From: Agromyces allii
GTDB taxonomy: Bacteria > Actinomycetota > Actinomycetes > Actinomycetales > Microbacteriaceae
Assembly (NCBI RefSeq): GCF_009749385.1
Contig: NZ_WBIN01000007.1
Location: forward strand, 1-64,000
Reading direction: 5' to 3'
DNA length: 64,000 nucleotides
A model generated the notes under the pieces. That model had not been told where the DNA came from and did not search any database. It was given only the letters and a program-made list of their open reading frames with translations. Below are positions 1 to 64,000 of the stretch, in pieces. Every line of letters starts with the position of its first letter. The stretch's first letter is position 1. Both the position numbers and the translations under genes were made by a program.

Positions 1-17
1 GCGCGGCCCCCACAGGA

Positions 18-3000
18 CTACTGGCGCACGGTCAGGCTGGCCGTGTCCGTGCTCTTGGCCACGCCGGAGGACCCGTCGTATGCCGCCTGGATCTGGTAGG
101 AGCCGACTGCGAGCTTCGGCAGGGTGACCACGACGTGACCGGACGCGTCGAGCGTCCCGGTGACCGTCGCGACCGTCGCGGTGCCCTTGCGCACCGTGAC
201 CGTGACACCGCCGACGGGGACGATGCCCGTCGTCGAGTCGACCTGGATCTCCGCCTTGGCGGCGACCGCGGGCTTGACCGGGTCGGGCGAGACGGAGACG
301 TCGGTGATCGACTTCGTCTGCGCGACCGTGAGTCGAGCCGTGCCGGCGGAGGTCTTGAAGACCTCGTCGGCGAGGTAGCTCGCCCGGATCGTGTGGGTGC
401 CCACTGCGAGGTCCGCCGGGAGGGTGATGGTCGCCTTCCCGTCGGCGTCGAGGGTGCCGCGACCGACTTCGGTCTCGCCGATGGTGAGCTTGACCTCACC
501 GGACGGCACGCCGCCTTCGCCGGTCACCTGGACGGACACGGGGGTCTCGTCGCCGTACGACGCCCGCGAGGAGCCGAGCGTCACGAGCGTGCGGCTGTCG
601 ACCGTGGGCTCGTTCGGCGCGTCGAGGTCGACCTTGAAGCTGACCTGTCCGACCGTCGAGACGTTGCCGCCGGTGTCGGTCGCGCGGTACCGCAGGTCGT
701 ACGTGCCCTTCGTCTGGAAGGTCACCCCGTACTGCTGGTTCGCGGCCAGGGCGGTCCACGTGGAGCCTCCGTTGGTGGAGTACTGCACGCTCGCGAGCGC
801 GCCGTTGTCGGCGGGCTGCACGGCGAACCGGACCGGCTCGTTGAACACGCCGCCGACACCCTTCGGGGTGCTCGGGGTGAGCGTGTGCGCGACCGTCGGC
901 GCCTTGACGTCCGCCACGCCCGGGCCGACCATCTTGATCGAGTCCACGGCGAGTTCGTTCGCCGAGGTCACGAACAGCTGGCCGCTGCCGGTGGGAGCCG
1001 TGAAGTTGATCGACACGTCCTTCCAGCCGGCGCCGCCGGGGATGGTCGCCGACGCGAACGGTGCCGCGGTGGCGCTGCCCCATCGGAGGTCGACCTTGCC
1101 GGCGCCGTTGGCGCGAACGACCGCTCCGGTGATCCCCGAGAAGCTCACGGGGTCGTAGCGGAGGAAGTCGGTCACGCCGCCGTCGGTGCCGAGGCCCCGA
1201 ATGGCGGTGCCGCCCGACGCGGTCTCGTCCTCGTAGACGACGACGCCCTTGCGCTGAGTGGCGTACTCGGCTTCCTGCGTACGCGGGTTGAGCCGGACCG
1301 AGGCCTCACCCGTCGCTGCCGGGAGCCCGTTGGCCCCGTTGTCCGAGTAGGTCACGACGACCGCACCGTAGAGGTTGGCGCCGGCGCCGTGCTCGGGCGA
1401 GTTGGGGTCGGTCTTCCAGGCGCCGGTCGCTCCGGTGCCCGTCACCTCGGGGTGGGCGTGCTCGTCGTGGCCGAGTCCGTAGGTCCACGCGACGCGGTTC
1501 GATGCGGTCTCGGTGCCGTCTTCGGCATCGGCGGTGGTCACCTTGTACGGGACCGCCTGACCCCAGTCGAAGAAGCCGCCGTTCTCGGGGTACTGCACGG
1601 TGACCGCCGGTGCCTGGTTGCCGACCGAGACGACCTTGCTGGTGAGGCTGAACTTGCCGCCGGCATCCGTCACGCGCAGTCGTGCCGTGTAGGCGCCGAG
1701 CTCGGTGTACGTGTGGGTCGCCGTGGCGCCCTCGTACTCGAACGTGCCGTCGCCGTTGACATCCCACGCGTAGGTGAGCGCGGAACCCTCGGGGTCGGTG
1801 CTCGTCGAGGCGTCGAACGCGACCTGCACGGGTGCGGTCGAGGACGAGCCAGGCGTCGCCGTGAAGCGCGCCTGCGGCGCCTTGTTGCCCTGGGCGTAGT
1901 CGATCCGGTACAGACCCGCGTCGGGGTTGGCTCGGAAGAAGCCGTCGCCGTAGTCGAGCACGTACATCGACCCGTCGGGGCCGAACTCGATGTCCATCGG
2001 GTTGTCGTGGATCGGCTGCGCGGCGGCGGTGAGCGCGGTGTTCGGCAGGAAGTCCTGGATGTGCGTCACCTCATCGGCGTCCCAGTCGACCGTGAAGGCC
2101 GCGATGTAGTCCTGCGAGAACTCGCCCATGAACGCCTTGCCGTCCCAGTACTCCGGGAACTTCGCGGTCGAGGGGTTGTCGGCGTCGTAGTGGTACACCG
2201 GTCCGCCCATCGGGCCCTGGCCGGAGCCGGTTCCGAAGTTGACGAGCTCGTCCCACGGCTGGTCGCCGGGGTTGTCGCCGTAGTACAGCGTTGCGGGGCG
2301 GGCCGCCGGGATGGCGGTCAGGCCGGTGTTCCAGCGCGAGTCGTTGACCAGGTTCGCCGGGTCGAAGAACGCACCGGGCGTCGAGGTCGCGTAGTCCCAG
2401 TCGTTGTAGGCGAAGTTGTCGCCGGTCACGTAGGGCCATCCGCCGTTGTGCGGGTCGTCGAGACTCGTGGTGTTCCACTCGACGAGGCCCATCGGGCCGC
2501 GACCGGCGGTCGAGGCGACCGCCTTCGTCGCGTCGGGGCCGTAGTCGCCCCACGAGAGCGAGTTCGTCTCGGGGTCGACCTCGATGCGGAACGGGTTGCG
2601 CACGCCCATGATGAAGATCTCGGGCTTCGTCTTCTCGGTTCCGGGCGCGAACAGGTTCCCCTCGGGGATCGTGTACGTGCCGTTCTCCTCGACGTGGATG
2701 CGCAGGATCTTGCCGCGAAGGTCGTTGGTGTTGCCTGCGCCGCGTCGTGCGTCGAAGCCCGGGTTCATGTTCGGTGCGTCGTTGTTGGGCGCGAAGCCGT
2801 TGGCGCCGGGCGTGCTGGCCGGCGTGTTGTCGCCGGTGCTCAGGTAGAGGTTGCCGTCGCCGTCGAAGTCGATGTCCGCACCGACGTGGCAGCACTGGCC
2901 GCGCTGCACGGGCACGTCGAGGATGACCTGCTCGCTCGCGAGGTCGAGGCCTTCACCGGTCCACTGGAAGCGGGCGAGGCGGTTGACGCCGACCCATTGG

Positions 3001-3491
3001 TTCCAGTAGCTCGAGTCCGCGCCGGCCGGCAGCGAGTTCGGGGCCGATCCGGTCGGCGTGTCGGCCACGCCGTCGCCGTTCGCGTCTCGGGGGGCGTAGA
3101 CCAGGTAGACCCAGCCGTTCTCCTCGAAGTCGGGGTCGATCGCGACCGTCTGCAGTCCGTCCTCGGAGTTCGCGTAGACGGGCAGGGTGTTGGTCACCGT
3201 GGTGGTGCCGGACGCCGGGTCGGTCAGTCGCACTTCGCCGTTGCGGGCCGTGTGCAGCACGGTGCTGTCGGGCAGCACTGCCAGGTCGATCGGCTCGCCC
3301 ACGTTCTTCGTGAGGAGGATCTTCTCGTAGTTTCCCCAGTTGAGCGCCTCGGTGGCGCCTCCCTCGGATCCGTGGTCGACACCGTCGTGCGCGAACGCCG
3401 GCGTGCCGGTGATCATCAGCGCTCCGGCGGTGAGCGCGATGACGGGGACCAGGAGTCCTCGTCTGCGCGAACGCCTGCGGGTAGAATTCAT
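18..3491 (-). CDS. Secreted PQQ-type glucose/sorbosone dehydrogenase-like protein with PKD, CBM6-like and Ig-like domains
   Basis: This is a 1157-aa exported protein. The arginine-rich N-terminus (SRRRGLL, loosely Tat-like) is followed by a hydrophobic stretch and a likely cleavage after AFA near residue 34. Residues about 50-530 look like the beta-propeller of the glucose/sorbosone dehydrogenase family (GQCCHVGADIDF, YLSTGDN, MGVRNPFRIEVDP). A PKD domain follows (about 545-625), then a segment ending in a CBM6-like region, an Ig-like repeat, and two similar C-terminal Ig domains. No sortase signal is visible, so release or non-covalent wall binding is likely. The family oxidises sugars with PQQ, but the substrate here is unknown. 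The ATG has AGGAG about 10 nt upstream. The stop lies just inside the window, so the gene is complete. Confidence 0.85.
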   Translation of the reverse strand: MNSTRRRSRRRGLLVPVIALTAGALMITGTPAFAHDGVDHGSEGGATEALNWGNYEKILLTKNVGEPIDLAVLPDSTVLHTARNGEVRLTDPASGTTTVTNTLPVYANSEDGLQTVAIDPDFEENGWVYLVYAPRDANGDGVADTPTGSAPNSLPAGADSSYWNQWVGVNRLARFQWTGEGLDLASEQVILDVPVQRGQCCHVGADIDFDGDGNLYLSTGDNTPASTPGANGFAPNNDAPNMNPGFDARRGAGNTNDLRGKILRIHVEENGTYTIPEGNLFAPGTEKTKPEIFIMGVRNPFRIEVDPETNSLSWGDYGPDATKAVASTAGRGPMGLVEWNTTSLDDPHNGGWPYVTGDNFAYNDWDYATSTPGAFFDPANLVNDSRWNTGLTAIPAARPATLYYGDNPGDQPWDELVNFGTGSGQGPMGGPVYHYDADNPSTAKFPEYWDGKAFMGEFSQDYIAAFTVDWDADEVTHIQDFLPNTALTAAAQPIHDNPMDIEFGPDGSMYVLDYGDGFFRANPDAGLYRIDYAQGNKAPQARFTATPGSSSTAPVQVAFDASTSTDPEGSALTYAWDVNGDGTFEYEGATATHTYTELGAYTARLRVTDAGGKFSLTSKVVSVGNQAPAVTVQYPENGGFFDWGQAVPYKVTTADAEDGTETASNRVAWTYGLGHDEHAHPEVTGTGATGAWKTDPNSPEHGAGANLYGAVVVTYSDNGANGLPAATGEASVRLNPRTQEAEYATQRKGVVVYEDETASGGTAIRGLGTDGGVTDFLRYDPVSFSGITGAVVRANGAGKVDLRWGSATAAPFASATIPGGAGWKDVSINFTAPTGSGQLFVTSANELAVDSIKMVGPGVADVKAPTVAHTLTPSTPKGVGGVFNEPVRFAVQPADNGALASVQYSTNGGSTWTALAANQQYGVTFQTKGTYDLRYRATDTGGNVSTVGQVSFKVDLDAPNEPTVDSRTLVTLGSSRASYGDETPVSVQVTGEGGVPSGEVKLTIGETEVGRGTLDADGKATITLPADLAVGTHTIRASYLADEVFKTSAGTARLTVAQTKSITDVSVSPDPVKPAVAAKAEIQVDSTTGIVPVGGVTVTVRKGTATVATVTGTLDASGHVVVTLPKLAVGSYQIQAAYDGSSGVAKSTDTASLTVRQ

Positions 3492-3959
3492 CGTTGAACA
3501 GCTCCTGTCGGTTCTTGCCAGTCAGGGTTGTCTCACCGGGTCATCACCGCCGCTTCGATCGGTTTCAGGTGGTGGCCCGGGTCACATGTCAGTCGGTGGC
3601 TCTCATGGCCACGGGTGCGTGCTTCGCTCCCCTTTCGCTCGTCGTCGAGTCGCGGTGTCGTTCCGGACTTCTTCGTCTCGTCACGGTGCCCCCTGGGTCC
3701 CGTCTCGCGCTTGCCGGTCGCACGCTCTCCGGCATCGCTCAGCCGTCATCCTGTCCGAAGTTTCGCCGTTGGTCAATCAAAAGATGAATGAATTACGGTC
3801 AAGATAGTTAACTCGGTGCGCAGGCTTGTCGAACCTGCGCGCGCACCTATAGGATCCTCCGCAACAGGACGTCGTGGTCTTCATCGACGCGTGCCGTCCG
3901 TTCCGAATCCATCGACGCGGGGCATCAGCCGCCGCATCCGAGCCCGAAGGAGAGCCCAG
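3492..3959. other. 468-bp intergenic region
   Basis: This spacer separates the divergent dehydrogenase gene and the tat-like pair. Its distal third (about 3770-3815) is clearly AT-richer than the surroundings and probably holds the minus-strand promoter. A TTGACC box can be read on the minus strand near 3800, but no convincing -10 pairs with it. I see no convincing gene, RNA or repeat here. Confidence 0.5.
3826..3855 (+). promoter_or_regulatory. Candidate promoter of the tatA-tatB pair
   Basis: TTGTCG (3826-3831) lies 18 nt before TAGGAT (3850-3855); TATAGG at 3848 gives a 16-nt alternative. Both resemble actinobacterial housekeeping promoters. The predicted start would leave a leader of about 100 nt carrying the GAAGGAG ribosome site before the ATG at 3960. 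Confidence 0.45.
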
Positions 3960-4298
3960 ATGCTCCAAGGACTGACCGGCTGGCACCTCGTGATCGTCGT
4001 CGCGGTGATCCTGCTCCTGTTCGGCAGCACGAAGCTGCCCGCCCTCGCCCGCAGCCTCGGCCAGTCGGCCCGGGCGTTCAAGGGCGAGATGAAGGCCATG
4101 CGCGAAGACGACGAGGCGGATGCCGCGGCATCCGCCGGCGTCGCAACCGCGTCCGCGGCGCCGGCAGCCCCTGTCGGCCAGGTCGCACCGAACGCGGCCG
4201 CGCCCGCAGCGGTGGTGCCCGAACCGGCGCCCGGCCTCGCCGGCGTGCCGGCTTCCGCCGCGGCAACCCCCTCACCGACTCCGCAACCCGCGCCGTAG
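3960..4298 (+). CDS. tatA: Twin-arginine translocase TatA-like subunit
   Basis: This 112-aa protein has the TatA layout: a single N-terminal transmembrane helix (residues about 7-22), the FGSTKLP hinge, an amphipathic helix (LARSLGQSARAFKGEM), then a long Ala/Pro-rich tail. TatA oligomers form the passage for folded twin-arginine substrates. The reading frame is open upstream to 3816, but the start at 3960 is preferred because GAAGGAGAG precedes it and the family begins at this point. The stop is 2 nt before the next ATG, so the two genes form a coupled pair. No TatC gene lies in the window, so this is either an accessory Tat set or a split locus. Confidence 0.85.
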   Translation: MLQGLTGWHLVIVVAVILLLFGSTKLPALARSLGQSARAFKGEMKAMREDDEADAAASAGVATASAAPAAPVGQVAPNAAAPAAVVPEPAPGLAGVPASAAATPSPTPQPAP

Positions 4299-4300
4299 CC

Positions 4301-4756
4301 ATGACCTTCGGGCTCACCTTCGAGAAGCTCCTCCTCATCGGCATCATCGCGGCCGTGCTGGTGGGCCCGACCCGGCTTCCCGCCTACGCGACCGCGCTCG
4401 CGGGATTCGTCAAGAAGGTGCGCGCCTTCGCGACGACCACGACGGCGCAGGTGCGCGACGAGCTCGGACCCGAGTTCTCCGACGAGGACTGGCGCGCACT
4501 CGATCCCCGCCGGTACGACCCGCGCAGCATCATGCGCGCGGCGCTGACCGACGACGCCGAGCCCGGCCGGCCCGCCGTCTCGGCGTCACGGCCGGGCCCG
4601 GGCGCCGCAGAGGCACCGAGTGCGTCAGACGCCGCGAGGCCGGAGCCCACCGAGCCCGAGGCTCCGGAGCACGACCCGGGCCTTGACCCCGCGTACGCCC
4701 CTCAGGCCGGCAGCGCGGGCGGCGTCACCGGGGGCGCCGGCGGCACCGCCGGGTAG
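4301..4756 (+). CDS. tatB: TatB-like Sec-independent translocase subunit
   Basis: This is a 151-aa protein. It opens with the TatB-type sequence TFEKLLLIGIIAAVLVGPTRLP, which combines FE, a membrane helix and the GP-RLP hinge. An amphipathic helix and a long acidic, Pro/Ala-rich tail follow. TatB receives twin-arginine precursors together with TatC. The ATG is 2 nt after the tatA stop, so translation is probably coupled. The last 55 bp overlap the 3' end of the convergent yidC-like gene. Assignment as TatB rather than a second TatA rests on the FE...GPxRLP pattern. Confidence 0.75.
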   Translation: MTFGLTFEKLLLIGIIAAVLVGPTRLPAYATALAGFVKKVRAFATTTTAQVRDELGPEFSDEDWRALDPRRYDPRSIMRAALTDDAEPGRPAVSASRPGPGAAEAPSASDAARPEPTEPEAPEHDPGLDPAYAPQAGSAGGVTGGAGGTAG

Positions 4757-5541
4757 AGCCGGCGCAACACGAGCCGCTGCCCGAGCGTCCACGTGACGGT
4801 CACGAGCAGGTAGATCGCGGCTGCGAGCGGCACGAACACCGCCACGACGGCGGTGACGAACTGCAGCAGGCCGAGCACGTTGGTCATGCCGGCGAGCCCG
4901 GGCAGCTGCGACGACGCGTTCGGCCCGCCCGCGGCATCCGTCGTTCCGAGCATCGATGAGGCGGATGCCGTGCCCGCCGCCGCGACCGGTCGGAACGCCC
5001 GCCGGGTGACCTCGCCGACCAGGGCGATGAGCAGCACGATCGCGCCGAACACGGCGATGGTGGCGGGCGTCGCGGTGCCGGCTGCGAGGGATCCGGCGAG
5101 GCTCGAGCCGAGCGGCACGCCGAAGAGCGTGTGCGTGAGCAGGTCGTTCGGGTGCCCGGCGATGACCGGCAGGATGAACAGCGCGTAGATCACGCCGACC
5201 ACCGGGATCTGCACGAGCATCGGCAGGCAGCCGGCGAAGGGCGACGTGCCCTCCTCGGCGTAGAGCGCCATCATCTCGCGCTGCAGGCGTTCGGGGTTCG
5301 CCTTGTGCTTGCGCTGGAGCTCGGCGAGGCGTGGCGCGAGCCGGGCGCGCGTGCGCTCGGCCTTCGCCTGCGAGACGCCCACCGGAATGAGGGCGGCCCG
5401 CACGAGCAGGGTCACGAGCACGATCGCGAGCGCGGCGCTCGCACCGCCCGCGAACGGTTCGAGCAGGTCGGTGAGGCCCATGAGCAGCGCGTAGGCGACG
5501 TCGAGCACGGCGGCGATGGGCGGAAAGGCGTAGAGGTCCAT
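4702..5541 (-). CDS. yidC: YidC/Oxa1-family membrane protein insertase (paralogue)
   Basis: This 279-aa membrane insertase has about five membrane segments. The YidC core is visible: a conserved Arg inside the first core helix (VTLLVRAALIPVGV), the basic loop LAELQRKHKANPERLQREMMALY, and then CLPMLVQIPVVGVIYALF. A Pro-rich tail closes the protein. It is not next to rpmH/rnpA, so it is probably a second YidC rather than the housekeeping copy. It lies 99 nt downstream of the DUF6412-like gene on the same strand, a pairing I recall from other actinobacteria. Its 3' end overlaps that of tatB by 55 bp. Confidence 0.9.
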   Translation of the reverse strand: MDLYAFPPIAAVLDVAYALLMGLTDLLEPFAGGASAALAIVLVTLLVRAALIPVGVSQAKAERTRARLAPRLAELQRKHKANPERLQREMMALYAEEGTSPFAGCLPMLVQIPVVGVIYALFILPVIAGHPNDLLTHTLFGVPLGSSLAGSLAAGTATPATIAVFGAIVLLIALVGEVTRRAFRPVAAAGTASASSMLGTTDAAGGPNASSQLPGLAGMTNVLGLLQFVTAVVAVFVPLAAAIYLLVTVTWTLGQRLVLRRLYPAVPPAPPVTPPALPA

Positions 5542-5640
5542 GAGGTTCCTTGCGGTCGGAGCGGAGCGGGAGTCCGTCTGGCCGCGAGAGCGCAGGGTCG
5601 CCTCGTGCCGCGCGATCGCGGGGTGGTGGGGCGGATGTCG

Positions 5641-5931
5641 CTACGCGGCCTGCAAGGCGCGGCCCGGCGCCCTGGGGCGCGGGCGACCTGCCGCGTCGGG
5701 GTCGCTCTGCGCGATGAGGCGCCCCGGATCGACCGTCTGGCGGTGCCGCAGCGATGCGCTGCTGGCGTCGGCGCCGACGAGCGAGGGAACCGCCCGGTAC
5801 GAGGTCACGATGACCGCGATCGCGGCGATCGAGAGTGCACCGATGACGATGGCCGTGAGGTGCGCGTCGCCCGCGAGCTGCGGTTCGAGCACGCCCTGGA
5901 TCAGGCGCAGCAGGGCGACGACGTGGTCCAC
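5641..5931 (-). CDS. DUF6412-like small membrane protein
   Basis: This is a 96-aa protein starting at GTG. It has two hydrophobic stretches (VVALLRLIQGVL and LTAIVIGALSIAAIAVIV) and a conserved-looking cytoplasmic tail QSDPDAAGRPRPRAPG. I associate that tail with the DUF6412 family encoded directly upstream of YidC paralogues in actinobacteria. The gene order supports a role linked to the insertase, but no function is known. The GTG start is the first in the frame that leaves the membrane helix intact. Confidence 0.7.
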   Translation of the reverse strand: MDHVVALLRLIQGVLEPQLAGDAHLTAIVIGALSIAAIAVIVTSYRAVPSLVGADASSASLRHRQTVDPGRLIAQSDPDAAGRPRPRAPGRALQAA

Positions 5932-6030
5932 GTGCGCCTCCTCTGCGGTCGTGATCTGGCCTTCACGCTAGCACCGCGATGACGGCGCGGTGGCAGGGCG
6001 ATGGCGGCACGTCCCTGCCGGGCGGACGGC

Positions 6031-6068
6031 GAGGGGCGGATGCCGGTTCGCACCGGCATCCGCCCCTC
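6031..6068 (-). terminator. Perfect 16-bp hairpin, probable terminator
   Basis: The arms 6031-6046 and 6053-6068 are perfectly complementary around a 6-nt loop (TTCGCA). The hairpin lies about 30 nt past the stop of the GlsB/YeaQ-like gene on the minus strand. There is no U-tract, which is common for actinobacterial terminators. Confidence 0.7.
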
Positions 6069-6097
6069 GTGGTCGTGTGGAGCTCGAGCTCGGGAAC

Positions 6098-6361
6098 TCA
6101 GGCCTTCCTGTTGCGCGTGATGAGCCCGTAGATGAGCAGCACGATGATCGAGCCCGCGATCGCGAGGAGCCAGGTGCTCCACGACCAGAACTCGTTGAGG
6201 CCGACGTTGAAGATGAGGCTGCCGAGCCAACCGCCGAGGAACGCCCCGACGACGCCGAGCAGCAGCGTGATGAACCAGCCGCCGCCCTGCTTGCCGGGGA
6301 GGATCAGTTTGGCGATGGCACCTGCGATGAGGCCGAGGATCAGAAATGCGAAGAAACCCAT
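6098..6361 (-). CDS. GlsB/YeaQ/YmgE-family stress-response membrane protein
   Basis: This is an 87-aa, three-helix membrane protein. It shows the family pattern MGFFAFLILGLIAGAIAKLILPG, a Gly-rich second helix (LLLGVVGAFLGGWLGSLIF) and a third helix before a basic end. The frame is open further upstream, but this ATG is preceded by AAGGAG at good spacing and starts exactly where the family does. Members are often stress-induced; the biochemical role is unknown. It appears to be a single-gene unit with a strong hairpin after it. Confidence 0.85.
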   Translation of the reverse strand: MGFFAFLILGLIAGAIAKLILPGKQGGGWFITLLLGVVGAFLGGWLGSLIFNVGLNEFWSWSTWLLAIAGSIIVLLIYGLITRNRKA

Positions 6362-6431
6362 GATGTGCTCCTTACTTCCGTTGTTCCTCAACCAACCACT
6401 CGGCGCGCCCGCGCGCAAGGGCCTCGACGGG

Positions 6432-7916
6432 TCAGATGTCGTCGCCCCAGCCGGTCGACTCCCCCGCGGCCGAGACCGTCTGCGGGACGCCCCACGGGTT
6501 GGCCGTCTGCAGGGGTCCGGGCAGCAGCGCCTCGGGGGCGCCCTGGTAGGCGACCGGGCGCAGGAAGCGCGTGATCGCGGCCGTGCCGACCGAGGTCGAC
6601 GAGTCGTTCGTGGTCGCGGGCCACGGTCCGCCGTGCTGCATGGCCGGCGTCACCGCCACGCCCGTCGGCCAGCCGCCGAACAGTACGCGGCCGGCGTGCT
6701 CGGTGAGCACGCGCACGAGCGCGCGGAGCTCGGCGCCGCCTTCACCGGTCGCGGCGTGCACCGTCGCCGTGAGGTTGCCGTCGAGCAGGGTCGGCACGAG
6801 GGCCGCGAGGTCGGTGCCCGGCTCGACCTCGACGAGCACCGAGAGCGGGCCGAAGGACTCCTCGAGGATCTCGTCGCGCCCCGCCGCGAGGTCGTCGAGC
6901 GAGACCGCGACGATCGTCGGCGTGACCCAGCCCTGCCCGGCGCCGTCGAGCTCGACGCGGCCCTCGGCCACCGGGCGCACGCCCGCGGCGGCCAGCACGG
7001 CCTCGCGGCGCTCGACGTAGCCCGCGGCGATGCGCGGGTTCAGCAGCCGGTGCGGGGCGACGGATGCCGCGGCATCCGAGATGCCCTGCTCGAGCCCGTG
7101 ACCGGCGGGCACGAAGACGAATCCGGGCTTGGTGCAGAGCTGGCCCGCCGAGCCGCTGACGCTCGTGACGAAGCCCGAGACGATCTCGTCGGCGCGCTCG
7201 TCGAGCGCGGCCTGCGTGACGAACACGGGGTTGAGGCTGCCGAGCTCGCCGAAGAACGGGATCGGCACCGGGCGCGCGGCCGCGATGCCCGCCAGGAACT
7301 GGCCCGCCGGGATCGAGCCGGTGAACGCCCCGGCCTTCACGCGCGGGTCCTTGAGGATCTCGACGCCCTCCTCCTGGTCGGTGACGACCTGGAACACGCC
7401 GTCTGGCATGCCGGCAGCGGCGAGCGCGTCGGCGACGATCGCGGCCGTGCGCCGGGTGAGCTCGGGGTGGCCGGGGTGGCCCTTCAGGATCACGGGGCAG
7501 CCTGCGGCGAGCGCCGACGCGGTGTCGCCGCCCGCGACCGAGAACGCGAACGGGAAGTTCGACGCGGCGAAGTTCACGACCGGGCCGAGCGGCACGAGGT
7601 AGCGGCGCACGTCGGGGCGCGGGCCGAGCGCGAACCCGGGGTCGGCCGCGTCGATGCGCACGTCGAGGTACGCGCCCGAGGCGACCGTCTCGGCGAACAG
7701 GCGCAGCTGCACGGCCGTGCGGCGCAGCTCGCCGCGCAGGCGTGCCTCGGCGAGGCCCGTCTCGGCCATGCCGACCTCGACGAGCGCGTCGGCGTTCGCC
7801 TCGAGCGCGTCGGCCACCGCGACCAGGGCCCTCGCCCGGTCGCGCGGGTTCGTGTCGGCGAAGGGCTGCGCGGCGGCGGCCGCGTTCGCCGCGATGGTCT
7901 CGAGCTCGGGGGTCAT
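6432..7916 (-). CDS. Aldehyde dehydrogenase, probable 2-oxoglutarate semialdehyde (2,5-dioxovalerate) dehydrogenase
   Basis: This 494-aa protein of the NAD(P)-dependent aldehyde dehydrogenase superfamily has the general-base Glu in FFGELGSLNP (about residue 225) and the nucleophile Cys in GQLCTKPG (about 260). The sequence style (NFPFAFSVAGGDTASALAAGCPVILKGHP-like region, QHGGPWPATT) matches the alpha-ketoglutaric semialdehyde branch. In hydroxyproline breakdown it would oxidise 2-oxoglutarate semialdehyde to 2-oxoglutarate, the last step. It is the last gene of the minus-strand operon. The ATG at 7916 has AGGAG upstream. The longer open frame running through 9998 is an artefact of the GC-rich spacers. 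Confidence 0.85.
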   Translation of the reverse strand: MTPELETIAANAAAAAQPFADTNPRDRARALVAVADALEANADALVEVGMAETGLAEARLRGELRRTAVQLRLFAETVASGAYLDVRIDAADPGFALGPRPDVRRYLVPLGPVVNFAASNFPFAFSVAGGDTASALAAGCPVILKGHPGHPELTRRTAAIVADALAAAGMPDGVFQVVTDQEEGVEILKDPRVKAGAFTGSIPAGQFLAGIAAARPVPIPFFGELGSLNPVFVTQAALDERADEIVSGFVTSVSGSAGQLCTKPGFVFVPAGHGLEQGISDAAASVAPHRLLNPRIAAGYVERREAVLAAAGVRPVAEGRVELDGAGQGWVTPTIVAVSLDDLAAGRDEILEESFGPLSVLVEVEPGTDLAALVPTLLDGNLTATVHAATGEGGAELRALVRVLTEHAGRVLFGGWPTGVAVTPAMQHGGPWPATTNDSSTSVGTAAITRFLRPVAYQGAPEALLPGPLQTANPWGVPQTVSAAGESTGWGDDI

Positions 7917-7930
7917 CTGGTTCTCCTGCG

Positions 7931-7998
7931 TGGTGCGGTTTCGGTGCGTGCAGTGCAGTGCGGTTCGGTGCGTGCGGTGCGGTTCGGGCGGTTCGCGG
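7931..7998. repeat. Imperfect GGTGCG/CGGTTCGG tandem repeats in an operon spacer
   Basis: The spacer between the epimerase and dehydrogenase genes is built from variants of CGGTTCGGTGCGTGCGGTGC. The same words begin at about 9040 in the other spacer, just before the G/C homopolymer block, so both spacers may have expanded from one unit. Confidence 0.55.
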
Positions 7999-8020
7999 GT
8001 CGACGCCGACGGATCGTGGG

Positions 8021-9022
8021 TCAGAACTGGAAGCCGGTCGGGAACGGGTCGCTCGGATCCAGCATGTACTGCGCCGTGCCCGTGACCCAAGCCCGGCCGG
8101 TGATCGTCGGCACGACGGCGGGGCGCCCGTCGACCTCGGTCTCGGCGATGAGGCGGCCGACGAACCGGCTGCCGATGAACGACTCGTTGACGAAGTCGGT
8201 GTCGAGCGCGAGCTCGCCACGGGCCCAGAGCTCGGCCATGCGCGCCGAGGTGCCCGTGCCGCACGGCGAGCGGTCGAACCAGCCGGGGTGGATGGCCATG
8301 GCGTGGCGCGACAGCGCGGCATCCGACCCGGGGGCGATGAACTCGACGTGGTGGCAGTGGTCGACGCCGTCGATGAACGGATGCCGCGGCGGCGCGCTCT
8401 CGTTGATGGCCGCCATGATCGCGAGGCCGGCCGTGACGATCTCCTGCTGGCGGGTGCGGTCGAACGGGAGCCCGACCGCGTCGAGGTCGACCATGGCGTA
8501 GAAGTTGCCGCCGAAGGCCATCGAGTACGGGATGGTGCCGTAGCCCGGCACCGCGATGCTCGTGTCGAGCGCCTCGACGTAGCTCGGCACGTTCTCGATC
8601 GTGACCGAGTCGGCGTGGCCGTCGCTCACCGCGACCCGCGCGATCACGAGCCCGGCCGGGGTGTCGAGCCGGATCTCGGTGACCGGCTCGACGACCTCGA
8701 CCATGCCCGTCTCGACGAGCACGGTCGCGACGCCGATCGTGCCGTGCCCGCACATGGGCAGGCACCCGCTGACCTCGATGTAGACGACGCCCCAGTCGCA
8801 GTCGGGCCGGGTCGGGGGCTGCAGGATCGCACCGCTCATCGCGGCGTGCCCGCGCGGCTCGTTCATGAGGAACAGCCGCAGGTCGTCGAGGTGCTCCATG
8901 AAATGGAGTCGCTTCTCGTTCATCGTCGCGCCGGGGATGACCCCGACGCCGCCGGTCACGACCCGCGTGGGCATGCCCTCGGTGTGCGAGTCGACCGCCG
9001 AGATGACCCGGTTCGTTCTCAT
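8021..9022 (-). CDS. Proline racemase family, probable 4-hydroxyproline 2-epimerase
   Basis: This is a 333-aa protein of the proline racemase/hydroxyproline epimerase family. Both catalytic cysteines are present: Cys91 in PMCGHGTIG and a second near residue 253 in SPCGTGTSA. Two-Cys members interconvert trans-4-hydroxy-L-proline and cis-4-hydroxy-D-proline (or racemise proline); a Cys/Thr pair would instead suggest a dehydratase. The oxidase, deaminase and semialdehyde dehydrogenase neighbours favour 4-hydroxyproline epimerase. The start at 9022 has AGGAG. The frame is open upstream only through the G/C homopolymer block, which I exclude from the protein. Confidence 0.88.
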   Translation of the reverse strand: MRTNRVISAVDSHTEGMPTRVVTGGVGVIPGATMNEKRLHFMEHLDDLRLFLMNEPRGHAAMSGAILQPPTRPDCDWGVVYIEVSGCLPMCGHGTIGVATVLVETGMVEVVEPVTEIRLDTPAGLVIARVAVSDGHADSVTIENVPSYVEALDTSIAVPGYGTIPYSMAFGGNFYAMVDLDAVGLPFDRTRQQEIVTAGLAIMAAINESAPPRHPFIDGVDHCHHVEFIAPGSDAALSRHAMAIHPGWFDRSPCGTGTSARMAELWARGELALDTDFVNESFIGSRFVGRLIAETEVDGRPAVVPTITGRAWVTGTAQYMLDPSDPFPTGFQF

Positions 9023-9053
9023 GCGTGCTCCTCCAGCCTGGTTCGGTGCGGGG

Positions 9054-9218
9054 CGTGGGGGGCCGGGGGGGGGGGCCCCCCCCCCCCCCGGGGGGGGGGG
9101 GGGGGGGGCTGCCCGGGGGTGGGCGGGCCCCCCCCGCTCCCCCCCGGGTGCTTCCTCTGGGGGGCCCCCCCCCCGGGGGGGGGGGGGGGGGGGGGGGCCG
9201 CGCGGGCGCGCCCCCACG
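9054..9218. repeat. Pure G/C homopolymer block, probable assembly or sequencing artefact
   Basis: About 165 bp are made almost only of long alternating G and C runs, many over 8 nt, with isolated words such as GCTGCCC and TGCTTCCTCTGG. It sits exactly between the epimerase and the deaminase genes and leaves both reading frames intact. Nothing else in the window resembles it. Such sequence is typical of consensus called over failed GC-rich reads, though a real recombinogenic tract is possible. Confidence 0.7.
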
Positions 9219-9220
9219 GC

Positions 9221-10138
9221 TCAGCGGCTCGCGATGTGGTCGAGCGCCTTCTGCGTGTCGCGGCGCACCTGTGCCTCGTGCTCGGCCGAGAGCGGACCGC
9301 GCGGGGGACGCGTCGGTCCACCGTAGCTCTGGCCGGCGATGTCGATCGACAGCTTGATGGCCTGCACGAACTCGGTCTTCGAGTCCCAGCGGAACACGGG
9401 CACGAGCTGCGTGTAGAGCTCGCGCGCCTCGTCGATGCGACCGGCCGTGACGAGGTCGTAGATCTCGACGGCCTCCTTCGGGAACGCGTTGGGGTAGCCG
9501 GCGAACCAGCCGGTCGCGCCCACGACGAGCGACTCGAAGAGCAGGTCGTCGGCACCCGCGATGACGTCGATGTCGCAGAGCTCCTTGATCTCGAGCACGC
9601 GGCGGATGTCGGCCGTGAACTCCTTGATCGCGACGACGTTCTCGAGCTGGGCGAGCTCGGCGACGAGGTCGGGCACAAGGTCGACCTTCGTGTCGAACGG
9701 GTTGTTGTAGAGCATGATCGGCAGGCCGACCTCGTTCAGGCGCGTGTAGTGCTCGACGACCTCGCTGCGGCTCGCGCGGTAGATCGTCGGCGGCAGCGCG
9801 AGCACGCCGTCGGCGCCGTCGGCCTTGGCGTACTCGGCCCACTGCACGGCCTGGTGCCAGCCGACGCCGTGCACGCCCGCGACCACGAGGCCTCGTCCGG
9901 CGACGGTCTCGACGGCGACCTGGATCACCTTGCGGCGCTCGGCGTCGGTGAGGCTCGAGTACTCGCCGAGCGATCCGTTCGGGCCGACGCCGCGGCATCC
10001 GTTCTCGATGAGGAAGTCGCAGTGCGCGGCGAACCGGTCGTAGTCGACGGCGAGGCCGGCCGGTGCCGAGGCGTCTGCCTTGAAGGCGAGCGTGGTCGCG
10101 ACGACGACGCCGCCGAGGTCGAACTTCTGGGTGGTCAT
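9221..10138 (-). CDS. DapA-family lyase, probable 1-pyrroline-4-hydroxy-2-carboxylate deaminase
   Basis: This is a 305-aa TIM-barrel protein of the dihydrodipicolinate synthase/N-acetylneuraminate lyase family. The YNNP motif (144-147) and the Schiff-base Lys172 in VVAIKEF are visible; GPNGSLGEY replaces the GTTGE loop of true DapA. In the hydroxyproline operon the expected job is to convert 1-pyrroline-4-hydroxy-2-carboxylate to 2-oxoglutarate semialdehyde plus ammonia. The ATG overlaps the stop of the upstream oxidoreductase (ATGA), so translation is coupled. It is not likely to be the lysine-pathway enzyme, given this context. Confidence 0.85.
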   Translation of the reverse strand: MTTQKFDLGGVVVATTLAFKADASAPAGLAVDYDRFAAHCDFLIENGCRGVGPNGSLGEYSSLTDAERRKVIQVAVETVAGRGLVVAGVHGVGWHQAVQWAEYAKADGADGVLALPPTIYRASRSEVVEHYTRLNEVGLPIMLYNNPFDTKVDLVPDLVAELAQLENVVAIKEFTADIRRVLEIKELCDIDVIAGADDLLFESLVVGATGWFAGYPNAFPKEAVEIYDLVTAGRIDEARELYTQLVPVFRWDSKTEFVQAIKLSIDIAGQSYGGPTRPPRGPLSAEHEAQVRRDTQKALDHIASR

Positions 10139-11736
10139 GGGTGTCCCTTCTCGGACGGTCGGTGCGTGATGGTGTGCGGGTCTACGGGGCCACCGGGATC
10201 TCCGGGGGCGCGACCGGCCAGTTCGCCGATGCGCAGCGGCGAGGCGATGGGCCGACGATCGGTGGTGGCGGATGTCGAGGGTGAGCCGTCTACGGTGAGC
10301 GCCCCGGGTGCGCCGCCCGCGCCGATCAGCTCCTCGACCGTGCGTCCGCAGACGCGCCCCTGGCAGATGCCGAGGCCGGCGCGGGTCGTGAGCTTCATGG
10401 AGCGGAGGCCGCTCGCGCAGGTCGCCTCGCGGGTCTCGCGGAGGCGCCCGTACGGCACCTCCTCGCAGCGGCACACGATGGTGTCGTCCTCGAGCCACGA
10501 GGTCCAGCCGGGGCGGATGCCGTGCGCGGCCTCGATGCGGGCGGCGAAGCCCGTGAACGTGCGACGGGCGCCGATGGCGGCGGCGAGGTCCGCGTCACGG
10601 GTGGAACCGCCCGCGGCGACGTGGCCGGCGATCTCGCCCTCGGCGAGCGCCGCGTCGACGCCGCCGATGCCCGTGATCTCGCCGGCGGCGTACACGCCGG
10701 GCACACTCGTGGCCTGGCCCTCGTCGATGCGCACGAACCGCTCGGGCGTGAGCTCGCAGCCCGCGGCGATCGGCAGCTCGAGCCTCGGCGTGAACCCGTG
10801 GCTGACGCACACGGCGTCGGCCACGACGCGGCGCTCGGTTCCGGGGATCGACCGCCAGTCGGCGTCGACCTCGGCGATCGTGACGGCCTCGACGCGGTCG
10901 GTGCCGTGCGCGGCGACGACCGCGCGACCCGTGACGTACGGGATGCGGTGGCGCAGGTGGCTGCCGACGTACCCCGCGAGCTCGCCGCCCTTCTTCGCGG
11001 CGCCGACGAGCTGCCACGGCTTCGGCAGCCAGCCCCTGACGAGCGCGGCCGCACGGCTCGCCTCGTAGACGCCGAGCACCTTCGCCCCGGTGGCTGCGAC
11101 CGACGCGGCGACCGGCAGCAGGAACGGTCCGGCGCCCGCGATCACGACGCGCTCACCCAGGGCCACCCGCTCGCCCTTCGCGAACGCCTGCGCGGCGCCG
11201 GCCGTGAAGACGCCCGGCAGGTCCCATCCGGGGAACGGCAGCGTGCGGTCGTGCGCGCCGGTCGCGAGCACGAGGGCGTCGGGGCGGAACGTGCGGCCAC
11301 GTCGGGCGGTGCCGTCGGGCAGGCCCACGAGCACGTGCACGGCGACGGGGGCGGGCGCGGCCGCGGCCGCGGCATCCGTTCGCTCGCCGTCTGCACCGGG
11401 CGCCGCATCGGGCGTCGCGCCCGGCGCCGCACCGAACTGCTCGATGGCCCAGACCTGTGCGCCGAGCACGATCTCGCAGCCCGGGTCGCGGTCGAGCTCG
11501 GCGTGCAGCGCCGTGTAGGTCGACCAGCCGTGGTGCAGCGCGCGCTCGTTCGCCGAGGGGCGCGCGGCCGGCAGGTGGCGCCAGTACTGGCCGCCCGTGG
11601 CGTCGGCCGAGTCGAGGAGGATCACGGATGCCCCGCGCTCGCGTGCGGCCTTCGCGGCGGCGAGCCCGGCTGGGCCCGCGCCGACGACGAGCACGGTGCG
11701 GCCGGCGGATGATGCGGATGCGGCGCCGGGGCTCAT
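10135..11736 (-). CDS. FAD/NAD(P)-binding oxidoreductase with C-terminal Cys cluster (opine/hydroxyproline dehydrogenase alpha-type subunit)
   Basis: This is a 533-aa protein. An N-terminal FAD Rossmann motif (VLVVGAGPAGLAAA) is followed by a second dinucleotide motif (VVIAGAGPFLLPVA) and GVYAAGEITGIGG near residue 370. The C-terminal part carries CRCEE and CQGRVCG, the BFD-like 2Fe-2S cysteine pattern of HcnB/OoxA-type subunits. With the small 2Fe-2S protein and the DAO-type oxidase upstream, it would make a heteromeric D-hydroxyproline dehydrogenase that passes electrons from cis-4-hydroxy-D-proline. An Ala/Pro-rich insert lies near residues 115-135. The ATG overlaps the upstream stop by 4 nt and the stop overlaps the downstream ATG by 4 nt. 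Confidence 0.85.
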   Translation of the reverse strand: MSPGAASASSAGRTVLVVGAGPAGLAAAKAARERGASVILLDSADATGGQYWRHLPAARPSANERALHHGWSTYTALHAELDRDPGCEIVLGAQVWAIEQFGAAPGATPDAAPGADGERTDAAAAAAPAPVAVHVLVGLPDGTARRGRTFRPDALVLATGAHDRTLPFPGWDLPGVFTAGAAQAFAKGERVALGERVVIAGAGPFLLPVAASVAATGAKVLGVYEASRAAALVRGWLPKPWQLVGAAKKGGELAGYVGSHLRHRIPYVTGRAVVAAHGTDRVEAVTIAEVDADWRSIPGTERRVVADAVCVSHGFTPRLELPIAAGCELTPERFVRIDEGQATSVPGVYAAGEITGIGGVDAALAEGEIAGHVAAGGSTRDADLAAAIGARRTFTGFAARIEAAHGIRPGWTSWLEDDTIVCRCEEVPYGRLRETREATCASGLRSMKLTTRAGLGICQGRVCGRTVEELIGAGGAPGALTVDGSPSTSATTDRRPIASPLRIGELAGRAPGDPGGPVDPHTITHRPSEKGHP

Positions 11737-12056
11737 CGCGCCGCCTCGGGGAGCTCGTCGTGCTGCGTCTCGACGACGTCGCCGTCGCTCGCCCGCCGTT
11801 GGCACGCGCGCACGTCGCGTTCGCCGTTGACCGTCACGATGCAGTCGAAGCACACGCCGATGCCGCAGAAGAGTCCACGCGGCCGGCCCTCGGCCGACGT
11901 CGTGCGCCACGCCAGTCGCCCGCGCGCGAGCACGACCCCCGCGATGCTCTGACCCTCGACACCGGCGATGGGCTCGCCGTCGACGGAGATGCCGATGGCC
12001 GTCTCGTCGCGGCGGCGGATCGGGTCGTGCCGCGAGGGCATCATGCGCGCGGCCAT
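11733..12056 (-). CDS. (2Fe-2S)-binding small subunit (HcnA/OoxA N-domain type)
   Basis: This is a 107-aa protein with the plant-ferredoxin-like cluster FCGIGVCFDCIVTV plus a distal Cys in RACQRRA. It matches the small iron-sulfur subunit that accompanies amine/opine/hydroxyproline dehydrogenases. It is coupled on both sides: the ATG shares one base with the upstream stop (TGATG) and its own stop overlaps the next ATG by 4 nt. Probable role: electron transfer in a D-hydroxyproline dehydrogenase complex. Confidence 0.85.
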   Translation of the reverse strand: MAARMMPSRHDPIRRRDETAIGISVDGEPIAGVEGQSIAGVVLARGRLAWRTTSAEGRPRGLFCGIGVCFDCIVTVNGERDVRACQRRASDGDVVETQHDELPEAAR

Positions 12057-13264
12057 CAGGCGGCCTCCCCCTCTGGCTCGGCCGTTTCGCCGACGAGGTG
12101 CGGCGCGAGTGATGCGCGGTCGAGGCCGAACGGCGCGGGGTCGAGCGGGGGCGTCGTGCCGAGCATCGCGGCGACGATGAGGTCAGCCGTCGCGAGCGAG
12201 AGCCCGATGCCCGCGCCCTCGTGTCCGCTCGCGTGCCAGAGGCCCGGCGCCCGGTGGTCCTCGCCGATGACGGGCAGGTGGTCGGGCATGAAGGGGCGGA
12301 ACCCGCCGTAGGTGCGCATGACCGATGCCTCGGCGAGGAACGGGAACAGACGCAGCGCCTTGCCCGCGACCTCGCGGATCACGTCGACGCGCAGGCGCTC
12401 GTCGAACCCGACCTGCTCGCGGCTGGAGCCGAGCAGCACCGTGCCGGCGGCGGTCGACTCGACGACGCTCGAGGTCTGGAGCGCGGCATCCGACGACTGG
12501 GTCGCGCCGAAGTAGTCGCCGTCGTAGACCTTGTGGAAGACGCGGTGCGGCATGCGCGTCGTGACGAGCACCATGCCGCGGCGGGGCTTCACGGGCAGGT
12601 GCACGCCCATGGCGCCGGCGACCTCGCCCGACCACGGGCCGGCGGCGATGAGCACGGCGTCGGCGCGCACGTCGCCCTCGGAGGTCGTGACGCCCGTGAT
12701 GCGGCCGGTCGCCTCTCGCGTCGCGCCCGTCACGGTGACGCCCGTGCGTACGACCGCCCCGTTGCCTCGGGCCGAGGCGAGCAGCGCCTCGGTCGCGATG
12801 ACGGGCTGCACCTGCGCGTCGTCGGGGTAGTGCACGGCGGCGGTGATCGCGGGATTCAGCCAGGGTTCGAGCGCGAGCGCGTCGGCGACGGACACCGGGC
12901 GGGCGTCGACGCCGGCCTCGCGCTGCGTGGCGGCGAAGGCCAGCAACGGCGCGGCACCGGCATCCGTCGTCGCGACGACCAGGCCGCCCTTGCGCTCGTA
13001 CTCGAGTGGCGGGAACGCCGGGCCGAGTTCATCTGCCAGCTCGGCGACGAGGTTCGGCCAGAGCGAGGCGGCGTAGACCGCGAGGTCGAGTTCGGCGCCG
13101 GGACCCTTGTCGGAGACGAGCAGGTTGCCCTCGCCCTTCGCGCTGGTTCCGGATGCCGCGGCCCCGCGTTCGAGCACCGTGACGCGCACCCCGGCCATCG
13201 CGAGCGCCCTGGCGCAGGCCGCGCCGACGATGCCGGCGCCCACGATGACGACATCTGTGATCAC
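12056..13264 (-). CDS. FAD-dependent oxidoreductase (DAO family), probable D-hydroxyproline dehydrogenase catalytic subunit
   Basis: This is a 402-aa flavoprotein. It has the N-terminal GxGxxG Rossmann motif VVIVGAGIVGAACA, then the DAO-family pattern KPRRGMVLVT and a C-terminal GGFRPFMPDHLPVIG followed by GHEGAGIGLS. Such proteins oxidise D-amino acids, opines or glycine-like substrates. As the first gene of the hydroxyproline operon, with iron-sulfur and FAD/NAD partners downstream, it most likely oxidises cis-4-hydroxy-D-proline to the pyrroline. The start is GTG at 13264 with GAGGAG 5 nt upstream. A candidate GntR operator lies 35 nt before it. Confidence 0.85.
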   Translation of the reverse strand: MITDVVIVGAGIVGAACARALAMAGVRVTVLERGAAASGTSAKGEGNLLVSDKGPGAELDLAVYAASLWPNLVAELADELGPAFPPLEYERKGGLVVATTDAGAAPLLAFAATQREAGVDARPVSVADALALEPWLNPAITAAVHYPDDAQVQPVIATEALLASARGNGAVVRTGVTVTGATREATGRITGVTTSEGDVRADAVLIAAGPWSGEVAGAMGVHLPVKPRRGMVLVTTRMPHRVFHKVYDGDYFGATQSSDAALQTSSVVESTAAGTVLLGSSREQVGFDERLRVDVIREVAGKALRLFPFLAEASVMRTYGGFRPFMPDHLPVIGEDHRAPGLWHASGHEGAGIGLSLATADLIVAAMLGTTPPLDPAPFGLDRASLAPHLVGETAEPEGEAA

Positions 13265-13298
13265 GGGCGCTCCTCTCGTCGACGACTGGCGGTCAACA

Positions 13299-13314
13299 GT
13301 AATATGTCACATAC
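13299..13314 (-). promoter_or_regulatory. Candidate GntR operator upstream of the hydroxyproline operon
   Basis: The plus-strand sequence GTAATATGTCACATAC contains the 11-bp palindrome TATGTCACATA. It matches a site at 27786-27801, before the Xaa-Pro aminopeptidase gene, at 13 of 16 positions. Both sites sit about 30 nt upstream of a minus-strand start codon. AT-rich dyads like this are rare in this GC-rich DNA. Confidence 0.6.
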
Positions 13315-13375
13315 CCACTGCGAGCACAACGGGTCGGTCCCCGGCGCCGCGCCCGCCCAGCCCTAGGCTGGCCGC

Positions 13376-14644
13376 ATGGCCGCCGACGACACCGACCGGA
13401 GCACGCCGTCCCCGCTGAGCATCGCGCTCGCCTCGGTGCTCGAACGTGCGCGGCCCAAGACCTCGGGAGCCGTCGCCTCGTACATCCCCGAGCTCGCACT
13501 CGAGGACCCCGACCAGCTCGGCATCGCCCTCGCGAGCGTGCGCGGCACCGTGCACGAAGCGGGCGACAGCGACGCCGAGTTCACGATCCAGTCGGTGTCG
13601 AAGCCGTTCGTCTTCGCCCTGGCGCTCGAGCAGTCCGGTCTCGCCGAGGTGACCAGGCACGTCGGCCTCGAACCGAGCGGCGAGCCGTTCAACGCCATCA
13701 GCCTCGACGAACACACCGGCCGGCCACTGAACCCCATGATCAACGCGGGCGCCATCGTGACGAGCTCGCTCGTGCGCGGCGACCGGGCCGACGAGAAGTT
13801 CTCGGTCATCAGTGCCGGGCTCTCGGCATTCGCCGGTCGTTCGCTCGACGTCGACGAGGCCGTCTTCGCCTCCGAGCAGGCGACCGGCGACCGCAACCGC
13901 GCGCTCGCCTACCTCGCACGATCGGCCGGAACGCTCGCCTCGACCGCCGAGGTCGCCACCACCGCGTACTTCCGCCAGTGCTCGCTCACCGTCACGGCCC
14001 GCGACCTGGCCATCATGGCCGCGACGCTCGCGAACGGGGGCGTGAACCCGATCACGCGCGAGCGCGTCGTCAGTGAGGACGTCGCGCGCTGGACCACCGC
14101 GGTCATGACGAGCTGCGGCATGTACGACGCCTCGGGCGAGTGGCTCGTGCGCGTGGGACTTCCGGCCAAGAGCGGCGTCGGCGGCGGCATCGCCGCGCTC
14201 CAGCCGGAGCAGTTCGGCATCGGCACGTTCAGCCCCAGGCTCGACGCGCGCGGCAACAGCGTGCGCGGCGTCGCCGTGCTCGAGGAACTCAGCGAGCGGC
14301 ACGGCCTGCACATGCTCGAGCACCGCGAGGCCCCGCTCTCCCCCATCGACGAGATCTCGGTCGGTGGCGCGAGCTCCGACGAGGTCGCCGGCGACGAGGT
14401 CGTCGCGATGCTCCGCGGTGACCTGAACTTCGGCAACGTCGAGGAGGTGCTCACCCGCCTCATGCCGCTGCTCGAGTCCGAGGGCCGGCTCGTGCTCGAC
14501 TTCGGGGCCGTCACGCGCGTCGGCGCCCCCGCTGTGCGACTGCTGCTCTGGGCTGCGGATGCCGCGGGCCCGGCGCCCGACGGGCTCCCCCGCGTCGAGC
14601 TGCGCGACCCCGACGGCGTGCTCGACGTCGATCTCGCCGGCTGA
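13376..14644 (+). CDS. glsA: Glutaminase A with C-terminal STAS-like domain
   Basis: This is a 422-aa protein. Residues 1-300 match the serine-dependent beta-lactamase-like glutaminase fold: the S-x-x-K pair Ser73/Lys76 in FTIQSVSKPF, the PFNAISLD and NPMINAGAI blocks, and the GLPAKSGVGGGI motif. It hydrolyses glutamine to glutamate and ammonia. The remaining about 110 residues (LNFGNVEEV... RLVLDFGAVTRVGAPAVRLLL) resemble a STAS domain, an architecture known for some bacterial glutaminases. The ATG lies 6 nt after TAGGCT (13364-13369), so the transcript is probably leaderless. The box is inside a small dyad, CCAGCC-TA-GGCTGG. Confidence 0.9.
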   Translation: MAADDTDRSTPSPLSIALASVLERARPKTSGAVASYIPELALEDPDQLGIALASVRGTVHEAGDSDAEFTIQSVSKPFVFALALEQSGLAEVTRHVGLEPSGEPFNAISLDEHTGRPLNPMINAGAIVTSSLVRGDRADEKFSVISAGLSAFAGRSLDVDEAVFASEQATGDRNRALAYLARSAGTLASTAEVATTAYFRQCSLTVTARDLAIMAATLANGGVNPITRERVVSEDVARWTTAVMTSCGMYDASGEWLVRVGLPAKSGVGGGIAALQPEQFGIGTFSPRLDARGNSVRGVAVLEELSERHGLHMLEHREAPLSPIDEISVGGASSDEVAGDEVVAMLRGDLNFGNVEEVLTRLMPLLESEGRLVLDFGAVTRVGAPAVRLLLWAADAAGPAPDGLPRVELRDPDGVLDVDLAG

Positions 14645-14927
14645 CGACCGGTCTTCTCCGCCTGCAGGTGTTCTTCTGCGCACGCACCCGTCGCCAACTG
14701 GTCCTCGATGGGACCGCGAGCCCTCGTCCCGAATGCCTCGAGGACTGAAAGCGCTGTTGCAGTACGCGTGCCCCTGCGGGCGTTTCCACCGGGCGGGGTA
14801 AACGGGCACCTCGTCACTCGCCTGGCTGAAGAGGATCATGCCGATGGCGAAAGCCTCCCACTACTCGACCGGCTTGCGGGCACATTGACTATCGATTCGT
14901 GATCGCGGCGACCGCTAGCATGCGGGA

Positions 14928-15275
14928 ATGAGTACAACGCAGGCGGCCTCCGTCCCGACAAAGACCGTCGCGACACCGTGGCGCGGCTATGTCTGGGCGG
15001 CCGTCGGAGGCGTCATCGTGGTGCCATTCGTGCTCCTCTTCGCGTTCAACAACTATTCCGCACCCGACGACGCGGCGTTCGTTCGTATGGCCTTCTCGCA
15101 AGTCGCCGGCGGCACGATCGCCATCGCGATGATGTTCACCCTCGTCGCTGTGAGCGTGGTGAAGCGGACCAAAGCGGCAACGCCGGTGCTTGTCGTGGCT
15201 GCGCTCCTGGTCACTCAGTACGTGGCTATCTCGCTCTCAGCTGGAGCGGATTGGCTGCTTCAACATCTCGGCTAG
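14928..15275 (+). CDS. 115-aa membrane protein, paralogue A
   Basis: This is a small integral membrane protein with about three hydrophobic helices (VWAAVGGVIVVPFVLLFAF, the central AGGTIAIAMMFTLVAVSV and VLVVAALLVTQYVAISL). The extracytoplasmic loop NNYSAPDDAAFVRMAF is highly conserved with the protein encoded at 24303-24650. An ungapped hand alignment gives about 60 percent identity over 115 residues. No family is recognised. The start is leaderless: TAGCAT at 14916-14921, then 6 nt, then ATG. It sits at the left edge of the accessory island, with its paralogue at the right edge in opposite orientation. Confidence 0.75.
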   Translation: MSTTQAASVPTKTVATPWRGYVWAAVGGVIVVPFVLLFAFNNYSAPDDAAFVRMAFSQVAGGTIAIAMMFTLVAVSVVKRTKAATPVLVVAALLVTQYVAISLSAGADWLLQHLG

Positions 15276-15315
15276 CCCTGTCGCCGCAGAGCGATCCCTC
15301 AACAGGACCCCTCGA

Positions 15316-15672
15316 TCAAGGTCGGTAATCCTCGAACTCCCAGTGGCCGAGTCGACCCAGGCGTTCCGCGATCTCGGCCCAGGTGTCTCCTTCCACGCAC
15401 TCCACTCTCAGTGCGAGCCAGTCGTGGACGGCCCGCTTGTCGAACTCGTCGAGGTTGACGACTACGTGATGCCTAGCGTCATAGATACCACCGGCGGCGC
15501 TGCAAGCGCGGGCGAGCCATTCGGGCGTGCAAACGGTGATGTCGAAGCTCTCGTCGCCCGGGCCGTCAGTAGGGCCGACGATAAATCGAGCGTGGAGACT
15601 GAATTCTGTCGGCTCGGCGGAGAGGCTCGCCGGATCCGGCTCGAAGGCAAGGCTTCTCAAGGTCGCGCGCAT
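15316..15672 (-). CDS. Imm8-family immunity protein
   Basis: This is a 118-aa protein. MRATLRSLAFEPDPASL, EFSLHARFIVGPTDGPGDESFDITVCTPEWLA and the WLALRVECVEGDTWAEIAERLG end fit immunity protein 8 of polymorphic toxin systems. The open frame extends further upstream without family-like sequence, so I use the Met at 15672; a Met at 15690 is an alternative. Family members neutralise contact-delivered toxins, but no toxin gene is visible nearby. It is one of several immunity-like genes in this island and may protect against toxins made by other strains. Confidence 0.7.
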   Translation of the reverse strand: MRATLRSLAFEPDPASLSAEPTEFSLHARFIVGPTDGPGDESFDITVCTPEWLARACSAAGGIYDARHHVVVNLDEFDKRAVHDWLALRVECVEGDTWAEIAERLGRLGHWEFEDYRP

Positions 15673-15763
15673 GAGTCGATCGTGCCGCATGAAGTGGATG
15701 CGAGGGCGTCGACCATCCGATAGCCGGTCGCCCGCTGGACGATCGTCCAGCGGCCAAGCCTTC

Positions 15764-16036
15764 CTAGTAGTTGGGGCCGAGTTCGTCGCGTAGCCGGCTG
15801 GTGAGGCGCTCGAGGTGGTCGACGACCCCACTCAGGTCGCTGCCGTCGTCGTCGGTCGTGTCTACACTCATCCGCTGTCGCAGCGTCGCCACCGCTTCCG
15901 GGCCGATCCTGCCGGATAGCGTCATCACCCGCGCTGCATCGCAGAGCCGGGCGAGCATCCGAAGGTCTCTGACATCCAAGTTAGACGGGTCTCTCACGGG
16001 ATCATCTTGCACGAGTCCAGCGACCCAGGACGCCAA
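15764..16036 (-). CDS. Hypothetical 90-aa protein
   Basis: I do not recognise this protein. It is predicted to be largely helical, with an Arg/Leu-rich core (DVRDLRMLARLCDAARVMTL and VVDHLERLTSRLRDELG) and an Asp-rich linker TTDDDGSD. The frame begins at TTG, and AGGGAT lies 6 nt before it, which would fit the leaderless pattern of this chromosome. It may be co-transcribed with the Imm8-like gene 91 bp downstream. No membrane segment or catalytic motif is visible. Confidence 0.45.
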   Translation of the reverse strand: MASWVAGLVQDDPVRDPSNLDVRDLRMLARLCDAARVMTLSGRIGPEAVATLRQRMSVDTTDDDGSDLSGVVDHLERLTSRLRDELGPNY

Positions 16037-16084
16037 TTAGGGATCCCTACCGCGCACGAGCGGCTCAGAGCGATCGCGCGAAGT

Positions 16085-16188
16085 CCTGCAATTTCTGCAG
16101 GTAGGAGTGAACGGCTAACGGCCGCAGAGCGACTAGCAATATATGGAGCCGTATAGCGAATTGCTATACGGTTGTAGATATCCATATA
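16085..16188 (+). promoter_or_regulatory. Cluster of AT-rich dyads upstream of the AAA ATPase gene
   Basis: There are three nested or adjacent perfect inverted repeats. CCTGCA/TGCAGG (16085-16090 and 16096-16101) has a 5-nt centre. CCGTATAGC/GCTATACGG (16149-16157 and 16163-16171) is centred on GAATT. TATATGGA/TCCATATA (16140-16147 and 16181-16188) encloses the previous one. The last ends 12 nt before the ATG at 16201. They look like operators for a dimeric repressor or an RNA cruciform; the regulator is not identified. Confidence 0.6.
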
Positions 16189-16200
16189 CAAGGGGGCCCG

Positions 16201-17373
16201 ATGGATCCGGTTCGCAATCCTTACTCCCCTGGAGCCGGCCGCAAGCCTGCAGCGCTTGTAGGCCGGGATGAGTCATTGAAGGAATGGGCGACCACGCTCA
16301 AACGAGCCGAGGCTGGGCGCTCGAATCAGCCGTTTGTGCTGTACGGTCTCCGCGGCGTCGGTAAGACGGTCCTCCTTTCGGAGTTCCGTCGTAACGCGGC
16401 AAAACGGGACTGGATCGTCGCGCAGATCGAGGCCGGCTCTGGGAAAGCTTTGCGCGAACTGTTGGGTGAGGCCTTGTATGCGCCACTAGCCGACCTGGCC
16501 CGGCCAGCCGCAGGCCGCCGGCTCGTCAAAGCGCTCAAAACCGCCCTGAGCTTCAAAGCCTCCTACGACACAACTGGCACGTGGACTTTCGGTCTTGACC
16601 TGTCCGACGCTGCCGGCGGCGGAGCGGACACGGGCATCCTGGAGACTGACCTTCGAAAGCTCGTTGTGGACCTCAGCGATGCGGCTGAGGAGGAAGGCGT
16701 TGGTCTCGCCATCTTCATTGATGAAGCCCAAGACCTCGCCCCCGACGAACTGACAACCCTCTGCGCAATCGCGCATGCGGCAGCCCAAGACAACTGGCCG
16801 GTCGGATTTGCGTTCGCAGGGCTCCCCAGCTTGCCTCGGATGCTTGCCGAGGCAAAGTCCTACTCTGAGCGCTTCCATTACACACATGTGCGGGAGTTGC
16901 CTGCGGAGGCCGCGGCGGATGCGCTAGCCATCCCGGCAGCTTCGGAAGACGCCGACTGGGAGGACGACGCAGTGGATCTAGTCGTCGAGGCCTCAGGCCG
17001 CTATCCGTATTTCCTGCAACAGTTCGGGCAAGACACCTGGAATGTTGCCGTTGGCCCCGTCATCACGGTTCGGGACGCGGAGCTCGGCGTTGCGAAGGGG
17101 AACAACCAGTTGGACAACGGGTTCTTCCGCGCCAGGTGGGATCGCGCTACTCCAGCCGAGCAGCAGTACCTCCGGGCGATGGCTTATGACGGTGACTCAG
17201 GAAGCCAGTCGGGTGCGGTCGCCGATCGGCTCGGCCGAGCGGGGACAAGAAGCCTCGGCCCCACTCGCGCCAATCTCATCAACAAGGGATTGATCTACGC
17301 GCCAGAGCACGGCGTCGTGGCGTTCACTGTCCCGGGCATGCCCGCGTTCATTAATCGGCAGGCGGACCTCTGA
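16201..17373 (+). CDS. AAA ATPase with C-terminal winged-helix-like region
   Basis: This is a 390-aa P-loop ATPase. It begins MDPVRNPYSPGAG, has Walker A GLRGVGKT (49-56) and Walker B IFIDEAQD (Asp-Glu 174-175), and ends in a region (VADRLGRAGTRSLGPTRANLINKGLI) that looks like a winged helix. I recall this as a conserved actinobacterial ATP-binding family, ORC/Cdc6-like in layout, often in variable regions; its function is not established. AAGGGGG precedes the ATG. The AbiV-like gene follows after 166 bp on the same strand. The AT-rich dyads upstream suggest tight regulation. A defence or mobile-element role is possible but unproven. Confidence 0.75.
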   Translation: MDPVRNPYSPGAGRKPAALVGRDESLKEWATTLKRAEAGRSNQPFVLYGLRGVGKTVLLSEFRRNAAKRDWIVAQIEAGSGKALRELLGEALYAPLADLARPAAGRRLVKALKTALSFKASYDTTGTWTFGLDLSDAAGGGADTGILETDLRKLVVDLSDAAEEEGVGLAIFIDEAQDLAPDELTTLCAIAHAAAQDNWPVGFAFAGLPSLPRMLAEAKSYSERFHYTHVRELPAEAAADALAIPAASEDADWEDDAVDLVVEASGRYPYFLQQFGQDTWNVAVGPVITVRDAELGVAKGNNQLDNGFFRARWDRATPAEQQYLRAMAYDGDSGSQSGAVADRLGRAGTRSLGPTRANLINKGLIYAPEHGVVAFTVPGMPAFINRQADL

Positions 17374-17539
17374 GAGACGTAGTCGTCGAGCGAACCGCTC
17401 AAGGATCCGCTATCGGACAAACCGAGGCGAGCGAGCCACCCAGTTCCGTCGCAGGATGCCGAATCTCTAGCCATGGCTCAACGCCCTGACCGGGCTGGGC
17501 TGTAGCACGGCGCGCGGCAATGACCTCTAATCTGGCAAC

Positions 17540-18169
17540 GTGACGATGCTGACGCCGACGACCGCTCGGGCATTGTGGCTGGCACTCCTCGAAAACGCAG
17601 CGCGGATCGTCATCGATGCAGACGCCCTGTTCCCATCACCACGCGCGCAGGCACTTATTGTCCTTGCGCAGGAGGAAGTGGGCAAGGCGGTCTGGGTGTC
17701 TAAGTCGTTCCGGGACGCTTGGTACCACGGTGACGAGACGCCGCGTGAGGTGCCCCAACTGAGTGAAAAGGCAGCTAACCACCTCGCAAAACTCATAGCG
17801 GCCGCAGATTTCGGGACCGACTTCGTCGAGGTCCCGGGCAATACGGAGCCTGTAGAGATTGAACTAGTGAAAACCCATGCTCCCGAAATGCTCGACGCCT
17901 ATCTGAAGAGGCTCGCCAAGGAGGACAACGAGGCCAAGATGAGTGGCTTCTACGTCGATCTCCGAGCGGACGGGTCCTTCACGGTGCCGCATGCGATCGA
18001 AAGGCCACTCTTGCGGTCTCAGATTTGGGAAACCGCCGACATGCTCCAGTGGTTCCTGAGCGAAGACCACCTTCTAGCCAGCATTACGGGCAAACCGGTC
18101 TCCTCGACCAAGGAAGTTGAGTCACTGCTCACAGTTGTCCTGGCACACGGACCGGGCGACGGACTCTGA
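17540..18169 (+). CDS. AbiV-family abortive infection protein
   Basis: This is a 209-aa, helix-rich protein. The N-terminal block LENAARIVIDADALF and ALIVLAQEEVGKAVWVSKSFRDAW carries the AbiV signature: an asparagine/aspartate-rich helix, then LAxEExGKA. AbiV-type proteins block phage development in lactococci, and the fold is related to HEPN domains; family membership here is by motif only. The start is GTG at 17540, 6 nt after TAATCT (17528-17533), so the mRNA is probably leaderless. It follows the AAA ATPase, and I infer a possible defence association. Confidence 0.7.
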   Translation: MTMLTPTTARALWLALLENAARIVIDADALFPSPRAQALIVLAQEEVGKAVWVSKSFRDAWYHGDETPREVPQLSEKAANHLAKLIAAADFGTDFVEVPGNTEPVEIELVKTHAPEMLDAYLKRLAKEDNEAKMSGFYVDLRADGSFTVPHAIERPLLRSQIWETADMLQWFLSEDHLLASITGKPVSSTKEVESLLTVVLAHGPGDGL

Positions 18170-18346
18170 GTATCAGCGGCGCTGACTCAGATGTCGGAGC
18201 TGCACCAGCTGGTCAGCTGGCACCCGCGCCTCGGGCCGAGCCCCGTCATTATGAATGCCCGGTGAGCGATCCGCCTCCGGGCGTCCGGTCGACGACCGGC
18301 ATGCGAGCTTGTCGTGAAGGCGCCACCGGCCCGCTAACGTCAGGGT

Positions 18347-18643
18347 ATGGAACGGTGGAACGGATTGACGATCGACGCCGGGGAACTCCGGGAGGTGTTC
18401 GAAAGGTTGATCACTCATCTGGAGCAGACACGAGGCGCGTCTGTCACCCTGCACGAGGACTACTTCTACTCGATGCCATACCCGGAAATCTACGACGTGA
18501 CGACGCCACCGCCGTCGCCGACGATCGGTCAGCTCACCGAATCGTGGGCCAACCTCCAAGGCACCAAAGACATCGACGCCACCGTCACGTTCGAACTGGT
18601 GTGGCTAGGCGACCTTCTCAAGGCGCTCGGGCACTTGGCGTAG
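18347..18643 (+). CDS. Conserved-looking 98-aa protein, immunity-like
   Basis: I do not recognise a named family. The protein is acidic and has a striking Tyr/Pro-rich centre, LHEDYFYSMPYPEIYDV, followed by SPTIGQLTESWANL and the closing LVWLGDLLKALGH. Its size, acidity and neighbourhood fit a small immunity or antitoxin-type protein. The ATG lies 6 nt after TAACGT (18335-18340), a leaderless promoter like those of neighbouring genes, which supports a real gene. No membrane segment is seen. Confidence 0.6.
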   Translation: MERWNGLTIDAGELREVFERLITHLEQTRGASVTLHEDYFYSMPYPEIYDVTTPPPSPTIGQLTESWANLQGTKDIDATVTFELVWLGDLLKALGHLA

Positions 18644-18725
18644 GTGGTCCACATCCCGACGAATGGATTCGCCCCGTGACTCTTCGAGGTTCGTACCCCG
18701 GTATCTCAGGTGAGACGAAGTCGTT

Positions 18726-18962
18726 GTGTGCATCCACGTTTTTGACCGGAGCCGCCCGGTTCTCTACGTGACCCGCCCAGATGGAGACTGGTGCGCACTC
18801 TGTGGAGACGATCATCTAAACGACGCGGGCTCGTACCGAGTCGTCGGTATCGGGCACCTGATCACCTACGACCCAGCGGTGGTGGAGGTCCTGGATCTGG
18901 CCCCAAACCAGGAAGCGGAACGTGCGGCGGTTGGGGAGCCGTGGACTCGATCAGAGTTCTGA
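18726..18962 (+). CDS. Small CxxC-containing protein of unknown function
   Basis: This is a 78-aa protein starting at GTG. It has DWCALCGDDHLNDAGSYRVVG, a CxxC plus DxH arrangement that could bind zinc, and an acidic end with VLDLAPNQEAERAAVGEPW. I have no family name for it, but the pattern reads as a compact conserved domain rather than a chance frame. It continues the series of small single-domain genes in the island. Confidence 0.5.
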   Translation: MCIHVFDRSRPVLYVTRPDGDWCALCGDDHLNDAGSYRVVGIGHLITYDPAVVEVLDLAPNQEAERAAVGEPWTRSEF

Positions 18963-19084
18963 TGCCACCTGACTGTCGAGCCGTGAGATGCGGCCACAAC
19001 TCTCGGACGACCACGGATCGAACGTTGGGTTACGTTATCCGCGGATCGATGACCGATCGCTTAGCGAGATTCGGGGCGCGTGCT

Positions 19085-19468
19085 TCAGACGCGCGCTCTC
19101 CAGAAGGTTGGTCGCCACCAGTACAGAGAGGTGAGGTCTTCCGGCCAAGGTGTGGTGGAGGGCCACTCCGTCTCGAAGGAATCCAGCCGAGTGTCGATCG
19201 CTCGCCATGCCCGCTCGCGGGCCTCGGCCGGTGTCGCATCGCGGACCATTCCAACGAAGCGTTCCTCCATCGCGCCGAGCGTTGAGTAGTTCCGTTGGCT
19301 CTCAACGAGAGAGGTGCGGTTTGCGCCTCCCGCAAGGTTGGGCCACCTCAGTTGGATGGCATCGTCTTCCCAGTAGCAGACATCGCAGATCTCGTAACTC
19401 CCCGGAGGTTCGCTGAAGAGCAAGTGGCCACAGCATGGGCACGGGAATCGAAGACTGGTTGCAACCAC
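19085..19468 (-). CDS. Cysteine-rich CPCC-family protein, immunity-like
   Basis: This is a 127-aa protein. The N-terminus CPCCGHLLFSEPPGSYEICDVCYWEDD carries four or more cysteines in the arrangement of the Cys_rich_CPCC family, a zinc-ribbon-like domain often listed among polymorphic-toxin immunity proteins. The remainder (GANRTSLVESQRNY, ATPAEARERAW) is helical and typical for the family. The start appears to be GTG. No toxin gene is adjacent. Confidence 0.75.
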   Translation of the reverse strand: MVATSLRFPCPCCGHLLFSEPPGSYEICDVCYWEDDAIQLRWPNLAGGANRTSLVESQRNYSTLGAMEERFVGMVRDATPAEARERAWRAIDTRLDSFETEWPSTTPWPEDLTSLYWWRPTFWRARV

Positions 19469-19586
19469 GAAACCAAGAGTGAGCGCTCGGTTCGGACAGC
19501 GTCAAGTGGGAGCGTTGCGGAGAGATCGGCCCGCAGATACTCGAGAGGTCACGGGTTCAAGCACCGACTGACGTCGTGTCTACCGA

Positions 19587-19838
19587 CTAGCGTCGACGGC
19601 CAAGCACTAGAAGCAGGATGCCGGTCGCTAGGAGCACCAGCCCGCTCAACCACACGAAAAGGACGAGAACGGTATTCCAGGACCCAATGTCGGCGATGGG
19701 TAGGCGTCCTTGGCTGGCGTAGAACGTAGCGATCAGGGCGGGCCCACCGATGAAGCCGAGAGCTCCGAAGATAAGGAGCGTGAGACCCCAAGCAGCGAGT
19801 GCTGCACTCCGTGTCGCCGTCGCAGCGGATGGGTCCAT
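19587..19838 (-). CDS. Small two-helix membrane protein
   Basis: This is an 83-aa protein with two hydrophobic helices (AALAAWGLTLLIFGALGFIGGPALIA and VLVLFVWLSGLVLLATGILLLVLG) and a basic GRRR end. I chose the ATG at 19838. A GTG at 19886 would add 16 residues without membrane character. No family is recognised. Confidence 0.5.
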   Translation of the reverse strand: MDPSAATATRSAALAAWGLTLLIFGALGFIGGPALIATFYASQGRLPIADIGSWNTVLVLFVWLSGLVLLATGILLLVLGRRR

Positions 19839-19982
19839 AGGGCTGAGGAGAGCGCCGGCGCGCCGGAACTCGAAGCCGTCGAGCACCCGCCATCGGCTGG
19901 CGGTTGCGTCGTTGGACGATCCATGAGCGGGCGCCCGCAGGCGGATCTGGTGCGAAGATTGGCGGCGAGAGGAGACGGGTCG

Positions 19983-20236
19983 ATGGAACTAAGTGGTTCG
20001 CTGTGGGATCTGACCCCGCTGAAGGCAATCGGGATGGCGTCGATCTCCATCTTCGCGATCGCTGTCGGCGTTTTGGTCGCCACTCAGCGTTCGAGGATAC
20101 GTACCCGGTTTGCTGATGCTTGGGGTGGCGGCGGGGCGTTGCCCGCGCTCGTCGTGGTGCTCGGGGCACGCTCTTCCTCCTCGCTGGGATCGGGATCGCC
20201 GCATTCCTCGTTGTTCTCGTGGTCCTCAACGGATGA
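19983..20236 (+). pseudogene. Frameshifted small two-helix membrane protein
   Basis: From the ATG at 19983 (preceded by GAGAGGAG), the frame encodes MELSGSLWDLTPLKAIG, then a helix (ISIFAIAVGVLVAT) and a basic stretch. It then runs into low-complexity sequence. The second frame, reachable by a shift within the G-rich tract 20121-20138, gives RGTLFLLAGIGIAAFLVVLVVLNG and a stop at 20234-20236. That stop overlaps the next ATG as ATGA. A basic loop joining two helices, plus coupling to the next gene, argues that the intact gene spanned both frames. A sequencing error or a genuine mutation could explain the shift. Confidence 0.5.
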
Positions 20237-20433
20237 GGATTCCAGACCTCAGCCCTCTCTCGCCATCGGGGTCGAAGTTCAATGCCGTGTTTTGCGGGGC
20301 CATGGCGTTGATCGGCGTGTTGACGGCACTTTCTGGCGCATCCTTCGGATGGGCGGTAGCTGGAGCCTTTGGTGCTCTCGATCTCGTGTTCATCGCGATG
20401 GCTGTGTGGGTGCACCGTTCTGAACCTCATTGA
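20233..20433 (+). CDS. Small two-helix membrane protein
   Basis: This is a 66-aa protein: MRIPDLSPLSPSGSKF, then two hydrophobic segments (AVFCGAMALIGVLTALSG and WAVAGAFGALDLVFIAMAVWV) and a short HRSEPH end. The ATG overlaps the stop of the frameshifted gene upstream by 4 nt, which decides the start; the longer frame from 20110 reads antisense-like residues before it. Function unknown. Confidence 0.55.
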   Translation: MRIPDLSPLSPSGSKFNAVFCGAMALIGVLTALSGASFGWAVAGAFGALDLVFIAMAVWVHRSEPH

Positions 20434-20540
20434 ATGGTTCATTCCAGCTAGCCGAAGACAGCTGATTGTGCCGTGGTCCGACCGCCCGCGGGCGGATCCT
20501 CCTAGGAGCATGGAGCGACACCTGCAGTAGGTTGATCGCC

Positions 20541-21020
20541 ATGAGAGCAGTCGATACTGCCGCGTCAAACCATGACCGCCCGGCGATCGACCCAGCAGAC
20601 ACCAACAGCATTGCCAGGGTCCGGTGGTATCGACGCCGAGCGCCGGCCGATTTCGACCGTTTCCTCCGCGGCGTCTGGTGGACCGGGCACGGGCAACTCT
20701 TCATCGCCGCAGGACTCCCAGTCATCGCCGTCATCTTCGTCGGCGTCGGCGTCGGGTTCGCGAACCGTGAGATGACTTGGTGCGGAGTGTTCGCCCTGGC
20801 GATGGCTGTCCCGTTCTGGTATTCCGGGATGCTCCTTCGCGGCACCGCCGGGTTTCTCCCGCCTGGGCCGGGCCGGCTCAACGTCTTCCAATGGGTCGAA
20901 CGGGTCGTGGTCCTTGCGATTGTCGTTCTGACCATTGCGTTCATCGCGATCGTCGGCGTCATCTTCGCAGTCTTCGTGATCTGGCAGGTCGTGGCGGCGG
21001 CCTCAGTCGGCCTGCACTAA
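20541..21020 (+). CDS. Membrane protein of unknown function
   Basis: This is a 159-aa protein with an N-terminal soluble part (RVRWYRRRAPADFDRFLRG) and four hydrophobic segments up to the C-terminus. The ATG at 20541 follows TAGGTT (20528-20533) by 7 nt, fitting a leaderless start, so I do not use the open frame upstream to 20466. No family is recognised. Confidence 0.65.
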   Translation: MRAVDTAASNHDRPAIDPADTNSIARVRWYRRRAPADFDRFLRGVWWTGHGQLFIAAGLPVIAVIFVGVGVGFANREMTWCGVFALAMAVPFWYSGMLLRGTAGFLPPGPGRLNVFQWVERVVVLAIVVLTIAFIAIVGVIFAVFVIWQVVAAASVGLH

Positions 21021-21174
21021 GCGTTCAGCCGATGCGACAACCGATGTCCTATAACTGGATCGCTGATCGGACAGGCGCAAGCGGATCGGTTTGCGCGCAG
21101 CTACAGACTCACTCTCAGTTGTGGCCGGCAGTACCGGCGCCAGCCTGACTGTCGAGAGACGGGTAAGACCCTTG

Positions 21175-21714
21175 TCAAAGGGCCTTCCTGAGAAGAAGCG
21201 AATTGCCGTGGACTTCGTCGTCCTCATGCTCACCTGTGCTTTCGAAACCCAGTTTCTCGAGAACGCGCAGCGACGCCCCGTTCCACGCTCGAACGGTCGA
21301 AGCAAGGTGCCGGTATCCAAGCGCACGTGCCCGATCGACGACCGCACCGGCAGCCTCGGTCGCATACCCGTGATTCCAGAACTCTCGAAGGAACTCGAAC
21401 GCAAGCTCGGGCTGCTCAGGGCGGCCGACGGTGTTCTCGATGAGCCCGCAATATCCGAGATCAGTCTCAGTACCTTTCAATCGCACGACGAGCAGACCGG
21501 GCGCCGGCACTTGCTCGTACTTTCGTGACCAGACCTGCAACTCAGCGACGCTGGGATGACCGTCACGGGTGAGGCGGCGGTGAGCGGGAACGCGAGGATC
21601 GCGTTCCGCCCAAAGCTGACGGTGAAACGGAGCGTCCGCGATCTGCCACGACCTCAGCAGCAGACGCTCGGTCTCAATGACCGGCATGGTCGACGGTGCA
21701 TCGTCCCGATCCAT
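21175..21714 (-). CDS. GNAT-family N-acetyltransferase (RimJ/RimL-like)
   Basis: This is a 179-aa acetyltransferase. The opening IETERLLLRSW, the central LAFEFLREFWNHGYATEAAGAVVDRA (acetyl-CoA-binding turn) and the closing VRAWNGASLRVLEKLGFESTG are the standard blocks of the ribosomal-protein acetyltransferase-like branch. It would transfer an acetyl group from acetyl-CoA to an amine; the substrate cannot be told. It stands alone in the island. Confidence 0.85.
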   Translation of the reverse strand: MDRDDAPSTMPVIETERLLLRSWQIADAPFHRQLWAERDPRVPAHRRLTRDGHPSVAELQVWSRKYEQVPAPGLLVVRLKGTETDLGYCGLIENTVGRPEQPELAFEFLREFWNHGYATEAAGAVVDRARALGYRHLASTVRAWNGASLRVLEKLGFESTGEHEDDEVHGNSLLLRKAL

Positions 21715-21808
21715 GCGGCAATTCTGGCAGGCCGGCCTTCCGTCCCCAGCATTGCATCCGTCACCAGACGTCCGAAAGCCGACCGGCTACTTGTGATGAG
21801 ATGAGCCC

Positions 21809-22057
21809 GTGTTCTCTCACGCACAGGTCGAAGCCGTTCGAGCCGCCTTCTCATTGGCCGGGTACGACGGGGTGCTCCGGGTTATGCCGCCGAGTTCTAG
21901 TTTCAGCGATCGAGTCTTCGTGATCCCCGCCGAACATCAGCCGCTCTCAGGAGACGAGCACCTTCTCGAAAAGGTTCTCTCCGCCGTCCTCGGTTTGCCC
22001 GCACTCGTCACTACGGACGTCGGCGCCCCCAGCGAACCATTCGATGCGGGTCGCTAG
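21809..22057 (+). CDS. Hypothetical 82-aa protein
   Basis: This is a short soluble protein starting at GTG (MFSHAQVEAVRAAFSLAGYDGVL). TGAGAT ends 6 nt before the start, a weak match to the local leaderless promoter pattern. It contains VFVIPAEHQPLSGDEHLLEKVLSAVL-like alternating helix and strand. I do not recognise the family. Modest support. Confidence 0.4.
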   Translation: MFSHAQVEAVRAAFSLAGYDGVLRVMPPSSSFSDRVFVIPAEHQPLSGDEHLLEKVLSAVLGLPALVTTDVGAPSEPFDAGR

Positions 22058-22133
22058 GGTCTCGCTCGCCGATCCCTCGGCGAAACAGTGCCACGATCGG
22101 CGTGCTGGTCGCACGTGCATCTAGGCTCGCGTC

Positions 22134-22553
22134 ATGATTCAGTCCGGGCGCGCCTCACTGACGGTCGTGTCGAGGGAGACCGAACCCACGCTCATCTCCG
22201 AGATCCTCGGCCTGGAACCGACGAGCATGAAGCTCCGAGGTTCCGCGAGCCGTTCTGGTCGGCTGTTGGACCACAACGTGTGGACAATGGACATCGACCA
22301 CAGTCGCAACACGGAAGACGACCAGACAGGGACTCGAGCGCTGCGTGAACTCGTCGCAGCTGCCCGCCCGGGAGTCGGTCAGTTTCAGCTCCCTTCAACG
22401 GACTGTTCTGCGAGGATCTGGTGGTCCGCGGACTCTGACTCAACGCAAGGCGGCTTTGTACTTCCCGTCGAGCTCGCTGCAGGGATCGCCGAGCTCGGTG
22501 TTGACGTCTACGCGACCGTCTACCTCGACGATGGTTCGAACAGCGGCGAGTGA
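22134..22553 (+). CDS. DUF4279-domain protein, immunity-like
   Basis: This is a 139-aa protein. LTVVSRETEPTLISEILGLEPT, the downstream NVWTMDI and the end VELAAGIAELGVDVYATVYLDD match the DUF4279 pattern: a beta strand, a helix leading to LGL-P, a Trp, then L-x-G-x-D. DUF4279 members are often encoded among toxin/immunity loci, but function is unproven. A leaderless start is well supported: TAGGCT (22122-22127), 6 nt, ATG. Confidence 0.7.
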   Translation: MIQSGRASLTVVSRETEPTLISEILGLEPTSMKLRGSASRSGRLLDHNVWTMDIDHSRNTEDDQTGTRALRELVAAARPGVGQFQLPSTDCSARIWWSADSDSTQGGFVLPVELAAGIAELGVDVYATVYLDDGSNSGE

Positions 22554-22692
22554 CCCTCGCGCACCCGCAGGCGGATCTGCACGCGGGCCGTCCGGTCGAC
22601 GACCGTTGGTGGGCGCCGAAAGCCTGGTGGACGCGTGGTGCGAGTTCTAGCATGGCGCTGGTTGATGCCGTCAGAGCAACCGGGGGTGCGCG

Positions 22693-23787
22693 ATGGACGA
22701 CACGATGGATCGTGACGGCGACAAGGCCGATGAGCAGGTGGTCGAGGACTTCGCGGGGTGGGTGTTCGACAGGTTCCTCGGCGGGATGGAGACGCTCTCC
22801 ATCCATATCGGTTCCAGCCTTGGGCTCTACGCGGCGCTCCGCGGTGCGCCGGCCACGGCGGCCGAGCTCGCCGCGCGGACCGGCATCGATCAGCGGTACG
22901 CGCGCGAATGGCTCGAGCAGCAGGCGACGGCGGGCATCCTCGACGTCGACGGCGAGGGCGACGACCTGAGGTTCCGTCTGCCCGCCGCGCAGGCTGAGGT
23001 GCTCACAGACCGCACGTCTCTCGGGTATTCCGCACCGCTGGCGGACATGTTCGCCGCGGTCGCGCTGCGAGTGCCAGACCTCACGGACGCCTACCGGTCG
23101 GGTCGAGGCGTTCCGTGGGCGGCGTTCGGCGCTGCCGTGCGCGATGGTCAGGGCGACATCAACCGTCCGTGGTTCGAGAACGTGCTTGCGAACGCGCTCG
23201 CATCCGTCCCGCGGGTGCACGAGGTGCTGTCGCGACCGGATGCCGGGATCGCCGATGTCGCGTGTGGTCACGGGTGGTCGACGATAGGTCTTGCCCGGGC
23301 GTACCCGGATGCAATCGTCGACGGGTTCGACATCGATGCCCCCGCCATCGAGGCGGCACACGAGCATGCCGCAGGGCTCGAGAACGTGACCTTCTCCGAG
23401 CTTCGAGGAGAGCAGCTCGCCGACGAGGGCGAAGACCGCTACGACGCCGCGTTCGTCTTCGAAGCACTGCACGACATGCCGGACCCCGTCGCCGTCCTCT
23501 CCTCGATCAGGCGCGCGGTCCGATCCGACGGTGTCGTGGTCGTGATGGACGAGGCCGTCGCCGAGACGTTCTCGCCGCCCGGCGACGACATCGAGCGGGC
23601 GATGTACGGATACAGTCTGCTGATCTGCCTCCCTGACTCGATGTCGATACCGGACTCCGTCGCGACCGGCACCGTCATGCGACATCCGACCCTTGAGCGC
23701 TACGCACACGAAGCAGGCTTCTCGGCAGTCAGTATTTTGCCGATCGACGGGTTCGCCGCCTTCCGGTTCTACCTGCTCGAGCGCTGA
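22693..23787 (+). CDS. SAM-dependent methyltransferase with N-terminal winged-helix domain
   Basis: This is a 364-aa protein. The N-terminal 100 residues (MFDRFLGG-like start, LYAALRGAPATAAELAART, YAREWLEQQATAGIL) form the dimerisation winged helix seen in O-methyltransferase-like and Rv-type methyltransferases. The SAM motif is IADVACGHGWSTIGLA, followed by VDGFDIDAPAI and the AAFVFEALHDMPDP motif. The substrate is not predictable. Its 3' end overlaps the tail of the convergent hypothetical gene by 19 bp. Confidence 0.85.
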   Translation: MDDTMDRDGDKADEQVVEDFAGWVFDRFLGGMETLSIHIGSSLGLYAALRGAPATAAELAARTGIDQRYAREWLEQQATAGILDVDGEGDDLRFRLPAAQAEVLTDRTSLGYSAPLADMFAAVALRVPDLTDAYRSGRGVPWAAFGAAVRDGQGDINRPWFENVLANALASVPRVHEVLSRPDAGIADVACGHGWSTIGLARAYPDAIVDGFDIDAPAIEAAHEHAAGLENVTFSELRGEQLADEGEDRYDAAFVFEALHDMPDPVAVLSSIRRAVRSDGVVVVMDEAVAETFSPPGDDIERAMYGYSLLICLPDSMSIPDSVATGTVMRHPTLERYAHEAGFSAVSILPIDGFAAFRFYLLER

Positions 23788-24245
23788 GCACCTCCCAGCC
23801 CGCACCGAGGTGCCGCAGTGCACCCGCCGGGCGACGCTGTGCGTGGTGACCAGGCTGTCAAATCGCTTCCGAGTTGAACCCCCTCGATGACGCCGGCCGG
23901 AGCGTAGACGCCAGCTGACAGGCTCGGGATCATTCCGCCGAGTCCGTCTGGCTCGAACTCGACGCCGCTCGTCGCCAGCAGGGCTGCCACCGCATCGAGC
24001 GGCTCGCCGAGCAGCTGCACACGCTCGCACGCGATCCGCGCCGGCTCGAGGAATTCCATCATCGTCACGACGCCCGCGGCAGAGTAGGTGACGATCACAC
24101 CGATCTCGATGAAGTGGTCGGATTCCTCGCTCAGCGGCGTCCGACGAAACGTTCGGTATGTGCCGAGCGTCCGTCTGATCTCGACACGATCCTGGCCAAG
24201 ACTCGCGACGCTGGTCGAACGCGAGCTGATGATCTGAATCGTCAT
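23769..24245 (-). CDS. Hypothetical protein, possibly immunity-related
   Basis: This is a 158-aa protein. The central part (EESDHFIEIGVIVTYSAAGVV, MMEFLEPARIACERVQLLGEPLDAVAALLATSGVEFEP) looks like a folded alpha/beta domain reminiscent of small actinobacterial immunity-like proteins. The last 30 residues (SPRTASPGGCTAAPRCGLGG) look unstructured and overlap the methyltransferase end, so the C-terminus may be altered by a frameshift. The start is ATG at 24245. Confidence 0.55.
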   Translation of the reverse strand: MTIQIISSRSTSVASLGQDRVEIRRTLGTYRTFRRTPLSEESDHFIEIGVIVTYSAAGVVTMMEFLEPARIACERVQLLGEPLDAVAALLATSGVEFEPDGLGGMIPSLSAGVYAPAGVIEGVQLGSDLTAWSPRTASPGGCTAAPRCGLGGAQRSSR

Positions 24246-24302
24246 ATCTGCAACCGCGCAATCACTTGGAGAGTGGCTCCCTTTGGGATGCAGGATGCGC
24301 GG

Positions 24303-24650
24303 TCAGCCGATTCGTTGCAGGAGCAGATCGGACGCCATCGACAGGACCACAACTGAGTACTGGATGACGAGCAGTGCCGCGACGATGAGAACAGGCGTCG
24401 CTGCCCTGGTGCGCCGGATCAAGCTCAGGGCGACCAGGGCCAGCATTGTCACGATCGCGATCGTGCTTCCAGCTACTTGCGCGAACGCCATCCGCACGAA
24501 TGCGGCGTCATCTGGTGCTGCATAGGAATTGAAGGCGAGCCCGAGCGCCAGGGGCACGACCACCACACCGACGACCGCTGTCCAGATGTAGCCGCGCCAC
24601 GGCTTGACGACGCTCCGCGGTGCATCAACGTCGGTGCGAACTGCGCTCAT
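24303..24650 (-). CDS. 115-aa membrane protein, paralogue B
   Basis: This protein has the same length and layout as the one at 14928-15275: three hydrophobic segments, the conserved loop NSYAAPDDAAFVRMAFAQVAG, and the basic turn IRRTRAATPVL. It has about 60 percent identity by ungapped hand alignment and lies in the opposite orientation. TAACAT (24657-24662 on the minus strand) is 6 nt before the ATG, a leaderless start. The family is unknown. The inverted paralogues bracket the accessory island. Confidence 0.75.
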   Translation of the reverse strand: MSAVRTDVDAPRSVVKPWRGYIWTAVVGVVVVPLALGLAFNSYAAPDDAAFVRMAFAQVAGSTIAIVTMLALVALSLIRRTRAATPVLIVAALLVIQYSVVVLSMASDLLLQRIG

Positions 24651-24936
24651 GACCGAATGTTAGCGGCCATCTTGAGGGGAATTCCGCGGCGGCGGTGTTC
24701 GAAAGAGCGTTCAGCGGCCATGACCTCGGCCTTCCGCCGGTGTTCTCTGGCGAGGGAACCTGGGACGCGACATCGGCCATCAACGTGAGGATCGTCTACG
24801 AACTTGCGGCCGCGGCAGACCGCATCAGCGGTGATCGCGCGTGCGGATCCTGCACTGGGCCAGGCACGTCCCACGTCGTCGCAAAGGTAGCGTTGAGCTT
24901 CCGAGCGGGTTGCTCTGGGATCGAGGAGGAGCGTCG

Positions 24937-25446
24937 ATGGGGTCTCGGGTCTGGAAGCTGTCGGCCGTCGGGCTGCTCATCGTGGCGATGAGTGGATGCA
25001 CCGCAGGCGACGGCCCCGGAGAGGGCTCGTCGACGACCGGGGGCGGCATCGAGATGGCCGTCTCTCAGACGTGCACTGCGGGATCCGCGGCGGAGTGCGT
25101 CTCGGTGCACGGCGAGTACGTGATGGTCGTCGAATCGGACTTCGTTCACGCCGGCGTCGAAACGGCGGAGGCCGTTTCGGATGGCAGCACCGATGCGGTC
25201 GACGTGACGTTCGACGAAGACGGAGCGAGCGTCTTCCAGACGCTGACCGCTGAGGCCGCCCGATCCGCGGGCACCGCACGCCTGGTGATCAAGGCGGGCG
25301 ATGAGGTGCTGTCTGCCGTCACGGTGGTCGAACCGATGCAGGGCGATACCGCCGTGATCGCCCTCCCGTCGGGCGTCGACCCCGATGAGGTGGCTGCGGT
25401 GATTCGCGGCTCATCGTCGGACGACGCCGGCCGCTCGGCGAACTGA
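24937..25446 (+). CDS. Lipoprotein with SecD P1-head-like domain
   Basis: This is a 169-aa protein with a signal peptide ending in a lipobox-like VAMSGC, so it is probably anchored outside the membrane. After a Gly/Ser-rich linker comes DVTFDEDGASVFQTLTAEAARSAG, RLVIKAGDEVLSAVTVVEPM and a final VDPDEVAAVIRG. This order recalls the SecDF P1-head subdomain, where a beta-strand is followed by a helix with LT and then RLVI-D-V. The resemblance is by eye only. GAGGAGG precedes the ATG at 24937. The 286 bp upstream hold no convincing gene. Confidence 0.6.
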   Translation: MGSRVWKLSAVGLLIVAMSGCTAGDGPGEGSSTTGGGIEMAVSQTCTAGSAAECVSVHGEYVMVVESDFVHAGVETAEAVSDGSTDAVDVTFDEDGASVFQTLTAEAARSAGTARLVIKAGDEVLSAVTVVEPMQGDTAVIALPSGVDPDEVAAVIRGSSSDDAGRSAN

Positions 25447-25475
25447 CGCGGACCACCGCCAGTGCCCGTCGACCC

Positions 25476-25500
25476 GCGGACGCCGGCCCGCGGCATCCGC
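25476..25500. terminator. Hairpin between convergent genes
   Basis: Arms 25476-25485 and 25491-25500 pair at 9 of 10 positions around a 5-nt loop. It sits between the ends of the lipoprotein and GntR genes, so it could serve both. Confidence 0.5.
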
Positions 25501-25531
25501 CCCACGGGCAGAGGAGACGCGCGAACCGCGC

Positions 25532-26203
25532 CTACTCGGCCTCGGGGTTGCCGGCCCACCAGCCGAGCGTGTGGTGGATGTGCCGGTGCATGAGGGCGCG
25601 TGCAGCGGCCGCGTCGCCGTCGGCGAGGTGTTGCAGCAGCTCGAGGTGCTCAGCGGCGGACTCGTCGAGCGCCTTCGTCTCGAGCATGTCGGAGAGGCCC
25701 ACGAGCCGGGTTCGCGAGCGCAGGTCGGCGACCGTGTCGACGAGCAGGCCGTTGCCGAGCAGGCGCGTGAGCGCGAGGTGGAAGGCCAGGTCGGCCTCGA
25801 GGTAGGCGCGCAGGTCGCCCGTGCTCGCGCCGACGACGATCTGCTCGGCGAGCGCCTGCAGCCCGGGCAGCTGCTCGGCCGGGAAACGACGCGCGAGCTC
25901 CTCCATCGCGGGCGGCTCGAGCAGTTGGCGCACCTCGACGATCTCGCGCAGCACCTCGGGACTCACGGTCGTGACGCGGAAGCCCTTGTTGCGCACGGGC
26001 TCGACGAACCCGCGGCTCTCGAGGTCGAGCATGGCCTCGCGCACGGGCGTGGCCGAGACGTCGAACTGGGCGGCGAGCGTCGGCACGGTCAGGAGTTCGC
26101 CCGGGGCGAGCTCGCCCGAGATGATCGCCGCCGACAGTGCCTGCTCGACCCGCGCGCGCAGGCTCAGCTGCGGTTCGACGGGGCGGATCGCCGTGACGGC
26201 CAT
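25532..26203 (-). CDS. GntR-family regulator (FCD/FadR type)
   Basis: This is a 223-aa regulator. The N-terminal winged helix is typical GntR (SAAIISGELAPGELLTVPTLAAQFDVSATPVREAMLDLESRGFV). An FCD ligand domain follows (REIVEVRQLLEPPAMEELA, DLAFHLALTRLLGNGLLVDTV, EHLELLQHLADGDAAAARALM) with the His and Asp expected for metal binding. The FCD group senses organic acids and amino-acid catabolites. It lies 82 bp downstream of the Xaa-Pro aminopeptidase on the same strand. I infer it binds the matching sites at 27786 and 13299 and senses a proline or hydroxyproline-derived compound. Confidence 0.85.
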   Translation of the reverse strand: MAVTAIRPVEPQLSLRARVEQALSAAIISGELAPGELLTVPTLAAQFDVSATPVREAMLDLESRGFVEPVRNKGFRVTTVSPEVLREIVEVRQLLEPPAMEELARRFPAEQLPGLQALAEQIVVGASTGDLRAYLEADLAFHLALTRLLGNGLLVDTVADLRSRTRLVGLSDMLETKALDESAAEHLELLQHLADGDAAAARALMHRHIHHTLGWWAGNPEAE

Positions 26204-26285
26204 CTCGATGTCCTCTCTGTCGGCGGGGTCTCGCACGCCGGGGTCGAGCGCGCCGTCGTGCCGCGCCTCGGCGTCGCCGTACCGG

Positions 26286-27758
26286 TCATTGCGCACGCAT
26301 CCACGCCTCGATGCCGGCCGCGTCGATCGGCAGCGCGGCCGACAGCACGTCCGAGCCGTCGGCCGTGACCAAAATATCGTCCTCGAGGCGAACACCGATG
26401 CCCCGCAGCTCGGGCGGCAGGGTCGTGTCGAACGCGTGGAAGTAGAGGCCGGGCTCGACGGTGAGCACCATGCCGGGGGCCATCGCGGCCTGCTGGTACG
26501 CCTCGTAGCTCGAGTGCGCGCAGTCGTGCACGTCGAGCCCGAGGTGGTGGCCGACGCCGCAGACGAGGTAGCGGCGATGGTGCTGCCCCTCGGGCGAGAG
26601 CGCCTCGTCGACCGAGACGGGCAGCAGGCCCCAGTCGGCGAGCCCGTTCGCGATGACCTCCATCGAGGCGGTGTGGAAGTCGCTCCACGGGCGGCCGGGG
26701 CCGACGGCCGCGAGTCCGGCGCGATGCGAGCGCTCGACGAGGTCGTGCACCTCGCGCTGGGCGGTGCTGAACGTGCCGGAAGCCGGGAACGTTCGCGTGA
26801 CATCCGCAGTGTAGAAGGTGCGGTTCTCGACGCCCATGTCGAGCAGGAGCAGCTCGTCGCGCTTGACCGGGCCGTCGCACCGCACCCAGTGCAGGGTCGG
26901 CGCGTGCTCGGCCGAGCCGACGATGGTCGAGTACCCGGGGCCGTTGCCGAACGTGCGCGCATAGCGGTCGAACGTGCCCTGAAGCCAGCGTTCGCCGCCC
27001 CACTCGATCGCGTTCGGGATCTCGCGGATGACGCTGCGGAACCCCTCGACCGTCGCGTCGACCGCGCGGCGCAGCTCGCCGATCTCCCAGTCGTCCTTGA
27101 TCATGCGGAGTTCGGAGAGCACCCGCCCGAGCTCCGTCGAGCGTCGGATGCCGCGGAGGGCCGCATGCCCCGAGTTCGCCGTGCCGAACAGCAGCACGTC
27201 GTCGCTCGGCCGCACGAGGTCGTCGAGACGCTCGAGCGGCTGCGCCTCGAGGTCGAGCGCCGCCGCCCAGTCGGACGCGTCGGGCGCCGATCCGACCCAG
27301 AGCTCGCCGTGGGCTGCGTCGCCGAAGAAGTCGGGGTTGCCTGGGTAGGCCGGGGCGGGCACGAACAGGGTGGCGTCGTGGCCCGACCCCGCGGGCGTCA
27401 GCACGACGACGGCGTCTTCGGCGGAGCATCCGGTCAACCAGAAGAAGTCGCTGTCGGGGCGGAAGTCGTAGTTGGTGTCGTTCGCGCGCACGGGCGCCCG
27501 GCCGGCCTCGACGACGATCGTGCGACCCGGCAGCGCCGCGCTCAGCCTGGCCCGGTGGGCCGCGGAAGCCGCGGCGACGCCCGGTTCGACGGGCGGCGTG
27601 CGGTCGGGGGCGTCCCATCCGGTGGCCATGTACTCGAGGAACGCCGGCACCTCGCGCAGGCGCGGCAGACGCGGATCGCGGGTCGCGGGCACCGGCATCG
27701 AGGAGGCCGAGGGGGTTCCGGTGGGGTGCTCGTGCGTGAGCGCGCCCGGTTCGTTCAT
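26286..27758 (-). CDS. Xaa-Pro aminopeptidase (M24B, PepP type)
   Basis: This 490-aa metallopeptidase has the aminopeptidase-P N-domain (DFRPDSDFFWLTGC) and a pita-bread domain whose metal ligands can be read: LLLDMG, TADVTR, GVGHHLGLDVHD, TVEPGLYF and RLEDDIL. It removes N-terminal residues that precede proline, and would accept collagen-like peptides rich in proline and hydroxyproline. AAGGAG precedes the ATG. The shared operator at 27786 links it to the hydroxyproline operon. GntR is encoded directly downstream. Confidence 0.9.
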   Translation of the reverse strand: MNEPGALTHEHPTGTPSASSMPVPATRDPRLPRLREVPAFLEYMATGWDAPDRTPPVEPGVAAASAAHRARLSAALPGRTIVVEAGRAPVRANDTNYDFRPDSDFFWLTGCSAEDAVVVLTPAGSGHDATLFVPAPAYPGNPDFFGDAAHGELWVGSAPDASDWAAALDLEAQPLERLDDLVRPSDDVLLFGTANSGHAALRGIRRSTELGRVLSELRMIKDDWEIGELRRAVDATVEGFRSVIREIPNAIEWGGERWLQGTFDRYARTFGNGPGYSTIVGSAEHAPTLHWVRCDGPVKRDELLLLDMGVENRTFYTADVTRTFPASGTFSTAQREVHDLVERSHRAGLAAVGPGRPWSDFHTASMEVIANGLADWGLLPVSVDEALSPEGQHHRRYLVCGVGHHLGLDVHDCAHSSYEAYQQAAMAPGMVLTVEPGLYFHAFDTTLPPELRGIGVRLEDDILVTADGSDVLSAALPIDAAGIEAWMRAQ

Positions 27759-27785
27759 CGTGGGATTCTCCTTCGACTCCTCGGT

Positions 27786-27801
27786 GTAATGGGTGACATA
27801 C
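27786..27801 (-). promoter_or_regulatory. Candidate GntR operator upstream of the Xaa-Pro aminopeptidase gene
   Basis: The plus-strand sequence GTAATGGGTGACATAC is 28 nt before the ATG at 27758 and matches the site at 13299-13314 at 13 of 16 positions (GTAATnnGTnACATAC). Proximity to the GntR gene two positions downstream makes autoregulation of the unit plausible. Confidence 0.6.
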
Positions 27802-27883
27802 TACGCTGCGGCGGCGCACGACGCTCGCGGAGTCGGGGATCAGTCGTCCAGCAGGTGGAGACCCGTCGTCGAGCCGGTGAGGA

Positions 27884-28480
27884 TCAGTCGTCGAGCAGCC
27901 GCTCGAAGAGCACGTGATCCTGCCAGCGCCCGGCGATGCGCAGGTAGCGGTGCGCGAGGCCGATGCGCCTGAACCCGTTGCGTTCGAGCACGGCCTGCGA
28001 GGCGGCGTTGTGCACGAGGGTGCCGGCCTGCACGCGGTGCAGCCCCGCCCGGCGCGCGGCGTGCAGGGCGACGCCCACCGCCGTGGTCGCGAGGCCGCGC
28101 CCGGTGAACGCGCCGTCGATCCAGTAGCCGAGGTTCGCGTTCTGGAACGCACCGCGCACGAGGTCGGAAAGGTTGATGCGCCCGATGATCACGGGCTGCT
28201 CGGTCGCGCCGGTCGCGACGGTCGTGCCGGTCGTGCCGGTCGTGCCGGTCGTGCCGTCGACGAGCACCAGCGGGATCGCCGTGCCCGCATCGACGCGATC
28301 GAGCAGCGCGAGCACCTCGCGCTCGTGCGTGGCGTCCTTGAAGAACGACTCGGCACGCTCGGGCTCCCACGGCGCGAGGTGCTCGCGGTTGCGCCGGTAG
28401 GCCGCGGCGAGCGCCGGCCCGTCGCCCGCGGCGAGCGCGCGCACGACGATTCCGTCGCCGAGTTCGACCGGTTCGAGCAT
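27884..28480 (-). CDS. GNAT-family N-acetyltransferase
   Basis: This is a 198-aa acetyltransferase of the RimJ/RimL type: VRALAAGDGPALAAAYRRNREHLAPWEP, then NLGYWIDGAFTGRGLATTAVG and VLERNGFRRIGLAHRYL. A TGTTGTTGT insert near residues 77-90 comes from a 9-nt tandem repeat at about 28214-28260. The start at 28480 has GAGGTGG upstream; longer frames are unsupported. The substrate is unknown. Confidence 0.8.
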   Translation of the reverse strand: MLEPVELGDGIVVRALAAGDGPALAAAYRRNREHLAPWEPERAESFFKDATHEREVLALLDRVDAGTAIPLVLVDGTTGTTGTTGTTVATGATEQPVIIGRINLSDLVRGAFQNANLGYWIDGAFTGRGLATTAVGVALHAARRAGLHRVQAGTLVHNAASQAVLERNGFRRIGLAHRYLRIAGRWQDHVLFERLLDD

Positions 28481-28651
28481 CGCGCGCCACCTCTCGTCGG
28501 CCACGGACACCTCGACGAGACGGGGGTGCGGATGCCGCGTGGCAGCGAACCACGCTAGCAGCAGGCCTTGCGGCCCACCGCGGCATCCGCCCGATCGAGG
28601 AGGTACCCGCAGGGCCTCCCACGCGAGCGCCCGCCGACGTAGCGTGGACGC

Positions 28652-29572
28652 ATGGGAGACGTGCGCGCAGACATCCGGGAGTTCCTGAGCTCCAGGCGCG
28701 CCCGCATCACGCCCGACCAGGCCGGGCTCCCGGCCTACGGCGGCAACCGGCGCGTACCCGGCCTCCGCCGCGAGGAGGTCGCGATGCTCGCAGGCGTCTC
28801 CGTCGACTACTACGTGCGCCTCGAGCGCGGCGACCTGGCCGGCGCATCCGAGAGCGTGCTCGACTCGCTGGCCCGCACGCTGCAGCTCGACGACGCCGAG
28901 CGCGAGTACCTGTTCGACCTCGCCCGCGCGGCCGGGCCCGCCCCGCGACGCGCGTCGAAGGCGAAGCCCTCGGTGCGTCCGGCCGTGCTCCAGGTGCTCG
29001 ACGCCTTCGGCGACGCCCCCGCGTGGGTGCGCAACGGCCGGCACGACATCCTCGCCGCGAACCGCATGGCGCGCGCGCTCTACTCCCCCGTCTTCGACGA
29101 CCCGCGGCGGCCCGTGAACACGACCCGCTTCGCCTACCTCAACCCCGCGGCCCGCGAGTTCTGGCGCGACTACGACCAGATCACGCACGACGCCGCCGCC
29201 ATGCTGCGCCTCGAAGCCGGGCGCAACCCCCACGACCCCGAGCTCATCAAGCTCGTCGGCGAGCTGTCGACGCAGAGCGAGCTCTTCCGCGAGCGCTGGG
29301 CGTCGCGCGACGTGAAGTTCCACCGCAGCGGGCGCAAGCGGCTGCACCACCCCGTGGTCGGCGACCTCGACCTCGACTACGAGTCGATGGATCTGCCGAG
29401 CGAACCCGGCCTCGTGCTGAACGTCTACACGGCGCCCGCCGGGTCGACGTCGGCCGATGCGCTGGCGCTGCTCGCCTCGTGGGCCGCCACGAACGAGGCC
29501 GTCCTGGCGGAAGCCGCACCCACGGCACCCACGGCACCCACGGCACCTCAGCCTGCCTCGCCGGCCGAGTAG
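28652..29572 (+). CDS. XRE-type regulator with MmyB-like ligand-binding domain
   Basis: This is a 306-aa regulator. The N-terminal helix-turn-helix has the characteristic block RRVPGLRREEVAMLAGVSVDYYVRLERG. The C-terminal MmyB-like domain reads APAWVRNGRHDILAANRMARALYSP, FWRDYDQI and FHRSGRKRLHHPVVGDLDLDYES. It ends in PTAPTAPTAP, encoded by a 9-nt repeat. Such regulators often control oxidoreductases, and here the convergent cupin/AKR/ADH group is next door. Leaderless: TAGCGT (28640-28645), 6 nt, ATG. Confidence 0.88.
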   Translation: MGDVRADIREFLSSRRARITPDQAGLPAYGGNRRVPGLRREEVAMLAGVSVDYYVRLERGDLAGASESVLDSLARTLQLDDAEREYLFDLARAAGPAPRRASKAKPSVRPAVLQVLDAFGDAPAWVRNGRHDILAANRMARALYSPVFDDPRRPVNTTRFAYLNPAAREFWRDYDQITHDAAAMLRLEAGRNPHDPELIKLVGELSTQSELFRERWASRDVKFHRSGRKRLHHPVVGDLDLDYESMDLPSEPGLVLNVYTAPAGSTSADALALLASWAATNEAVLAEAAPTAPTAPTAPQPASPAE

Positions 29573-29600
29573 CCGCGCACGCACGAGTAGCCGCACGCAC

Positions 29601-29648
29601 GGGAGGAGTTCGGCGCGAGCGGAGGACGTTTCCCGCGAAACGTTCCTC
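29601..29648. repeat. Dispersed intergenic element, copy 1, with hairpin
   Basis: The sequence 29601-29630 is nearly identical to 54039-54069 (one substitution and one insertion over 31 nt). Both copies lie between convergent genes. Here the end of the element forms an imperfect hairpin: GGAGGACGTTTC (29621-29632) pairs with GAAACGTTCCTCC (29637-29649), one base bulged. It may act as a bidirectional terminator. Confidence 0.6.
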
Positions 29649-29713
29649 CCCTGCCGCCCAACGCCTCCCACGAGGGCGAGCGGAGCGAGCGGATGCCGCG
29701 GGCGGCCCGGAAC

Positions 29714-30118
29714 CTACGGCGCCGGGTACTCCTCGGCCGTGAGCTGCTCGCCCCACTCGGTCTCGGGCTCGCCGCCGCCGGGCGCCTCCCACAGCGCGAG
29801 GTGGCACATGAAGTTCTCGGCAGTGGCACCGTGCCAGTGCCATTCGCCGGCGGGCGTGTACACGGTGTCGCCGGGGTGCAGCTCGATGAGCTCCTCACCT
29901 CGGCTCTGCACGTAGCCCAGCCCCTCGGTCACGTGCAGGGTCTGGCCGACGGCGTGCCGGTGCCAGGCGGTGTGCGCTCCGGGCGTGAATCGAACGAGGT
30001 TCAGCCGGGTGCGCGAGGGCTCCTCGCCCGCGTAGTAGGCGTTGAAGTAGACGTCGCCGGTGAACCAGGCCTCGGGGCCCTTCACGGTCGGCGTCTTGGG
30101 TTGCATGCGAGTGCTCAT
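29714..30118 (-). CDS. Cupin-domain protein
   Basis: This is a 134-aa single cupin: RFTPGAHTAWHRHAVGQTLHVTEGLG and HPGDTVYTPAGEWHWHGA carry the His and Glu metal ligands. Small cupins of this type bind a metal and act as dioxygenase-like or isomerase-like enzymes of uncertain substrate. It lies 52 bp downstream of the aldo/keto reductase on the same strand and probably shares its transcript. Confidence 0.85.
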   Translation of the reverse strand: MSTRMQPKTPTVKGPEAWFTGDVYFNAYYAGEEPSRTRLNLVRFTPGAHTAWHRHAVGQTLHVTEGLGYVQSRGEELIELHPGDTVYTPAGEWHWHGATAENFMCHLALWEAPGGGEPETEWGEQLTAEEYPAP

Positions 30119-30170
30119 GGTGTTCTCCCTGGTGGTTCGGTGTTCGAGGGCGGATGCCGGTGGCCGGCCC

Positions 30171-31247
<1,077 letters not shown>

Positions 31248-32294
31248 TCAGAACGCGACCATGACCTTCAGCGCCTCGCGGGCGTCCATGGCTGCGTAGG
31301 CGGCGGGCACGTCGTCGATCGAGACGGTCCGGTCGAACACGCGGCCGGGGTCGAGGTCGCCGCGCAGCACCTGCCCGATCGCGTCCTCGAGGTAGGCGCG
31401 CACGGGCGCCGGTCCGCCGGTGAGGGTGGCATTCTTGCCGAAGAGCGAGCCGAAGCCGATGGGCGCCGACTCGTACTGCGGCACGCCGACGCGCGAGATG
31501 ACACCGCCCGGGCGCACGATGCCGTAGGCCTGCTCGTAGGCGGGCATGTGGCCGACGGCCTCGAGCACGACATGACTGCCTTCACCGCCCGTGAGTTCGA
31601 AGACCTTCGCGATGCCCTCCGCGCCGCGCTCGGTGACGACGTCGGTCGCGCCCCACTCGACGCCGAGGTCGGTGCGCGCGGTGTGGCGACCCATGAGGAT
31701 GATGCGCTCGGCACCGAGCCGCTTCGACGCGAGCACGGCCGAGAGGCCGACCGCACCGTCGCCGATGACCGTGACCGTCTTGCCGGGTTCCACCCTGCCC
31801 ATGTGCGCGGCGTGGAAGCCCGTGAGGTAGACGTCGGAGAGCGCGAGCAGCGATGCGAGGAGCGACTCGTCGGCGGTCGTCGGGTCGACGCCGGGCACGA
31901 CGACGAGGCTGCCGTCGGCCTGCGGGATGCGCGCGAGCTCGGCCTGCAGGCCGCCGTTCGCGCCGCCGTACCATCCGCCGTGCACGCAGGAGGTCTGGAA
32001 GCCCTCGCGGCAGAACACGCAGGTGTTGTCCTGGAAGGCGAACGGCGCGATGACGAAGTCGCCGGCCTTGACGGTCGTGACGGCGGAGCCGACCTGTTCG
32101 ACGACCGCGATGAGCTCGTGGCCCATCGCCGTGCCGTGCTCGCCGTGCGGCATCGAGTGGTACGGGTGCAGGTCGCTGCCGCAGACGCAGGACCGCACGG
32201 CACGCACGATCGCGTCGGTGTCGTGGCGGATGATCGGGTCTGGAACGGTCTCGACGCGAACGTCGCCGGCGCCGAACATGAGGGTGGCTTTCAT
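31248..32294 (-). CDS. Zinc-dependent alcohol dehydrogenase (MDR family)
   Basis: This is a 348-aa medium-chain dehydrogenase. Catalytic zinc ligands are in SCVCGSDLHPYH and GTAMGHELIAVVE; the structural-zinc loop shows three cysteines (TCVFCREGFQTSC), fewer than the usual four. The NAD(P)-binding motif is VTVIGDGAVGLSAV. It would oxidise alcohols or reduce aldehydes. An ATG at 32303 adds three residues (MEH) and is a possible alternative start. It is the first gene of the ADH-AKR-cupin group facing the XRE regulator. Confidence 0.88.
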   Translation of the reverse strand: MKATLMFGAGDVRVETVPDPIIRHDTDAIVRAVRSCVCGSDLHPYHSMPHGEHGTAMGHELIAVVEQVGSAVTTVKAGDFVIAPFAFQDNTCVFCREGFQTSCVHGGWYGGANGGLQAELARIPQADGSLVVVPGVDPTTADESLLASLLALSDVYLTGFHAAHMGRVEPGKTVTVIGDGAVGLSAVLASKRLGAERIILMGRHTARTDLGVEWGATDVVTERGAEGIAKVFELTGGEGSHVVLEAVGHMPAYEQAYGIVRPGGVISRVGVPQYESAPIGFGSLFGKNATLTGGPAPVRAYLEDAIGQVLRGDLDPGRVFDRTVSIDDVPAAYAAMDAREALKVMVAF

Positions 32295-32417
32295 GTGTTC
32301 CATCACACGCTCGTCGGCGTGCGCACGGGAGTCCCTGCCGAGACCGGTACTCCCAGACCCTGCCTCAGGCCGCCCGGTCGGAGGATCATGGGCGACGGAT
32401 GCCGCGAAAGGACCATC

Positions 32418-32783
32418 ATGAGCACCTGGACCCCCGAAGAACTCACCGCCCTCGACCGCGCCGGCGAGATCCGCGTCGCGGGCCGCCGCGACGACGGATC
32501 GCTGCGAACGCCCGTCATCATCTGGCACGCCGTCGTCGACGGATCCCTCTACGCGCGCTCGGTGCGCGGACCGGAGGGCGGCTGGTACCGCGGCGTGACG
32601 CGCAACTCCGAGGGCACCGTCAGCTGGGGCGGGCAGACCCGCGACGTCACCTACACGCGCGACGACTCGCACGACGCCGCGCTCGACGACGCCTACTTCG
32701 CGAAGTACGGCCGCGGCTCGGCGACGCAGTCGCTCATGAAGCCCGAGGTCAAGGCGACGACGCTGCGCATCGACCCGAAGTAG
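32418..32783 (+). CDS. DUF2255-family protein
   Basis: This is a 121-aa protein. WTPEELTALDRAGEIRVAGRRDDGSLRTPVIIW, YARSVRGPEGGWYRGV and AALDDAYFAKYGRG match the DUF2255 family, which has a flavin-reductase or PNPOx-like feel but no known function. GAAAGGA precedes the ATG. It is divergent from the alcohol dehydrogenase gene with about 120 bp between them and convergent with the DUF2252 gene. Confidence 0.8.
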   Translation: MSTWTPEELTALDRAGEIRVAGRRDDGSLRTPVIIWHAVVDGSLYARSVRGPEGGWYRGVTRNSEGTVSWGGQTRDVTYTRDDSHDAALDDAYFAKYGRGSATQSLMKPEVKATTLRIDPK

Positions 32784-32802
32784 CGCGCGCCTCGCGCCCG
32801 GA

Positions 32803-34248
32803 TCAGGCCGGCGTCGCCTCGATGCGCCCCGCCGCGATCGCGGCCGTGAAGGCGGCGTAGTCGAGGTCGTTCTGGTCGGCGTACGCCTCGGCGAAGGCCG
32901 AGATCGACTCGTCGAACACATCGGAGGTGCCGAGGTAGGCGGCGAGCTGCACGCGGTCACCGCTCCGCCCGTGCGCTCGGGCGAGGGTCTCGCCGCACAC
33001 CCTCGCGTAGAGCGCGGCGCCCCGCGGAACCATGACCTCGGGGTCGAGCGAGCCCTTCCAGTCCTTGAGCTGGCGGATGTAGAAGTCCCGCTGCACGCCG
33101 CTGTCGTCGGGATACCCGCGCTGCCACCCGAGGAAGATGTCGCTCGACGCCTGCATGACCCGCTGGCCCCGCACGACGCGCTCGCCGTGCTCCTCGTACT
33201 CACTGGCGCCGAGGAACCGCTCGAGCACCGAGGCCTGCGCCTCCTTCGCCTGCAGGAAGATCGGGTCGGCGTCGTCGCGCCCCTTCAGCAGCACGACCCA
33301 TGTGCGGGTGCCGACGCTGCCGACTCCCGGCACCGTGCGCGCCATGTGCACGTACGAATACTCCGCGATCGGATGCCGGTCGGTGGTGAGCGTGCGCTGG
33401 TAGGCGTGCAGCGCCGCCTGCATCTTCGACTCGGTCTCCTCGTGGTCGACGGTCGCGATGTCCTCGACAGGAACGATGAGCGGCGGATCCGCGGCGATCC
33501 GCATGCGGCCGCCCTCGGTCGTGACGAGCTTCGAGAAGACCTTCATGCGGTCTTGGGTGAACGCCTTGGCGACGACGGACTCGAACCGCTTCATCTGCTT
33601 CTTGCCGAGGTGGTCCTGGTCGACCGCGCGACGCACGAGCTCCTGAACGTGCTCGACGGGAACCGTGTCGTACCAGGCGTCGAGCACCGAGGCCCCCGCC
33701 GATCGCAGGATCTGCTCCCGGTACCCGCGCACCGCCGCGAGACGGGCGGTGCGGCGATCGTCGTCGTCGAACCCGCGATGGCGGGCAGCGATCTCGATGC
33801 TCGCGACGAGGCGCTTGACGTCCCATTCGAACGGCCCGGGCAGGGTCTCGTCGAAGTCGTTGATGTCGAACACGAGCCTGCGCTCGGCCGAGCCGAACAC
33901 GCCGAAGTTCGACAGGTGCGCGTCACCGCAGAGCTGCACGGTGATGCCGCTGTCGGTCGCGGCATCGAGGTCCGCGGCCATGATCACCGCGGCGCCGCGG
34001 TAGAAGGTGAACGGCGAGACGCTCATGCGCGCGTGCCGCAACGGGATCAGCAGCGGGTCGCGCGTCTCGGCTTGGGCCTCGAGCAACGCGACCGGATCAG
34101 GCCTCGTCGAGGTCGGCTCCCACGTCGCGTGACTGCGCCGCGGGGTGTGCGCACGGGCCGCCCGCCCGGACTCGCGTCGCGCGTCGAAATCCTCGGACTT
34201 CGGATCCAGCCGTGCCGTCGCCGCGCGGTCGCGGGCCCGGTCGCTCAT
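32803..34248 (-). CDS. DUF2252-family protein
   Basis: This is a 481-aa protein with DUF2252 hallmarks: RMSVSPFTFYRGAAVIMAADL, QLCGDAHLSNFGVFGSAERRLVFDINDFDETLPGPFEWDVKRL, and later SDIFLGWQRG and FYIRQLKDWKGS. The GDxHxxNFG and DxNDFDE motifs resemble the catalytic and metal motifs of kinase-like folds; the function is unknown. The ATG shares its A with the TAA of the upstream membrane-protein gene (TAATG), so the two are translationally coupled. Confidence 0.88.
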   Translation of the reverse strand: MSDRARDRAATARLDPKSEDFDARRESGRAARAHTPRRSHATWEPTSTRPDPVALLEAQAETRDPLLIPLRHARMSVSPFTFYRGAAVIMAADLDAATDSGITVQLCGDAHLSNFGVFGSAERRLVFDINDFDETLPGPFEWDVKRLVASIEIAARHRGFDDDDRRTARLAAVRGYREQILRSAGASVLDAWYDTVPVEHVQELVRRAVDQDHLGKKQMKRFESVVAKAFTQDRMKVFSKLVTTEGGRMRIAADPPLIVPVEDIATVDHEETESKMQAALHAYQRTLTTDRHPIAEYSYVHMARTVPGVGSVGTRTWVVLLKGRDDADPIFLQAKEAQASVLERFLGASEYEEHGERVVRGQRVMQASSDIFLGWQRGYPDDSGVQRDFYIRQLKDWKGSLDPEVMVPRGAALYARVCGETLARAHGRSGDRVQLAAYLGTSDVFDESISAFAEAYADQNDLDYAAFTAAIAAGRIEATPA

Positions 34249-35387
34249 TACCCCACCGCCTCGGGCTCGGGCCGGTCGACCGGGACGCCGGCCCCCGCCG
34301 CATCGGCGGAGGCCGCGGCATCCGTCGACGCGATCGAACCGGCGGTACGGAGGAACACGATGAGCCAGGCGAAGATGAGCGCGAAGGCGACGAGCTCGAC
34401 CGCGGTGAGGTTGTAGTAGCCCGAGAGGAAGAAGACCGCCAGCACGATGATGACGGCGACGAAGACGTAGCCGAGCAGGAGGAAGACCCGCGGCATCGTC
34501 GGCACGAGCGACCGCAGCGCGATCACGAGCACGACGTAGACGATCGCCATGCCTGTCGCCGAGAGGTTGTGGATCTCGAGGAACTCGTCGACCGGGAAGA
34601 TGCCCACGCACGCGAGCATCACGCCCATGACGATGAGCGCCAGCCGAACGAGGTTGCGCCCGCGCAGCTCAGCCGGCGTGCGCGTCGGCAACCAGGCCGT
34701 CGCGTAGTGGGCGACCGTGGTCACCATGACGCCCGCGATGATGAGCGTGAGGTTGAAGGTCAGCGCCGAGATGTCGTCGCTGATGCCGAGCGTGCTGAGG
34801 TTCTTCTGCCACCAGAGCGGATCGCTCGCGCTCAGCGTGCTCGCCAGCGTGCCGACGACGAGGAACGCGGCCAGCACGATCGACAGCACCATCGGTGTGA
34901 TGTTGACCGCGGACAGGAACGAGGCGTAGGCGGTGATCGCCATGACCGCGCCGACGAGGATCGCCGCCGTCACCGAGTAGAGCAGGGCCCCCTCGAATCC
35001 CGCGGCGAACACGGCGGCGAGCCCGACCCAGCCCAGCAGGGCGATGATCGCGTGCGCGAGGCTCAGCGCGGCGACGTCGAACCAGTGCAGGCGCCGCAAG
35101 GTGGGAGCCCCCTGCTGAGCGCGATCGGGCCCCAGCCGTTGCGTCCTCCGCAGCACGCAGCCGAACAGGAAGGCGAGCAGTGCCGCGATGGCCGCGCCGA
35201 TCGCGGCGGCATCGCCGAAGGAGCCTCGACCAGAGATCGGCAGGTCCCGTCCCCAGAACAGGAACAGCCCGGGCACCGCGCCGAGCACGAACGCGCCCGC
35301 ACCCACGAGCAGCGCGGTGGATTCGCGAGCCTCTGCATCGCCGATCGGGCGACGGAGAATTCGGGCGAGGGATGTCGACTGCGTCAT
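34248..35387 (-). CDS. Polytopic membrane protein (DUF998-like)
   Basis: This is a 379-aa protein with about nine membrane helices. An N-terminal basic segment (LARILRRPIGDAEARES) precedes the helices, and an Ala/Pro-rich cytoplasmic tail follows. Its layout is reminiscent of the DUF998 family; the assignment is tentative. It overlaps the DUF2252 gene by one base, suggesting that the two proteins work together. Confidence 0.6.
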   Translation of the reverse strand: MTQSTSLARILRRPIGDAEARESTALLVGAGAFVLGAVPGLFLFWGRDLPISGRGSFGDAAAIGAAIAALLAFLFGCVLRRTQRLGPDRAQQGAPTLRRLHWFDVAALSLAHAIIALLGWVGLAAVFAAGFEGALLYSVTAAILVGAVMAITAYASFLSAVNITPMVLSIVLAAFLVVGTLASTLSASDPLWWQKNLSTLGISDDISALTFNLTLIIAGVMVTTVAHYATAWLPTRTPAELRGRNLVRLALIVMGVMLACVGIFPVDEFLEIHNLSATGMAIVYVVLVIALRSLVPTMPRVFLLLGYVFVAVIIVLAVFFLSGYYNLTAVELVAFALIFAWLIVFLRTAGSIASTDAAASADAAGAGVPVDRPEPEAVG

Positions 35388-35515
35388 CGGGCACCTCCAG
35401 CGGAATGAGCGCGCCCGGAGGCGAGTGCGCTCCCTGCTCGGAGCGTACCGCCACGAGGGTGTCGAGCAGAAGATGCCGCGTGCGGTTCACCCAGGATGGC
35501 CCGTTCGCGAACTCC

Positions 35516-38182
35516 TCAAGCGGTTCTCCCCGGAGTCTCGACGATGCGGCGTTCGGGCATGCCGAGTGCCTCGTTCGCGGCCAACCGGTACTCGAACGTG
35601 CCCGCACCGACCGCGTGCACGTCGCCGGTCGGGAGACGGATGTCGGCGCTCGTGTTCGAGGGCACGACGACCGTCACGAGCAGCTCGCCGTCGACGAACT
35701 CCCACGCACTGCGCACCTCGCCCGAGGGGCTCGCGTAGCGCGCCGACGCGGACGTCAGGCTGCCGCCGGGCACGGGCGCGATCGTGAAGTGCTGCGCCCC
35801 GTCGACGCGGATGCCCGCGACAGTGTCGAAGAGCCACTGGCAGACGGCGCCCGGCGAGTAGTGGTTCAGGCTCTCGGTGCCCTCCCAGTGCTCCCACACG
35901 GTGGTCGCGCCGGCCTCGACCTCGGCGAGCCAGCTCGGCGCCTGCGTGTTCTCGAGCATGCGGTACGCGACATCCGCCCGCCCGGCCTCGGTCAGCACCG
36001 GCAGCACGAACGGCGTCGAGAGGAAGCCCGTGCCGATGGTGTGGCCGCGGCTCTCGACGGCCTGCACGAGACGGCGTTCGAGGCGCTCGCGCACCTCGCC
36101 GTCGACGAGGCCGAGCGCGAGCGGGCGCACGAGCTTGGCCTGCCGGTCGGTGTCGATCGTGCCGTCGGCGAGGAAGAGGTGGGCATACGCCTGCTTCGCC
36201 CCGTCGGCGTACTCGGTGAAGCGCGCGGCGTCGGAGGTCTCGCCCAGTGCCGTCGCGATCTCGGCGAGGTGGGTCATCGTGTAGTGCAGGTAGGCGGTCG
36301 CCTCCTCGGGCCTGCTGGGCTGGGATCGGGCGGTCACCGGGTCGAGGAACTCCGCGGGCTCGAGCCACTCGCCGAGGTGCAGCCCCTTCTCGTAGACGAA
36401 CCGGTTGTACGGGTTCGCGCGTGCTGCCGCGCGGTCCTTGTGGCCCGTGCGGCCGATCATGAAGTTCGCGTACGCGCGCATCATCGGGTAGAACTCGCGG
36501 ATGAGCTGCTCGTCGCCGTAGCGCTTCCAGAACCGGTAGGGCACCAGCACCGCGGCATCCGCCCAGCCCACGGAACCACCCGTGGTGTCGTACATCATCG
36601 CGAGACCGCTGTACGGCACGACCGCCGACAGCTTGCCCGACTTCGCCTGGTTGTCGGCCAGGTCTCGCAGCCACTTGCGGAAGAAGGCCGCGACGTCCAT
36701 CAGCGAAGCCGCGGTGTCGAAGAACACCTGCGCGTCACCGGTCCAACCGAGGCGTTCGCGGGTCGGGCAGTCGGTGGGCACGTCGAGGAAGTTGCCCTTC
36801 ATGCTCCACCGGGTGTTCTCGAGGAACCGGTTCACGGCCGGGTTCGAGCACTCGAACTCGCCGGTCTGATCCAGGTCGGAGTACACGGCGATCGCACGGA
36901 AGTCGGATGCCTCGAACGCGACGTCGGTCTCGATGAGCGCGTAGCGGAACCCGAACACCGCGAACTCGGTCTTGTACCGGTTCTCACCGTCGGCGCACGT
37001 GAAGTCGATCTCCTGCTTGGGCGTCGGCTGCAGCTCGCCACGGATGAGGCTCTTCTTCTCGGTGAGGAGGAGCATCTCGGTCGCCCGTCCGAACTCCGTG
37101 GCGGGCTTCTCGAGCTGGAAGTTGCCCTGCGTGAACTCGCCCGCCTCGTCGAGCGTTTCGCCGAGGCGCAGCTTCAGCTGCTGCCCACGCTCGGCCGTCA
37201 CGGTGAAGCCGACGAAGCCCGCGATGTTCTGCCCGAAGTCGAGCACGCGGGCTCCCGACGGGGTTGTGATGAGGGTCGACCTGAAGACCTCCTGCTCGCG
37301 CGGCTCGACGTTGTCGGACGCCGTGGGCACGATGCCGGGCTTCACCACATGAGCCCTGCGGGCGTAGGTGGGCTCGAGGTTCGCATCGACGATCTCGCCG
37401 TCCTCGAGGTCGGCGAACCGCAGCGGGCCGTCGTTGCTCCATGCGAACGAGCCGTCGCTGTTCACGACTTCGCGCCGCCCGTCGACGTACGTGATCTCGA
37501 GCTGGGCCAGCAGTTTCGTCTGACGCCCGAACAGGTTCGTGATGCCATAGGCGCCGACCGATCCGCGGTACCACCCGTCGGCGAGACGGAACTCGAGCCG
37601 GTTCGCGCCCTGTTCCCCTGCGAGCAGGTCCGTCACGTCGTACGTCTGATACTGCAGGCGCTTCCGGTAGTCGGTGCTGCCCGGCGCAAGGCGGAACTCC
37701 CCCACCCGCCGGCCGTTCAGGTGCGCGTCGTAGACACCGCAGGCCGTTGCGTAGAGACGTGCTCGCGCCACCGGCCCGCGCGTGCGGAATCCCGTGCGGA
37801 AGCAGTCGACCGGATGCCGCGCGTGCTTCTTGAGGGCGACGTCGCCCGCGATCCAGGTCGCCGTCCAGTCCTGCGGGGCGAGCAGGCCGAGCTCGAACCA
37901 CGTCGATGACGGCTCGCCCGCGGCATCCGTCTCGTCCCAGAGCTCGACCGACCACTCGACGCGGTCGCGGCTCGTGAGCTCGGCGCCGTCGTACGCGATG
38001 TGCGCCATGCGGTTCGAGGCGACCCTGCCGGAGTCCCACACCGTCTCGCCGTCGCGCGTCGCCTGCACGCGGTAGGCGGTCTGCTCGAGGCCGCCCTCGC
38101 AGTTCCAGGAGAAGCGCGGGCGGGCGATGCCGAGCCCGAGCGGCCGGTCGAGGTACTCGGTGCGGAGTCGGACGGCTCTCAT
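35516..38182 (-). CDS. Alpha-L-rhamnosidase, GH78
   Basis: This 888-aa enzyme lacks a signal peptide and so is probably cytoplasmic. The N-terminal region (VRLRTEYLDRPLGLGIARPRFSW) and the central (alpha/alpha)6 domain fit GH78. Conserved blocks include FLDVPTDCPTRERLGWTGDAQVF, with the acidic residues expected at the catalytic site, SGLAMMYDTTGG, VWEHWEGTESLNHY and the C-terminal beta-sandwich. It removes terminal alpha-L-rhamnose from oligosaccharides or glycosides. The ATG overlaps the stop of the GH43-like gene (ATGA). Confidence 0.9.
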   Translation of the reverse strand: MRAVRLRTEYLDRPLGLGIARPRFSWNCEGGLEQTAYRVQATRDGETVWDSGRVASNRMAHIAYDGAELTSRDRVEWSVELWDETDAAGEPSSTWFELGLLAPQDWTATWIAGDVALKKHARHPVDCFRTGFRTRGPVARARLYATACGVYDAHLNGRRVGEFRLAPGSTDYRKRLQYQTYDVTDLLAGEQGANRLEFRLADGWYRGSVGAYGITNLFGRQTKLLAQLEITYVDGRREVVNSDGSFAWSNDGPLRFADLEDGEIVDANLEPTYARRAHVVKPGIVPTASDNVEPREQEVFRSTLITTPSGARVLDFGQNIAGFVGFTVTAERGQQLKLRLGETLDEAGEFTQGNFQLEKPATEFGRATEMLLLTEKKSLIRGELQPTPKQEIDFTCADGENRYKTEFAVFGFRYALIETDVAFEASDFRAIAVYSDLDQTGEFECSNPAVNRFLENTRWSMKGNFLDVPTDCPTRERLGWTGDAQVFFDTAASLMDVAAFFRKWLRDLADNQAKSGKLSAVVPYSGLAMMYDTTGGSVGWADAAVLVPYRFWKRYGDEQLIREFYPMMRAYANFMIGRTGHKDRAAARANPYNRFVYEKGLHLGEWLEPAEFLDPVTARSQPSRPEEATAYLHYTMTHLAEIATALGETSDAARFTEYADGAKQAYAHLFLADGTIDTDRQAKLVRPLALGLVDGEVRERLERRLVQAVESRGHTIGTGFLSTPFVLPVLTEAGRADVAYRMLENTQAPSWLAEVEAGATTVWEHWEGTESLNHYSPGAVCQWLFDTVAGIRVDGAQHFTIAPVPGGSLTSASARYASPSGEVRSAWEFVDGELLVTVVVPSNTSADIRLPTGDVHAVGAGTFEYRLAANEALGMPERRIVETPGRTA

Positions 38183-39312
38183 GCGTAGTCCTCCGGGCTC
38201 CACTCGTCGAGCCAGTCGATGGTCGGGATGTCGCCGTCGAAGCGGATCGGCAGCCACACGTAGTCGGCGATGGCCGTGTTCTCGCCGTTGGCGAGCGACA
38301 TGACGGCCGCGAGGTTCTCGGCTCCGGGCGGGCGCGGGGCGCCCTGCATGCGCGCGGCGATCGCGTCGAACACGTTCGGCAGGTCGTCGGGGAGCTCGGG
38401 CAGCCAGCGGTCGGCGAGCGCGATGTAGAGGTCCTGCTTGCCGGGGTGCTTGAACACCGAGCTGATCTGCGACCGGAACGACGTGCGGGTCTCGTCGCCC
38501 GGGTGGGCGTCGCCGAGCACGGTCCACGGTCCGTGCATCGCCTCGGCACTTGCGAACTCCGACGGATTGGGGAAGTACCCGGTCGTGCTCGAGGTCACGA
38601 GGTAGTGGCGACCGTCGCGCGTGAAGTGCGCGGGCGCCTCGCGGTTGAACGGCGGGCCGGAGTGGTGGAAGTGCACGCTGTGCTCCCCCGAGACATCCGT
38701 GTACTCGTCGGTGAGCTCGGCGACGACGAGGTCGGTGTGCACCTTCTCGAAGACGTAGTACGCGGTGCCGGTGGCCGGGTCGACCGTGAGGTCGAAGTCG
38801 CCGGCGTCCATGCCGAGGGGGCGCAGGCCCGTGCGCACGATCTCGTAGGGGCCGAGCAGGTCGTCGGCGACGAGCACGGTCGACGCCTGCGTGGCCTGCT
38901 CGTCCTCGCCCATGATCTTCAGCCAGCAGACGAACTTGCCGGTCGCATCGTTGAAGAGGATGTGCGGCCGATCCATCTTCTGCGCCGGATGCAGCGGCGA
39001 GGCCGGGTCGTCGAGCACCGGCGGGATGATCAACCCGCGGTCCTCCCAGTTGACCAGGTCGGTCGAGGTGTACGCGCGCACGCCCCAATGCCAGTTTCCG
39101 CTGCCCGGGGTCGTGTGCTCCTTGTTCTCGCCGTACCAGGTGAACGTGCCGTCGTCACCGGCGAAGATCGACCCGCCATGCGCCTGGATCCGCTCGCCCT
39201 TCGTGTCGAGCCACACCTGCCCGGGCCGGATCGTGGCCTGCCGGTCGAGTTGCTCGGCCTGCTCGGCCTGCTCGGCCTGCTCGGCCTGCTCGGCCTGCTG
39301 TTCGATCGTCAT
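38179..39312 (-). CDS. GH43-like five-bladed propeller hydrolase
   Basis: This is a 377-aa protein. After an N-terminal EQA repeat (5-6 units from a 9-nt microsatellite) comes VWLDTKGERIQAHGGSIFAGDDGTFTWYGENKEH, then YTSTDLVNWEDRG, MDRPHILFNDATGKFVCW and DAGDFDLTVDPATGTAYYVF. This matches GH43-type propellers, with a look of the galactanase-like subfamily 24. The start at 39312 has GAGGAG. An upstream ATG at 39336 would overlap the GH3 stop by 4 nt and add eight residues. Substrate assignment is uncertain. Confidence 0.75.
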   Translation of the reverse strand: MTIEQQAEQAEQAEQAEQAEQLDRQATIRPGQVWLDTKGERIQAHGGSIFAGDDGTFTWYGENKEHTTPGSGNWHWGVRAYTSTDLVNWEDRGLIIPPVLDDPASPLHPAQKMDRPHILFNDATGKFVCWLKIMGEDEQATQASTVLVADDLLGPYEIVRTGLRPLGMDAGDFDLTVDPATGTAYYVFEKVHTDLVVAELTDEYTDVSGEHSVHFHHSGPPFNREAPAHFTRDGRHYLVTSSTTGYFPNPSEFASAEAMHGPWTVLGDAHPGDETRTSFRSQISSVFKHPGKQDLYIALADRWLPELPDDLPNVFDAIAARMQGAPRPPGAENLAAVMSLANGENTAIADYVWLPIRFDGDIPTIDWLDEWSPEDYA

Positions 39313-39332
39313 CTCGGCGTCTCCTCGTTCGG

Positions 39333-41630
39333 TCATCGGTGGTCGGATGCCGCGGCGACCGTGAGCACGGTCGCGAGGTCGGCCGTCGAGCTGCCGCCGA
39401 CCCACACGTCGAGCGTGGTCGCGTCCTGCACCCAGTCGCCGGTCGCGGCGCTCCAGTGGCGGAGCTCGGCGGGGCCGAGGTCGAAGGTCACGGTGCGGGT
39501 CTCTCCTGCGGCGAGGGTGACGCGCTCGAAGCCCTTGAGTTCGCGCACGGGGCGCGACGACGTGCCGTACCGCTGGTGGATGTAGAGCTGCACGACCTCG
39601 TCGGCTTCGCGATCGGAGGTGTTCGTCACGTCGACCGACACGGTGGCGGTCTCGCCGACGGCGATCTCGTCGCGGTCGAGGCGCAGCGCGTCGTACGCGA
39701 AGGTCGCGTAGCTCAGGCCGTGGCCGAAGGGGTAGAGCGGCGTGGACTCCTCGTCCCAGTAGCGCTTGCCCTGGTTCTGCGGCTCGAACGTGCGCAGGTG
39801 CGAATACACCATCGGCACCTGGCCCACGTGGCGCGGCCAGGTGAAGGGCAGGCGCCCGGCCGGCGAGGTGTCGCCGAACAGCACGGAGGCCACGGCGTCG
39901 CCGCCGCGTGTGCCCGGGTACCAGGCCTGCAGGATGGCCGGCACGTTCGCGTCGGCCCACCGCAGGTCGAGCGGGCGGCCCGACATCACGACGAGCACGA
40001 TCGGGGTGCCCGTCGCGGCGATGCGCTGCAGCTGCTCGAGCTGACGGCCGGCGAGCTCGAGCGTCGATCGCGAGGCGTTCTCGCCGATCTGGTTCTGGCG
40101 CTCGCCCACGACGACCACGGCCACGTCGGCCTCGGCCGCCACGGCGACCGCGCGCTCGATCTCAGCGTCGTCGTCGTAGTCGGCCGGCGTGTTCACGACG
40201 GTGGGGTCCTGCCGGTCGAACATCGACGGGAACACGCGCGAGGGGATGCCGGCGCCGGCCGCGTGCTCGACCCGTACCGAGTCGCCGACCCGGGCCCGGA
40301 TGCCCTCGACCAGGCTCACCGTCTCGTCGGTGTCGTGCACGAAGACCCACGGTCCGAGCGTGTCGCGCTTGCTGTCGGCGAGCTGTCCGATGACGGCGAT
40401 CGAGCCGAGCGCGGCGGCGTCGAGCGGCAGCGCGGCATCGTTCTTCAGCAGCACGGCGGTCTGCTCGGCGGCGGACTGCGCCAGGTCGCGATGCGACGGG
40501 GCGTCGAGGACCGCCGCGACGGCCTCCTCGTCGACGTACGGGTTCTCGAAGAGCCCGAGGCGGAACTTCGCCTCGAGCACGCGACGCACGGCAGTGTCGA
40601 GCACGGCCTCGTCGACGAGACCCTGCGCGACGGCATCCGGCAGGGTGCCGAAGGCCGGGTCGAACATGCACATCTCCATGTCGAGGCCGGATGTCAGGGC
40701 GCGAGCCGCGGCATCCGTCGCCGACGCTGCGAAGTGCTGGGTCTCGAGTGACTTGACCGCGTTGGCGTCGGAGACCACGAAGCCGTCGAAGCCCAGCTCG
40801 TCGCGCAGCACCTGGTTGAGCAGCCATGGGCTGCCGCTCGCGGGCACGCCGTTGAGGTCCATGTAGGCGCTCATGACGGTCGCGGCACCCGCGGCGACGG
40901 CCGCCTGGAAGGGCGGGAGGTAGACGTTCCGCAGCTCCGAGTCGGAGATCTCGGCGTCGTCGTAGTCGCGGCCGCCGCGGGCGGCGCCGTAGCCGGCGAA
41001 ATGCTTGGGCGTCGCGAGCACGCTCTCGGCGCCGAGGTCGCCCTGGAAGCCGCGCACCTGCGCCGCGGCGACCGCCGAGCCGAGGTACGGGTCCTCGCCC
41101 GCGCCCTCGATGATGCGACCCCACCGCGGGTCGCGCGCGATGTCGATCATGGGCGCGAAGCTCCAGTGGATGCCGATCGCCCTGGCCTCGCGGGCGGCGA
41201 CCACCTGCGAGCGCTCGATGACCGCAGGGTTCCACGACGCCGCCTGCGCGATCGGCACCGGGAAGATCGTGCGGAGTCCGTGGATCACGTCGAATCCGAA
41301 GATGAGCGGAATGCCGTGGCGGGTCTGCTCGACCGCCAGGCGCTGCAGACGGTTCGCCGTGGCCGCGTTGGTGACGAAGAGCGCCGAGCCGGCGGTGCCG
41401 TTCGCGATCGCCGCCTCGACCATCTGCGGCTGGCGGATGAAGGCCTGGTGCTCGGGCGGCACCGTGCTGAGGTCGAAGTCGGCGGGCAGTTCGCCGACCG
41501 AGCCGAAGTAGAAGTACTGGCTCAGCTGGCCGGCCTTCTCCTCGAGGCTGAGGCGCGAGAGCAGGTCGTCGACGCGCTCGGCCACGGGCAGCGCGGTGTC
41601 GCGGTACGGGAGGACGCGGAGGTCGGTCAT
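39333..41630 (-). CDS. Beta-glucosidase, GH3 (BglX type)
   Basis: This 765-aa GH3 enzyme has the TIM-barrel blocks IGIHWSFAPMIDIARDPRWGRIIEGAGEDPYL, ATPKHFAGYGA and GFDGFVVSDANAV, with the nucleophile Asp in VSDA. The second domain follows (AVVVVGERQNQIGE) and then a fibronectin-III-like C-domain (GLSYATFAYDALRL, EVVQLYIHQRYGT). No signal peptide is seen. It likely hydrolyses beta-linked gluco- or galacto-oligosaccharides inside the cell. It belongs to the coupled glycan operon. Confidence 0.92.
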   Translation of the reverse strand: MTDLRVLPYRDTALPVAERVDDLLSRLSLEEKAGQLSQYFYFGSVGELPADFDLSTVPPEHQAFIRQPQMVEAAIANGTAGSALFVTNAATANRLQRLAVEQTRHGIPLIFGFDVIHGLRTIFPVPIAQAASWNPAVIERSQVVAAREARAIGIHWSFAPMIDIARDPRWGRIIEGAGEDPYLGSAVAAAQVRGFQGDLGAESVLATPKHFAGYGAARGGRDYDDAEISDSELRNVYLPPFQAAVAAGAATVMSAYMDLNGVPASGSPWLLNQVLRDELGFDGFVVSDANAVKSLETQHFAASATDAAARALTSGLDMEMCMFDPAFGTLPDAVAQGLVDEAVLDTAVRRVLEAKFRLGLFENPYVDEEAVAAVLDAPSHRDLAQSAAEQTAVLLKNDAALPLDAAALGSIAVIGQLADSKRDTLGPWVFVHDTDETVSLVEGIRARVGDSVRVEHAAGAGIPSRVFPSMFDRQDPTVVNTPADYDDDAEIERAVAVAAEADVAVVVVGERQNQIGENASRSTLELAGRQLEQLQRIAATGTPIVLVVMSGRPLDLRWADANVPAILQAWYPGTRGGDAVASVLFGDTSPAGRLPFTWPRHVGQVPMVYSHLRTFEPQNQGKRYWDEESTPLYPFGHGLSYATFAYDALRLDRDEIAVGETATVSVDVTNTSDREADEVVQLYIHQRYGTSSRPVRELKGFERVTLAAGETRTVTFDLGPAELRHWSAATGDWVQDATTLDVWVGGSSTADLATVLTVAAASDHR

Positions 41631-41700
41631 GGTGTCTGGTCTCTCAATCGTGGATCGGTCGGGTCGAAGTACGGGTCGGTCTCGTGATCGGCGGGTGCGC

Positions 41701-42705
41701 TCAGCGGATCTGCGCGAAGATCTCGTCGATGGTGCGGAACACGGCGAGCGTGTCGGCGGCGGTGTGCACGGGGTGCTCGGTCACGCCCTCGGCGATGGCG
41801 CCGATGACGGCGCGCAGCATCGGCACGTAGCCGCTGCCCTCGCGCGGGAACTCGACGAGGTCGGGCGTGCGGAAGATCTGGCGCATGCCGCCCGCATGCA
41901 CCTCGAGGTCGGTGGTCGCCCAGAACGGCGGCGTCAGCGTGAGCCAGCCCTTCGGCCCGCCGACGGATGCCGTGAGCTCGGCGAACTCCGACATCGAGCT
42001 CGCGCACTGGGCGTATCGACCGTCGGCGTACTCGAGCGTGAAGTGCTCGGCGATGTCGAGCCCGTCGTCGCGCACGGTTCCGGAGGCGTGGACGCTCGTG
42101 GGCTCGCCGAACACCGAGTGGGCGAGCGTGATCGGGTAGATGCCCTGGTCGAGCAGGGCGCCGCCGCTGCGCGCGACATCCCACTTGCTGCTGTCGCCCT
42201 CGTTCGGGAACGGGATGCCGAAGGTCGCCCGCAGGTTGCGGGGCTCGCCGATCGTGCCGTTCGCGAGCTCCTCGTGCAGGCGGACGAAGACCGGGCTGAA
42301 CTTCATCCACATGGCCTCCATGAGGAAGAGTCCGCGCTCTGCGGCGAGCGCGAACAGATCGGCCGCTTCGGCGGCGTCCATCGTCATGGGCTTCTCGACG
42401 AGCACGTGCTTGCCGGCGAGCAGTGCCGCGCGGGTCATCGCGTGGTGCGTCGCGAACGGGGTCGCCAGGTAGATCGCGTCGATCTCGGGGTCGGCGAGCA
42501 CGGCGTCGTAGTCGCCCGTGGACGCCGGGATGCCGAACTCCTCGGCGAACGCTGCGGCCTTCGCGGCGTCGCGGCTCTGCACGATGACGACCTCGGCGCC
42601 CTCGCAGGACTGCAGGTCGGGCACGACGCTGCGCGAGATGGTGCCGGTGCCGATCGCGGCCCAGCGCTGCGGCACGCCCGCGCCCGCGCCCGCGCCCGCG
42701 CTCAT
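41701..42705 (-). CDS. Gfo/Idh/MocA-family oxidoreductase
   Basis: This is a 334-aa NAD(P)-dependent sugar or polyol dehydrogenase. The nucleotide motif AAIGTGTIS is near residue 17, followed by IYLATPFATHH and the EKP motif HVLVEKPMTMD. The C-terminal beta-sheet domain reads EAMWMKFSPVF and GGALLDQGIYPI. An AGAGAGAG stretch at the N-terminus comes from a 6-nt repeat. The ATG overlaps the upstream GH1 stop by 4 nt, placing it in the glycan operon. Confidence 0.88.
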   Translation of the reverse strand: MSAGAGAGAGVPQRWAAIGTGTISRSVVPDLQSCEGAEVVIVQSRDAAKAAAFAEEFGIPASTGDYDAVLADPEIDAIYLATPFATHHAMTRAALLAGKHVLVEKPMTMDAAEAADLFALAAERGLFLMEAMWMKFSPVFVRLHEELANGTIGEPRNLRATFGIPFPNEGDSSKWDVARSGGALLDQGIYPITLAHSVFGEPTSVHASGTVRDDGLDIAEHFTLEYADGRYAQCASSMSEFAELTASVGGPKGWLTLTPPFWATTDLEVHAGGMRQIFRTPDLVEFPREGSGYVPMLRAVIGAIAEGVTEHPVHTAADTLAVFRTIDEIFAQIR

Positions 42706-43913
42706 GATCGCTCCGGCAGGCTCGCCCCATTGCTGCGGGCGATGTCGCCGAGCCACGCGAGGCTGGGCTTGGGGTGGCGCGCGAAGTCCGCGCGGTCGAC
42801 GGCGATGAGCCCGAAGGTGGGCTCCCAGTGGCCCCACTCGAAGTTGTCGAGGGCCGACCAGTGCAGGTAGCCGCGCACGTCGATGCCGTCGGCGACGGCG
42901 TCGCGCAGGCCCTGCAGTGCGCCCGTCGTGTAGGCGATGCGCTGCTCGTCGTCGGCCGTGGCGATGCCGTTCTCGGTCACGAGCACGGGCAGCCCGGTGA
43001 CGGCGGCTGCGTGGCGGATCGTGATGCCCAGCGCGTCGGGCCGGTAGGCCGCGCCGGTCAGTGTGTTGTCGGGGTGCGGCGGCGCGGGCACCATGCCGGT
43101 CGCGTCGATCTCCTGCGTCGAGTACGACTGCACGCCGATGAAGTCGTCCCCACGTGCGCCCTCGAGGTAGAGGTCTTCACGGGCGTGGCGTTCGCTTTCG
43201 AGGTACGCCTCGTTCTCGGGCTTCGCCCACAGGGCGAGGTTCGCGACGGTCCAGCCGATCTTCGCCGACGTCTTCGCGCGGAGCACCTCGCGGGCCGCGT
43301 GATGGGCGTCGACGAGTCGCTGCCCGACCTCGAGCGTCGGCCGCGGGATCACGATGCCCTCGCCCGGCTTCACGGTCGGGGTGTCGAACGCGGGCACCGC
43401 GTCGGGGTTGATCGCGCGGGCCATGAGCACCATGAGGGCGAGCATGTTGGGCTCGTTGATCGTGCAGATCCACTCGACGCCGTCGAGGATCTCGGTGACC
43501 CGGGTCACGTACGCCGTGAACCGGTCGAGGGCGGTCTCGCCGAGCCATCCGCCCTCCTCGACGAACCAGCGCGGGCTCGTGAAGTGGTGCAGCGTGACGA
43601 CGGGCGTGAGTCCCAGGCCGATCGCCATGTCGATCATGCGGCGGTAGTGCGCGAGCTCGGCTCGTGAGAACTCGCCGGGCAACGGCTCGACGCGCGCCCA
43701 CTCGATGCCGAAGCGGTACGACGTGAGGCCCGCATCGGCGAGCAGCCGCATGTCCTCCTTGTACCGGTGGTAGCCGTCGACCGCGTCGCCGCTGAGGCCG
43801 AGATGCGGCATCCGCTGCTCGTACACCCACCAGTCGCTGTTGAGGTTGTTGCCCTCGATCTGGTGCGGGGCCGTTGCAGCGCCCCAGAGGAACGGGGTCG
43901 GGAAGCCGGTCAT
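42702..43913 (-). CDS. Beta-glucosidase/galactosidase, GH1
   Basis: This 403-aa GH1 enzyme opens with FLWGAATAPHQIEG. It carries the acid/base Glu in CTINEPN and the nucleophile Glu in VTENG, plus YRFGIEWARVEP and the closing YLHWSALDNFEWGHW. It cleaves beta-glycosides in the cytoplasm; gluco- versus galacto-specificity cannot be read. AAGG precedes the ATG. A composite hairpin separates it from the transporter gene upstream. Confidence 0.9.
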   Translation of the reverse strand: MTGFPTPFLWGAATAPHQIEGNNLNSDWWVYEQRMPHLGLSGDAVDGYHRYKEDMRLLADAGLTSYRFGIEWARVEPLPGEFSRAELAHYRRMIDMAIGLGLTPVVTLHHFTSPRWFVEEGGWLGETALDRFTAYVTRVTEILDGVEWICTINEPNMLALMVLMARAINPDAVPAFDTPTVKPGEGIVIPRPTLEVGQRLVDAHHAAREVLRAKTSAKIGWTVANLALWAKPENEAYLESERHAREDLYLEGARGDDFIGVQSYSTQEIDATGMVPAPPHPDNTLTGAAYRPDALGITIRHAAAVTGLPVLVTENGIATADDEQRIAYTTGALQGLRDAVADGIDVRGYLHWSALDNFEWGHWEPTFGLIAVDRADFARHPKPSLAWLGDIARSNGASLPERS

Positions 43914-43965
43914 GTCGTCGTGCCTTTCGATGCGGGGTCGAGCTGGAACAGGTGCATTCGGACGT

Positions 43966-44014
43966 CGGATGCCGCGGGCAGCCGGCCGTCGGCAACGGCC
44001 GCCCGCGGCATCCG
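43966..44014 (-). terminator. Composite hairpin between the transporter and GH1 genes
   Basis: A perfect 14-bp stem (43966-43979 with 44001-44014) encloses a second 6-bp stem (43984-43989 with 43995-44000). It lies immediately downstream of the MFS stop on the minus strand. It could end transcription or stabilise the transporter mRNA segment. Confidence 0.6.
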
Positions 44015-44020
44015 CTCGCC

Positions 44021-45418
44021 CTACTTCGCGCTGCGCACGAAGATCATGACGATGTTGCCGCCGATGAGCGTGCAGGCCGCCGCGACGATGAACAGCAGCC
44101 CGAAGTTCTTGTCGGCGCCCTCGACGCCGATCAGCAGCAGCGGGGCCGCGACGATCGGCGCGATCGCCTGGGCGATGGTCGTGGAGTACCCGTTGATGCC
44201 CATGTAGCGGCCGGCCTCGGTGTCGCGCTCGGGCAGCACGTCGAGCACGATCGCCTGGTCCACCGCGGAGAACACGCCGAGGCCGATGCTGGTGACCACC
44301 GATCCGACGATGAGCACGGTCGCGTTCGAGCCGCCGAAGGCCATGACGATGGCACCCGCGGTGAACGCGAGACCCGCGAGGAGCACGAAGAAGCGGCGAC
44401 GCTTGAGCTTGTCCGACAGGAATCCGCCGAGGATGGCGCCACCGGCCGTGGCGACCACGCCGAACAGCGACAGGATCGTGATGAGCCCGCCGATGTCGGC
44501 GACCTGGCCGCCCTCGCTGAGGCGCGACGCGAAGAACAGCGTCGTGAACGTGGTCGCGAACGTGACGCCGAACATGAAGAAGAGGCGGCCGAGCCAGTTC
44601 CACGCGAAGTCGGGGTGCTCCTTGGGGTTGAAGACCATGTCCTTGAGGGCGCGGCCGAGCGTGAGCTTCTGCTCGACGACGAGGTCGCGGCTGCTCGGCT
44701 CCTTGACGAGCGTGACCCAGAGGGTCAGCGCGACGGCGCCGATGAGACCGGGCACGAGGAAAACGAGGAAGCTGTTGCCGATGAACGCGCTGGCGATGCC
44801 GACACCGAGCACCGACGCGATCATCTGCGTGAAGCCGCTGAGGCCGGCGACCTTGCCGCGCTGCTCCTCGGGCAGGCGGTCGGCCTGCGAGAGCAGCAGC
44901 GAGCTGAGCACGGTCGCCCAGCCGAGCTGGGTGACGACCCAGGCCAGGGCGAGCACGGGCACGCTCGGCGCCGCCGCCATCAAGGCCAGGCCGATCAGGC
45001 CGACGATCGTGCCGCCGATCGCGAAGGGGCGACGGCGGCCGAGGCGCGACCGCGTGCGGTCGCTCCACATGCCGACGAGCGGCTGCGAGATCGCGGCGGC
45101 GATGGCTCCGACGCCGACCACGTAGCCGAGCAGTTCGATGTTCTCGGGCGCGAGCTCCTGCACGCGGAGCGACAGCGAGATGCCGATCGGGGCGACGAGT
45201 GCGGCGTACGAGCCGAGCGTCGCGATGATCAGCAGCCAGATGTAGCCGGCGCTGACCCGCTCGCGCACGATGACCGAGCCGGTCGGGGTCACGTCGTCGA
45301 AGTCGGGCTCGCCTGCGCCGACCATGCGGCCGAGGGGGCCGCCTTCGGCGTCGGCGAGCGCGGCGCCCAGCGGGTCGGCGCCCGGCTGGGGGGTGCCGGT
45401 GTCGAGGTCGTTGTTCAT
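44021..45418 (-). CDS. MFS sugar/glycoside transporter
   Basis: This is a 465-aa transporter of the major facilitator superfamily, with about twelve helices after an Asp-rich N-terminal 55 residues. The loop-2 signature QPLVGMWSDRTRSRLGRRRPF is typical of the GPH/oligosaccharide branch; the repeat in the second half is GGFLSDKLKRRRFF. It likely imports the di- or oligosaccharides processed by the adjacent hydrolases, all of which lack signal peptides. It is downstream of the GH2 gene. Confidence 0.88.
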   Translation of the reverse strand: MNNDLDTGTPQPGADPLGAALADAEGGPLGRMVGAGEPDFDDVTPTGSVIVRERVSAGYIWLLIIATLGSYAALVAPIGISLSLRVQELAPENIELLGYVVGVGAIAAAISQPLVGMWSDRTRSRLGRRRPFAIGGTIVGLIGLALMAAAPSVPVLALAWVVTQLGWATVLSSLLLSQADRLPEEQRGKVAGLSGFTQMIASVLGVGIASAFIGNSFLVFLVPGLIGAVALTLWVTLVKEPSSRDLVVEQKLTLGRALKDMVFNPKEHPDFAWNWLGRLFFMFGVTFATTFTTLFFASRLSEGGQVADIGGLITILSLFGVVATAGGAILGGFLSDKLKRRRFFVLLAGLAFTAGAIVMAFGGSNATVLIVGSVVTSIGLGVFSAVDQAIVLDVLPERDTEAGRYMGINGYSTTIAQAIAPIVAAPLLLIGVEGADKNFGLLFIVAAACTLIGGNIVMIFVRSAK

Positions 45419-45475
45419 GATGGGACTCCTTTGTCAGGTGGGGCTGGGGTGGTGCGGGGGTCTGGTGGGTGGTGT

Positions 45476-45530
45476 CGGTCCGGCCGGGCGGACGGGCGGG
45501 CCGACCGGGCGGGCCGGGCCGGTCGGGCGG

Positions 45531-45534
<4 letters not shown>
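45476..45534. repeat. GC-only imperfect tandem repeat in spacer
   Basis: The spacer between GH2 and the MFS gene consists of degenerate CCGGGCGGGC/GGCCGGTCG units for about 55 bp and reaches the GH2 stop codon. It could pause or terminate polymerase. Unlike the block at 9054-9218, the runs are short and the sequence looks genuine. Confidence 0.5.
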
Positions 45535-48071
<2,537 letters not shown>

Positions 48072-48127
48072 CGAGGGGCTCCAACTTCATCGGCGGGTGG
48101 TGCGGGCGGCCGGATCGATGGATCAGG

Positions 48128-48245
48128 TATCGCGCGTTACTTCGAGGAGTAAACCACAACAGGTAACGCGCGTCAACACCGGATCTCCAGCGCCTCGAGA
48201 CCTGGATGCCGGTTCGACGGCGTTCTGGGTTACGCGCGTCAACCC
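48128..48245. promoter_or_regulatory. Three LacI-type operator candidates in the GH2-LacI intergenic region
   Basis: Three sites share a GTAACGCGCG-like core: 48128-48142 (minus orientation), 48162-48177 (GGTAACGCGCGTCAAC) and 48227-48245 (flanks GGGTT/AACCC, core ACGCGCGT). The last sits immediately before the -10 box of the LacI gene (TAGGCT, 48250), where it would block its own promoter. The other two lie upstream of GH2. Confidence 0.65.
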
Positions 48246-48262
48246 GCGATAGGCTTTCGCGC

Positions 48263-49222
48263 ATGATCACCACCAGCGAAGACGTCGCCAAGCACGCCGG
48301 CGTCTCGCGCGCGACGGTGAGCCAGATCCTGAACGGCCGCGGCCAGCGCTTCGCCGAGGCCACGCGCGACCGCGTGAACCAGGCCGCTCGCGAGCTCGGT
48401 TACGAACCGTCGTCGGCCGGCCGCACCCTCGCACGCGGATCGAGCGACTTCGTCATCGCGCTGATCCCCCACACCACCTTCGGCCCGACACTGCAGGACT
48501 TCTTCAGCCGCATGACCGACGAGCTCGCCACGCACGGCCTCACCCTCGTGCTGCGGCTGTCGACGCCCTCGGCGGCCTCACTCGGGCGCGTCATCGCCAG
48601 CATGAAGCCGGCCGCGGTGTTCTCGCTCACCCGCTTCACCGACGAGGAACGCGCCCTCATCGGCAGCCGTGGCGTGCTCGGTCTCGACCCCGACTCGACG
48701 GGCGACACCGACTACAACCACGCGATCGGCCTGCTGCAGGGCCGCACGCTCATCGCGCACGGGCACCGCCGGCTCGCCTTCGCGCACCTGGCCGACGCCC
48801 GCCAAGACCCGTTCGGCGCCGACCGCGAGCTCGGCCTGCGCGACGCCTGCCTCGAGGCCGGACTCCCCGAACCCGAGTCGATCGGGCTCGACGTCACCCC
48901 CGACGATGCCGCGCGCGCCCTCGACGAGCTGAGCGGCACGGGCATCGCCGTCGCCTGCTACAACGACGACGTCGCCACGGCCCTGCTCTCGGCGGCGACC
49001 CGGCGCGGCTGGCGCGTGCCCGAAGACCTCGCCCTCATCGGCATGGACCACACCACGCTCGGCCGGCTCACGCTGCCGCCGCTCACGACGCTCGACTTCG
49101 ACCTCGAGACCGCGGCCGAGGCCGCCATCGAGCGCATCCTCACGACCACCGGCCACGCGGACGCCACGCAGCACCCCCAGCGTCACGCCGCGCTCCGCGT
49201 GGTGCCCGGCGGCTCGATCTAG
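48263..49222 (+). CDS. LacI-family regulator
   Basis: This is a 319-aa repressor. The N-terminal LacI helix-turn-helix reads TTSEDVAKHAGVSRATVSQILNGRGQRFAEATRDRVNQAARELGYEPS. A periplasmic-binding-like sugar domain follows, with the family ending LALIGMDHTTLGRLTLPPLTTLDFD. It probably represses the divergent glycan operon until its sugar inducer binds. Leaderless start: TAGGCT, 7 nt, ATG at 48263. Its stop and that of the convergent DUF2071 gene share the palindrome CTAG. Confidence 0.9.
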   Translation: MITTSEDVAKHAGVSRATVSQILNGRGQRFAEATRDRVNQAARELGYEPSSAGRTLARGSSDFVIALIPHTTFGPTLQDFFSRMTDELATHGLTLVLRLSTPSAASLGRVIASMKPAAVFSLTRFTDEERALIGSRGVLGLDPDSTGDTDYNHAIGLLQGRTLIAHGHRRLAFAHLADARQDPFGADRELGLRDACLEAGLPEPESIGLDVTPDDAARALDELSGTGIAVACYNDDVATALLSAATRRGWRVPEDLALIGMDHTTLGRLTLPPLTTLDFDLETAAEAAIERILTTTGHADATQHPQRHAALRVVPGGSI

Positions 49223-49953
49223 CCGAACCGCGCGAACACGCCGGGGCTGAACAGCACGGAGTCGGGCGCCGCCCCGACGACACCCGGCAGGCCCGCCGCC
49301 GCGACGAGGTCGTCCGTCAGCGACGTGAGGATCGCGGGATGCAGCACCCATGGCTCATGGGCATTCGGATGCCACCGCGTGCGGCCGAGTCGTCGGGTGA
49401 ACATGGCCCAGCGGGCCGTCAGGAACGCCGATGTCTCGTCCTGCGCGATGCGGGAGCGGTCGACGGTCGCCTCCATCGCTGCGGACGCGCCGCTGCCGTG
49501 GCGACGCGACCGATAGGCGACCCGGTCGCCGTCGACGCCGCCGCCGTCGCCGCCGCCATGGACGCCGCCCGAGGTGTCGGCCCAGACGTACGGAAGCGAG
49601 AACGTCGCCCGGGCCGCGAGGACGGCAGCCAGCCGGGACGCCTCGAGCGAGCGGAACACGACCCCGCGACGCCCCGCACCGTCGACGGCGTACAGGCGGA
49701 CGTTGATCTCGACGAAGTCGCTGATGAGCGGCACCGGGCCGACCGGACCGAGCCTCGCCTCACCGAGCCGGAACGCGATGAGCCCGACCCAACTGCTGCC
49801 GTCGTGCAGGTCGGGACGCGTGCCGGCCGGGAGCAACGGCGCGACGCGTTCGGCGTCGACCCGCCAGTGCACGAACAGCGCGTCGCTCCAGCGCTGGCTC
49901 GCGATGGCGCGCTCGATGCGGTGGGGCGGGGTGGCGCTGATCGGTTCGATCAC
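49219..49953 (-). CDS. DUF2071 (YqjF-like) protein
   Basis: This is a 244-aa protein. FVHWRVDAERVAPLLPAGTRPDLHDGSSWVGLIAFRL and FVEINVRLYAVDGAGRRGVVFRSLEASRLA match the YqjF/DUF2071 family; the function is unknown. A Gly/Asp-rich insert (GGVHGGGDGGGVDG) interrupts the middle. The GTG start lies 7 nt after TACGCT, fitting the local leaderless pattern. Confidence 0.85.
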   Translation of the reverse strand: MIEPISATPPHRIERAIASQRWSDALFVHWRVDAERVAPLLPAGTRPDLHDGSSWVGLIAFRLGEARLGPVGPVPLISDFVEINVRLYAVDGAGRRGVVFRSLEASRLAAVLAARATFSLPYVWADTSGGVHGGGDGGGVDGDRVAYRSRRHGSGASAAMEATVDRSRIAQDETSAFLTARWAMFTRRLGRTRWHPNAHEPWVLHPAILTSLTDDLVAAAGLPGVVGAAPDSVLFSPGVFARFG

Positions 49954-50188
49954 ACGCCACAGCGTAAGCGCACGCCCAGCGCGCGTCGACGCGACATCCG
50001 CTCGATGGATCGCACGGATGCCGTGACACCCTTCGCCCGGAGTCGGCCCAGCGCGGGTGCGCCGTCGGCGACACGACTACGCGACCCGCGTGGTTCGGTG
50101 ACGCGTGCGGCGGCAGGAGCATGTGCGTGACGGCGGAGTCCGTTCCCGGGCATCCATCGCCGTCGCCCATCGATGCGAGGAGACCACC

Positions 50189-51028
50189 ATGCCCACCACA
50201 CCCGCCAGCGGTCGCAGGCGCCCGCTGCGCATCGCGCTCGCGCTCGTCGGCGCCGCCGCCCTGACCGCCGTGTCGGTCGCACTCCCGGCCGCGGCCATCG
50301 AGAGCGCGCACCGCCCTGCGCCGGCCCCCAAACCGACCGTCGTGCTCGTGCACGGCGCATTCGCCGACTCGTCCGGCTGGAACCAGGTGACCGAGCGCCT
50401 GCAGAAGCGCGGCTTCACCGTGCTCGCGGCATCGAACCCGCTGCGCGGACTCACCACGGACGCGGAGTACATGAAGTCGATCCTCGCGACCATCGAGGGG
50501 CCCATCGTCCTCGTCGGCCATTCCTACGGCGGTGCGGTCATCACGAACGCCGCGACGGGCAATCCGAACGTCGTCTCGCTCGTCTACGTCGCCGCGTACG
50601 CGCTGGATGCAGGCGAACGGCTCATCGACGCGAACGAGCTCGGCGGCGGCCACTCCGTGCTCGGGGACCACCTCGTGATCCGCCCGTACCCCGGCGCAGC
50701 GGAGGGAGATGCCGACGGGTACATCGATCCCGCTTTCTTCCGCGAGCTCTTCGCCGCCGACCTGCCGAAGAAGGACACGGCCGTGATGGCCGCATCGCAG
50801 CGGCCGGCGGCGCTGCAGGCCCTGTTCACGCCGTCGGGCGAGCCCGCCTGGAAGACGATCCCGAGCTGGTACATCGTCGCCTCGAAGGACAACACCATCC
50901 CGCCCCAGGCCGAACGGGCGATGGCCGCACGGGCCGGGTCGAAGACGACCGAGATCCGCAGTTCGCACGTGGTCATGATGAGCCACCCCGGCGAGGTCAC
51001 CGACGTCATCCTCGACGCCGCGAAGTAG
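50189..51028 (+). CDS. Secreted alpha/beta hydrolase
   Basis: This is a 279-aa protein with a signal peptide (RRRPLRIALALVGAAALTAV, cleavage near AAAIES). The fold begins TVVLVHGAFADSSGWNQV; the nucleophile Ser is in VGHSYGG, and the C-terminal His is in RSSHVVMMSHPGEV. It resembles the esterase branch with the salicylate-esterase-like layout. The substrate is unknown. GAGGAG precedes the ATG. A 14-bp hairpin follows the stop. Confidence 0.85.
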   Translation: MPTTPASGRRRPLRIALALVGAAALTAVSVALPAAAIESAHRPAPAPKPTVVLVHGAFADSSGWNQVTERLQKRGFTVLAASNPLRGLTTDAEYMKSILATIEGPIVLVGHSYGGAVITNAATGNPNVVSLVYVAAYALDAGERLIDANELGGGHSVLGDHLVIRPYPGAAEGDADGYIDPAFFRELFAADLPKKDTAVMAASQRPAALQALFTPSGEPAWKTIPSWYIVASKDNTIPPQAERAMAARAGSKTTEIRSSHVVMMSHPGEVTDVILDAAK

Positions 51029-51049
51029 CCACGCCACGCCGGAACGGCG

Positions 51050-51083
51050 AACGCCCCGCCTCCTGGAGAGGAGGCGGGGCGTT
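51050..51083. terminator. Perfect 14-bp hairpin, bidirectional terminator
   Basis: Arms 51050-51063 and 51070-51083 pair perfectly around TGGAGA. The hairpin is placed after the alpha/beta hydrolase stop (plus strand) and 4 nt beyond the tRNA-Ser 3' end (minus strand), so it can serve both. Confidence 0.8.
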
Positions 51084-51086
51084 CTG

Positions 51087-51176
51087 TGGCGGTACCGGTG
51101 GGATTTGAACCCACGGTGCGCTTTCACGCACACAACTTTTCGAGAGTTGCACCTTCGGCCGCTCGGACACGGTACC
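51087..51176 (-). tRNA. tRNA-Ser (anticodon CGA)
   Basis: The minus strand folds as a class II tRNA. The acceptor stem GGTACCG pairs with CGGTACC, followed by the discriminator G and an encoded CCA (51087-51089). The anticodon arm CAACT/AGTTG encloses CTCGAAA with anticodon CGA at 51140-51142, reading UCG. A long variable arm (GTGCG..CGCAC) and the T-loop GTTCAAATC are present. The body is 87 nt. No integrase or duplicated tRNA end is visible nearby. Confidence 0.95.
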
Positions 51177-51266
51177 GAGGTCAATAGTAGGCGACTCTGC
51201 CGAATCGACCAAAACGAGCGGCCGGGCCCCCGACCGGACGACCCGCATGACCCGCAGCGCGGTTGG

Positions 51267-52469
51267 TCAGGCCAGTTGGTCGGCCACGAGCGCGGCATCC
51301 TCCCCGACCCCGATGAGCAGCGGCGACTTGCGCCGGCGGAGCCACGGCACCCCCACGAACCAGAGTCCGTCGGCCGCACGCCCGACCGCGGCATCCTGGA
51401 TCGGGAACCCCGTCTCGTCGAACGCACCGGGCACGTCGACCCAGTCGTAGGCCGGTCGGAAGCCGCATGCGACGAGCACCACGCCGAGGTCGCCGAGCGT
51501 CGGCACCTCCGCCGTCTCGATCGGCGCATCGAGCGGCTCGGGCGGATGCGGGTCCGGCAGGCCGCGCGCGGCGGCGGCCTTGCGCGCGAGGTCGCAGATG
51601 AGGCGGAACCCGGCATCGCCCGCCACGAGCGTCTCGGCGAGGTCGTCGGCGACGACGAGCCTCCCATCCTCGACGCCGAGCACGCGCCCGACGAGGCCCA
51701 CGCCGTCGCCGGCGAGCGTGCGGAGGCTGAGGTCGTGCCCGCCGCCCGCCCCGGTGGCGAGCGGGTTCGCGGCCAGACGCACGGCGGGCGACGGCTGGTC
51801 GGCGAGCACCTGCTCGAAGAACCCCGCGTCCTCGAGCCAGTCGAACCCGTCGCGACCGGCGATGCGGCGCGGCATCGAGGGCGCCCGCCCGGGCGCGATC
51901 GTCACCTCGCGTCCGGCCGCATGCAGCTCTTCGGCGATCTGGCATGCGCTCTGCCCGCCGCCGATGACGAGTGCGGGTCCGGCGGGCAGTGCGGCCGGCG
52001 AGCGGTACTCGGTCGACATGACGACCGGCGCCTGCCGGGCGAGGTCGTCGACGAAGGCGGGCCGGTGCGGCCGCTGGTACGCCCCCGTGCAGACCACGAC
52101 CCTGCGCGAACGGATGTCACCGGCAGGCGACCTCGCGACGAATCCCGCCTCGTCGTGCTCGAGCCGATCCACCGCGTGGTGCTCCTGCACGGGGGCATCG
52201 AACGAGGCGGCGTATCCCGTGAGGTGGTCGACGATCTCGTCGCGCGGGAGGTAACCCCCCGGATCAGTGCCGCGATACTCGCCGCCCGGCAGCCGGATCG
52301 CGCTGTTCGGCGTCACCAGGCAGAAGGAGTCCCACCGCCCCGCCCATGCCGACCCGATGCGATCACCCTCGAGCACCACGTGTTCGACGCCGCGCTGCGA
52401 CAACTCGTGGCTGACGGCGAGTCCGGCCTGACCGGCTCCGATGACGAGCACGTCCACGTCCGCGGACAT
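51267..52469 (-). CDS. Flavin-containing monooxygenase-like NAD(P)/FAD oxidoreductase
   Basis: This is a 400-aa flavoprotein. The FAD motif VLVIGAGQAGLAVS is at the N-terminus and a second nucleotide motif is PALVIGGGQSACQIAEEL. FVGVPWLRRRKSPLLIGVGEDA lies near the end, as in the YdhS/CzcO-like single-component flavin monooxygenases. It may oxidise hydrophobic or sulfur/nitrogen compounds; the substrate is unknown. I prefer the ATG at 52469 over a GTG two codons earlier because TAGCCT lies exactly 6 nt before it (leaderless). Confidence 0.82.
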   Translation of the reverse strand: MSADVDVLVIGAGQAGLAVSHELSQRGVEHVVLEGDRIGSAWAGRWDSFCLVTPNSAIRLPGGEYRGTDPGGYLPRDEIVDHLTGYAASFDAPVQEHHAVDRLEHDEAGFVARSPAGDIRSRRVVVCTGAYQRPHRPAFVDDLARQAPVVMSTEYRSPAALPAGPALVIGGGQSACQIAEELHAAGREVTIAPGRAPSMPRRIAGRDGFDWLEDAGFFEQVLADQPSPAVRLAANPLATGAGGGHDLSLRTLAGDGVGLVGRVLGVEDGRLVVADDLAETLVAGDAGFRLICDLARKAAAARGLPDPHPPEPLDAPIETAEVPTLGDLGVVLVACGFRPAYDWVDVPGAFDETGFPIQDAAVGRAADGLWFVGVPWLRRRKSPLLIGVGEDAALVADQLA

Positions 52470-52576
52470 GTGCACAGGCTAACCCCCTGATGCGGCATCC
52501 GCACCCCGAGATGGCCGGCCGCGCGTGGAGCGCCCGTGCGTCGACCGATGTCGGCGGCCGCCCGTACGCTCGCACC

Positions 52577-53938
52577 ATGGCCAAACCCGCATCCGCGTAC
52601 CGTTGCACCGAATGCGGCTGGAGCACCGTCAAGTGGGTCGGCCGGTGCGCCGAATGCCAGCAGTGGGGCACCGTCGTCGAGGCGAGCGAGCAGACCGGCA
52701 TCACGCGCGCGCTGAAGCCCGTCGCGATCGGCGCCTCGCAGGTCGCACGTTCCATCACCGAGGTCACGACCGAAGAGCGCGGGCACTGGCCGAGCGGCGT
52801 CGGCGAGTTCGACCGCGTGCTGGGCGGCGGCATCGTGCCCGGCGCGGCCATCCTGCTGAGCGGCGAGCCCGGGGTGGGCAAGTCCACCCTGCTGCTGGAT
52901 GTCGCGGCGCGCGTCGCGGCCTCTGGTCGGCGTGTGCTCTACGTGAGCGCCGAAGAGTCGGTCGCCCAGGTGCGCCTGCGCGCCGGCCGAACGGGCGCGA
53001 TGCAGCCCGAGCTGTTCCTCGCCGCCGAGACCGATCTCGCGACCGTCATCGGCCAGGTCGACGCCGTGCAGCCCGAGCTCCTGATCGTCGACTCCGTGCA
53101 GACCGTCACGAGCTCCTTGAACGACGGCATCGCGGGCCAGCCGGGTCAGGTGCGCGAGGTGGCCTCGACCCTCATCCGTCTGGCGAAGGAGCGCGAGCTG
53201 CCCGTGCTGCTCGTCGGCCACGTCACGAAAGACGGCACCATCGCGGGCCCGCGCCTGCTCGAGCACCTCGTCGACGTCGTATGCCAGTTCGAGGGCGACC
53301 GTCAGACCGCCCTGCGTTTCGTGCGCGCGCTCAAGAACCGCTTCGGCCCCACCGACGAGGTCGGCTGCTTCGAGATGACCGGCGACGGCATCAGCGAGGT
53401 GCCCGACCCCAGTGGGCTGTTCCTCAGCCGCGGGGCCGCCGTGAGCGGCACGTGCGTCACCGTCGCACTCGAAGGGCGTCGCGCGCTGCCCGTCGAGGTG
53501 CAGGCGCTCGTCGTGGCCACCAAGGCGCCGCAGCCCCGTCGCGTCGTCAACGGGGTCGATCCGTCGCGCGTCGCGATGATCCTCGCCGTGCTCGAACGCC
53601 GTGCGGGCCTCCGCCAGATCGGCGAGCACGACGTCTACGTCTCCACGGTCGGCGGGGTGCGCCTCATCGAACCGGGTGCCGACCTCGCCATCGCCATCGC
53701 CATCGCGTCGGCCATGCGCGACCGCGCCGTGCCGCACGACCTCGCCGCCTTCGGCGAGATCAGTCTCGCCGGCGAGGTGCGCCCCGTCAGCTCGGCCAAG
53801 CAGCGCGGCAGCGAAGCCCGCCGGCTCGGCTACACGACGATCCTCGACGTCGAGGCCGGTAGCGTGCAGGCCGCCGTCGGCCGGGCGTTGGCCGCCGCCA
53901 CCACCGAGCGCGAACGCGAGCTCGACGCTGCCTTCTAG
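52577..53938 (+). CDS. radA: DNA repair protein RadA (Sms)
   Basis: This is a 453-aa protein with the N-terminal zinc finger (CTECGW and CAECQQW) and the RecA-like ATPase with Walker A GEPGVGKST. The RadA-specific KNRFG motif appears in ALKNRFGPTDEVG, followed by the Lon-like C-terminal domain (DLAIAIAIASA, AFGEISLAGEVRPV). RadA processes recombination intermediates and drives branch migration. Leaderless start: TACGCT (52565-52570), 6 nt, ATG; the frame upstream is not used. Confidence 0.95.
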   Translation: MAKPASAYRCTECGWSTVKWVGRCAECQQWGTVVEASEQTGITRALKPVAIGASQVARSITEVTTEERGHWPSGVGEFDRVLGGGIVPGAAILLSGEPGVGKSTLLLDVAARVAASGRRVLYVSAEESVAQVRLRAGRTGAMQPELFLAAETDLATVIGQVDAVQPELLIVDSVQTVTSSLNDGIAGQPGQVREVASTLIRLAKERELPVLLVGHVTKDGTIAGPRLLEHLVDVVCQFEGDRQTALRFVRALKNRFGPTDEVGCFEMTGDGISEVPDPSGLFLSRGAAVSGTCVTVALEGRRALPVEVQALVVATKAPQPRRVVNGVDPSRVAMILAVLERRAGLRQIGEHDVYVSTVGGVRLIEPGADLAIAIAIASAMRDRAVPHDLAAFGEISLAGEVRPVSSAKQRGSEARRLGYTTILDVEAGSVQAAVGRALAAATTERERELDAAF

Positions 53939-54038
53939 CGCCCGGCTCGCAGACACGCTCCCGCCCGGCGGGCGGCACCCTCGCGCGCCCACCGCATCAG
54001 CCGCACGCCCTCTGCATCATCCGCGCTGACACACCCGC

Positions 54039-54112
54039 GGGAGGAGATCGGCGCGAGCGGAGGATCGTTCGGCGCGAGAGCTTCCTCCGCTCGCCCCGAG
54101 CTCCTCCGCTCG
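54039..54112. repeat. Dispersed intergenic element, copy 2, with hairpins
   Basis: 54039-54069 repeats 29601-29630. An 11-bp perfect stem follows: CGAGCGGAGGA (54054-54064) with TCCTCCGCTCG (54083-54093), and a second copy of the right arm at 54102-54112. It lies between the convergent radA and SseB-like genes. Confidence 0.6.
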
Positions 54113-54140
54113 CGATCAGCGCAAGCAGCAGCGCCTCAGC

Positions 54141-54560
54141 TCAGGCCTCGAGCGCCCTCAACAGTTCCGCCGGAGGTGCCTGCATCGGGTGCGGCCCCGC
54201 GATGTCGAGGAAGACCGTCGTGATCGTCGACTCGTGACGCTTCAAGAAGGTGCGCAGCCACGCCGGGCTCTGCAGGCCGACCGCAGGCGGCAGGTTGTCG
54301 GGCTTGTTCGCGGCGTCGCTGAACAGCAGCAGCGCCACGTCGCCGGTGGCCGGGTCGCGGTAGGTCCACACCTCGCCGCCGTCGAGCGGCTTGTCGCGGG
54401 GCCCGGGCTTGATGAGCGGCACCACGGTGTTGCCGTGGCGCAGGGCGAGTGCGACCGCCGCGATGTCCTGCTTCTCGAGCGCCGCTGCGAGCGCCTCCGA
54501 GCGGAACTCCACGGATTCCGCTCCCTTGCCCGACTTGCCCGACTTCTTGCGCTGCGCCAT
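54141..54560 (-). CDS. SseB-like protein of unknown function
   Basis: This is a 139-aa protein with a Lys/Gly/Ser-rich N-terminus (RKKSGKSGKG). A domain follows with VPLIKPGPRDKPLDGGEVWTYRDPATGDVALLLFSDAANKPDNLPPA, reminiscent of the SseB N-terminal domain, then WLRTFLKRHESTITTVFLDIAGPHPMQAPPAELLRAL. The role is unknown. The ATG at 54560 follows TACGCT (54567-54572 on the minus strand) by 6 nt, so the longer upstream frame is not used. Confidence 0.65.
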   Translation of the reverse strand: MAQRKKSGKSGKGAESVEFRSEALAAALEKQDIAAVALALRHGNTVVPLIKPGPRDKPLDGGEVWTYRDPATGDVALLLFSDAANKPDNLPPAVGLQSPAWLRTFLKRHESTITTVFLDIAGPHPMQAPPAELLRALEA

Positions 54561-54723
54561 CCCTCCAGCGTACCCAGCCGATCCCGAACCGATCCGCACG
54601 TCCGTGCCCGAGAGCAGACGCTCACCATCTCGGCCGACCCGCTGCTGCCCCGTCTCGATCTCGGCGCATGGGAGCTTGCTGCTAATTTCCGAGGGTTGCT
54701 CATCTTCGGCGTAGCCTGAAGGC

Positions 54724-54885
54724 ATGTGGACCTCGATCGTCATTCCCCTCGCCGCATATACGGTGACGGCGATCGTCGGGTTCGTCTTCGAAGGCCTCCT
54801 CTGGCTGGCAGTGATCGGGATCGTCCTCTTCATCGGCACGCTCGTCGTCGGCATCCCGAGACGGCACGTACGACCGTCGGTGTAG
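54724..54885 (+). CDS. 53-aa membrane protein
   Basis: This is a short gene encoding MWTSIVIPLAAYTVTAIVGF, then a Gly/Leu/Ile-rich second segment, and ending RRHVRPSV (basic, cytoplasmic). Two closely spaced helices are likely. TAGCCT (54712-54717) is exactly 6 nt before the ATG, matching confident leaderless genes nearby, which is the main reason to call it. The desaturase gene follows after 49 nt on the same strand. Confidence 0.6.
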   Translation: MWTSIVIPLAAYTVTAIVGFVFEGLLWLAVIGIVLFIGTLVVGIPRRHVRPSV

Positions 54886-54934
54886 GTCCTGGTCTCCACG
54901 AACGCCCCGAACGGGGCTTCTGAGGAGGTGCGTC

Positions 54935-56071
54935 ATGGCCATCGACGCAGGACGACTGATCGCGACGCACGCCAGGACCGCTCCCGACCGGGACACCGCC
55001 GCGAACAGCGATTTCACCGATCTCGCGCGGCTCGTCAGGTCGGCGGGGCTGATGCGCCGCCGATACGGGTACTACTGGACGAAGCTGTCCGCGGTACCGG
55101 TGCTGATCGGCGCGGCCGTCGCCGTCTTCATCTGGATCGGCGACACGTGGTGGCAGATGTTCACGGCCGCCGCGTTCGCGTTCCTGTTCACGCAGATCGC
55201 GTTCCTCGGACACGACGCCGCGCACCGCCAGATCTTCCGCTCCGGCCGCTGGAACGACTGGATCAGCCTGATCCTCGGGGATCTCTTCGTGGGCATGAGC
55301 TACGGATGGTGGCAGCACAAGCACACCCGGCACCACGCCAACCCGAACCGCATCGGCGCCGACCCCGACATCGACCTGCCGGTGATCGCGTTCACGCCCG
55401 CACAGGCGGCGGAGCGGAGACCGGCGCTCGTTCGATGGACCATCGCGCACCAGGGCGCGTTCTTCTACCCGATCCTGCTGCTCGAGGGCCTCTCACTGCA
55501 CGCGTCGAGCGTGCATCGGGTGCTGCAGCGCGAGCACGTCGCGCGGCGACCCGTCGAGATCGGATTCCTCGCGATTCGCATCATCGGATATCTCACGCTG
55601 GTGTTCCTCGTGCTCTCCCCCGGTGTGGCCGCCGTTTTCCTCGCGATCCAGCTCGGGCTCTTCGGCTTCTACATGGGGGTGTCGTTCGCGCCGAACCACA
55701 AGGGCATGCCGCTCGTGCCGGCCGGAATGCGGCTCGACTTCCTCCGTCGTCAGGCGCTCATGAGCCGCGACATCCGCGGCAATCGCGCGCTCGACTTCGC
55801 CATGGGCGGGCTCAACTACCAGATCGAGCACCACCTCTTCCCGTCGATGCCGCGTCCGCACCTGCGTCGCGCCGCCCCGTTGATCGCGCAGTACCTCCAC
55901 GAGCACGAGGTGCCGTACACGCAGACGACGCTCTGGCATTCGTACGTCATCGTCTTCCGGTACATCAACCGGGTGGGCCTCGGCGAACGGGACCCGTTCG
56001 AGTGCCCGCTGCTCGCGCAACGTCAGAGTCCCGGCACGGAGCTGCGAGCGACGACCGGGCGGGTCATCTGA
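54935..56071 (+). CDS. Membrane fatty-acid (acyl-CoA/lipid) desaturase
   Basis: This is a 378-aa di-iron desaturase. Three His boxes are present: GHDAAH, HKHTRHH and QIEHH. Membrane helices lie around them (AVPVLIGAAVAVFIWIG, FLAIRIIGYLTLVFLVL). The QIEHH box with Gln is typical of the front-end/Delta-type family found in actinobacteria. It introduces double bonds into membrane acyl chains, possibly in cold response. GGAGG precedes the ATG. It likely shares a transcript with the 53-aa membrane protein. Confidence 0.92.
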   Translation: MAIDAGRLIATHARTAPDRDTAANSDFTDLARLVRSAGLMRRRYGYYWTKLSAVPVLIGAAVAVFIWIGDTWWQMFTAAAFAFLFTQIAFLGHDAAHRQIFRSGRWNDWISLILGDLFVGMSYGWWQHKHTRHHANPNRIGADPDIDLPVIAFTPAQAAERRPALVRWTIAHQGAFFYPILLLEGLSLHASSVHRVLQREHVARRPVEIGFLAIRIIGYLTLVFLVLSPGVAAVFLAIQLGLFGFYMGVSFAPNHKGMPLVPAGMRLDFLRRQALMSRDIRGNRALDFAMGGLNYQIEHHLFPSMPRPHLRRAAPLIAQYLHEHEVPYTQTTLWHSYVIVFRYINRVGLGERDPFECPLLAQRQSPGTELRATTGRVI

Positions 56072-56086
56072 CGAGGGCGAGAAGGA

Positions 56087-56719
56087 TCAGTACAGCTGGA
56101 ACTGCTTCGTCAGGTCGTCGTTCTCGAAACCGTCGACTGAGACCGACAGGTGGTACGACGCACCGCCCGCCGGAACCGTCTCACGCGCACCCTCGCAGGT
56201 GTCGGGCGTCGAGCGCGTGCGGTCCCACACGATGGGCGCGGCCGAGCTCACGGGCGTGCCGGGCGTCAGCGAGACCTCGGCGTCGACCTTGTCGGTCTGG
56301 CAGTCAGTGGAGATCCAGTACTGCTCGTCGCCGCTGGTCACCGTGAAGACCTGCGCGGCGGTGCCCGCGTTCAGCACGCAGACGTTGCGACCGATGTTCG
56401 TGATCGTGACCGAGAGTTGCGGCTGCTCGCCGGCCTCGTAGACGGTCTTGTCGGTGACCGGCTCGACGGTGATCTGCTCGGGCGCGCAGGGATCGCCGTC
56501 GGCCGCGACCGCCTCGGTCGGGATCGTCGTGGCCGGCGGGGTCGTCGGCGCCGAGCTGGTGGGCGCGGGCTTGTCGGTCTCGCCCTGGGCGCCGCCGGGC
56601 CGCACGACGATGAGCACGACCGCGACGACCACGGCGAGGAGCCCCAGCAGCACGACCAGGCGTCGCCGACGGTACACCTGCGGCGATTGCCGTCGTGCCG
56701 GTGTCTGATTGGTCGACAT
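56087..56719 (-). CDS. Membrane-anchored extracytoplasmic protein
   Basis: This is a 210-aa protein: a basic N-terminus (YRRRRL), one membrane helix (VVLLGLLAVVVAVVLIVV), a Thr/Pro/Ser-rich stalk, and an outer domain with four cysteines (DPCAPEQITV, NVCVLNAG, STDCQTD, DTCEGAR) likely forming disulfides. The domain reads as an Ig-like fold (QPQLSVTITNIG). I do not recognise a family. TACCCT (56726-56731) lies 6 nt before the ATG at 56719; a GTG two codons earlier is less likely. Confidence 0.7.
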   Translation of the reverse strand: MSTNQTPARRQSPQVYRRRRLVVLLGLLAVVVAVVLIVVRPGGAQGETDKPAPTSSAPTTPPATTIPTEAVAADGDPCAPEQITVEPVTDKTVYEAGEQPQLSVTITNIGRNVCVLNAGTAAQVFTVTSGDEQYWISTDCQTDKVDAEVSLTPGTPVSSAAPIVWDRTRSTPDTCEGARETVPAGGASYHLSVSVDGFENDDLTKQFQLY

Positions 56720-56795
56720 GGTCACAGGGTACGACCGGGCGACGGATGCCGGTGGCGCGCGCCCGGCGTGCCGAAATGCCCGATCAACGCGCCGT

Positions 56796-57305
56796 TCAGA
56801 GCGCCTTGAGCATGCGCGTGTTGCCGAGCGTGTTCTGCTTCACCCGGGCGAGGTCGAGGAACTCGGCGACACCGTCGTCGTGCGAGCGCACGAGCTCGGC
56901 GTAGACCTCGGGGGCGACGGTCTCGGCGCCCATGTCGACGAACCCGTGGCGGGCGAAGAAGTCGACCTCGAAGGTGAGGCAGAACAGCCGGCTGAGGCCG
57001 AGTGCGCGGGCGTCGTCGACGAGACGGTCGACGATCGCGTGCCCGACGCCGTGCCCGAGCCACGCATCGGCGACGACGAGCGTGCGCACCTCGCCGAGGT
57101 CCTCCCACATGGCGTGCAGTGCCCCCGCGCCGACGACCTCTCCGGTCTCGGCGAGCTCGGCCACCCGGAACTCCTGGATCGCGCCGTAGAGGTCGACGCG
57201 CTCCTTGCCGAGCAGGATGCGTCGGGCGACGAGCGGTTCGACGAGCGCGAGGATATGCGGCACATCGCTGGTGCGCGCGGCGCGCACGGTGACGGGGCTG
57301 TTCAC
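56796..57305 (-). CDS. Amino-acid N-acetyltransferase (short-form N-acetylglutamate synthase)
   Basis: This is a 169-aa GNAT protein of the S-NAGS type: VRAARTSDVPHILALVEPLVARRILLGKERVDLYGAIQEFRVAE, WLGHGVGHAIVDRLVDDARALGLSRLFCLTFEVDFFARHGF. It makes N-acetylglutamate for arginine biosynthesis. The usual start call would be the ATG at 57308, but TAGGGT at 57312-57317 is 6 nt before the GTG at 57305 and only 3 nt before the ATG, so I take GTG as a leaderless start. Confidence 0.85.
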   Translation of the reverse strand: MNSPVTVRAARTSDVPHILALVEPLVARRILLGKERVDLYGAIQEFRVAELAETGEVVGAGALHAMWEDLGEVRTLVVADAWLGHGVGHAIVDRLVDDARALGLSRLFCLTFEVDFFARHGFVDMGAETVAPEVYAELVRSHDDGVAEFLDLARVKQNTLGNTRMLKAL

Positions 57306-57341
57306 CATGCAACCCTATCGAGCCGCGGCGACCGCGATCGT

Positions 57342-57551
57342 TCAGGCCTTCGCGGCCTGCTTCACCCGCTTCTTGGCGCTCTTCTCGACGAGCACGGGCA
57401 CGAAGTCGCGCACGGGCTTGCCGTCGAGGTCGGCGTACTCGTCGGCGACGATGCGGGCGATCTCATCGCGGTCGACGCCCGGGTACTTCTCGGCGAGACG
57501 ATCGACGACCTCGGTGACGGCGTGCTGCTCGGTCGCCTTCTTCTGCTCCAT
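57342..57551 (-). CDS. Small helical protein (three-helix-bundle dimerisation-like)
   Basis: This is a 69-aa protein. The sequence (AVTEVVDRLAEKYPGVDRDEIARIVADEYADLDGKPVRDFVPVLVEKSAKKRVKQ) is highly helical with an acidic first half and basic end, and matches a small conserved actinobacterial domain I know as a three-helix bundle. Function unknown. Leaderless start: TAGGCT, 6 nt, ATG at 57551. Confidence 0.65.
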   Translation of the reverse strand: MEQKKATEQHAVTEVVDRLAEKYPGVDRDEIARIVADEYADLDGKPVRDFVPVLVEKSAKKRVKQAAKA

Positions 57552-57612
57552 GTCTGGAGCCTATGCCAAACCATGGATCGCGACCCTGACCATCTCATGC
57601 GGATACGGCGAA

Positions 57613-57685
57613 GGGGCCGAACCCGAAGGTCCGGCCCCAGCACAGTGCCGATGCATCGGGCGGATGCCGCGGCATCCGCCCGATG
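57613..57685 (-). terminator. Tandem hairpins after clpC, including a perfect 32-bp palindrome
   Basis: 57654-57685 is a perfect 32-bp palindrome centred on GCGC, 7 nt after the clpC stop. A second hairpin at 57613-57638 has GGGGCCG pairing with CGGCCCC and an interrupted ACC/GGT extension. Together they should terminate clpC transcription efficiently. Confidence 0.75.
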
Positions 57686-57692
57686 GCGGTGA

Positions 57693-60218
<2,526 letters not shown>

Positions 60219-60341
60219 GCTCTACTCCTCACGACCCCCTCTGGGCAGGGAGCGCCGATACATCGAGCGTAACCAGCACGAGCGCCCGATATGCGAGTGT
60301 TCGCCGTGGGCGCACGACCGGTTGTCGTGGGAGTGCGGGAG

Positions 60342-60797
60342 CTACTTGATCGGCAGCGTGAAGGACTGGTCGCCGACCTCGACGATCAGCGGCTGCGTCG
60401 TGGTGACGAAGACGGGGGTCCAGAAGACGGTGGTGTGGGGCACGAAGTCCATGGTGCACACCTCGTCGGCGGGGCGCTCGGCGACGTCGACCGAGACGCG
60501 GTTGCCGTCGGCGGCGGCGTCGACGACGTTGATGCGCGTGCCCACGACGGGGCAGGTCGAGCTGCCCGAGATCGTGATCGCGATCTGGCCGCCCTGGCCG
60601 ACCCACGCGGCCGAGAGGCCCTCGGTCGCGTCGCCCTCGTCGGTGTGGCCATCGGCGTCGCCCTCGTGGTCGCTCACCGGCAGTCCGTCGAAGTTCTCGA
60701 TGGCGCGGGGGCTGGGGTTGCATGCGGAGAGCAGGAACACGGATGCCACGGCCACGGCCGCAAGGCCTGCACGACGAAGAGTGAGGGAGGAGTGCAT
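60342..60797 (-). CDS. Lipoprotein
   Basis: This is a 151-aa protein with a signal peptide (RRAGLAAVAVASVFLLSAC; lipobox LSAC, Cys26) and a short mature domain with two further cysteines (SSTCPVVGTR, EVCTMDF) that could pair. It is an extracytoplasmic lipoprotein of unknown function. TACCAT (60804-60809) is 6 nt before the ATG, a leaderless start. Confidence 0.8.
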   Translation of the reverse strand: MHSSLTLRRAGLAAVAVASVFLLSACNPSPRAIENFDGLPVSDHEGDADGHTDEGDATEGLSAAWVGQGGQIAITISGSSTCPVVGTRINVVDAAADGNRVSVDVAERPADEVCTMDFVPHTTVFWTPVFVTTTQPLIVEVGDQSFTLPIK

Positions 60798-60868
60798 GCG
60801 GTAATGGTATCGGTTCGACCGCGTCCGGCGCGCCTCGGGACACGGCGGGCTGGGGCTAGCATGCGGGC

Positions 60869-61924
60869 ATGAGCAATCTCGAGCGTGATCCCGTCGAGCT
60901 CGTGTCTCCGCCCGAGGCGTCGAGCGATGCGCTGATCGCGGTGCTCCAGCCGCGGGAGGTCCCGCTCGGTGGTCCGCGCGCGATGAACGTGCGGCGCACG
61001 CTCCCCCAGCGCGGGCGCACGACGATCGGCGCCTGGTGCTTCGTCGACCACTACGGGCCCGACGAGGTCGCGACCTCTGGCGGCATGGTCGTGCCGCCGC
61101 ACCCGCACACCGGCCTGCAGACCGTGAGCTGGCTGTTCGAGGGCGAGATCGAGCACCACGACAGCACGGGCAGCGCGGAGTTCGTGCGCCCGGGCGCCGT
61201 GAACCTCATGACCGCCGGGCGGGGCATCGCGCACTCCGAGGTGTCGACGCCCGAGACTGCTCGGCTTCACGGCGTGCAGCTCTGGGTCGCGCTTCCGGAT
61301 GCCGCGCGCGCCGTCGCCCCGTTCTTCGAGCATTCCGAGACCGTGCCCGTCGAGGTCGACGACGCCGTCGTGCGCGTGTTCGCCGGAGCGCTCCCCGGCG
61401 TCGACGCCGAGACCTCCGTCACCGTGTTCTCGCCGCTCGTCGGCGCGCAGATCGAGCTGCCCCCTGGCGGTGAGGCGTGGATCGAGCTCGACCCCGCATT
61501 CGAGCACGGCCTGCTCGTCGACCGGGGTCCGGTCACCGCGACGATCGCGGCGCTCGAGAGCGAGCACGACGATGCCTCGCCCGACGCCGACCCGCTCGCC
61601 GTCGCCGGCCACACGTCGCACCTCGCGCCGAACGAGCTCGGCTACGTGGCGGTCGGCCACGAGGGCGTGCGCCTCCGCGCCGACGAGCACGCCCCGGCAC
61701 GCGTCGTCCTCATCGGCGGCGTGCCGTTCGGCGAGGAGATCGTGATGTGGTGGAACTTCATCGGCCGCACGCACGACGAGATCGCCGAGTTCCGGCGCGC
61801 GTGGCAGTCCGACGTCATCGCGCGCGGCGACGGCGACGGCCGGTTCGGCACGGTCGACGGGTTCGACGGCGACGCGCTGCCGGCGCCCGAGCTGCCGACC
61901 GTGCGGCTGAAGCCGCGGGCGTGA
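60869..61924 (+). CDS. Pirin-family protein
   Basis: This is a 351-aa bicupin. The pirin core (FVDHYGP, PPHPHTGLQTVSWLFEGEIEHHDSTG, RPGAVNLMTAGRGIAHSEVS) carries the His/Glu iron ligands; the C-terminal cupin follows (VVLIGGVPFGEEIVMWWNFIGRTHDEI). Bacterial pirins have quercetinase-like or redox-sensing roles. Leaderless: TAGCAT (60857-60862), 6 nt, ATG. Confidence 0.9.
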   Translation: MSNLERDPVELVSPPEASSDALIAVLQPREVPLGGPRAMNVRRTLPQRGRTTIGAWCFVDHYGPDEVATSGGMVVPPHPHTGLQTVSWLFEGEIEHHDSTGSAEFVRPGAVNLMTAGRGIAHSEVSTPETARLHGVQLWVALPDAARAVAPFFEHSETVPVEVDDAVVRVFAGALPGVDAETSVTVFSPLVGAQIELPPGGEAWIELDPAFEHGLLVDRGPVTATIAALESEHDDASPDADPLAVAGHTSHLAPNELGYVAVGHEGVRLRADEHAPARVVLIGGVPFGEEIVMWWNFIGRTHDEIAEFRRAWQSDVIARGDGDGRFGTVDGFDGDALPAPELPTVRLKPRA

Positions 61925-61971
61925 GCCGCGGCATCCGCCCCTGAACCCCGCACGCGGCCGACACGCGGAAC

Positions 61972-62008
61972 GCCGCGGGCGTCGATGCTCGTGCATCGCG
62001 CCCGCGGC
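61972..62008. terminator. Hairpin between convergent pirin and peptidase genes
   Basis: GCCGCGGGC (61972-61980) pairs with GCCCGCGGC (62000-62008), with an inner CGATG/CATCG stem and a CTCGTG loop. It lies between the two convergent ends. Confidence 0.7.
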
Positions 62009-62028
62009 GCTCCGTCAGGTTCCTCCGA

Positions 62029-64000
62029 CTACTCGGCGGACGCCCCGATCCTGCGTCGTCGTGCGATGAGCACCACCGCGGCGCCGAGCAGCAGCACGCC
62101 CGCGCCGATGCCGAGGGGCAGGGCCACCGGGAACCCGGTGTCGGCGAGGCCGTCGCCGGAGCCGCTGCTCGCCGTGCCCGAACCCGAACCCGAACCGGGC
62201 GCGGTCGGCTCCTCGGTCTCGATGGGCGTCTCGCCACCCGGCGTCTCGCCGTCGACCGCTTCGGTCACCGTGAAGTCGTCCCAGCCGAAGAGCTCGCCCG
62301 ACGTGGTGATGACCGCCAGCCGGTGCACGCCGGGTTCGGTGTCGGCCGGGACCGTCACCTCGAACCCGCCGTCGAGCACGGTCTTGGTGCCGAGCTGCAC
62401 GGGCGTCGAGAACAGCACGGCCTGGAACGCGGTGCCCTCGAGGTCGCCCTCGATGCCCACGCGGACCGTGGCGCCGGCCTCGACCGAGTCGGGCAGGCTC
62501 ACGCCGCCGCGCGTCTCCTCGGTGAGGTCCTCCTCGATGACGGGCGGTACGACCTCCGCACCCTCGCCGGCGACCCAGTAGAGGCTGCGGGCGATCGCCG
62601 GGTACGACCCGACGGGGTGCGTGCGGAAGTTGACCGAGGTGCCGAGCATCGCGAGGCGCGATCCGCCGGCGGCCGTCGCGGTGACGACCGAGGCCTGGCC
62701 CGCGGCATCCGTCGTCGATCGACCGGCGCTGTCGGCCCAGTGACCGGCGACGAAGGTCTCGTCGCTCGCGTAGGACTGCTCGACCTCGGCGTTCTCGCCG
62801 AGTCCGGTGTACCAGACCGCCGGGTAGACGAAGGCGGTGTCCTGCGCGTAGGTCGACAGCAGGCCGCCGTCGGCGTCGGCGACGTGCACGATGCCGTTGG
62901 AGCCGCTCGTGCCGCTGTTGGCCGTGACGGTCGTCAGGCCGAACGCGTTCGCGAAGGCCGCGACGGCCGTGCCCTTGCCCGCAACGCCCTTGCCGGCGGC
63001 CAGGAACTCCTGCACCTTCGTCGCGCCGGCGGCGTTCGCCCCGGTGAAGGCGAGGTTGCCGCCGACCCAGAGCACGTCGGCCGTGGCCAGGTCGACCGCA
63101 CCCGACGTGATGGTCGCGGCGGTCACCAGGCGGATGTCGGTGAGCCCGAGTCGCTGCAGCGTGACGCGGTCGTCCTGCGTGCCCGAGTACGCGACCGTCA
63201 GACGGTCGAGGCCGCGGCTCGGCTCCTCGCGGAGACGCAGTCCGTCGGATGCGGTGAAGGCCACGCCGTACGCGTCGGCGACGACCTGCGCCGCGTCGCG
63301 CGAGGAGCCGGCGATGATGACGCCGCCGTCCTCGAAGGCGGAGACCGGAACCTCGGCGTCGAGCAGCGCGTTGATCGCCTGGTACTCGGCCGCACCGGCG
63401 GTCGCGAGCTCGAGGTAGGCGCCCTCGGCGGGCACGGCACCGGTCGGTGCGGCCTCCTCGACGGCCTCGACGGGCATCGGCAGGTCGGCGTCGGTCGTCG
63501 AGCCGACGTCGATCACGTCGGCACCCCAGAGGAGCGCGAGGCTCCAGGCCGAGATGTCGTACATGTCGGGCACGCGCTCGGAGATGTCGGACCCCTCGTC
63601 GAGGAGCACGTTCGCCATGCCGCGGAGCGGCTGGTGCATGTCGACGACGTAGCTGCCCGCCGGGTACTCGACGCCGTCGACCGTGAAGGCGGCGGTCGCA
63701 CGGGACACCTCGACGCCGTTGGCGATGAGCTGGTCGACCAGGCGTGCCGCGTCGGTCGCCGAGCGCTGCGCGGCGCCCATGGGGATCACGTAGCCGCGGG
63801 GGAACTCGGCGCGGTACACATCGGTCTCGTCCCAGATGTCGGCCCACTGATCGGGGCCGGGGATCGTCGTCGGGTCGGCGTCGGCCGCGATGGTGCGCAG
63901 TTCCTCGCCCGCGTCGCCGCGGCGGAAGATCTCGATCTGGTTCTCGAGCAGGGCTGCGGCGTTGTCGACCACGTAGTCGACCGAGGTCTCGATGACGAGC
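62029..64000 (-). CDS. C-terminal part of a large secreted M14-like surface protein (5' end outside window)
   Basis: At least 656 aa are visible; the frame is open to the right edge, so the start and any catalytic domain at the N-terminus are missing. EFPRGYVIPMGAAQRSATDAARLVDQLIANGVEV, VEYPAGSYVVDMHQPLRGMAN and the downstream GADVI match the accessory region I associate with actinobacterial M14 zinc carboxypeptidases. After an Ig-like domain (VRLAV-type beta sheet) comes a Gly/Ser-rich linker and the surface anchor LADTGF, a hydrophobic helix and ARRRR. LAxTG is read by class E sortases, so the protein is probably cell-wall linked. Confidence 0.75.
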   Translation of the reverse strand, partial: LVIETSVDYVVDNAAALLENQIEIFRRGDAGEELRTIAADADPTTIPGPDQWADIWDETDVYRAEFPRGYVIPMGAAQRSATDAARLVDQLIANGVEVSRATAAFTVDGVEYPAGSYVVDMHQPLRGMANVLLDEGSDISERVPDMYDISAWSLALLWGADVIDVGSTTDADLPMPVEAVEEAAPTGAVPAEGAYLELATAGAAEYQAINALLDAEVPVSAFEDGGVIIAGSSRDAAQVVADAYGVAFTASDGLRLREEPSRGLDRLTVAYSGTQDDRVTLQRLGLTDIRLVTAATITSGAVDLATADVLWVGGNLAFTGANAAGATKVQEFLAAGKGVAGKGTAVAAFANAFGLTTVTANSGTSGSNGIVHVADADGGLLSTYAQDTAFVYPAVWYTGLGENAEVEQSYASDETFVAGHWADSAGRSTTDAAGQASVVTATAAGGSRLAMLGTSVNFRTHPVGSYPAIARSLYWVAGEGAEVVPPVIEEDLTEETRGGVSLPDSVEAGATVRVGIEGDLEGTAFQAVLFSTPVQLGTKTVLDGGFEVTVPADTEPGVHRLAVITTSGELFGWDDFTVTEAVDGETPGGETPIETEEPTAPGSGSGSGTASSGSGDGLADTGFPVALPLGIGAGVLLLGAAVVLIARRRRIGASAE

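Follow-up and report, generated by a model that had tools for sequence, protein, structure and literature searches.

Two gene units and the sites before them

The window, a stretch of 64,000 nucleotides of DNA of the soil bacterium Agromyces allii, carries two minus-strand units, each preceded by a predicted operator (Table 1). The first is a six-gene hydroxyproline operon, and the second, headed by operator 2, consists of a Xaa-Pro aminopeptidase gene and a gntR/FCD regulator gene on the same strand. The regulator gene and the hydroxyproline operon lie 12 kb apart. Assignment of the aminopeptidase to family M24B follows from its two domains (PF05195 and PF00557), and a by-eye reading of its alignment to 4pv4 finds the metal ligands present at what we take to be the M24 ligand positions.

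Table 1. Genes and predicted operators of the two units, with positions in the window.
Feature	Position	Strand	Remarks
Aldehyde dehydrogenase, probable alpha-ketoglutaric semialdehyde dehydrogenase	6432..7901	-	
Proline racemase family, probable 4-hydroxyproline 2-epimerase	8021..9028	-	No NCBIfam equivalog cut-off reached
DHDPS family, probable pyrroline-4-hydroxy-2-carboxylate deaminase	9221..10141	-	
FAD/NAD oxidoreductase, soxA-like alpha subunit	10135..11736	-	
2Fe-2S Fer2_4 small subunit (gamma-like)	11733..12056	-	
FAD-dependent DAO, D-hydroxyproline dehydrogenase beta-like subunit	12056..13264	-	First gene of operon; order as SCO6289-6293
HypR operator 1 (predicted)	13299..13317		GTAATATGTCACATACCCA on +; overlaps possible -10 (CATATT on -) of hydroxyproline operon
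Glutaminase	13376..14644	+	Divergent from operator 1; within stretch splitting the cluster in the window lineage
GntR/FCD regulator, proposed HypR	25532..26203	-	Start taken as Met30 of longer frame
Xaa-Pro aminopeptidase	26286..27758	-	AMP_N and Peptidase_M24 domains; closest to aminopeptidase P among solved structures
HypR operator 2 (predicted)	27786..27804		GTAGTATGTCACCCATTAC on -; before Xaa-Pro aminopeptidase-gntR unit; same place in G007, G054
GNAT acetyltransferase	27884..28500	-	Uncertain start; anchors the synteny ahead of operator 2 (window lineage, G043, G059)

The initial annotation had paired two 16-mers, at 13299-13314 and 27786-27801, placing each about 30 nt upstream of a minus-strand start. 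Their coordinates and their identity at 13 of 16 positions are borne out; 34 nt lie between site 1 and the GTG start codon of the DAO gene (13264), and 27 nt between site 2 and the ATG of the aminopeptidase gene (27758). The similarity stands, with a correction of orientation: a better match, with 11 of 12 core positions identical, is obtained when site 1 is read on the plus strand (GTAATATGTCACATACCCA) and site 2 on the minus strand (GTAGTATGTCACCCATTAC). Read in this way, each site imperfectly matches the 19-bp palindrome GTAATATGT-N-ACATATTAC, of which loci L120, L125 and L128 have perfect copies.

With up to three mismatches allowed, the pattern GTAATNNGTNACATAC matches only the two sites in the 64-kb window, both exactly, where 1.29 matches are expected by chance. 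Genome-wide, with up to two mismatches, it recovers the two sites exactly and two other places with two mismatches, whereas the reversed control pattern gives 3 matches. Occurrence of the motif at many unrelated places, which the initial annotation would have counted against itself, was not seen: the core GTARTATGTSAC (GTA[AG]TATGTSAC) is exact only at both sites in the 4.36-Mb genome, and one mismatch admits two more places versus 1 for the control. Because both patterns were derived from the two sites themselves, a matrix trained on 14 operator sites from other genomes provided an independent test, although for the 14 source genomes of those sites it is in part circular. The two sites rank first and second in the window by this matrix, at 27.9 and 25.3, with the next position at 9.4 and a maximum of 12.6 in 30 Markov-1 simulations. 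A larger regulon in the window genome, sought among the remaining pattern matches, was rejected: with the matrix applied to their loci none of them exceeds 11.9, and none was accepted as a further member.

The peptidase locus in related Agromyces

In seven of 60 Agromyces genomes the operator heads a longer locus, in which a probable GH127 beta-L-arabinofuranosidase gene, an oligopeptide importer and a prolyl-aminopeptidase-like gene are followed by the Xaa-Pro aminopeptidase gene. GH127 of these relatives matches PF07944 (1.6e-82), has beta-L-arabinofuranosidases as its nearest PDB entries and, compared with 4qjy, keeps ETCA and CxCCPPN, presumably the GH127 zinc/cysteine site; its one NCBIfam match, aceric acid hydrolase, reaches 355 of 950 bits, far below the cut-off. 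Its substrate may be Araf-beta-Hyp, a different beta-arabinoside or aceric acid.

The window genome (G000) is without the GH127 module but keeps operator 2 and the Xaa-Pro aminopeptidase. Searches of this genome found no copy of the missing module elsewhere in it: for GH127 there is no ortholog, only a paralog at 44% identity with no operator site at its locus, and the best OppA-like proteins are 32% identical or less. Across genomes, OppA-like proteins are at most 34% identical in G000, G007, G054 and G059, versus 100% in G043 and 84% in G053, and the prolyl-aminopeptidase-like query had matches in G043 and G053 and none in the other four. A Liv-type binding protein was found only in G059 among the six genomes searched, and a match near the locus also occurs in G004. 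Since orthologs of the module are absent, the peptide route in the window genome would be at most a remnant.

A decay reaching operator 2 itself would leave the regulator in control of the hydroxyproline operon while the peptidase depended on a weak or unrelated promoter, the link having been lost in this strain. The missing GH127/importer/prolyl-peptidase module is consistent with such decay, as is the region in front of the peptidase: the window shows no counterpart of a TTGAC element that precedes the leader operon in eight relatives, which may make promoter 2 a weak one. These -35/-10 readings were made by eye on aligned relatives, and a strict sigma-70 scan found no promoter at either site. 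Nonetheless, we consider the decay unlikely, as the operator 2 site is present in three genomes (G000, G007 and G054) and its right half, CCCATTAC, is nearer the palindrome than the relatives' CCCACTAC/T, as if maintained.

Hydroxyproline is found in plant walls (extensins) as well as in collagen, and the initial annotation had looked to collagen-like peptides as its source. A regulon serving collagen peptides now seems improbable, given that no M9 collagenase match was found in the window genome or in the seven genomes with a GH127 ortholog, and that the module ahead of the Xaa-Pro aminopeptidase contains a GH127 enzyme. Together with the peptide importer, this enzyme at the head of the peptidase operon in seven congeners points to plant hydroxyproline-rich glycoproteins. 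Support for collagen comes from elsewhere: Streptomyces HypR represses an M9 collagenase gene (PMC6608401), and M9 collagenase occurs in six of 60 Agromyces genomes. In all six, a site resembling the operator lies some 1.2 kb ahead of the M9 domain (15.3-20.8 bits, against a null in which 95% of 200 shuffled 4-kb maxima were at most 8.7 and the highest 20.0). The distance from such a site to the M9 gene start, read in one genome only, is about 100 bp. Among close relatives, then, a switch of this kind stands ahead of genes that seem fitted for the use of peptides from plant cell walls or from collagen.

The proposed HypR-type regulator and its predicted operators

The regulator combines a GntR winged helix (PF00392, 3.3e-19) with an FCD domain (PF07729, 3.5e-25). 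Its metal site of one Asp and three His (D167, H171, H215 and H237 in the longer frame) is invariant in 16 of 16 aligned orthologs, and subtraction of 29 gives HypR positions 138/142/186/208. Counted from Met30, residues E96, D138, H142, E185, H186 and H208 bear the numbers given for S. coelicolor HypR. An ATGTCAC-type operator precedes the hydroxyproline operon, as is characteristic of HypR-type regulators, and both sites contain the ATGTCAC part of the HypR box. The gene looks like an ortholog of Streptomyces HypR, its likeness to SCO6294 being judged by published residue numbers and by its place beside the hydroxyproline operon; the gene order SCO6289-6294 is seen in Streptomyces loci, L253 among them.

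Among 60 Agromyces genomes, GntR orthologs (at least 49% identity) and DAO occur together in 33, GntR alone in one, DAO alone in two and neither in 24 (Fisher p 2e-13, relatedness not corrected). Where both are present, GntR lies directly beside the operon (within 240 bp of DAO) in 16 of 33, and a further 11 have it no more than about 6 kb away; the two are split in four, the window included, and on separate contigs in two. Xaa-Pro aminopeptidase, GntR and hydroxyproline operon are contiguous in six examined Agromyces loci, five of them with all six operon genes and the other (L107) without an aldehyde dehydrogenase match.

The scan of related genomes that the initial annotation had suggested found the site kept before the hydroxyproline operon, and before the peptidase in G007 and G054. 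The exact core precedes the DAO gene in ten close relatives (L095-L098, L100, L101, L103-L106) and in four more distant ones (L109, L123, L126, L127). Across the best 80 of at least 590 actinobacterial loci, 70 of which contain hydroxyproline genes, the matrix gave 84 matches scoring 18 bits or more over 1.56 Mb, and the control matrix gave 0. Of the 84, 76 have a mapped cluster gene no more than 400 bp downstream, and 25 of these 80 loci have no match at this threshold.

Loosely similar genes are many, with 45 first-look candidates in G000, and GntR is present in two genomes where the DAO site is weak (13.5 in G016) or was not found (G056, GntR 50% identical), so a transcription factor other than the GntR of 25532-26203 might read the palindrome. 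We judge this very unlikely, because the site is absent from the stretches searched in both congeners that have DAO without a GntR ortholog (5 kb in G002; G003), and Streptomyces HypR binds ATGTCAC boxes (PMC6608401). G016 and G056 also count against the reading favoured below, as does G035, where a GntR 70% identical is present but neither hydroxyproline operon nor operator was found. Although these are two short sites in 64 kb and the first pattern was built from the same data, chance likeness of the two 16-mers can be dismissed with near certainty on the pattern counts, the other-genome matrix scores far above null and the conserved position in relatives.

The proposed regulon and its known counterparts

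The operator, the synteny, the co-occurrence and the lack of an operator in genomes that lack the regulator lead us to infer with high confidence that a single actinobacterial GntR/FCD repressor of HypR type, the product of 25532-26203, has its operators at these two sites. The single GntR regulon proposed in the initial annotation gains from the HypR-like character of this GntR and from the contiguous loci: a HypR-type repressor very probably controls the hydroxyproline operon and the Xaa-Pro aminopeptidase together via one type of site. Bound to the palindrome, which would overlap a possible -10 of the hydroxyproline promoter, the repressor would block the six-gene operon; it would likewise block the Xaa-Pro aminopeptidase-hypR unit, and would therefore repress its own gene too. 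A hydroxyproline-derived signal would release it, after which the cell would step up peptide cleavage together with the conversion of hydroxyproline to alpha-ketoglutarate. The ancestral cluster probably consisted of operator, GH127 beta-L-arabinofuranosidase, Opp-type importer, prolyl-aminopeptidase-like enzyme and Xaa-Pro aminopeptidase, with hypR, a second operator and the hydroxyproline operon downstream. In the window lineage the upstream module would have gone missing, leaving the operator directly before the Xaa-Pro aminopeptidase, and the glutaminase-containing stretch would have come to part hypR from the hydroxyproline operon.

On balance we lean, by a little, towards a broader scheme in which actinobacterial HypR governs a full pathway for plant hydroxyproline-rich glycoproteins: Opp import of Hyp-arabinoside peptides, intracellular arabinose removal by GH127, trimming by the prolyl-aminopeptidase-like enzyme and Xaa-Pro aminopeptidase, and finally oxidation of the hydroxyproline so released. 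The operator would be the fixed element and the module that follows it the variable one (GH127/Opp, Liv-type transporter, peptidase alone), collagenase would be an alternative arm in other lineages, and the window strain would represent a stripped version.

As described in PMC6608401, the HypR (SCO6294) regulon of Streptomyces coelicolor shares with the one proposed here a GntR/FCD regulator, the metal-site numbering, the operon order, the ATGTCAC box, the hydroxyproline operon as target and control of an upstream peptide-releasing enzyme, there a collagenase. Its further targets are collagenase SCO5912 and SCO5281, whereas the second unit in Agromyces is Xaa-Pro aminopeptidase-hypR, with GH127 and a peptide importer in relatives; the symmetry of its operator is called unclear, whereas the Agromyces operator is a clearer 19-bp palindrome. 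Joining a peptidase to hydroxyproline use is not in itself new. Besides the collagenase reported under HypR control in Streptomyces (PMC6608401), the section of PMC5343134 on proteobacterial HypR regulons predicts the proline (di)peptidases PrdP, AmpP and YpdF alongside hydroxyproline catabolism (Alteromonadales, Aeromonas), and also collagenases in Alteromonadales. Those regulons, likened here by description, share with Agromyces the joining of hydroxyproline catabolism and proline peptidases but belong to another phylum and gene context, and GH127 goes unmentioned in that section.

GH127 itself is common to the HypBA1/HypBA2/HypAA system of Bifidobacterium and Xanthomonas, which acts on hydroxyproline-linked arabinosides; there, according to PMC7263609 and PMC6085000, the enzyme acts on Araf-beta-Hyp of plant glycoproteins with GH121 and GH43 partners, whereas GH127 of the Agromyces relatives, its substrate predicted, is grouped with peptidases and genes of hydroxyproline catabolism. 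A link between HypR and either GH127 or the use of extensin appeared in no paper of the literature searched, which held few subscription papers and was in part restricted to the matches listed; the HypR regulon is known, and its plant-glycopeptide variant is apparently undescribed. In the same literature, release of hydroxyproline from glycosylated proline-rich peptides by soil bacteria, tied to its breakdown, seems little described. One operator marking a gene set per genome would allow plant-glycopeptide and collagen users to be predicted, in a testable way. The GH127/importer module recurs in other Actinobacteria, and in many of them the operator hints at what GH127, peptide-importer and peptidase genes may do.

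Two probable operator sites and the units they precede

The initial annotation described two 16-mers, each about 30 nt upstream of a minus-strand start, as one operator motif joining the hydroxyproline operon to the Xaa-Pro aminopeptidase unit, and both were recovered as described. The annotated pattern matched just these two sites in the window with up to three mismatches, and a scan of the 4.36-Mb genome likewise confined exact copies of that pattern, and of the core GTARTATGTSAC, to the same two sites. Because these search patterns derived from the window sites themselves, a symmetric 19-position weight matrix was trained on 14 sites upstream of the same FAD-dependent hydroxyproline dehydrogenase-like gene (DAO) in other genomes. 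The window sites ranked first and second, at 27.9 and 25.3 bits, with a next-best score of 9.4 in the window and a maximum of 12.6 over 30 simulated windows. They align best when placed head to head, with 11 of 12 bases of GTA[AG]TATGTCAC in common, and each departs slightly from a 19-bp palindrome, GTAATATGT-N-ACATATTAC, whose perfect form occurs in three congeners (loci L120, L125 and L128), none of which contributed a training site.

Probable operator sites and neighboring features in the window
Feature	Sequence	Positions	Context
Site 1	GTAATATGTCACATAC	13299-13314	34 nt before minus-strand start
Site 2	GTAATGGGTGACATAC	27786-27801	27 nt before minus-strand start
Operator 1 to glutaminase		13317-13376	58 bases before start of divergent glutaminase gene
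G/C homopolymer stretch		9060-9205	gap between DHDPS-family and racemase genes

The hydroxyproline operon encodes DAO, Fer2, an FAD oxidoreductase, a DHDPS-family protein, a proline racemase family protein and an aldehyde dehydrogenase, matching the gene order of Streptomyces coelicolor SCO6289-6293 and adding the last gene. In the second unit, the Xaa-Pro aminopeptidase (aminopeptidase P-like) is followed by the GntR/FCD regulator, as annotated. Counted from Met30, this regulator carries Glu96, Asp138, His142, Glu185, His186 and His208, numbers identical to those in the published description of S. coelicolor HypR. The DHDPS-family/racemase gap, short in relatives, is filled in the window by G and C homopolymer runs totalling ~140 bases, possibly an assembly artefact.

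In the aligned upstream sequences, the right operator half at the hydroxyproline operon overlaps a possible -10 (CATATT); one of TTGTGC, TTGAAT and TTCCAT lies 17 nt away from it in 9 of the 12 listed, an arrangement not shared by L101, L105 and L107. A strict promoter scan found no promoter at the operators, and a TTGAC element upstream of the leader operon in eight relatives was not seen in the window, which calls for caution regarding promoter 2.

Regulator, DAO and operator across Agromyces

With GntR counted as present at ≥49% identity, 33 of 60 Agromyces genomes encode both GntR and DAO, one GntR alone (G035), two DAO alone (G002, G003) and 24 neither (Fisher p 2e-13, ignoring kinship among genomes). 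The two genes lie within 240 bp in 16/33 and within about 6 kb in 11/33, with Liv-type transporter genes intervening in the two ~6-kb loci with called genes (L120, L127). Glutaminase splits them in four (the window, L096, L097, L100), and two genomes carry them on separate contigs. Xaa-Pro aminopeptidase, GntR and operon are contiguous in six loci (L095, L101, L103, L104, L105, L107), though L107 gave no aldehyde dehydrogenase match.

One or more sites scoring ≥18 bits were present in 32/36 genomes, 14 of which were training sources, leaving an independent count of 18/22. In G016 the sole such match (18.3) lies away from DAO, whose own site scores 13.5. The genomes without such a site are G002 (a 5-kb stretch) and G003, both lacking GntR; G035, lacking the operon; and G056, with a divergent regulator. 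The G002 and G003 loci (L133 and L102) possess DAO with no GntR and, in the stretches covered, no operator, and are natural controls for unregulated expression. In G035 (L110, L160) the GntR is 70% identical, and the stretches examined gave neither an operator nor a match to the hydroxyproline operon. The G056 HypR is only 50% identical and may have changed its operator; its locus, L131, has a different perfect palindrome, TAGGTACAATTGCAATTGTACCTA, upstream of a DHDPS-family gene start at 8046, before the hydroxyproline genes.

A GH127/Opp module and the peptide source

A G043-type GH127 ortholog occurs in 7/60 genomes (G001, G022, G039, G043, G046, G053, G057), preceded by an operator site in all seven. 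The six others are 69-84% identical to that of G043, and remaining GH127 matches reach ≤46%. All seven loci also encode OppA, OppC, OppB, OppD, OppF, a prolyl-aminopeptidase-related alpha/beta hydrolase and Xaa-Pro aminopeptidase. Read by eye, GH127 and the peptidases appear to lack a signal peptide and OppA to carry a lipoprotein one. The closest solved structures to GH127 are beta-L-arabinofuranosidases, but its sole NCBIfam match, aceric acid hydrolase, falls far under its cut-off; its specificity is uncertain. GNAT and operator are followed by GH127 in G043, by Xaa-Pro aminopeptidase in the window and by a Liv-type transporter in G059. Orthologs of GH127, OppA and the prolyl-aminopeptidase-like protein are all missing from the window genome, and we infer that its lineage lost the module behind a retained operator.

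The initial annotation had named collagen-like peptides as the hydroxyproline source. M9 collagenase was found in 6/60 Agromyces genomes (0/14 named control genomes matched), each with an operator-like site ~1.2 kb before the M9 domain at 15.3-20.8 bits; among 200 shuffled 4-kb maxima, 95% were ≤8.7 but the highest was 20.0. None of these six genomes gave any GH127 match. The regulon thus seems to differ by lineage, with a collagen arm in one and a probable plant-glycopeptide arm in another; both arms are absent from the window strain, for which the collagen proposal is not supported.

HypR regulons joining proline peptidases and collagenases have already been predicted in Proteobacteria (PMC5343134), and HypR with collagenase has been described in Streptomyces (PMC6608401). 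This kind of regulon is thus known; because no report in the literature searched ties HypR to GH127 or extensin use, the GH127 link is apparently new.

Relatives in the wider Actinobacteria

The best 80 of at least 590 relatives were picked by regulator and do not constitute a survey of peptidases. Their loci include hydroxyproline-operon matches (≥40% identity) in 70, Xaa-Pro aminopeptidase (≥55%) in 15 and, at ≥50% each, the prolyl-aminopeptidase-like gene in 18, GH127 in 7, a Liv-type protein in 13 and at least three Opp genes in 21. Sites of ≥18 bits, present in 55 of these loci, number 84 in 1.56 Mb (control matrix, 0), and 76 of them lie upstream of a mapped gene at a distance of no more than 400 bp. 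Many of these loci also contain a second proline racemase-family and an ornithine cyclodeaminase-family gene, as do L124, L126 and L127 near 19.2 kb, with operator-like sites nearby; the pair possibly represents a further (trans-3-hydroxyproline?) regulon branch.
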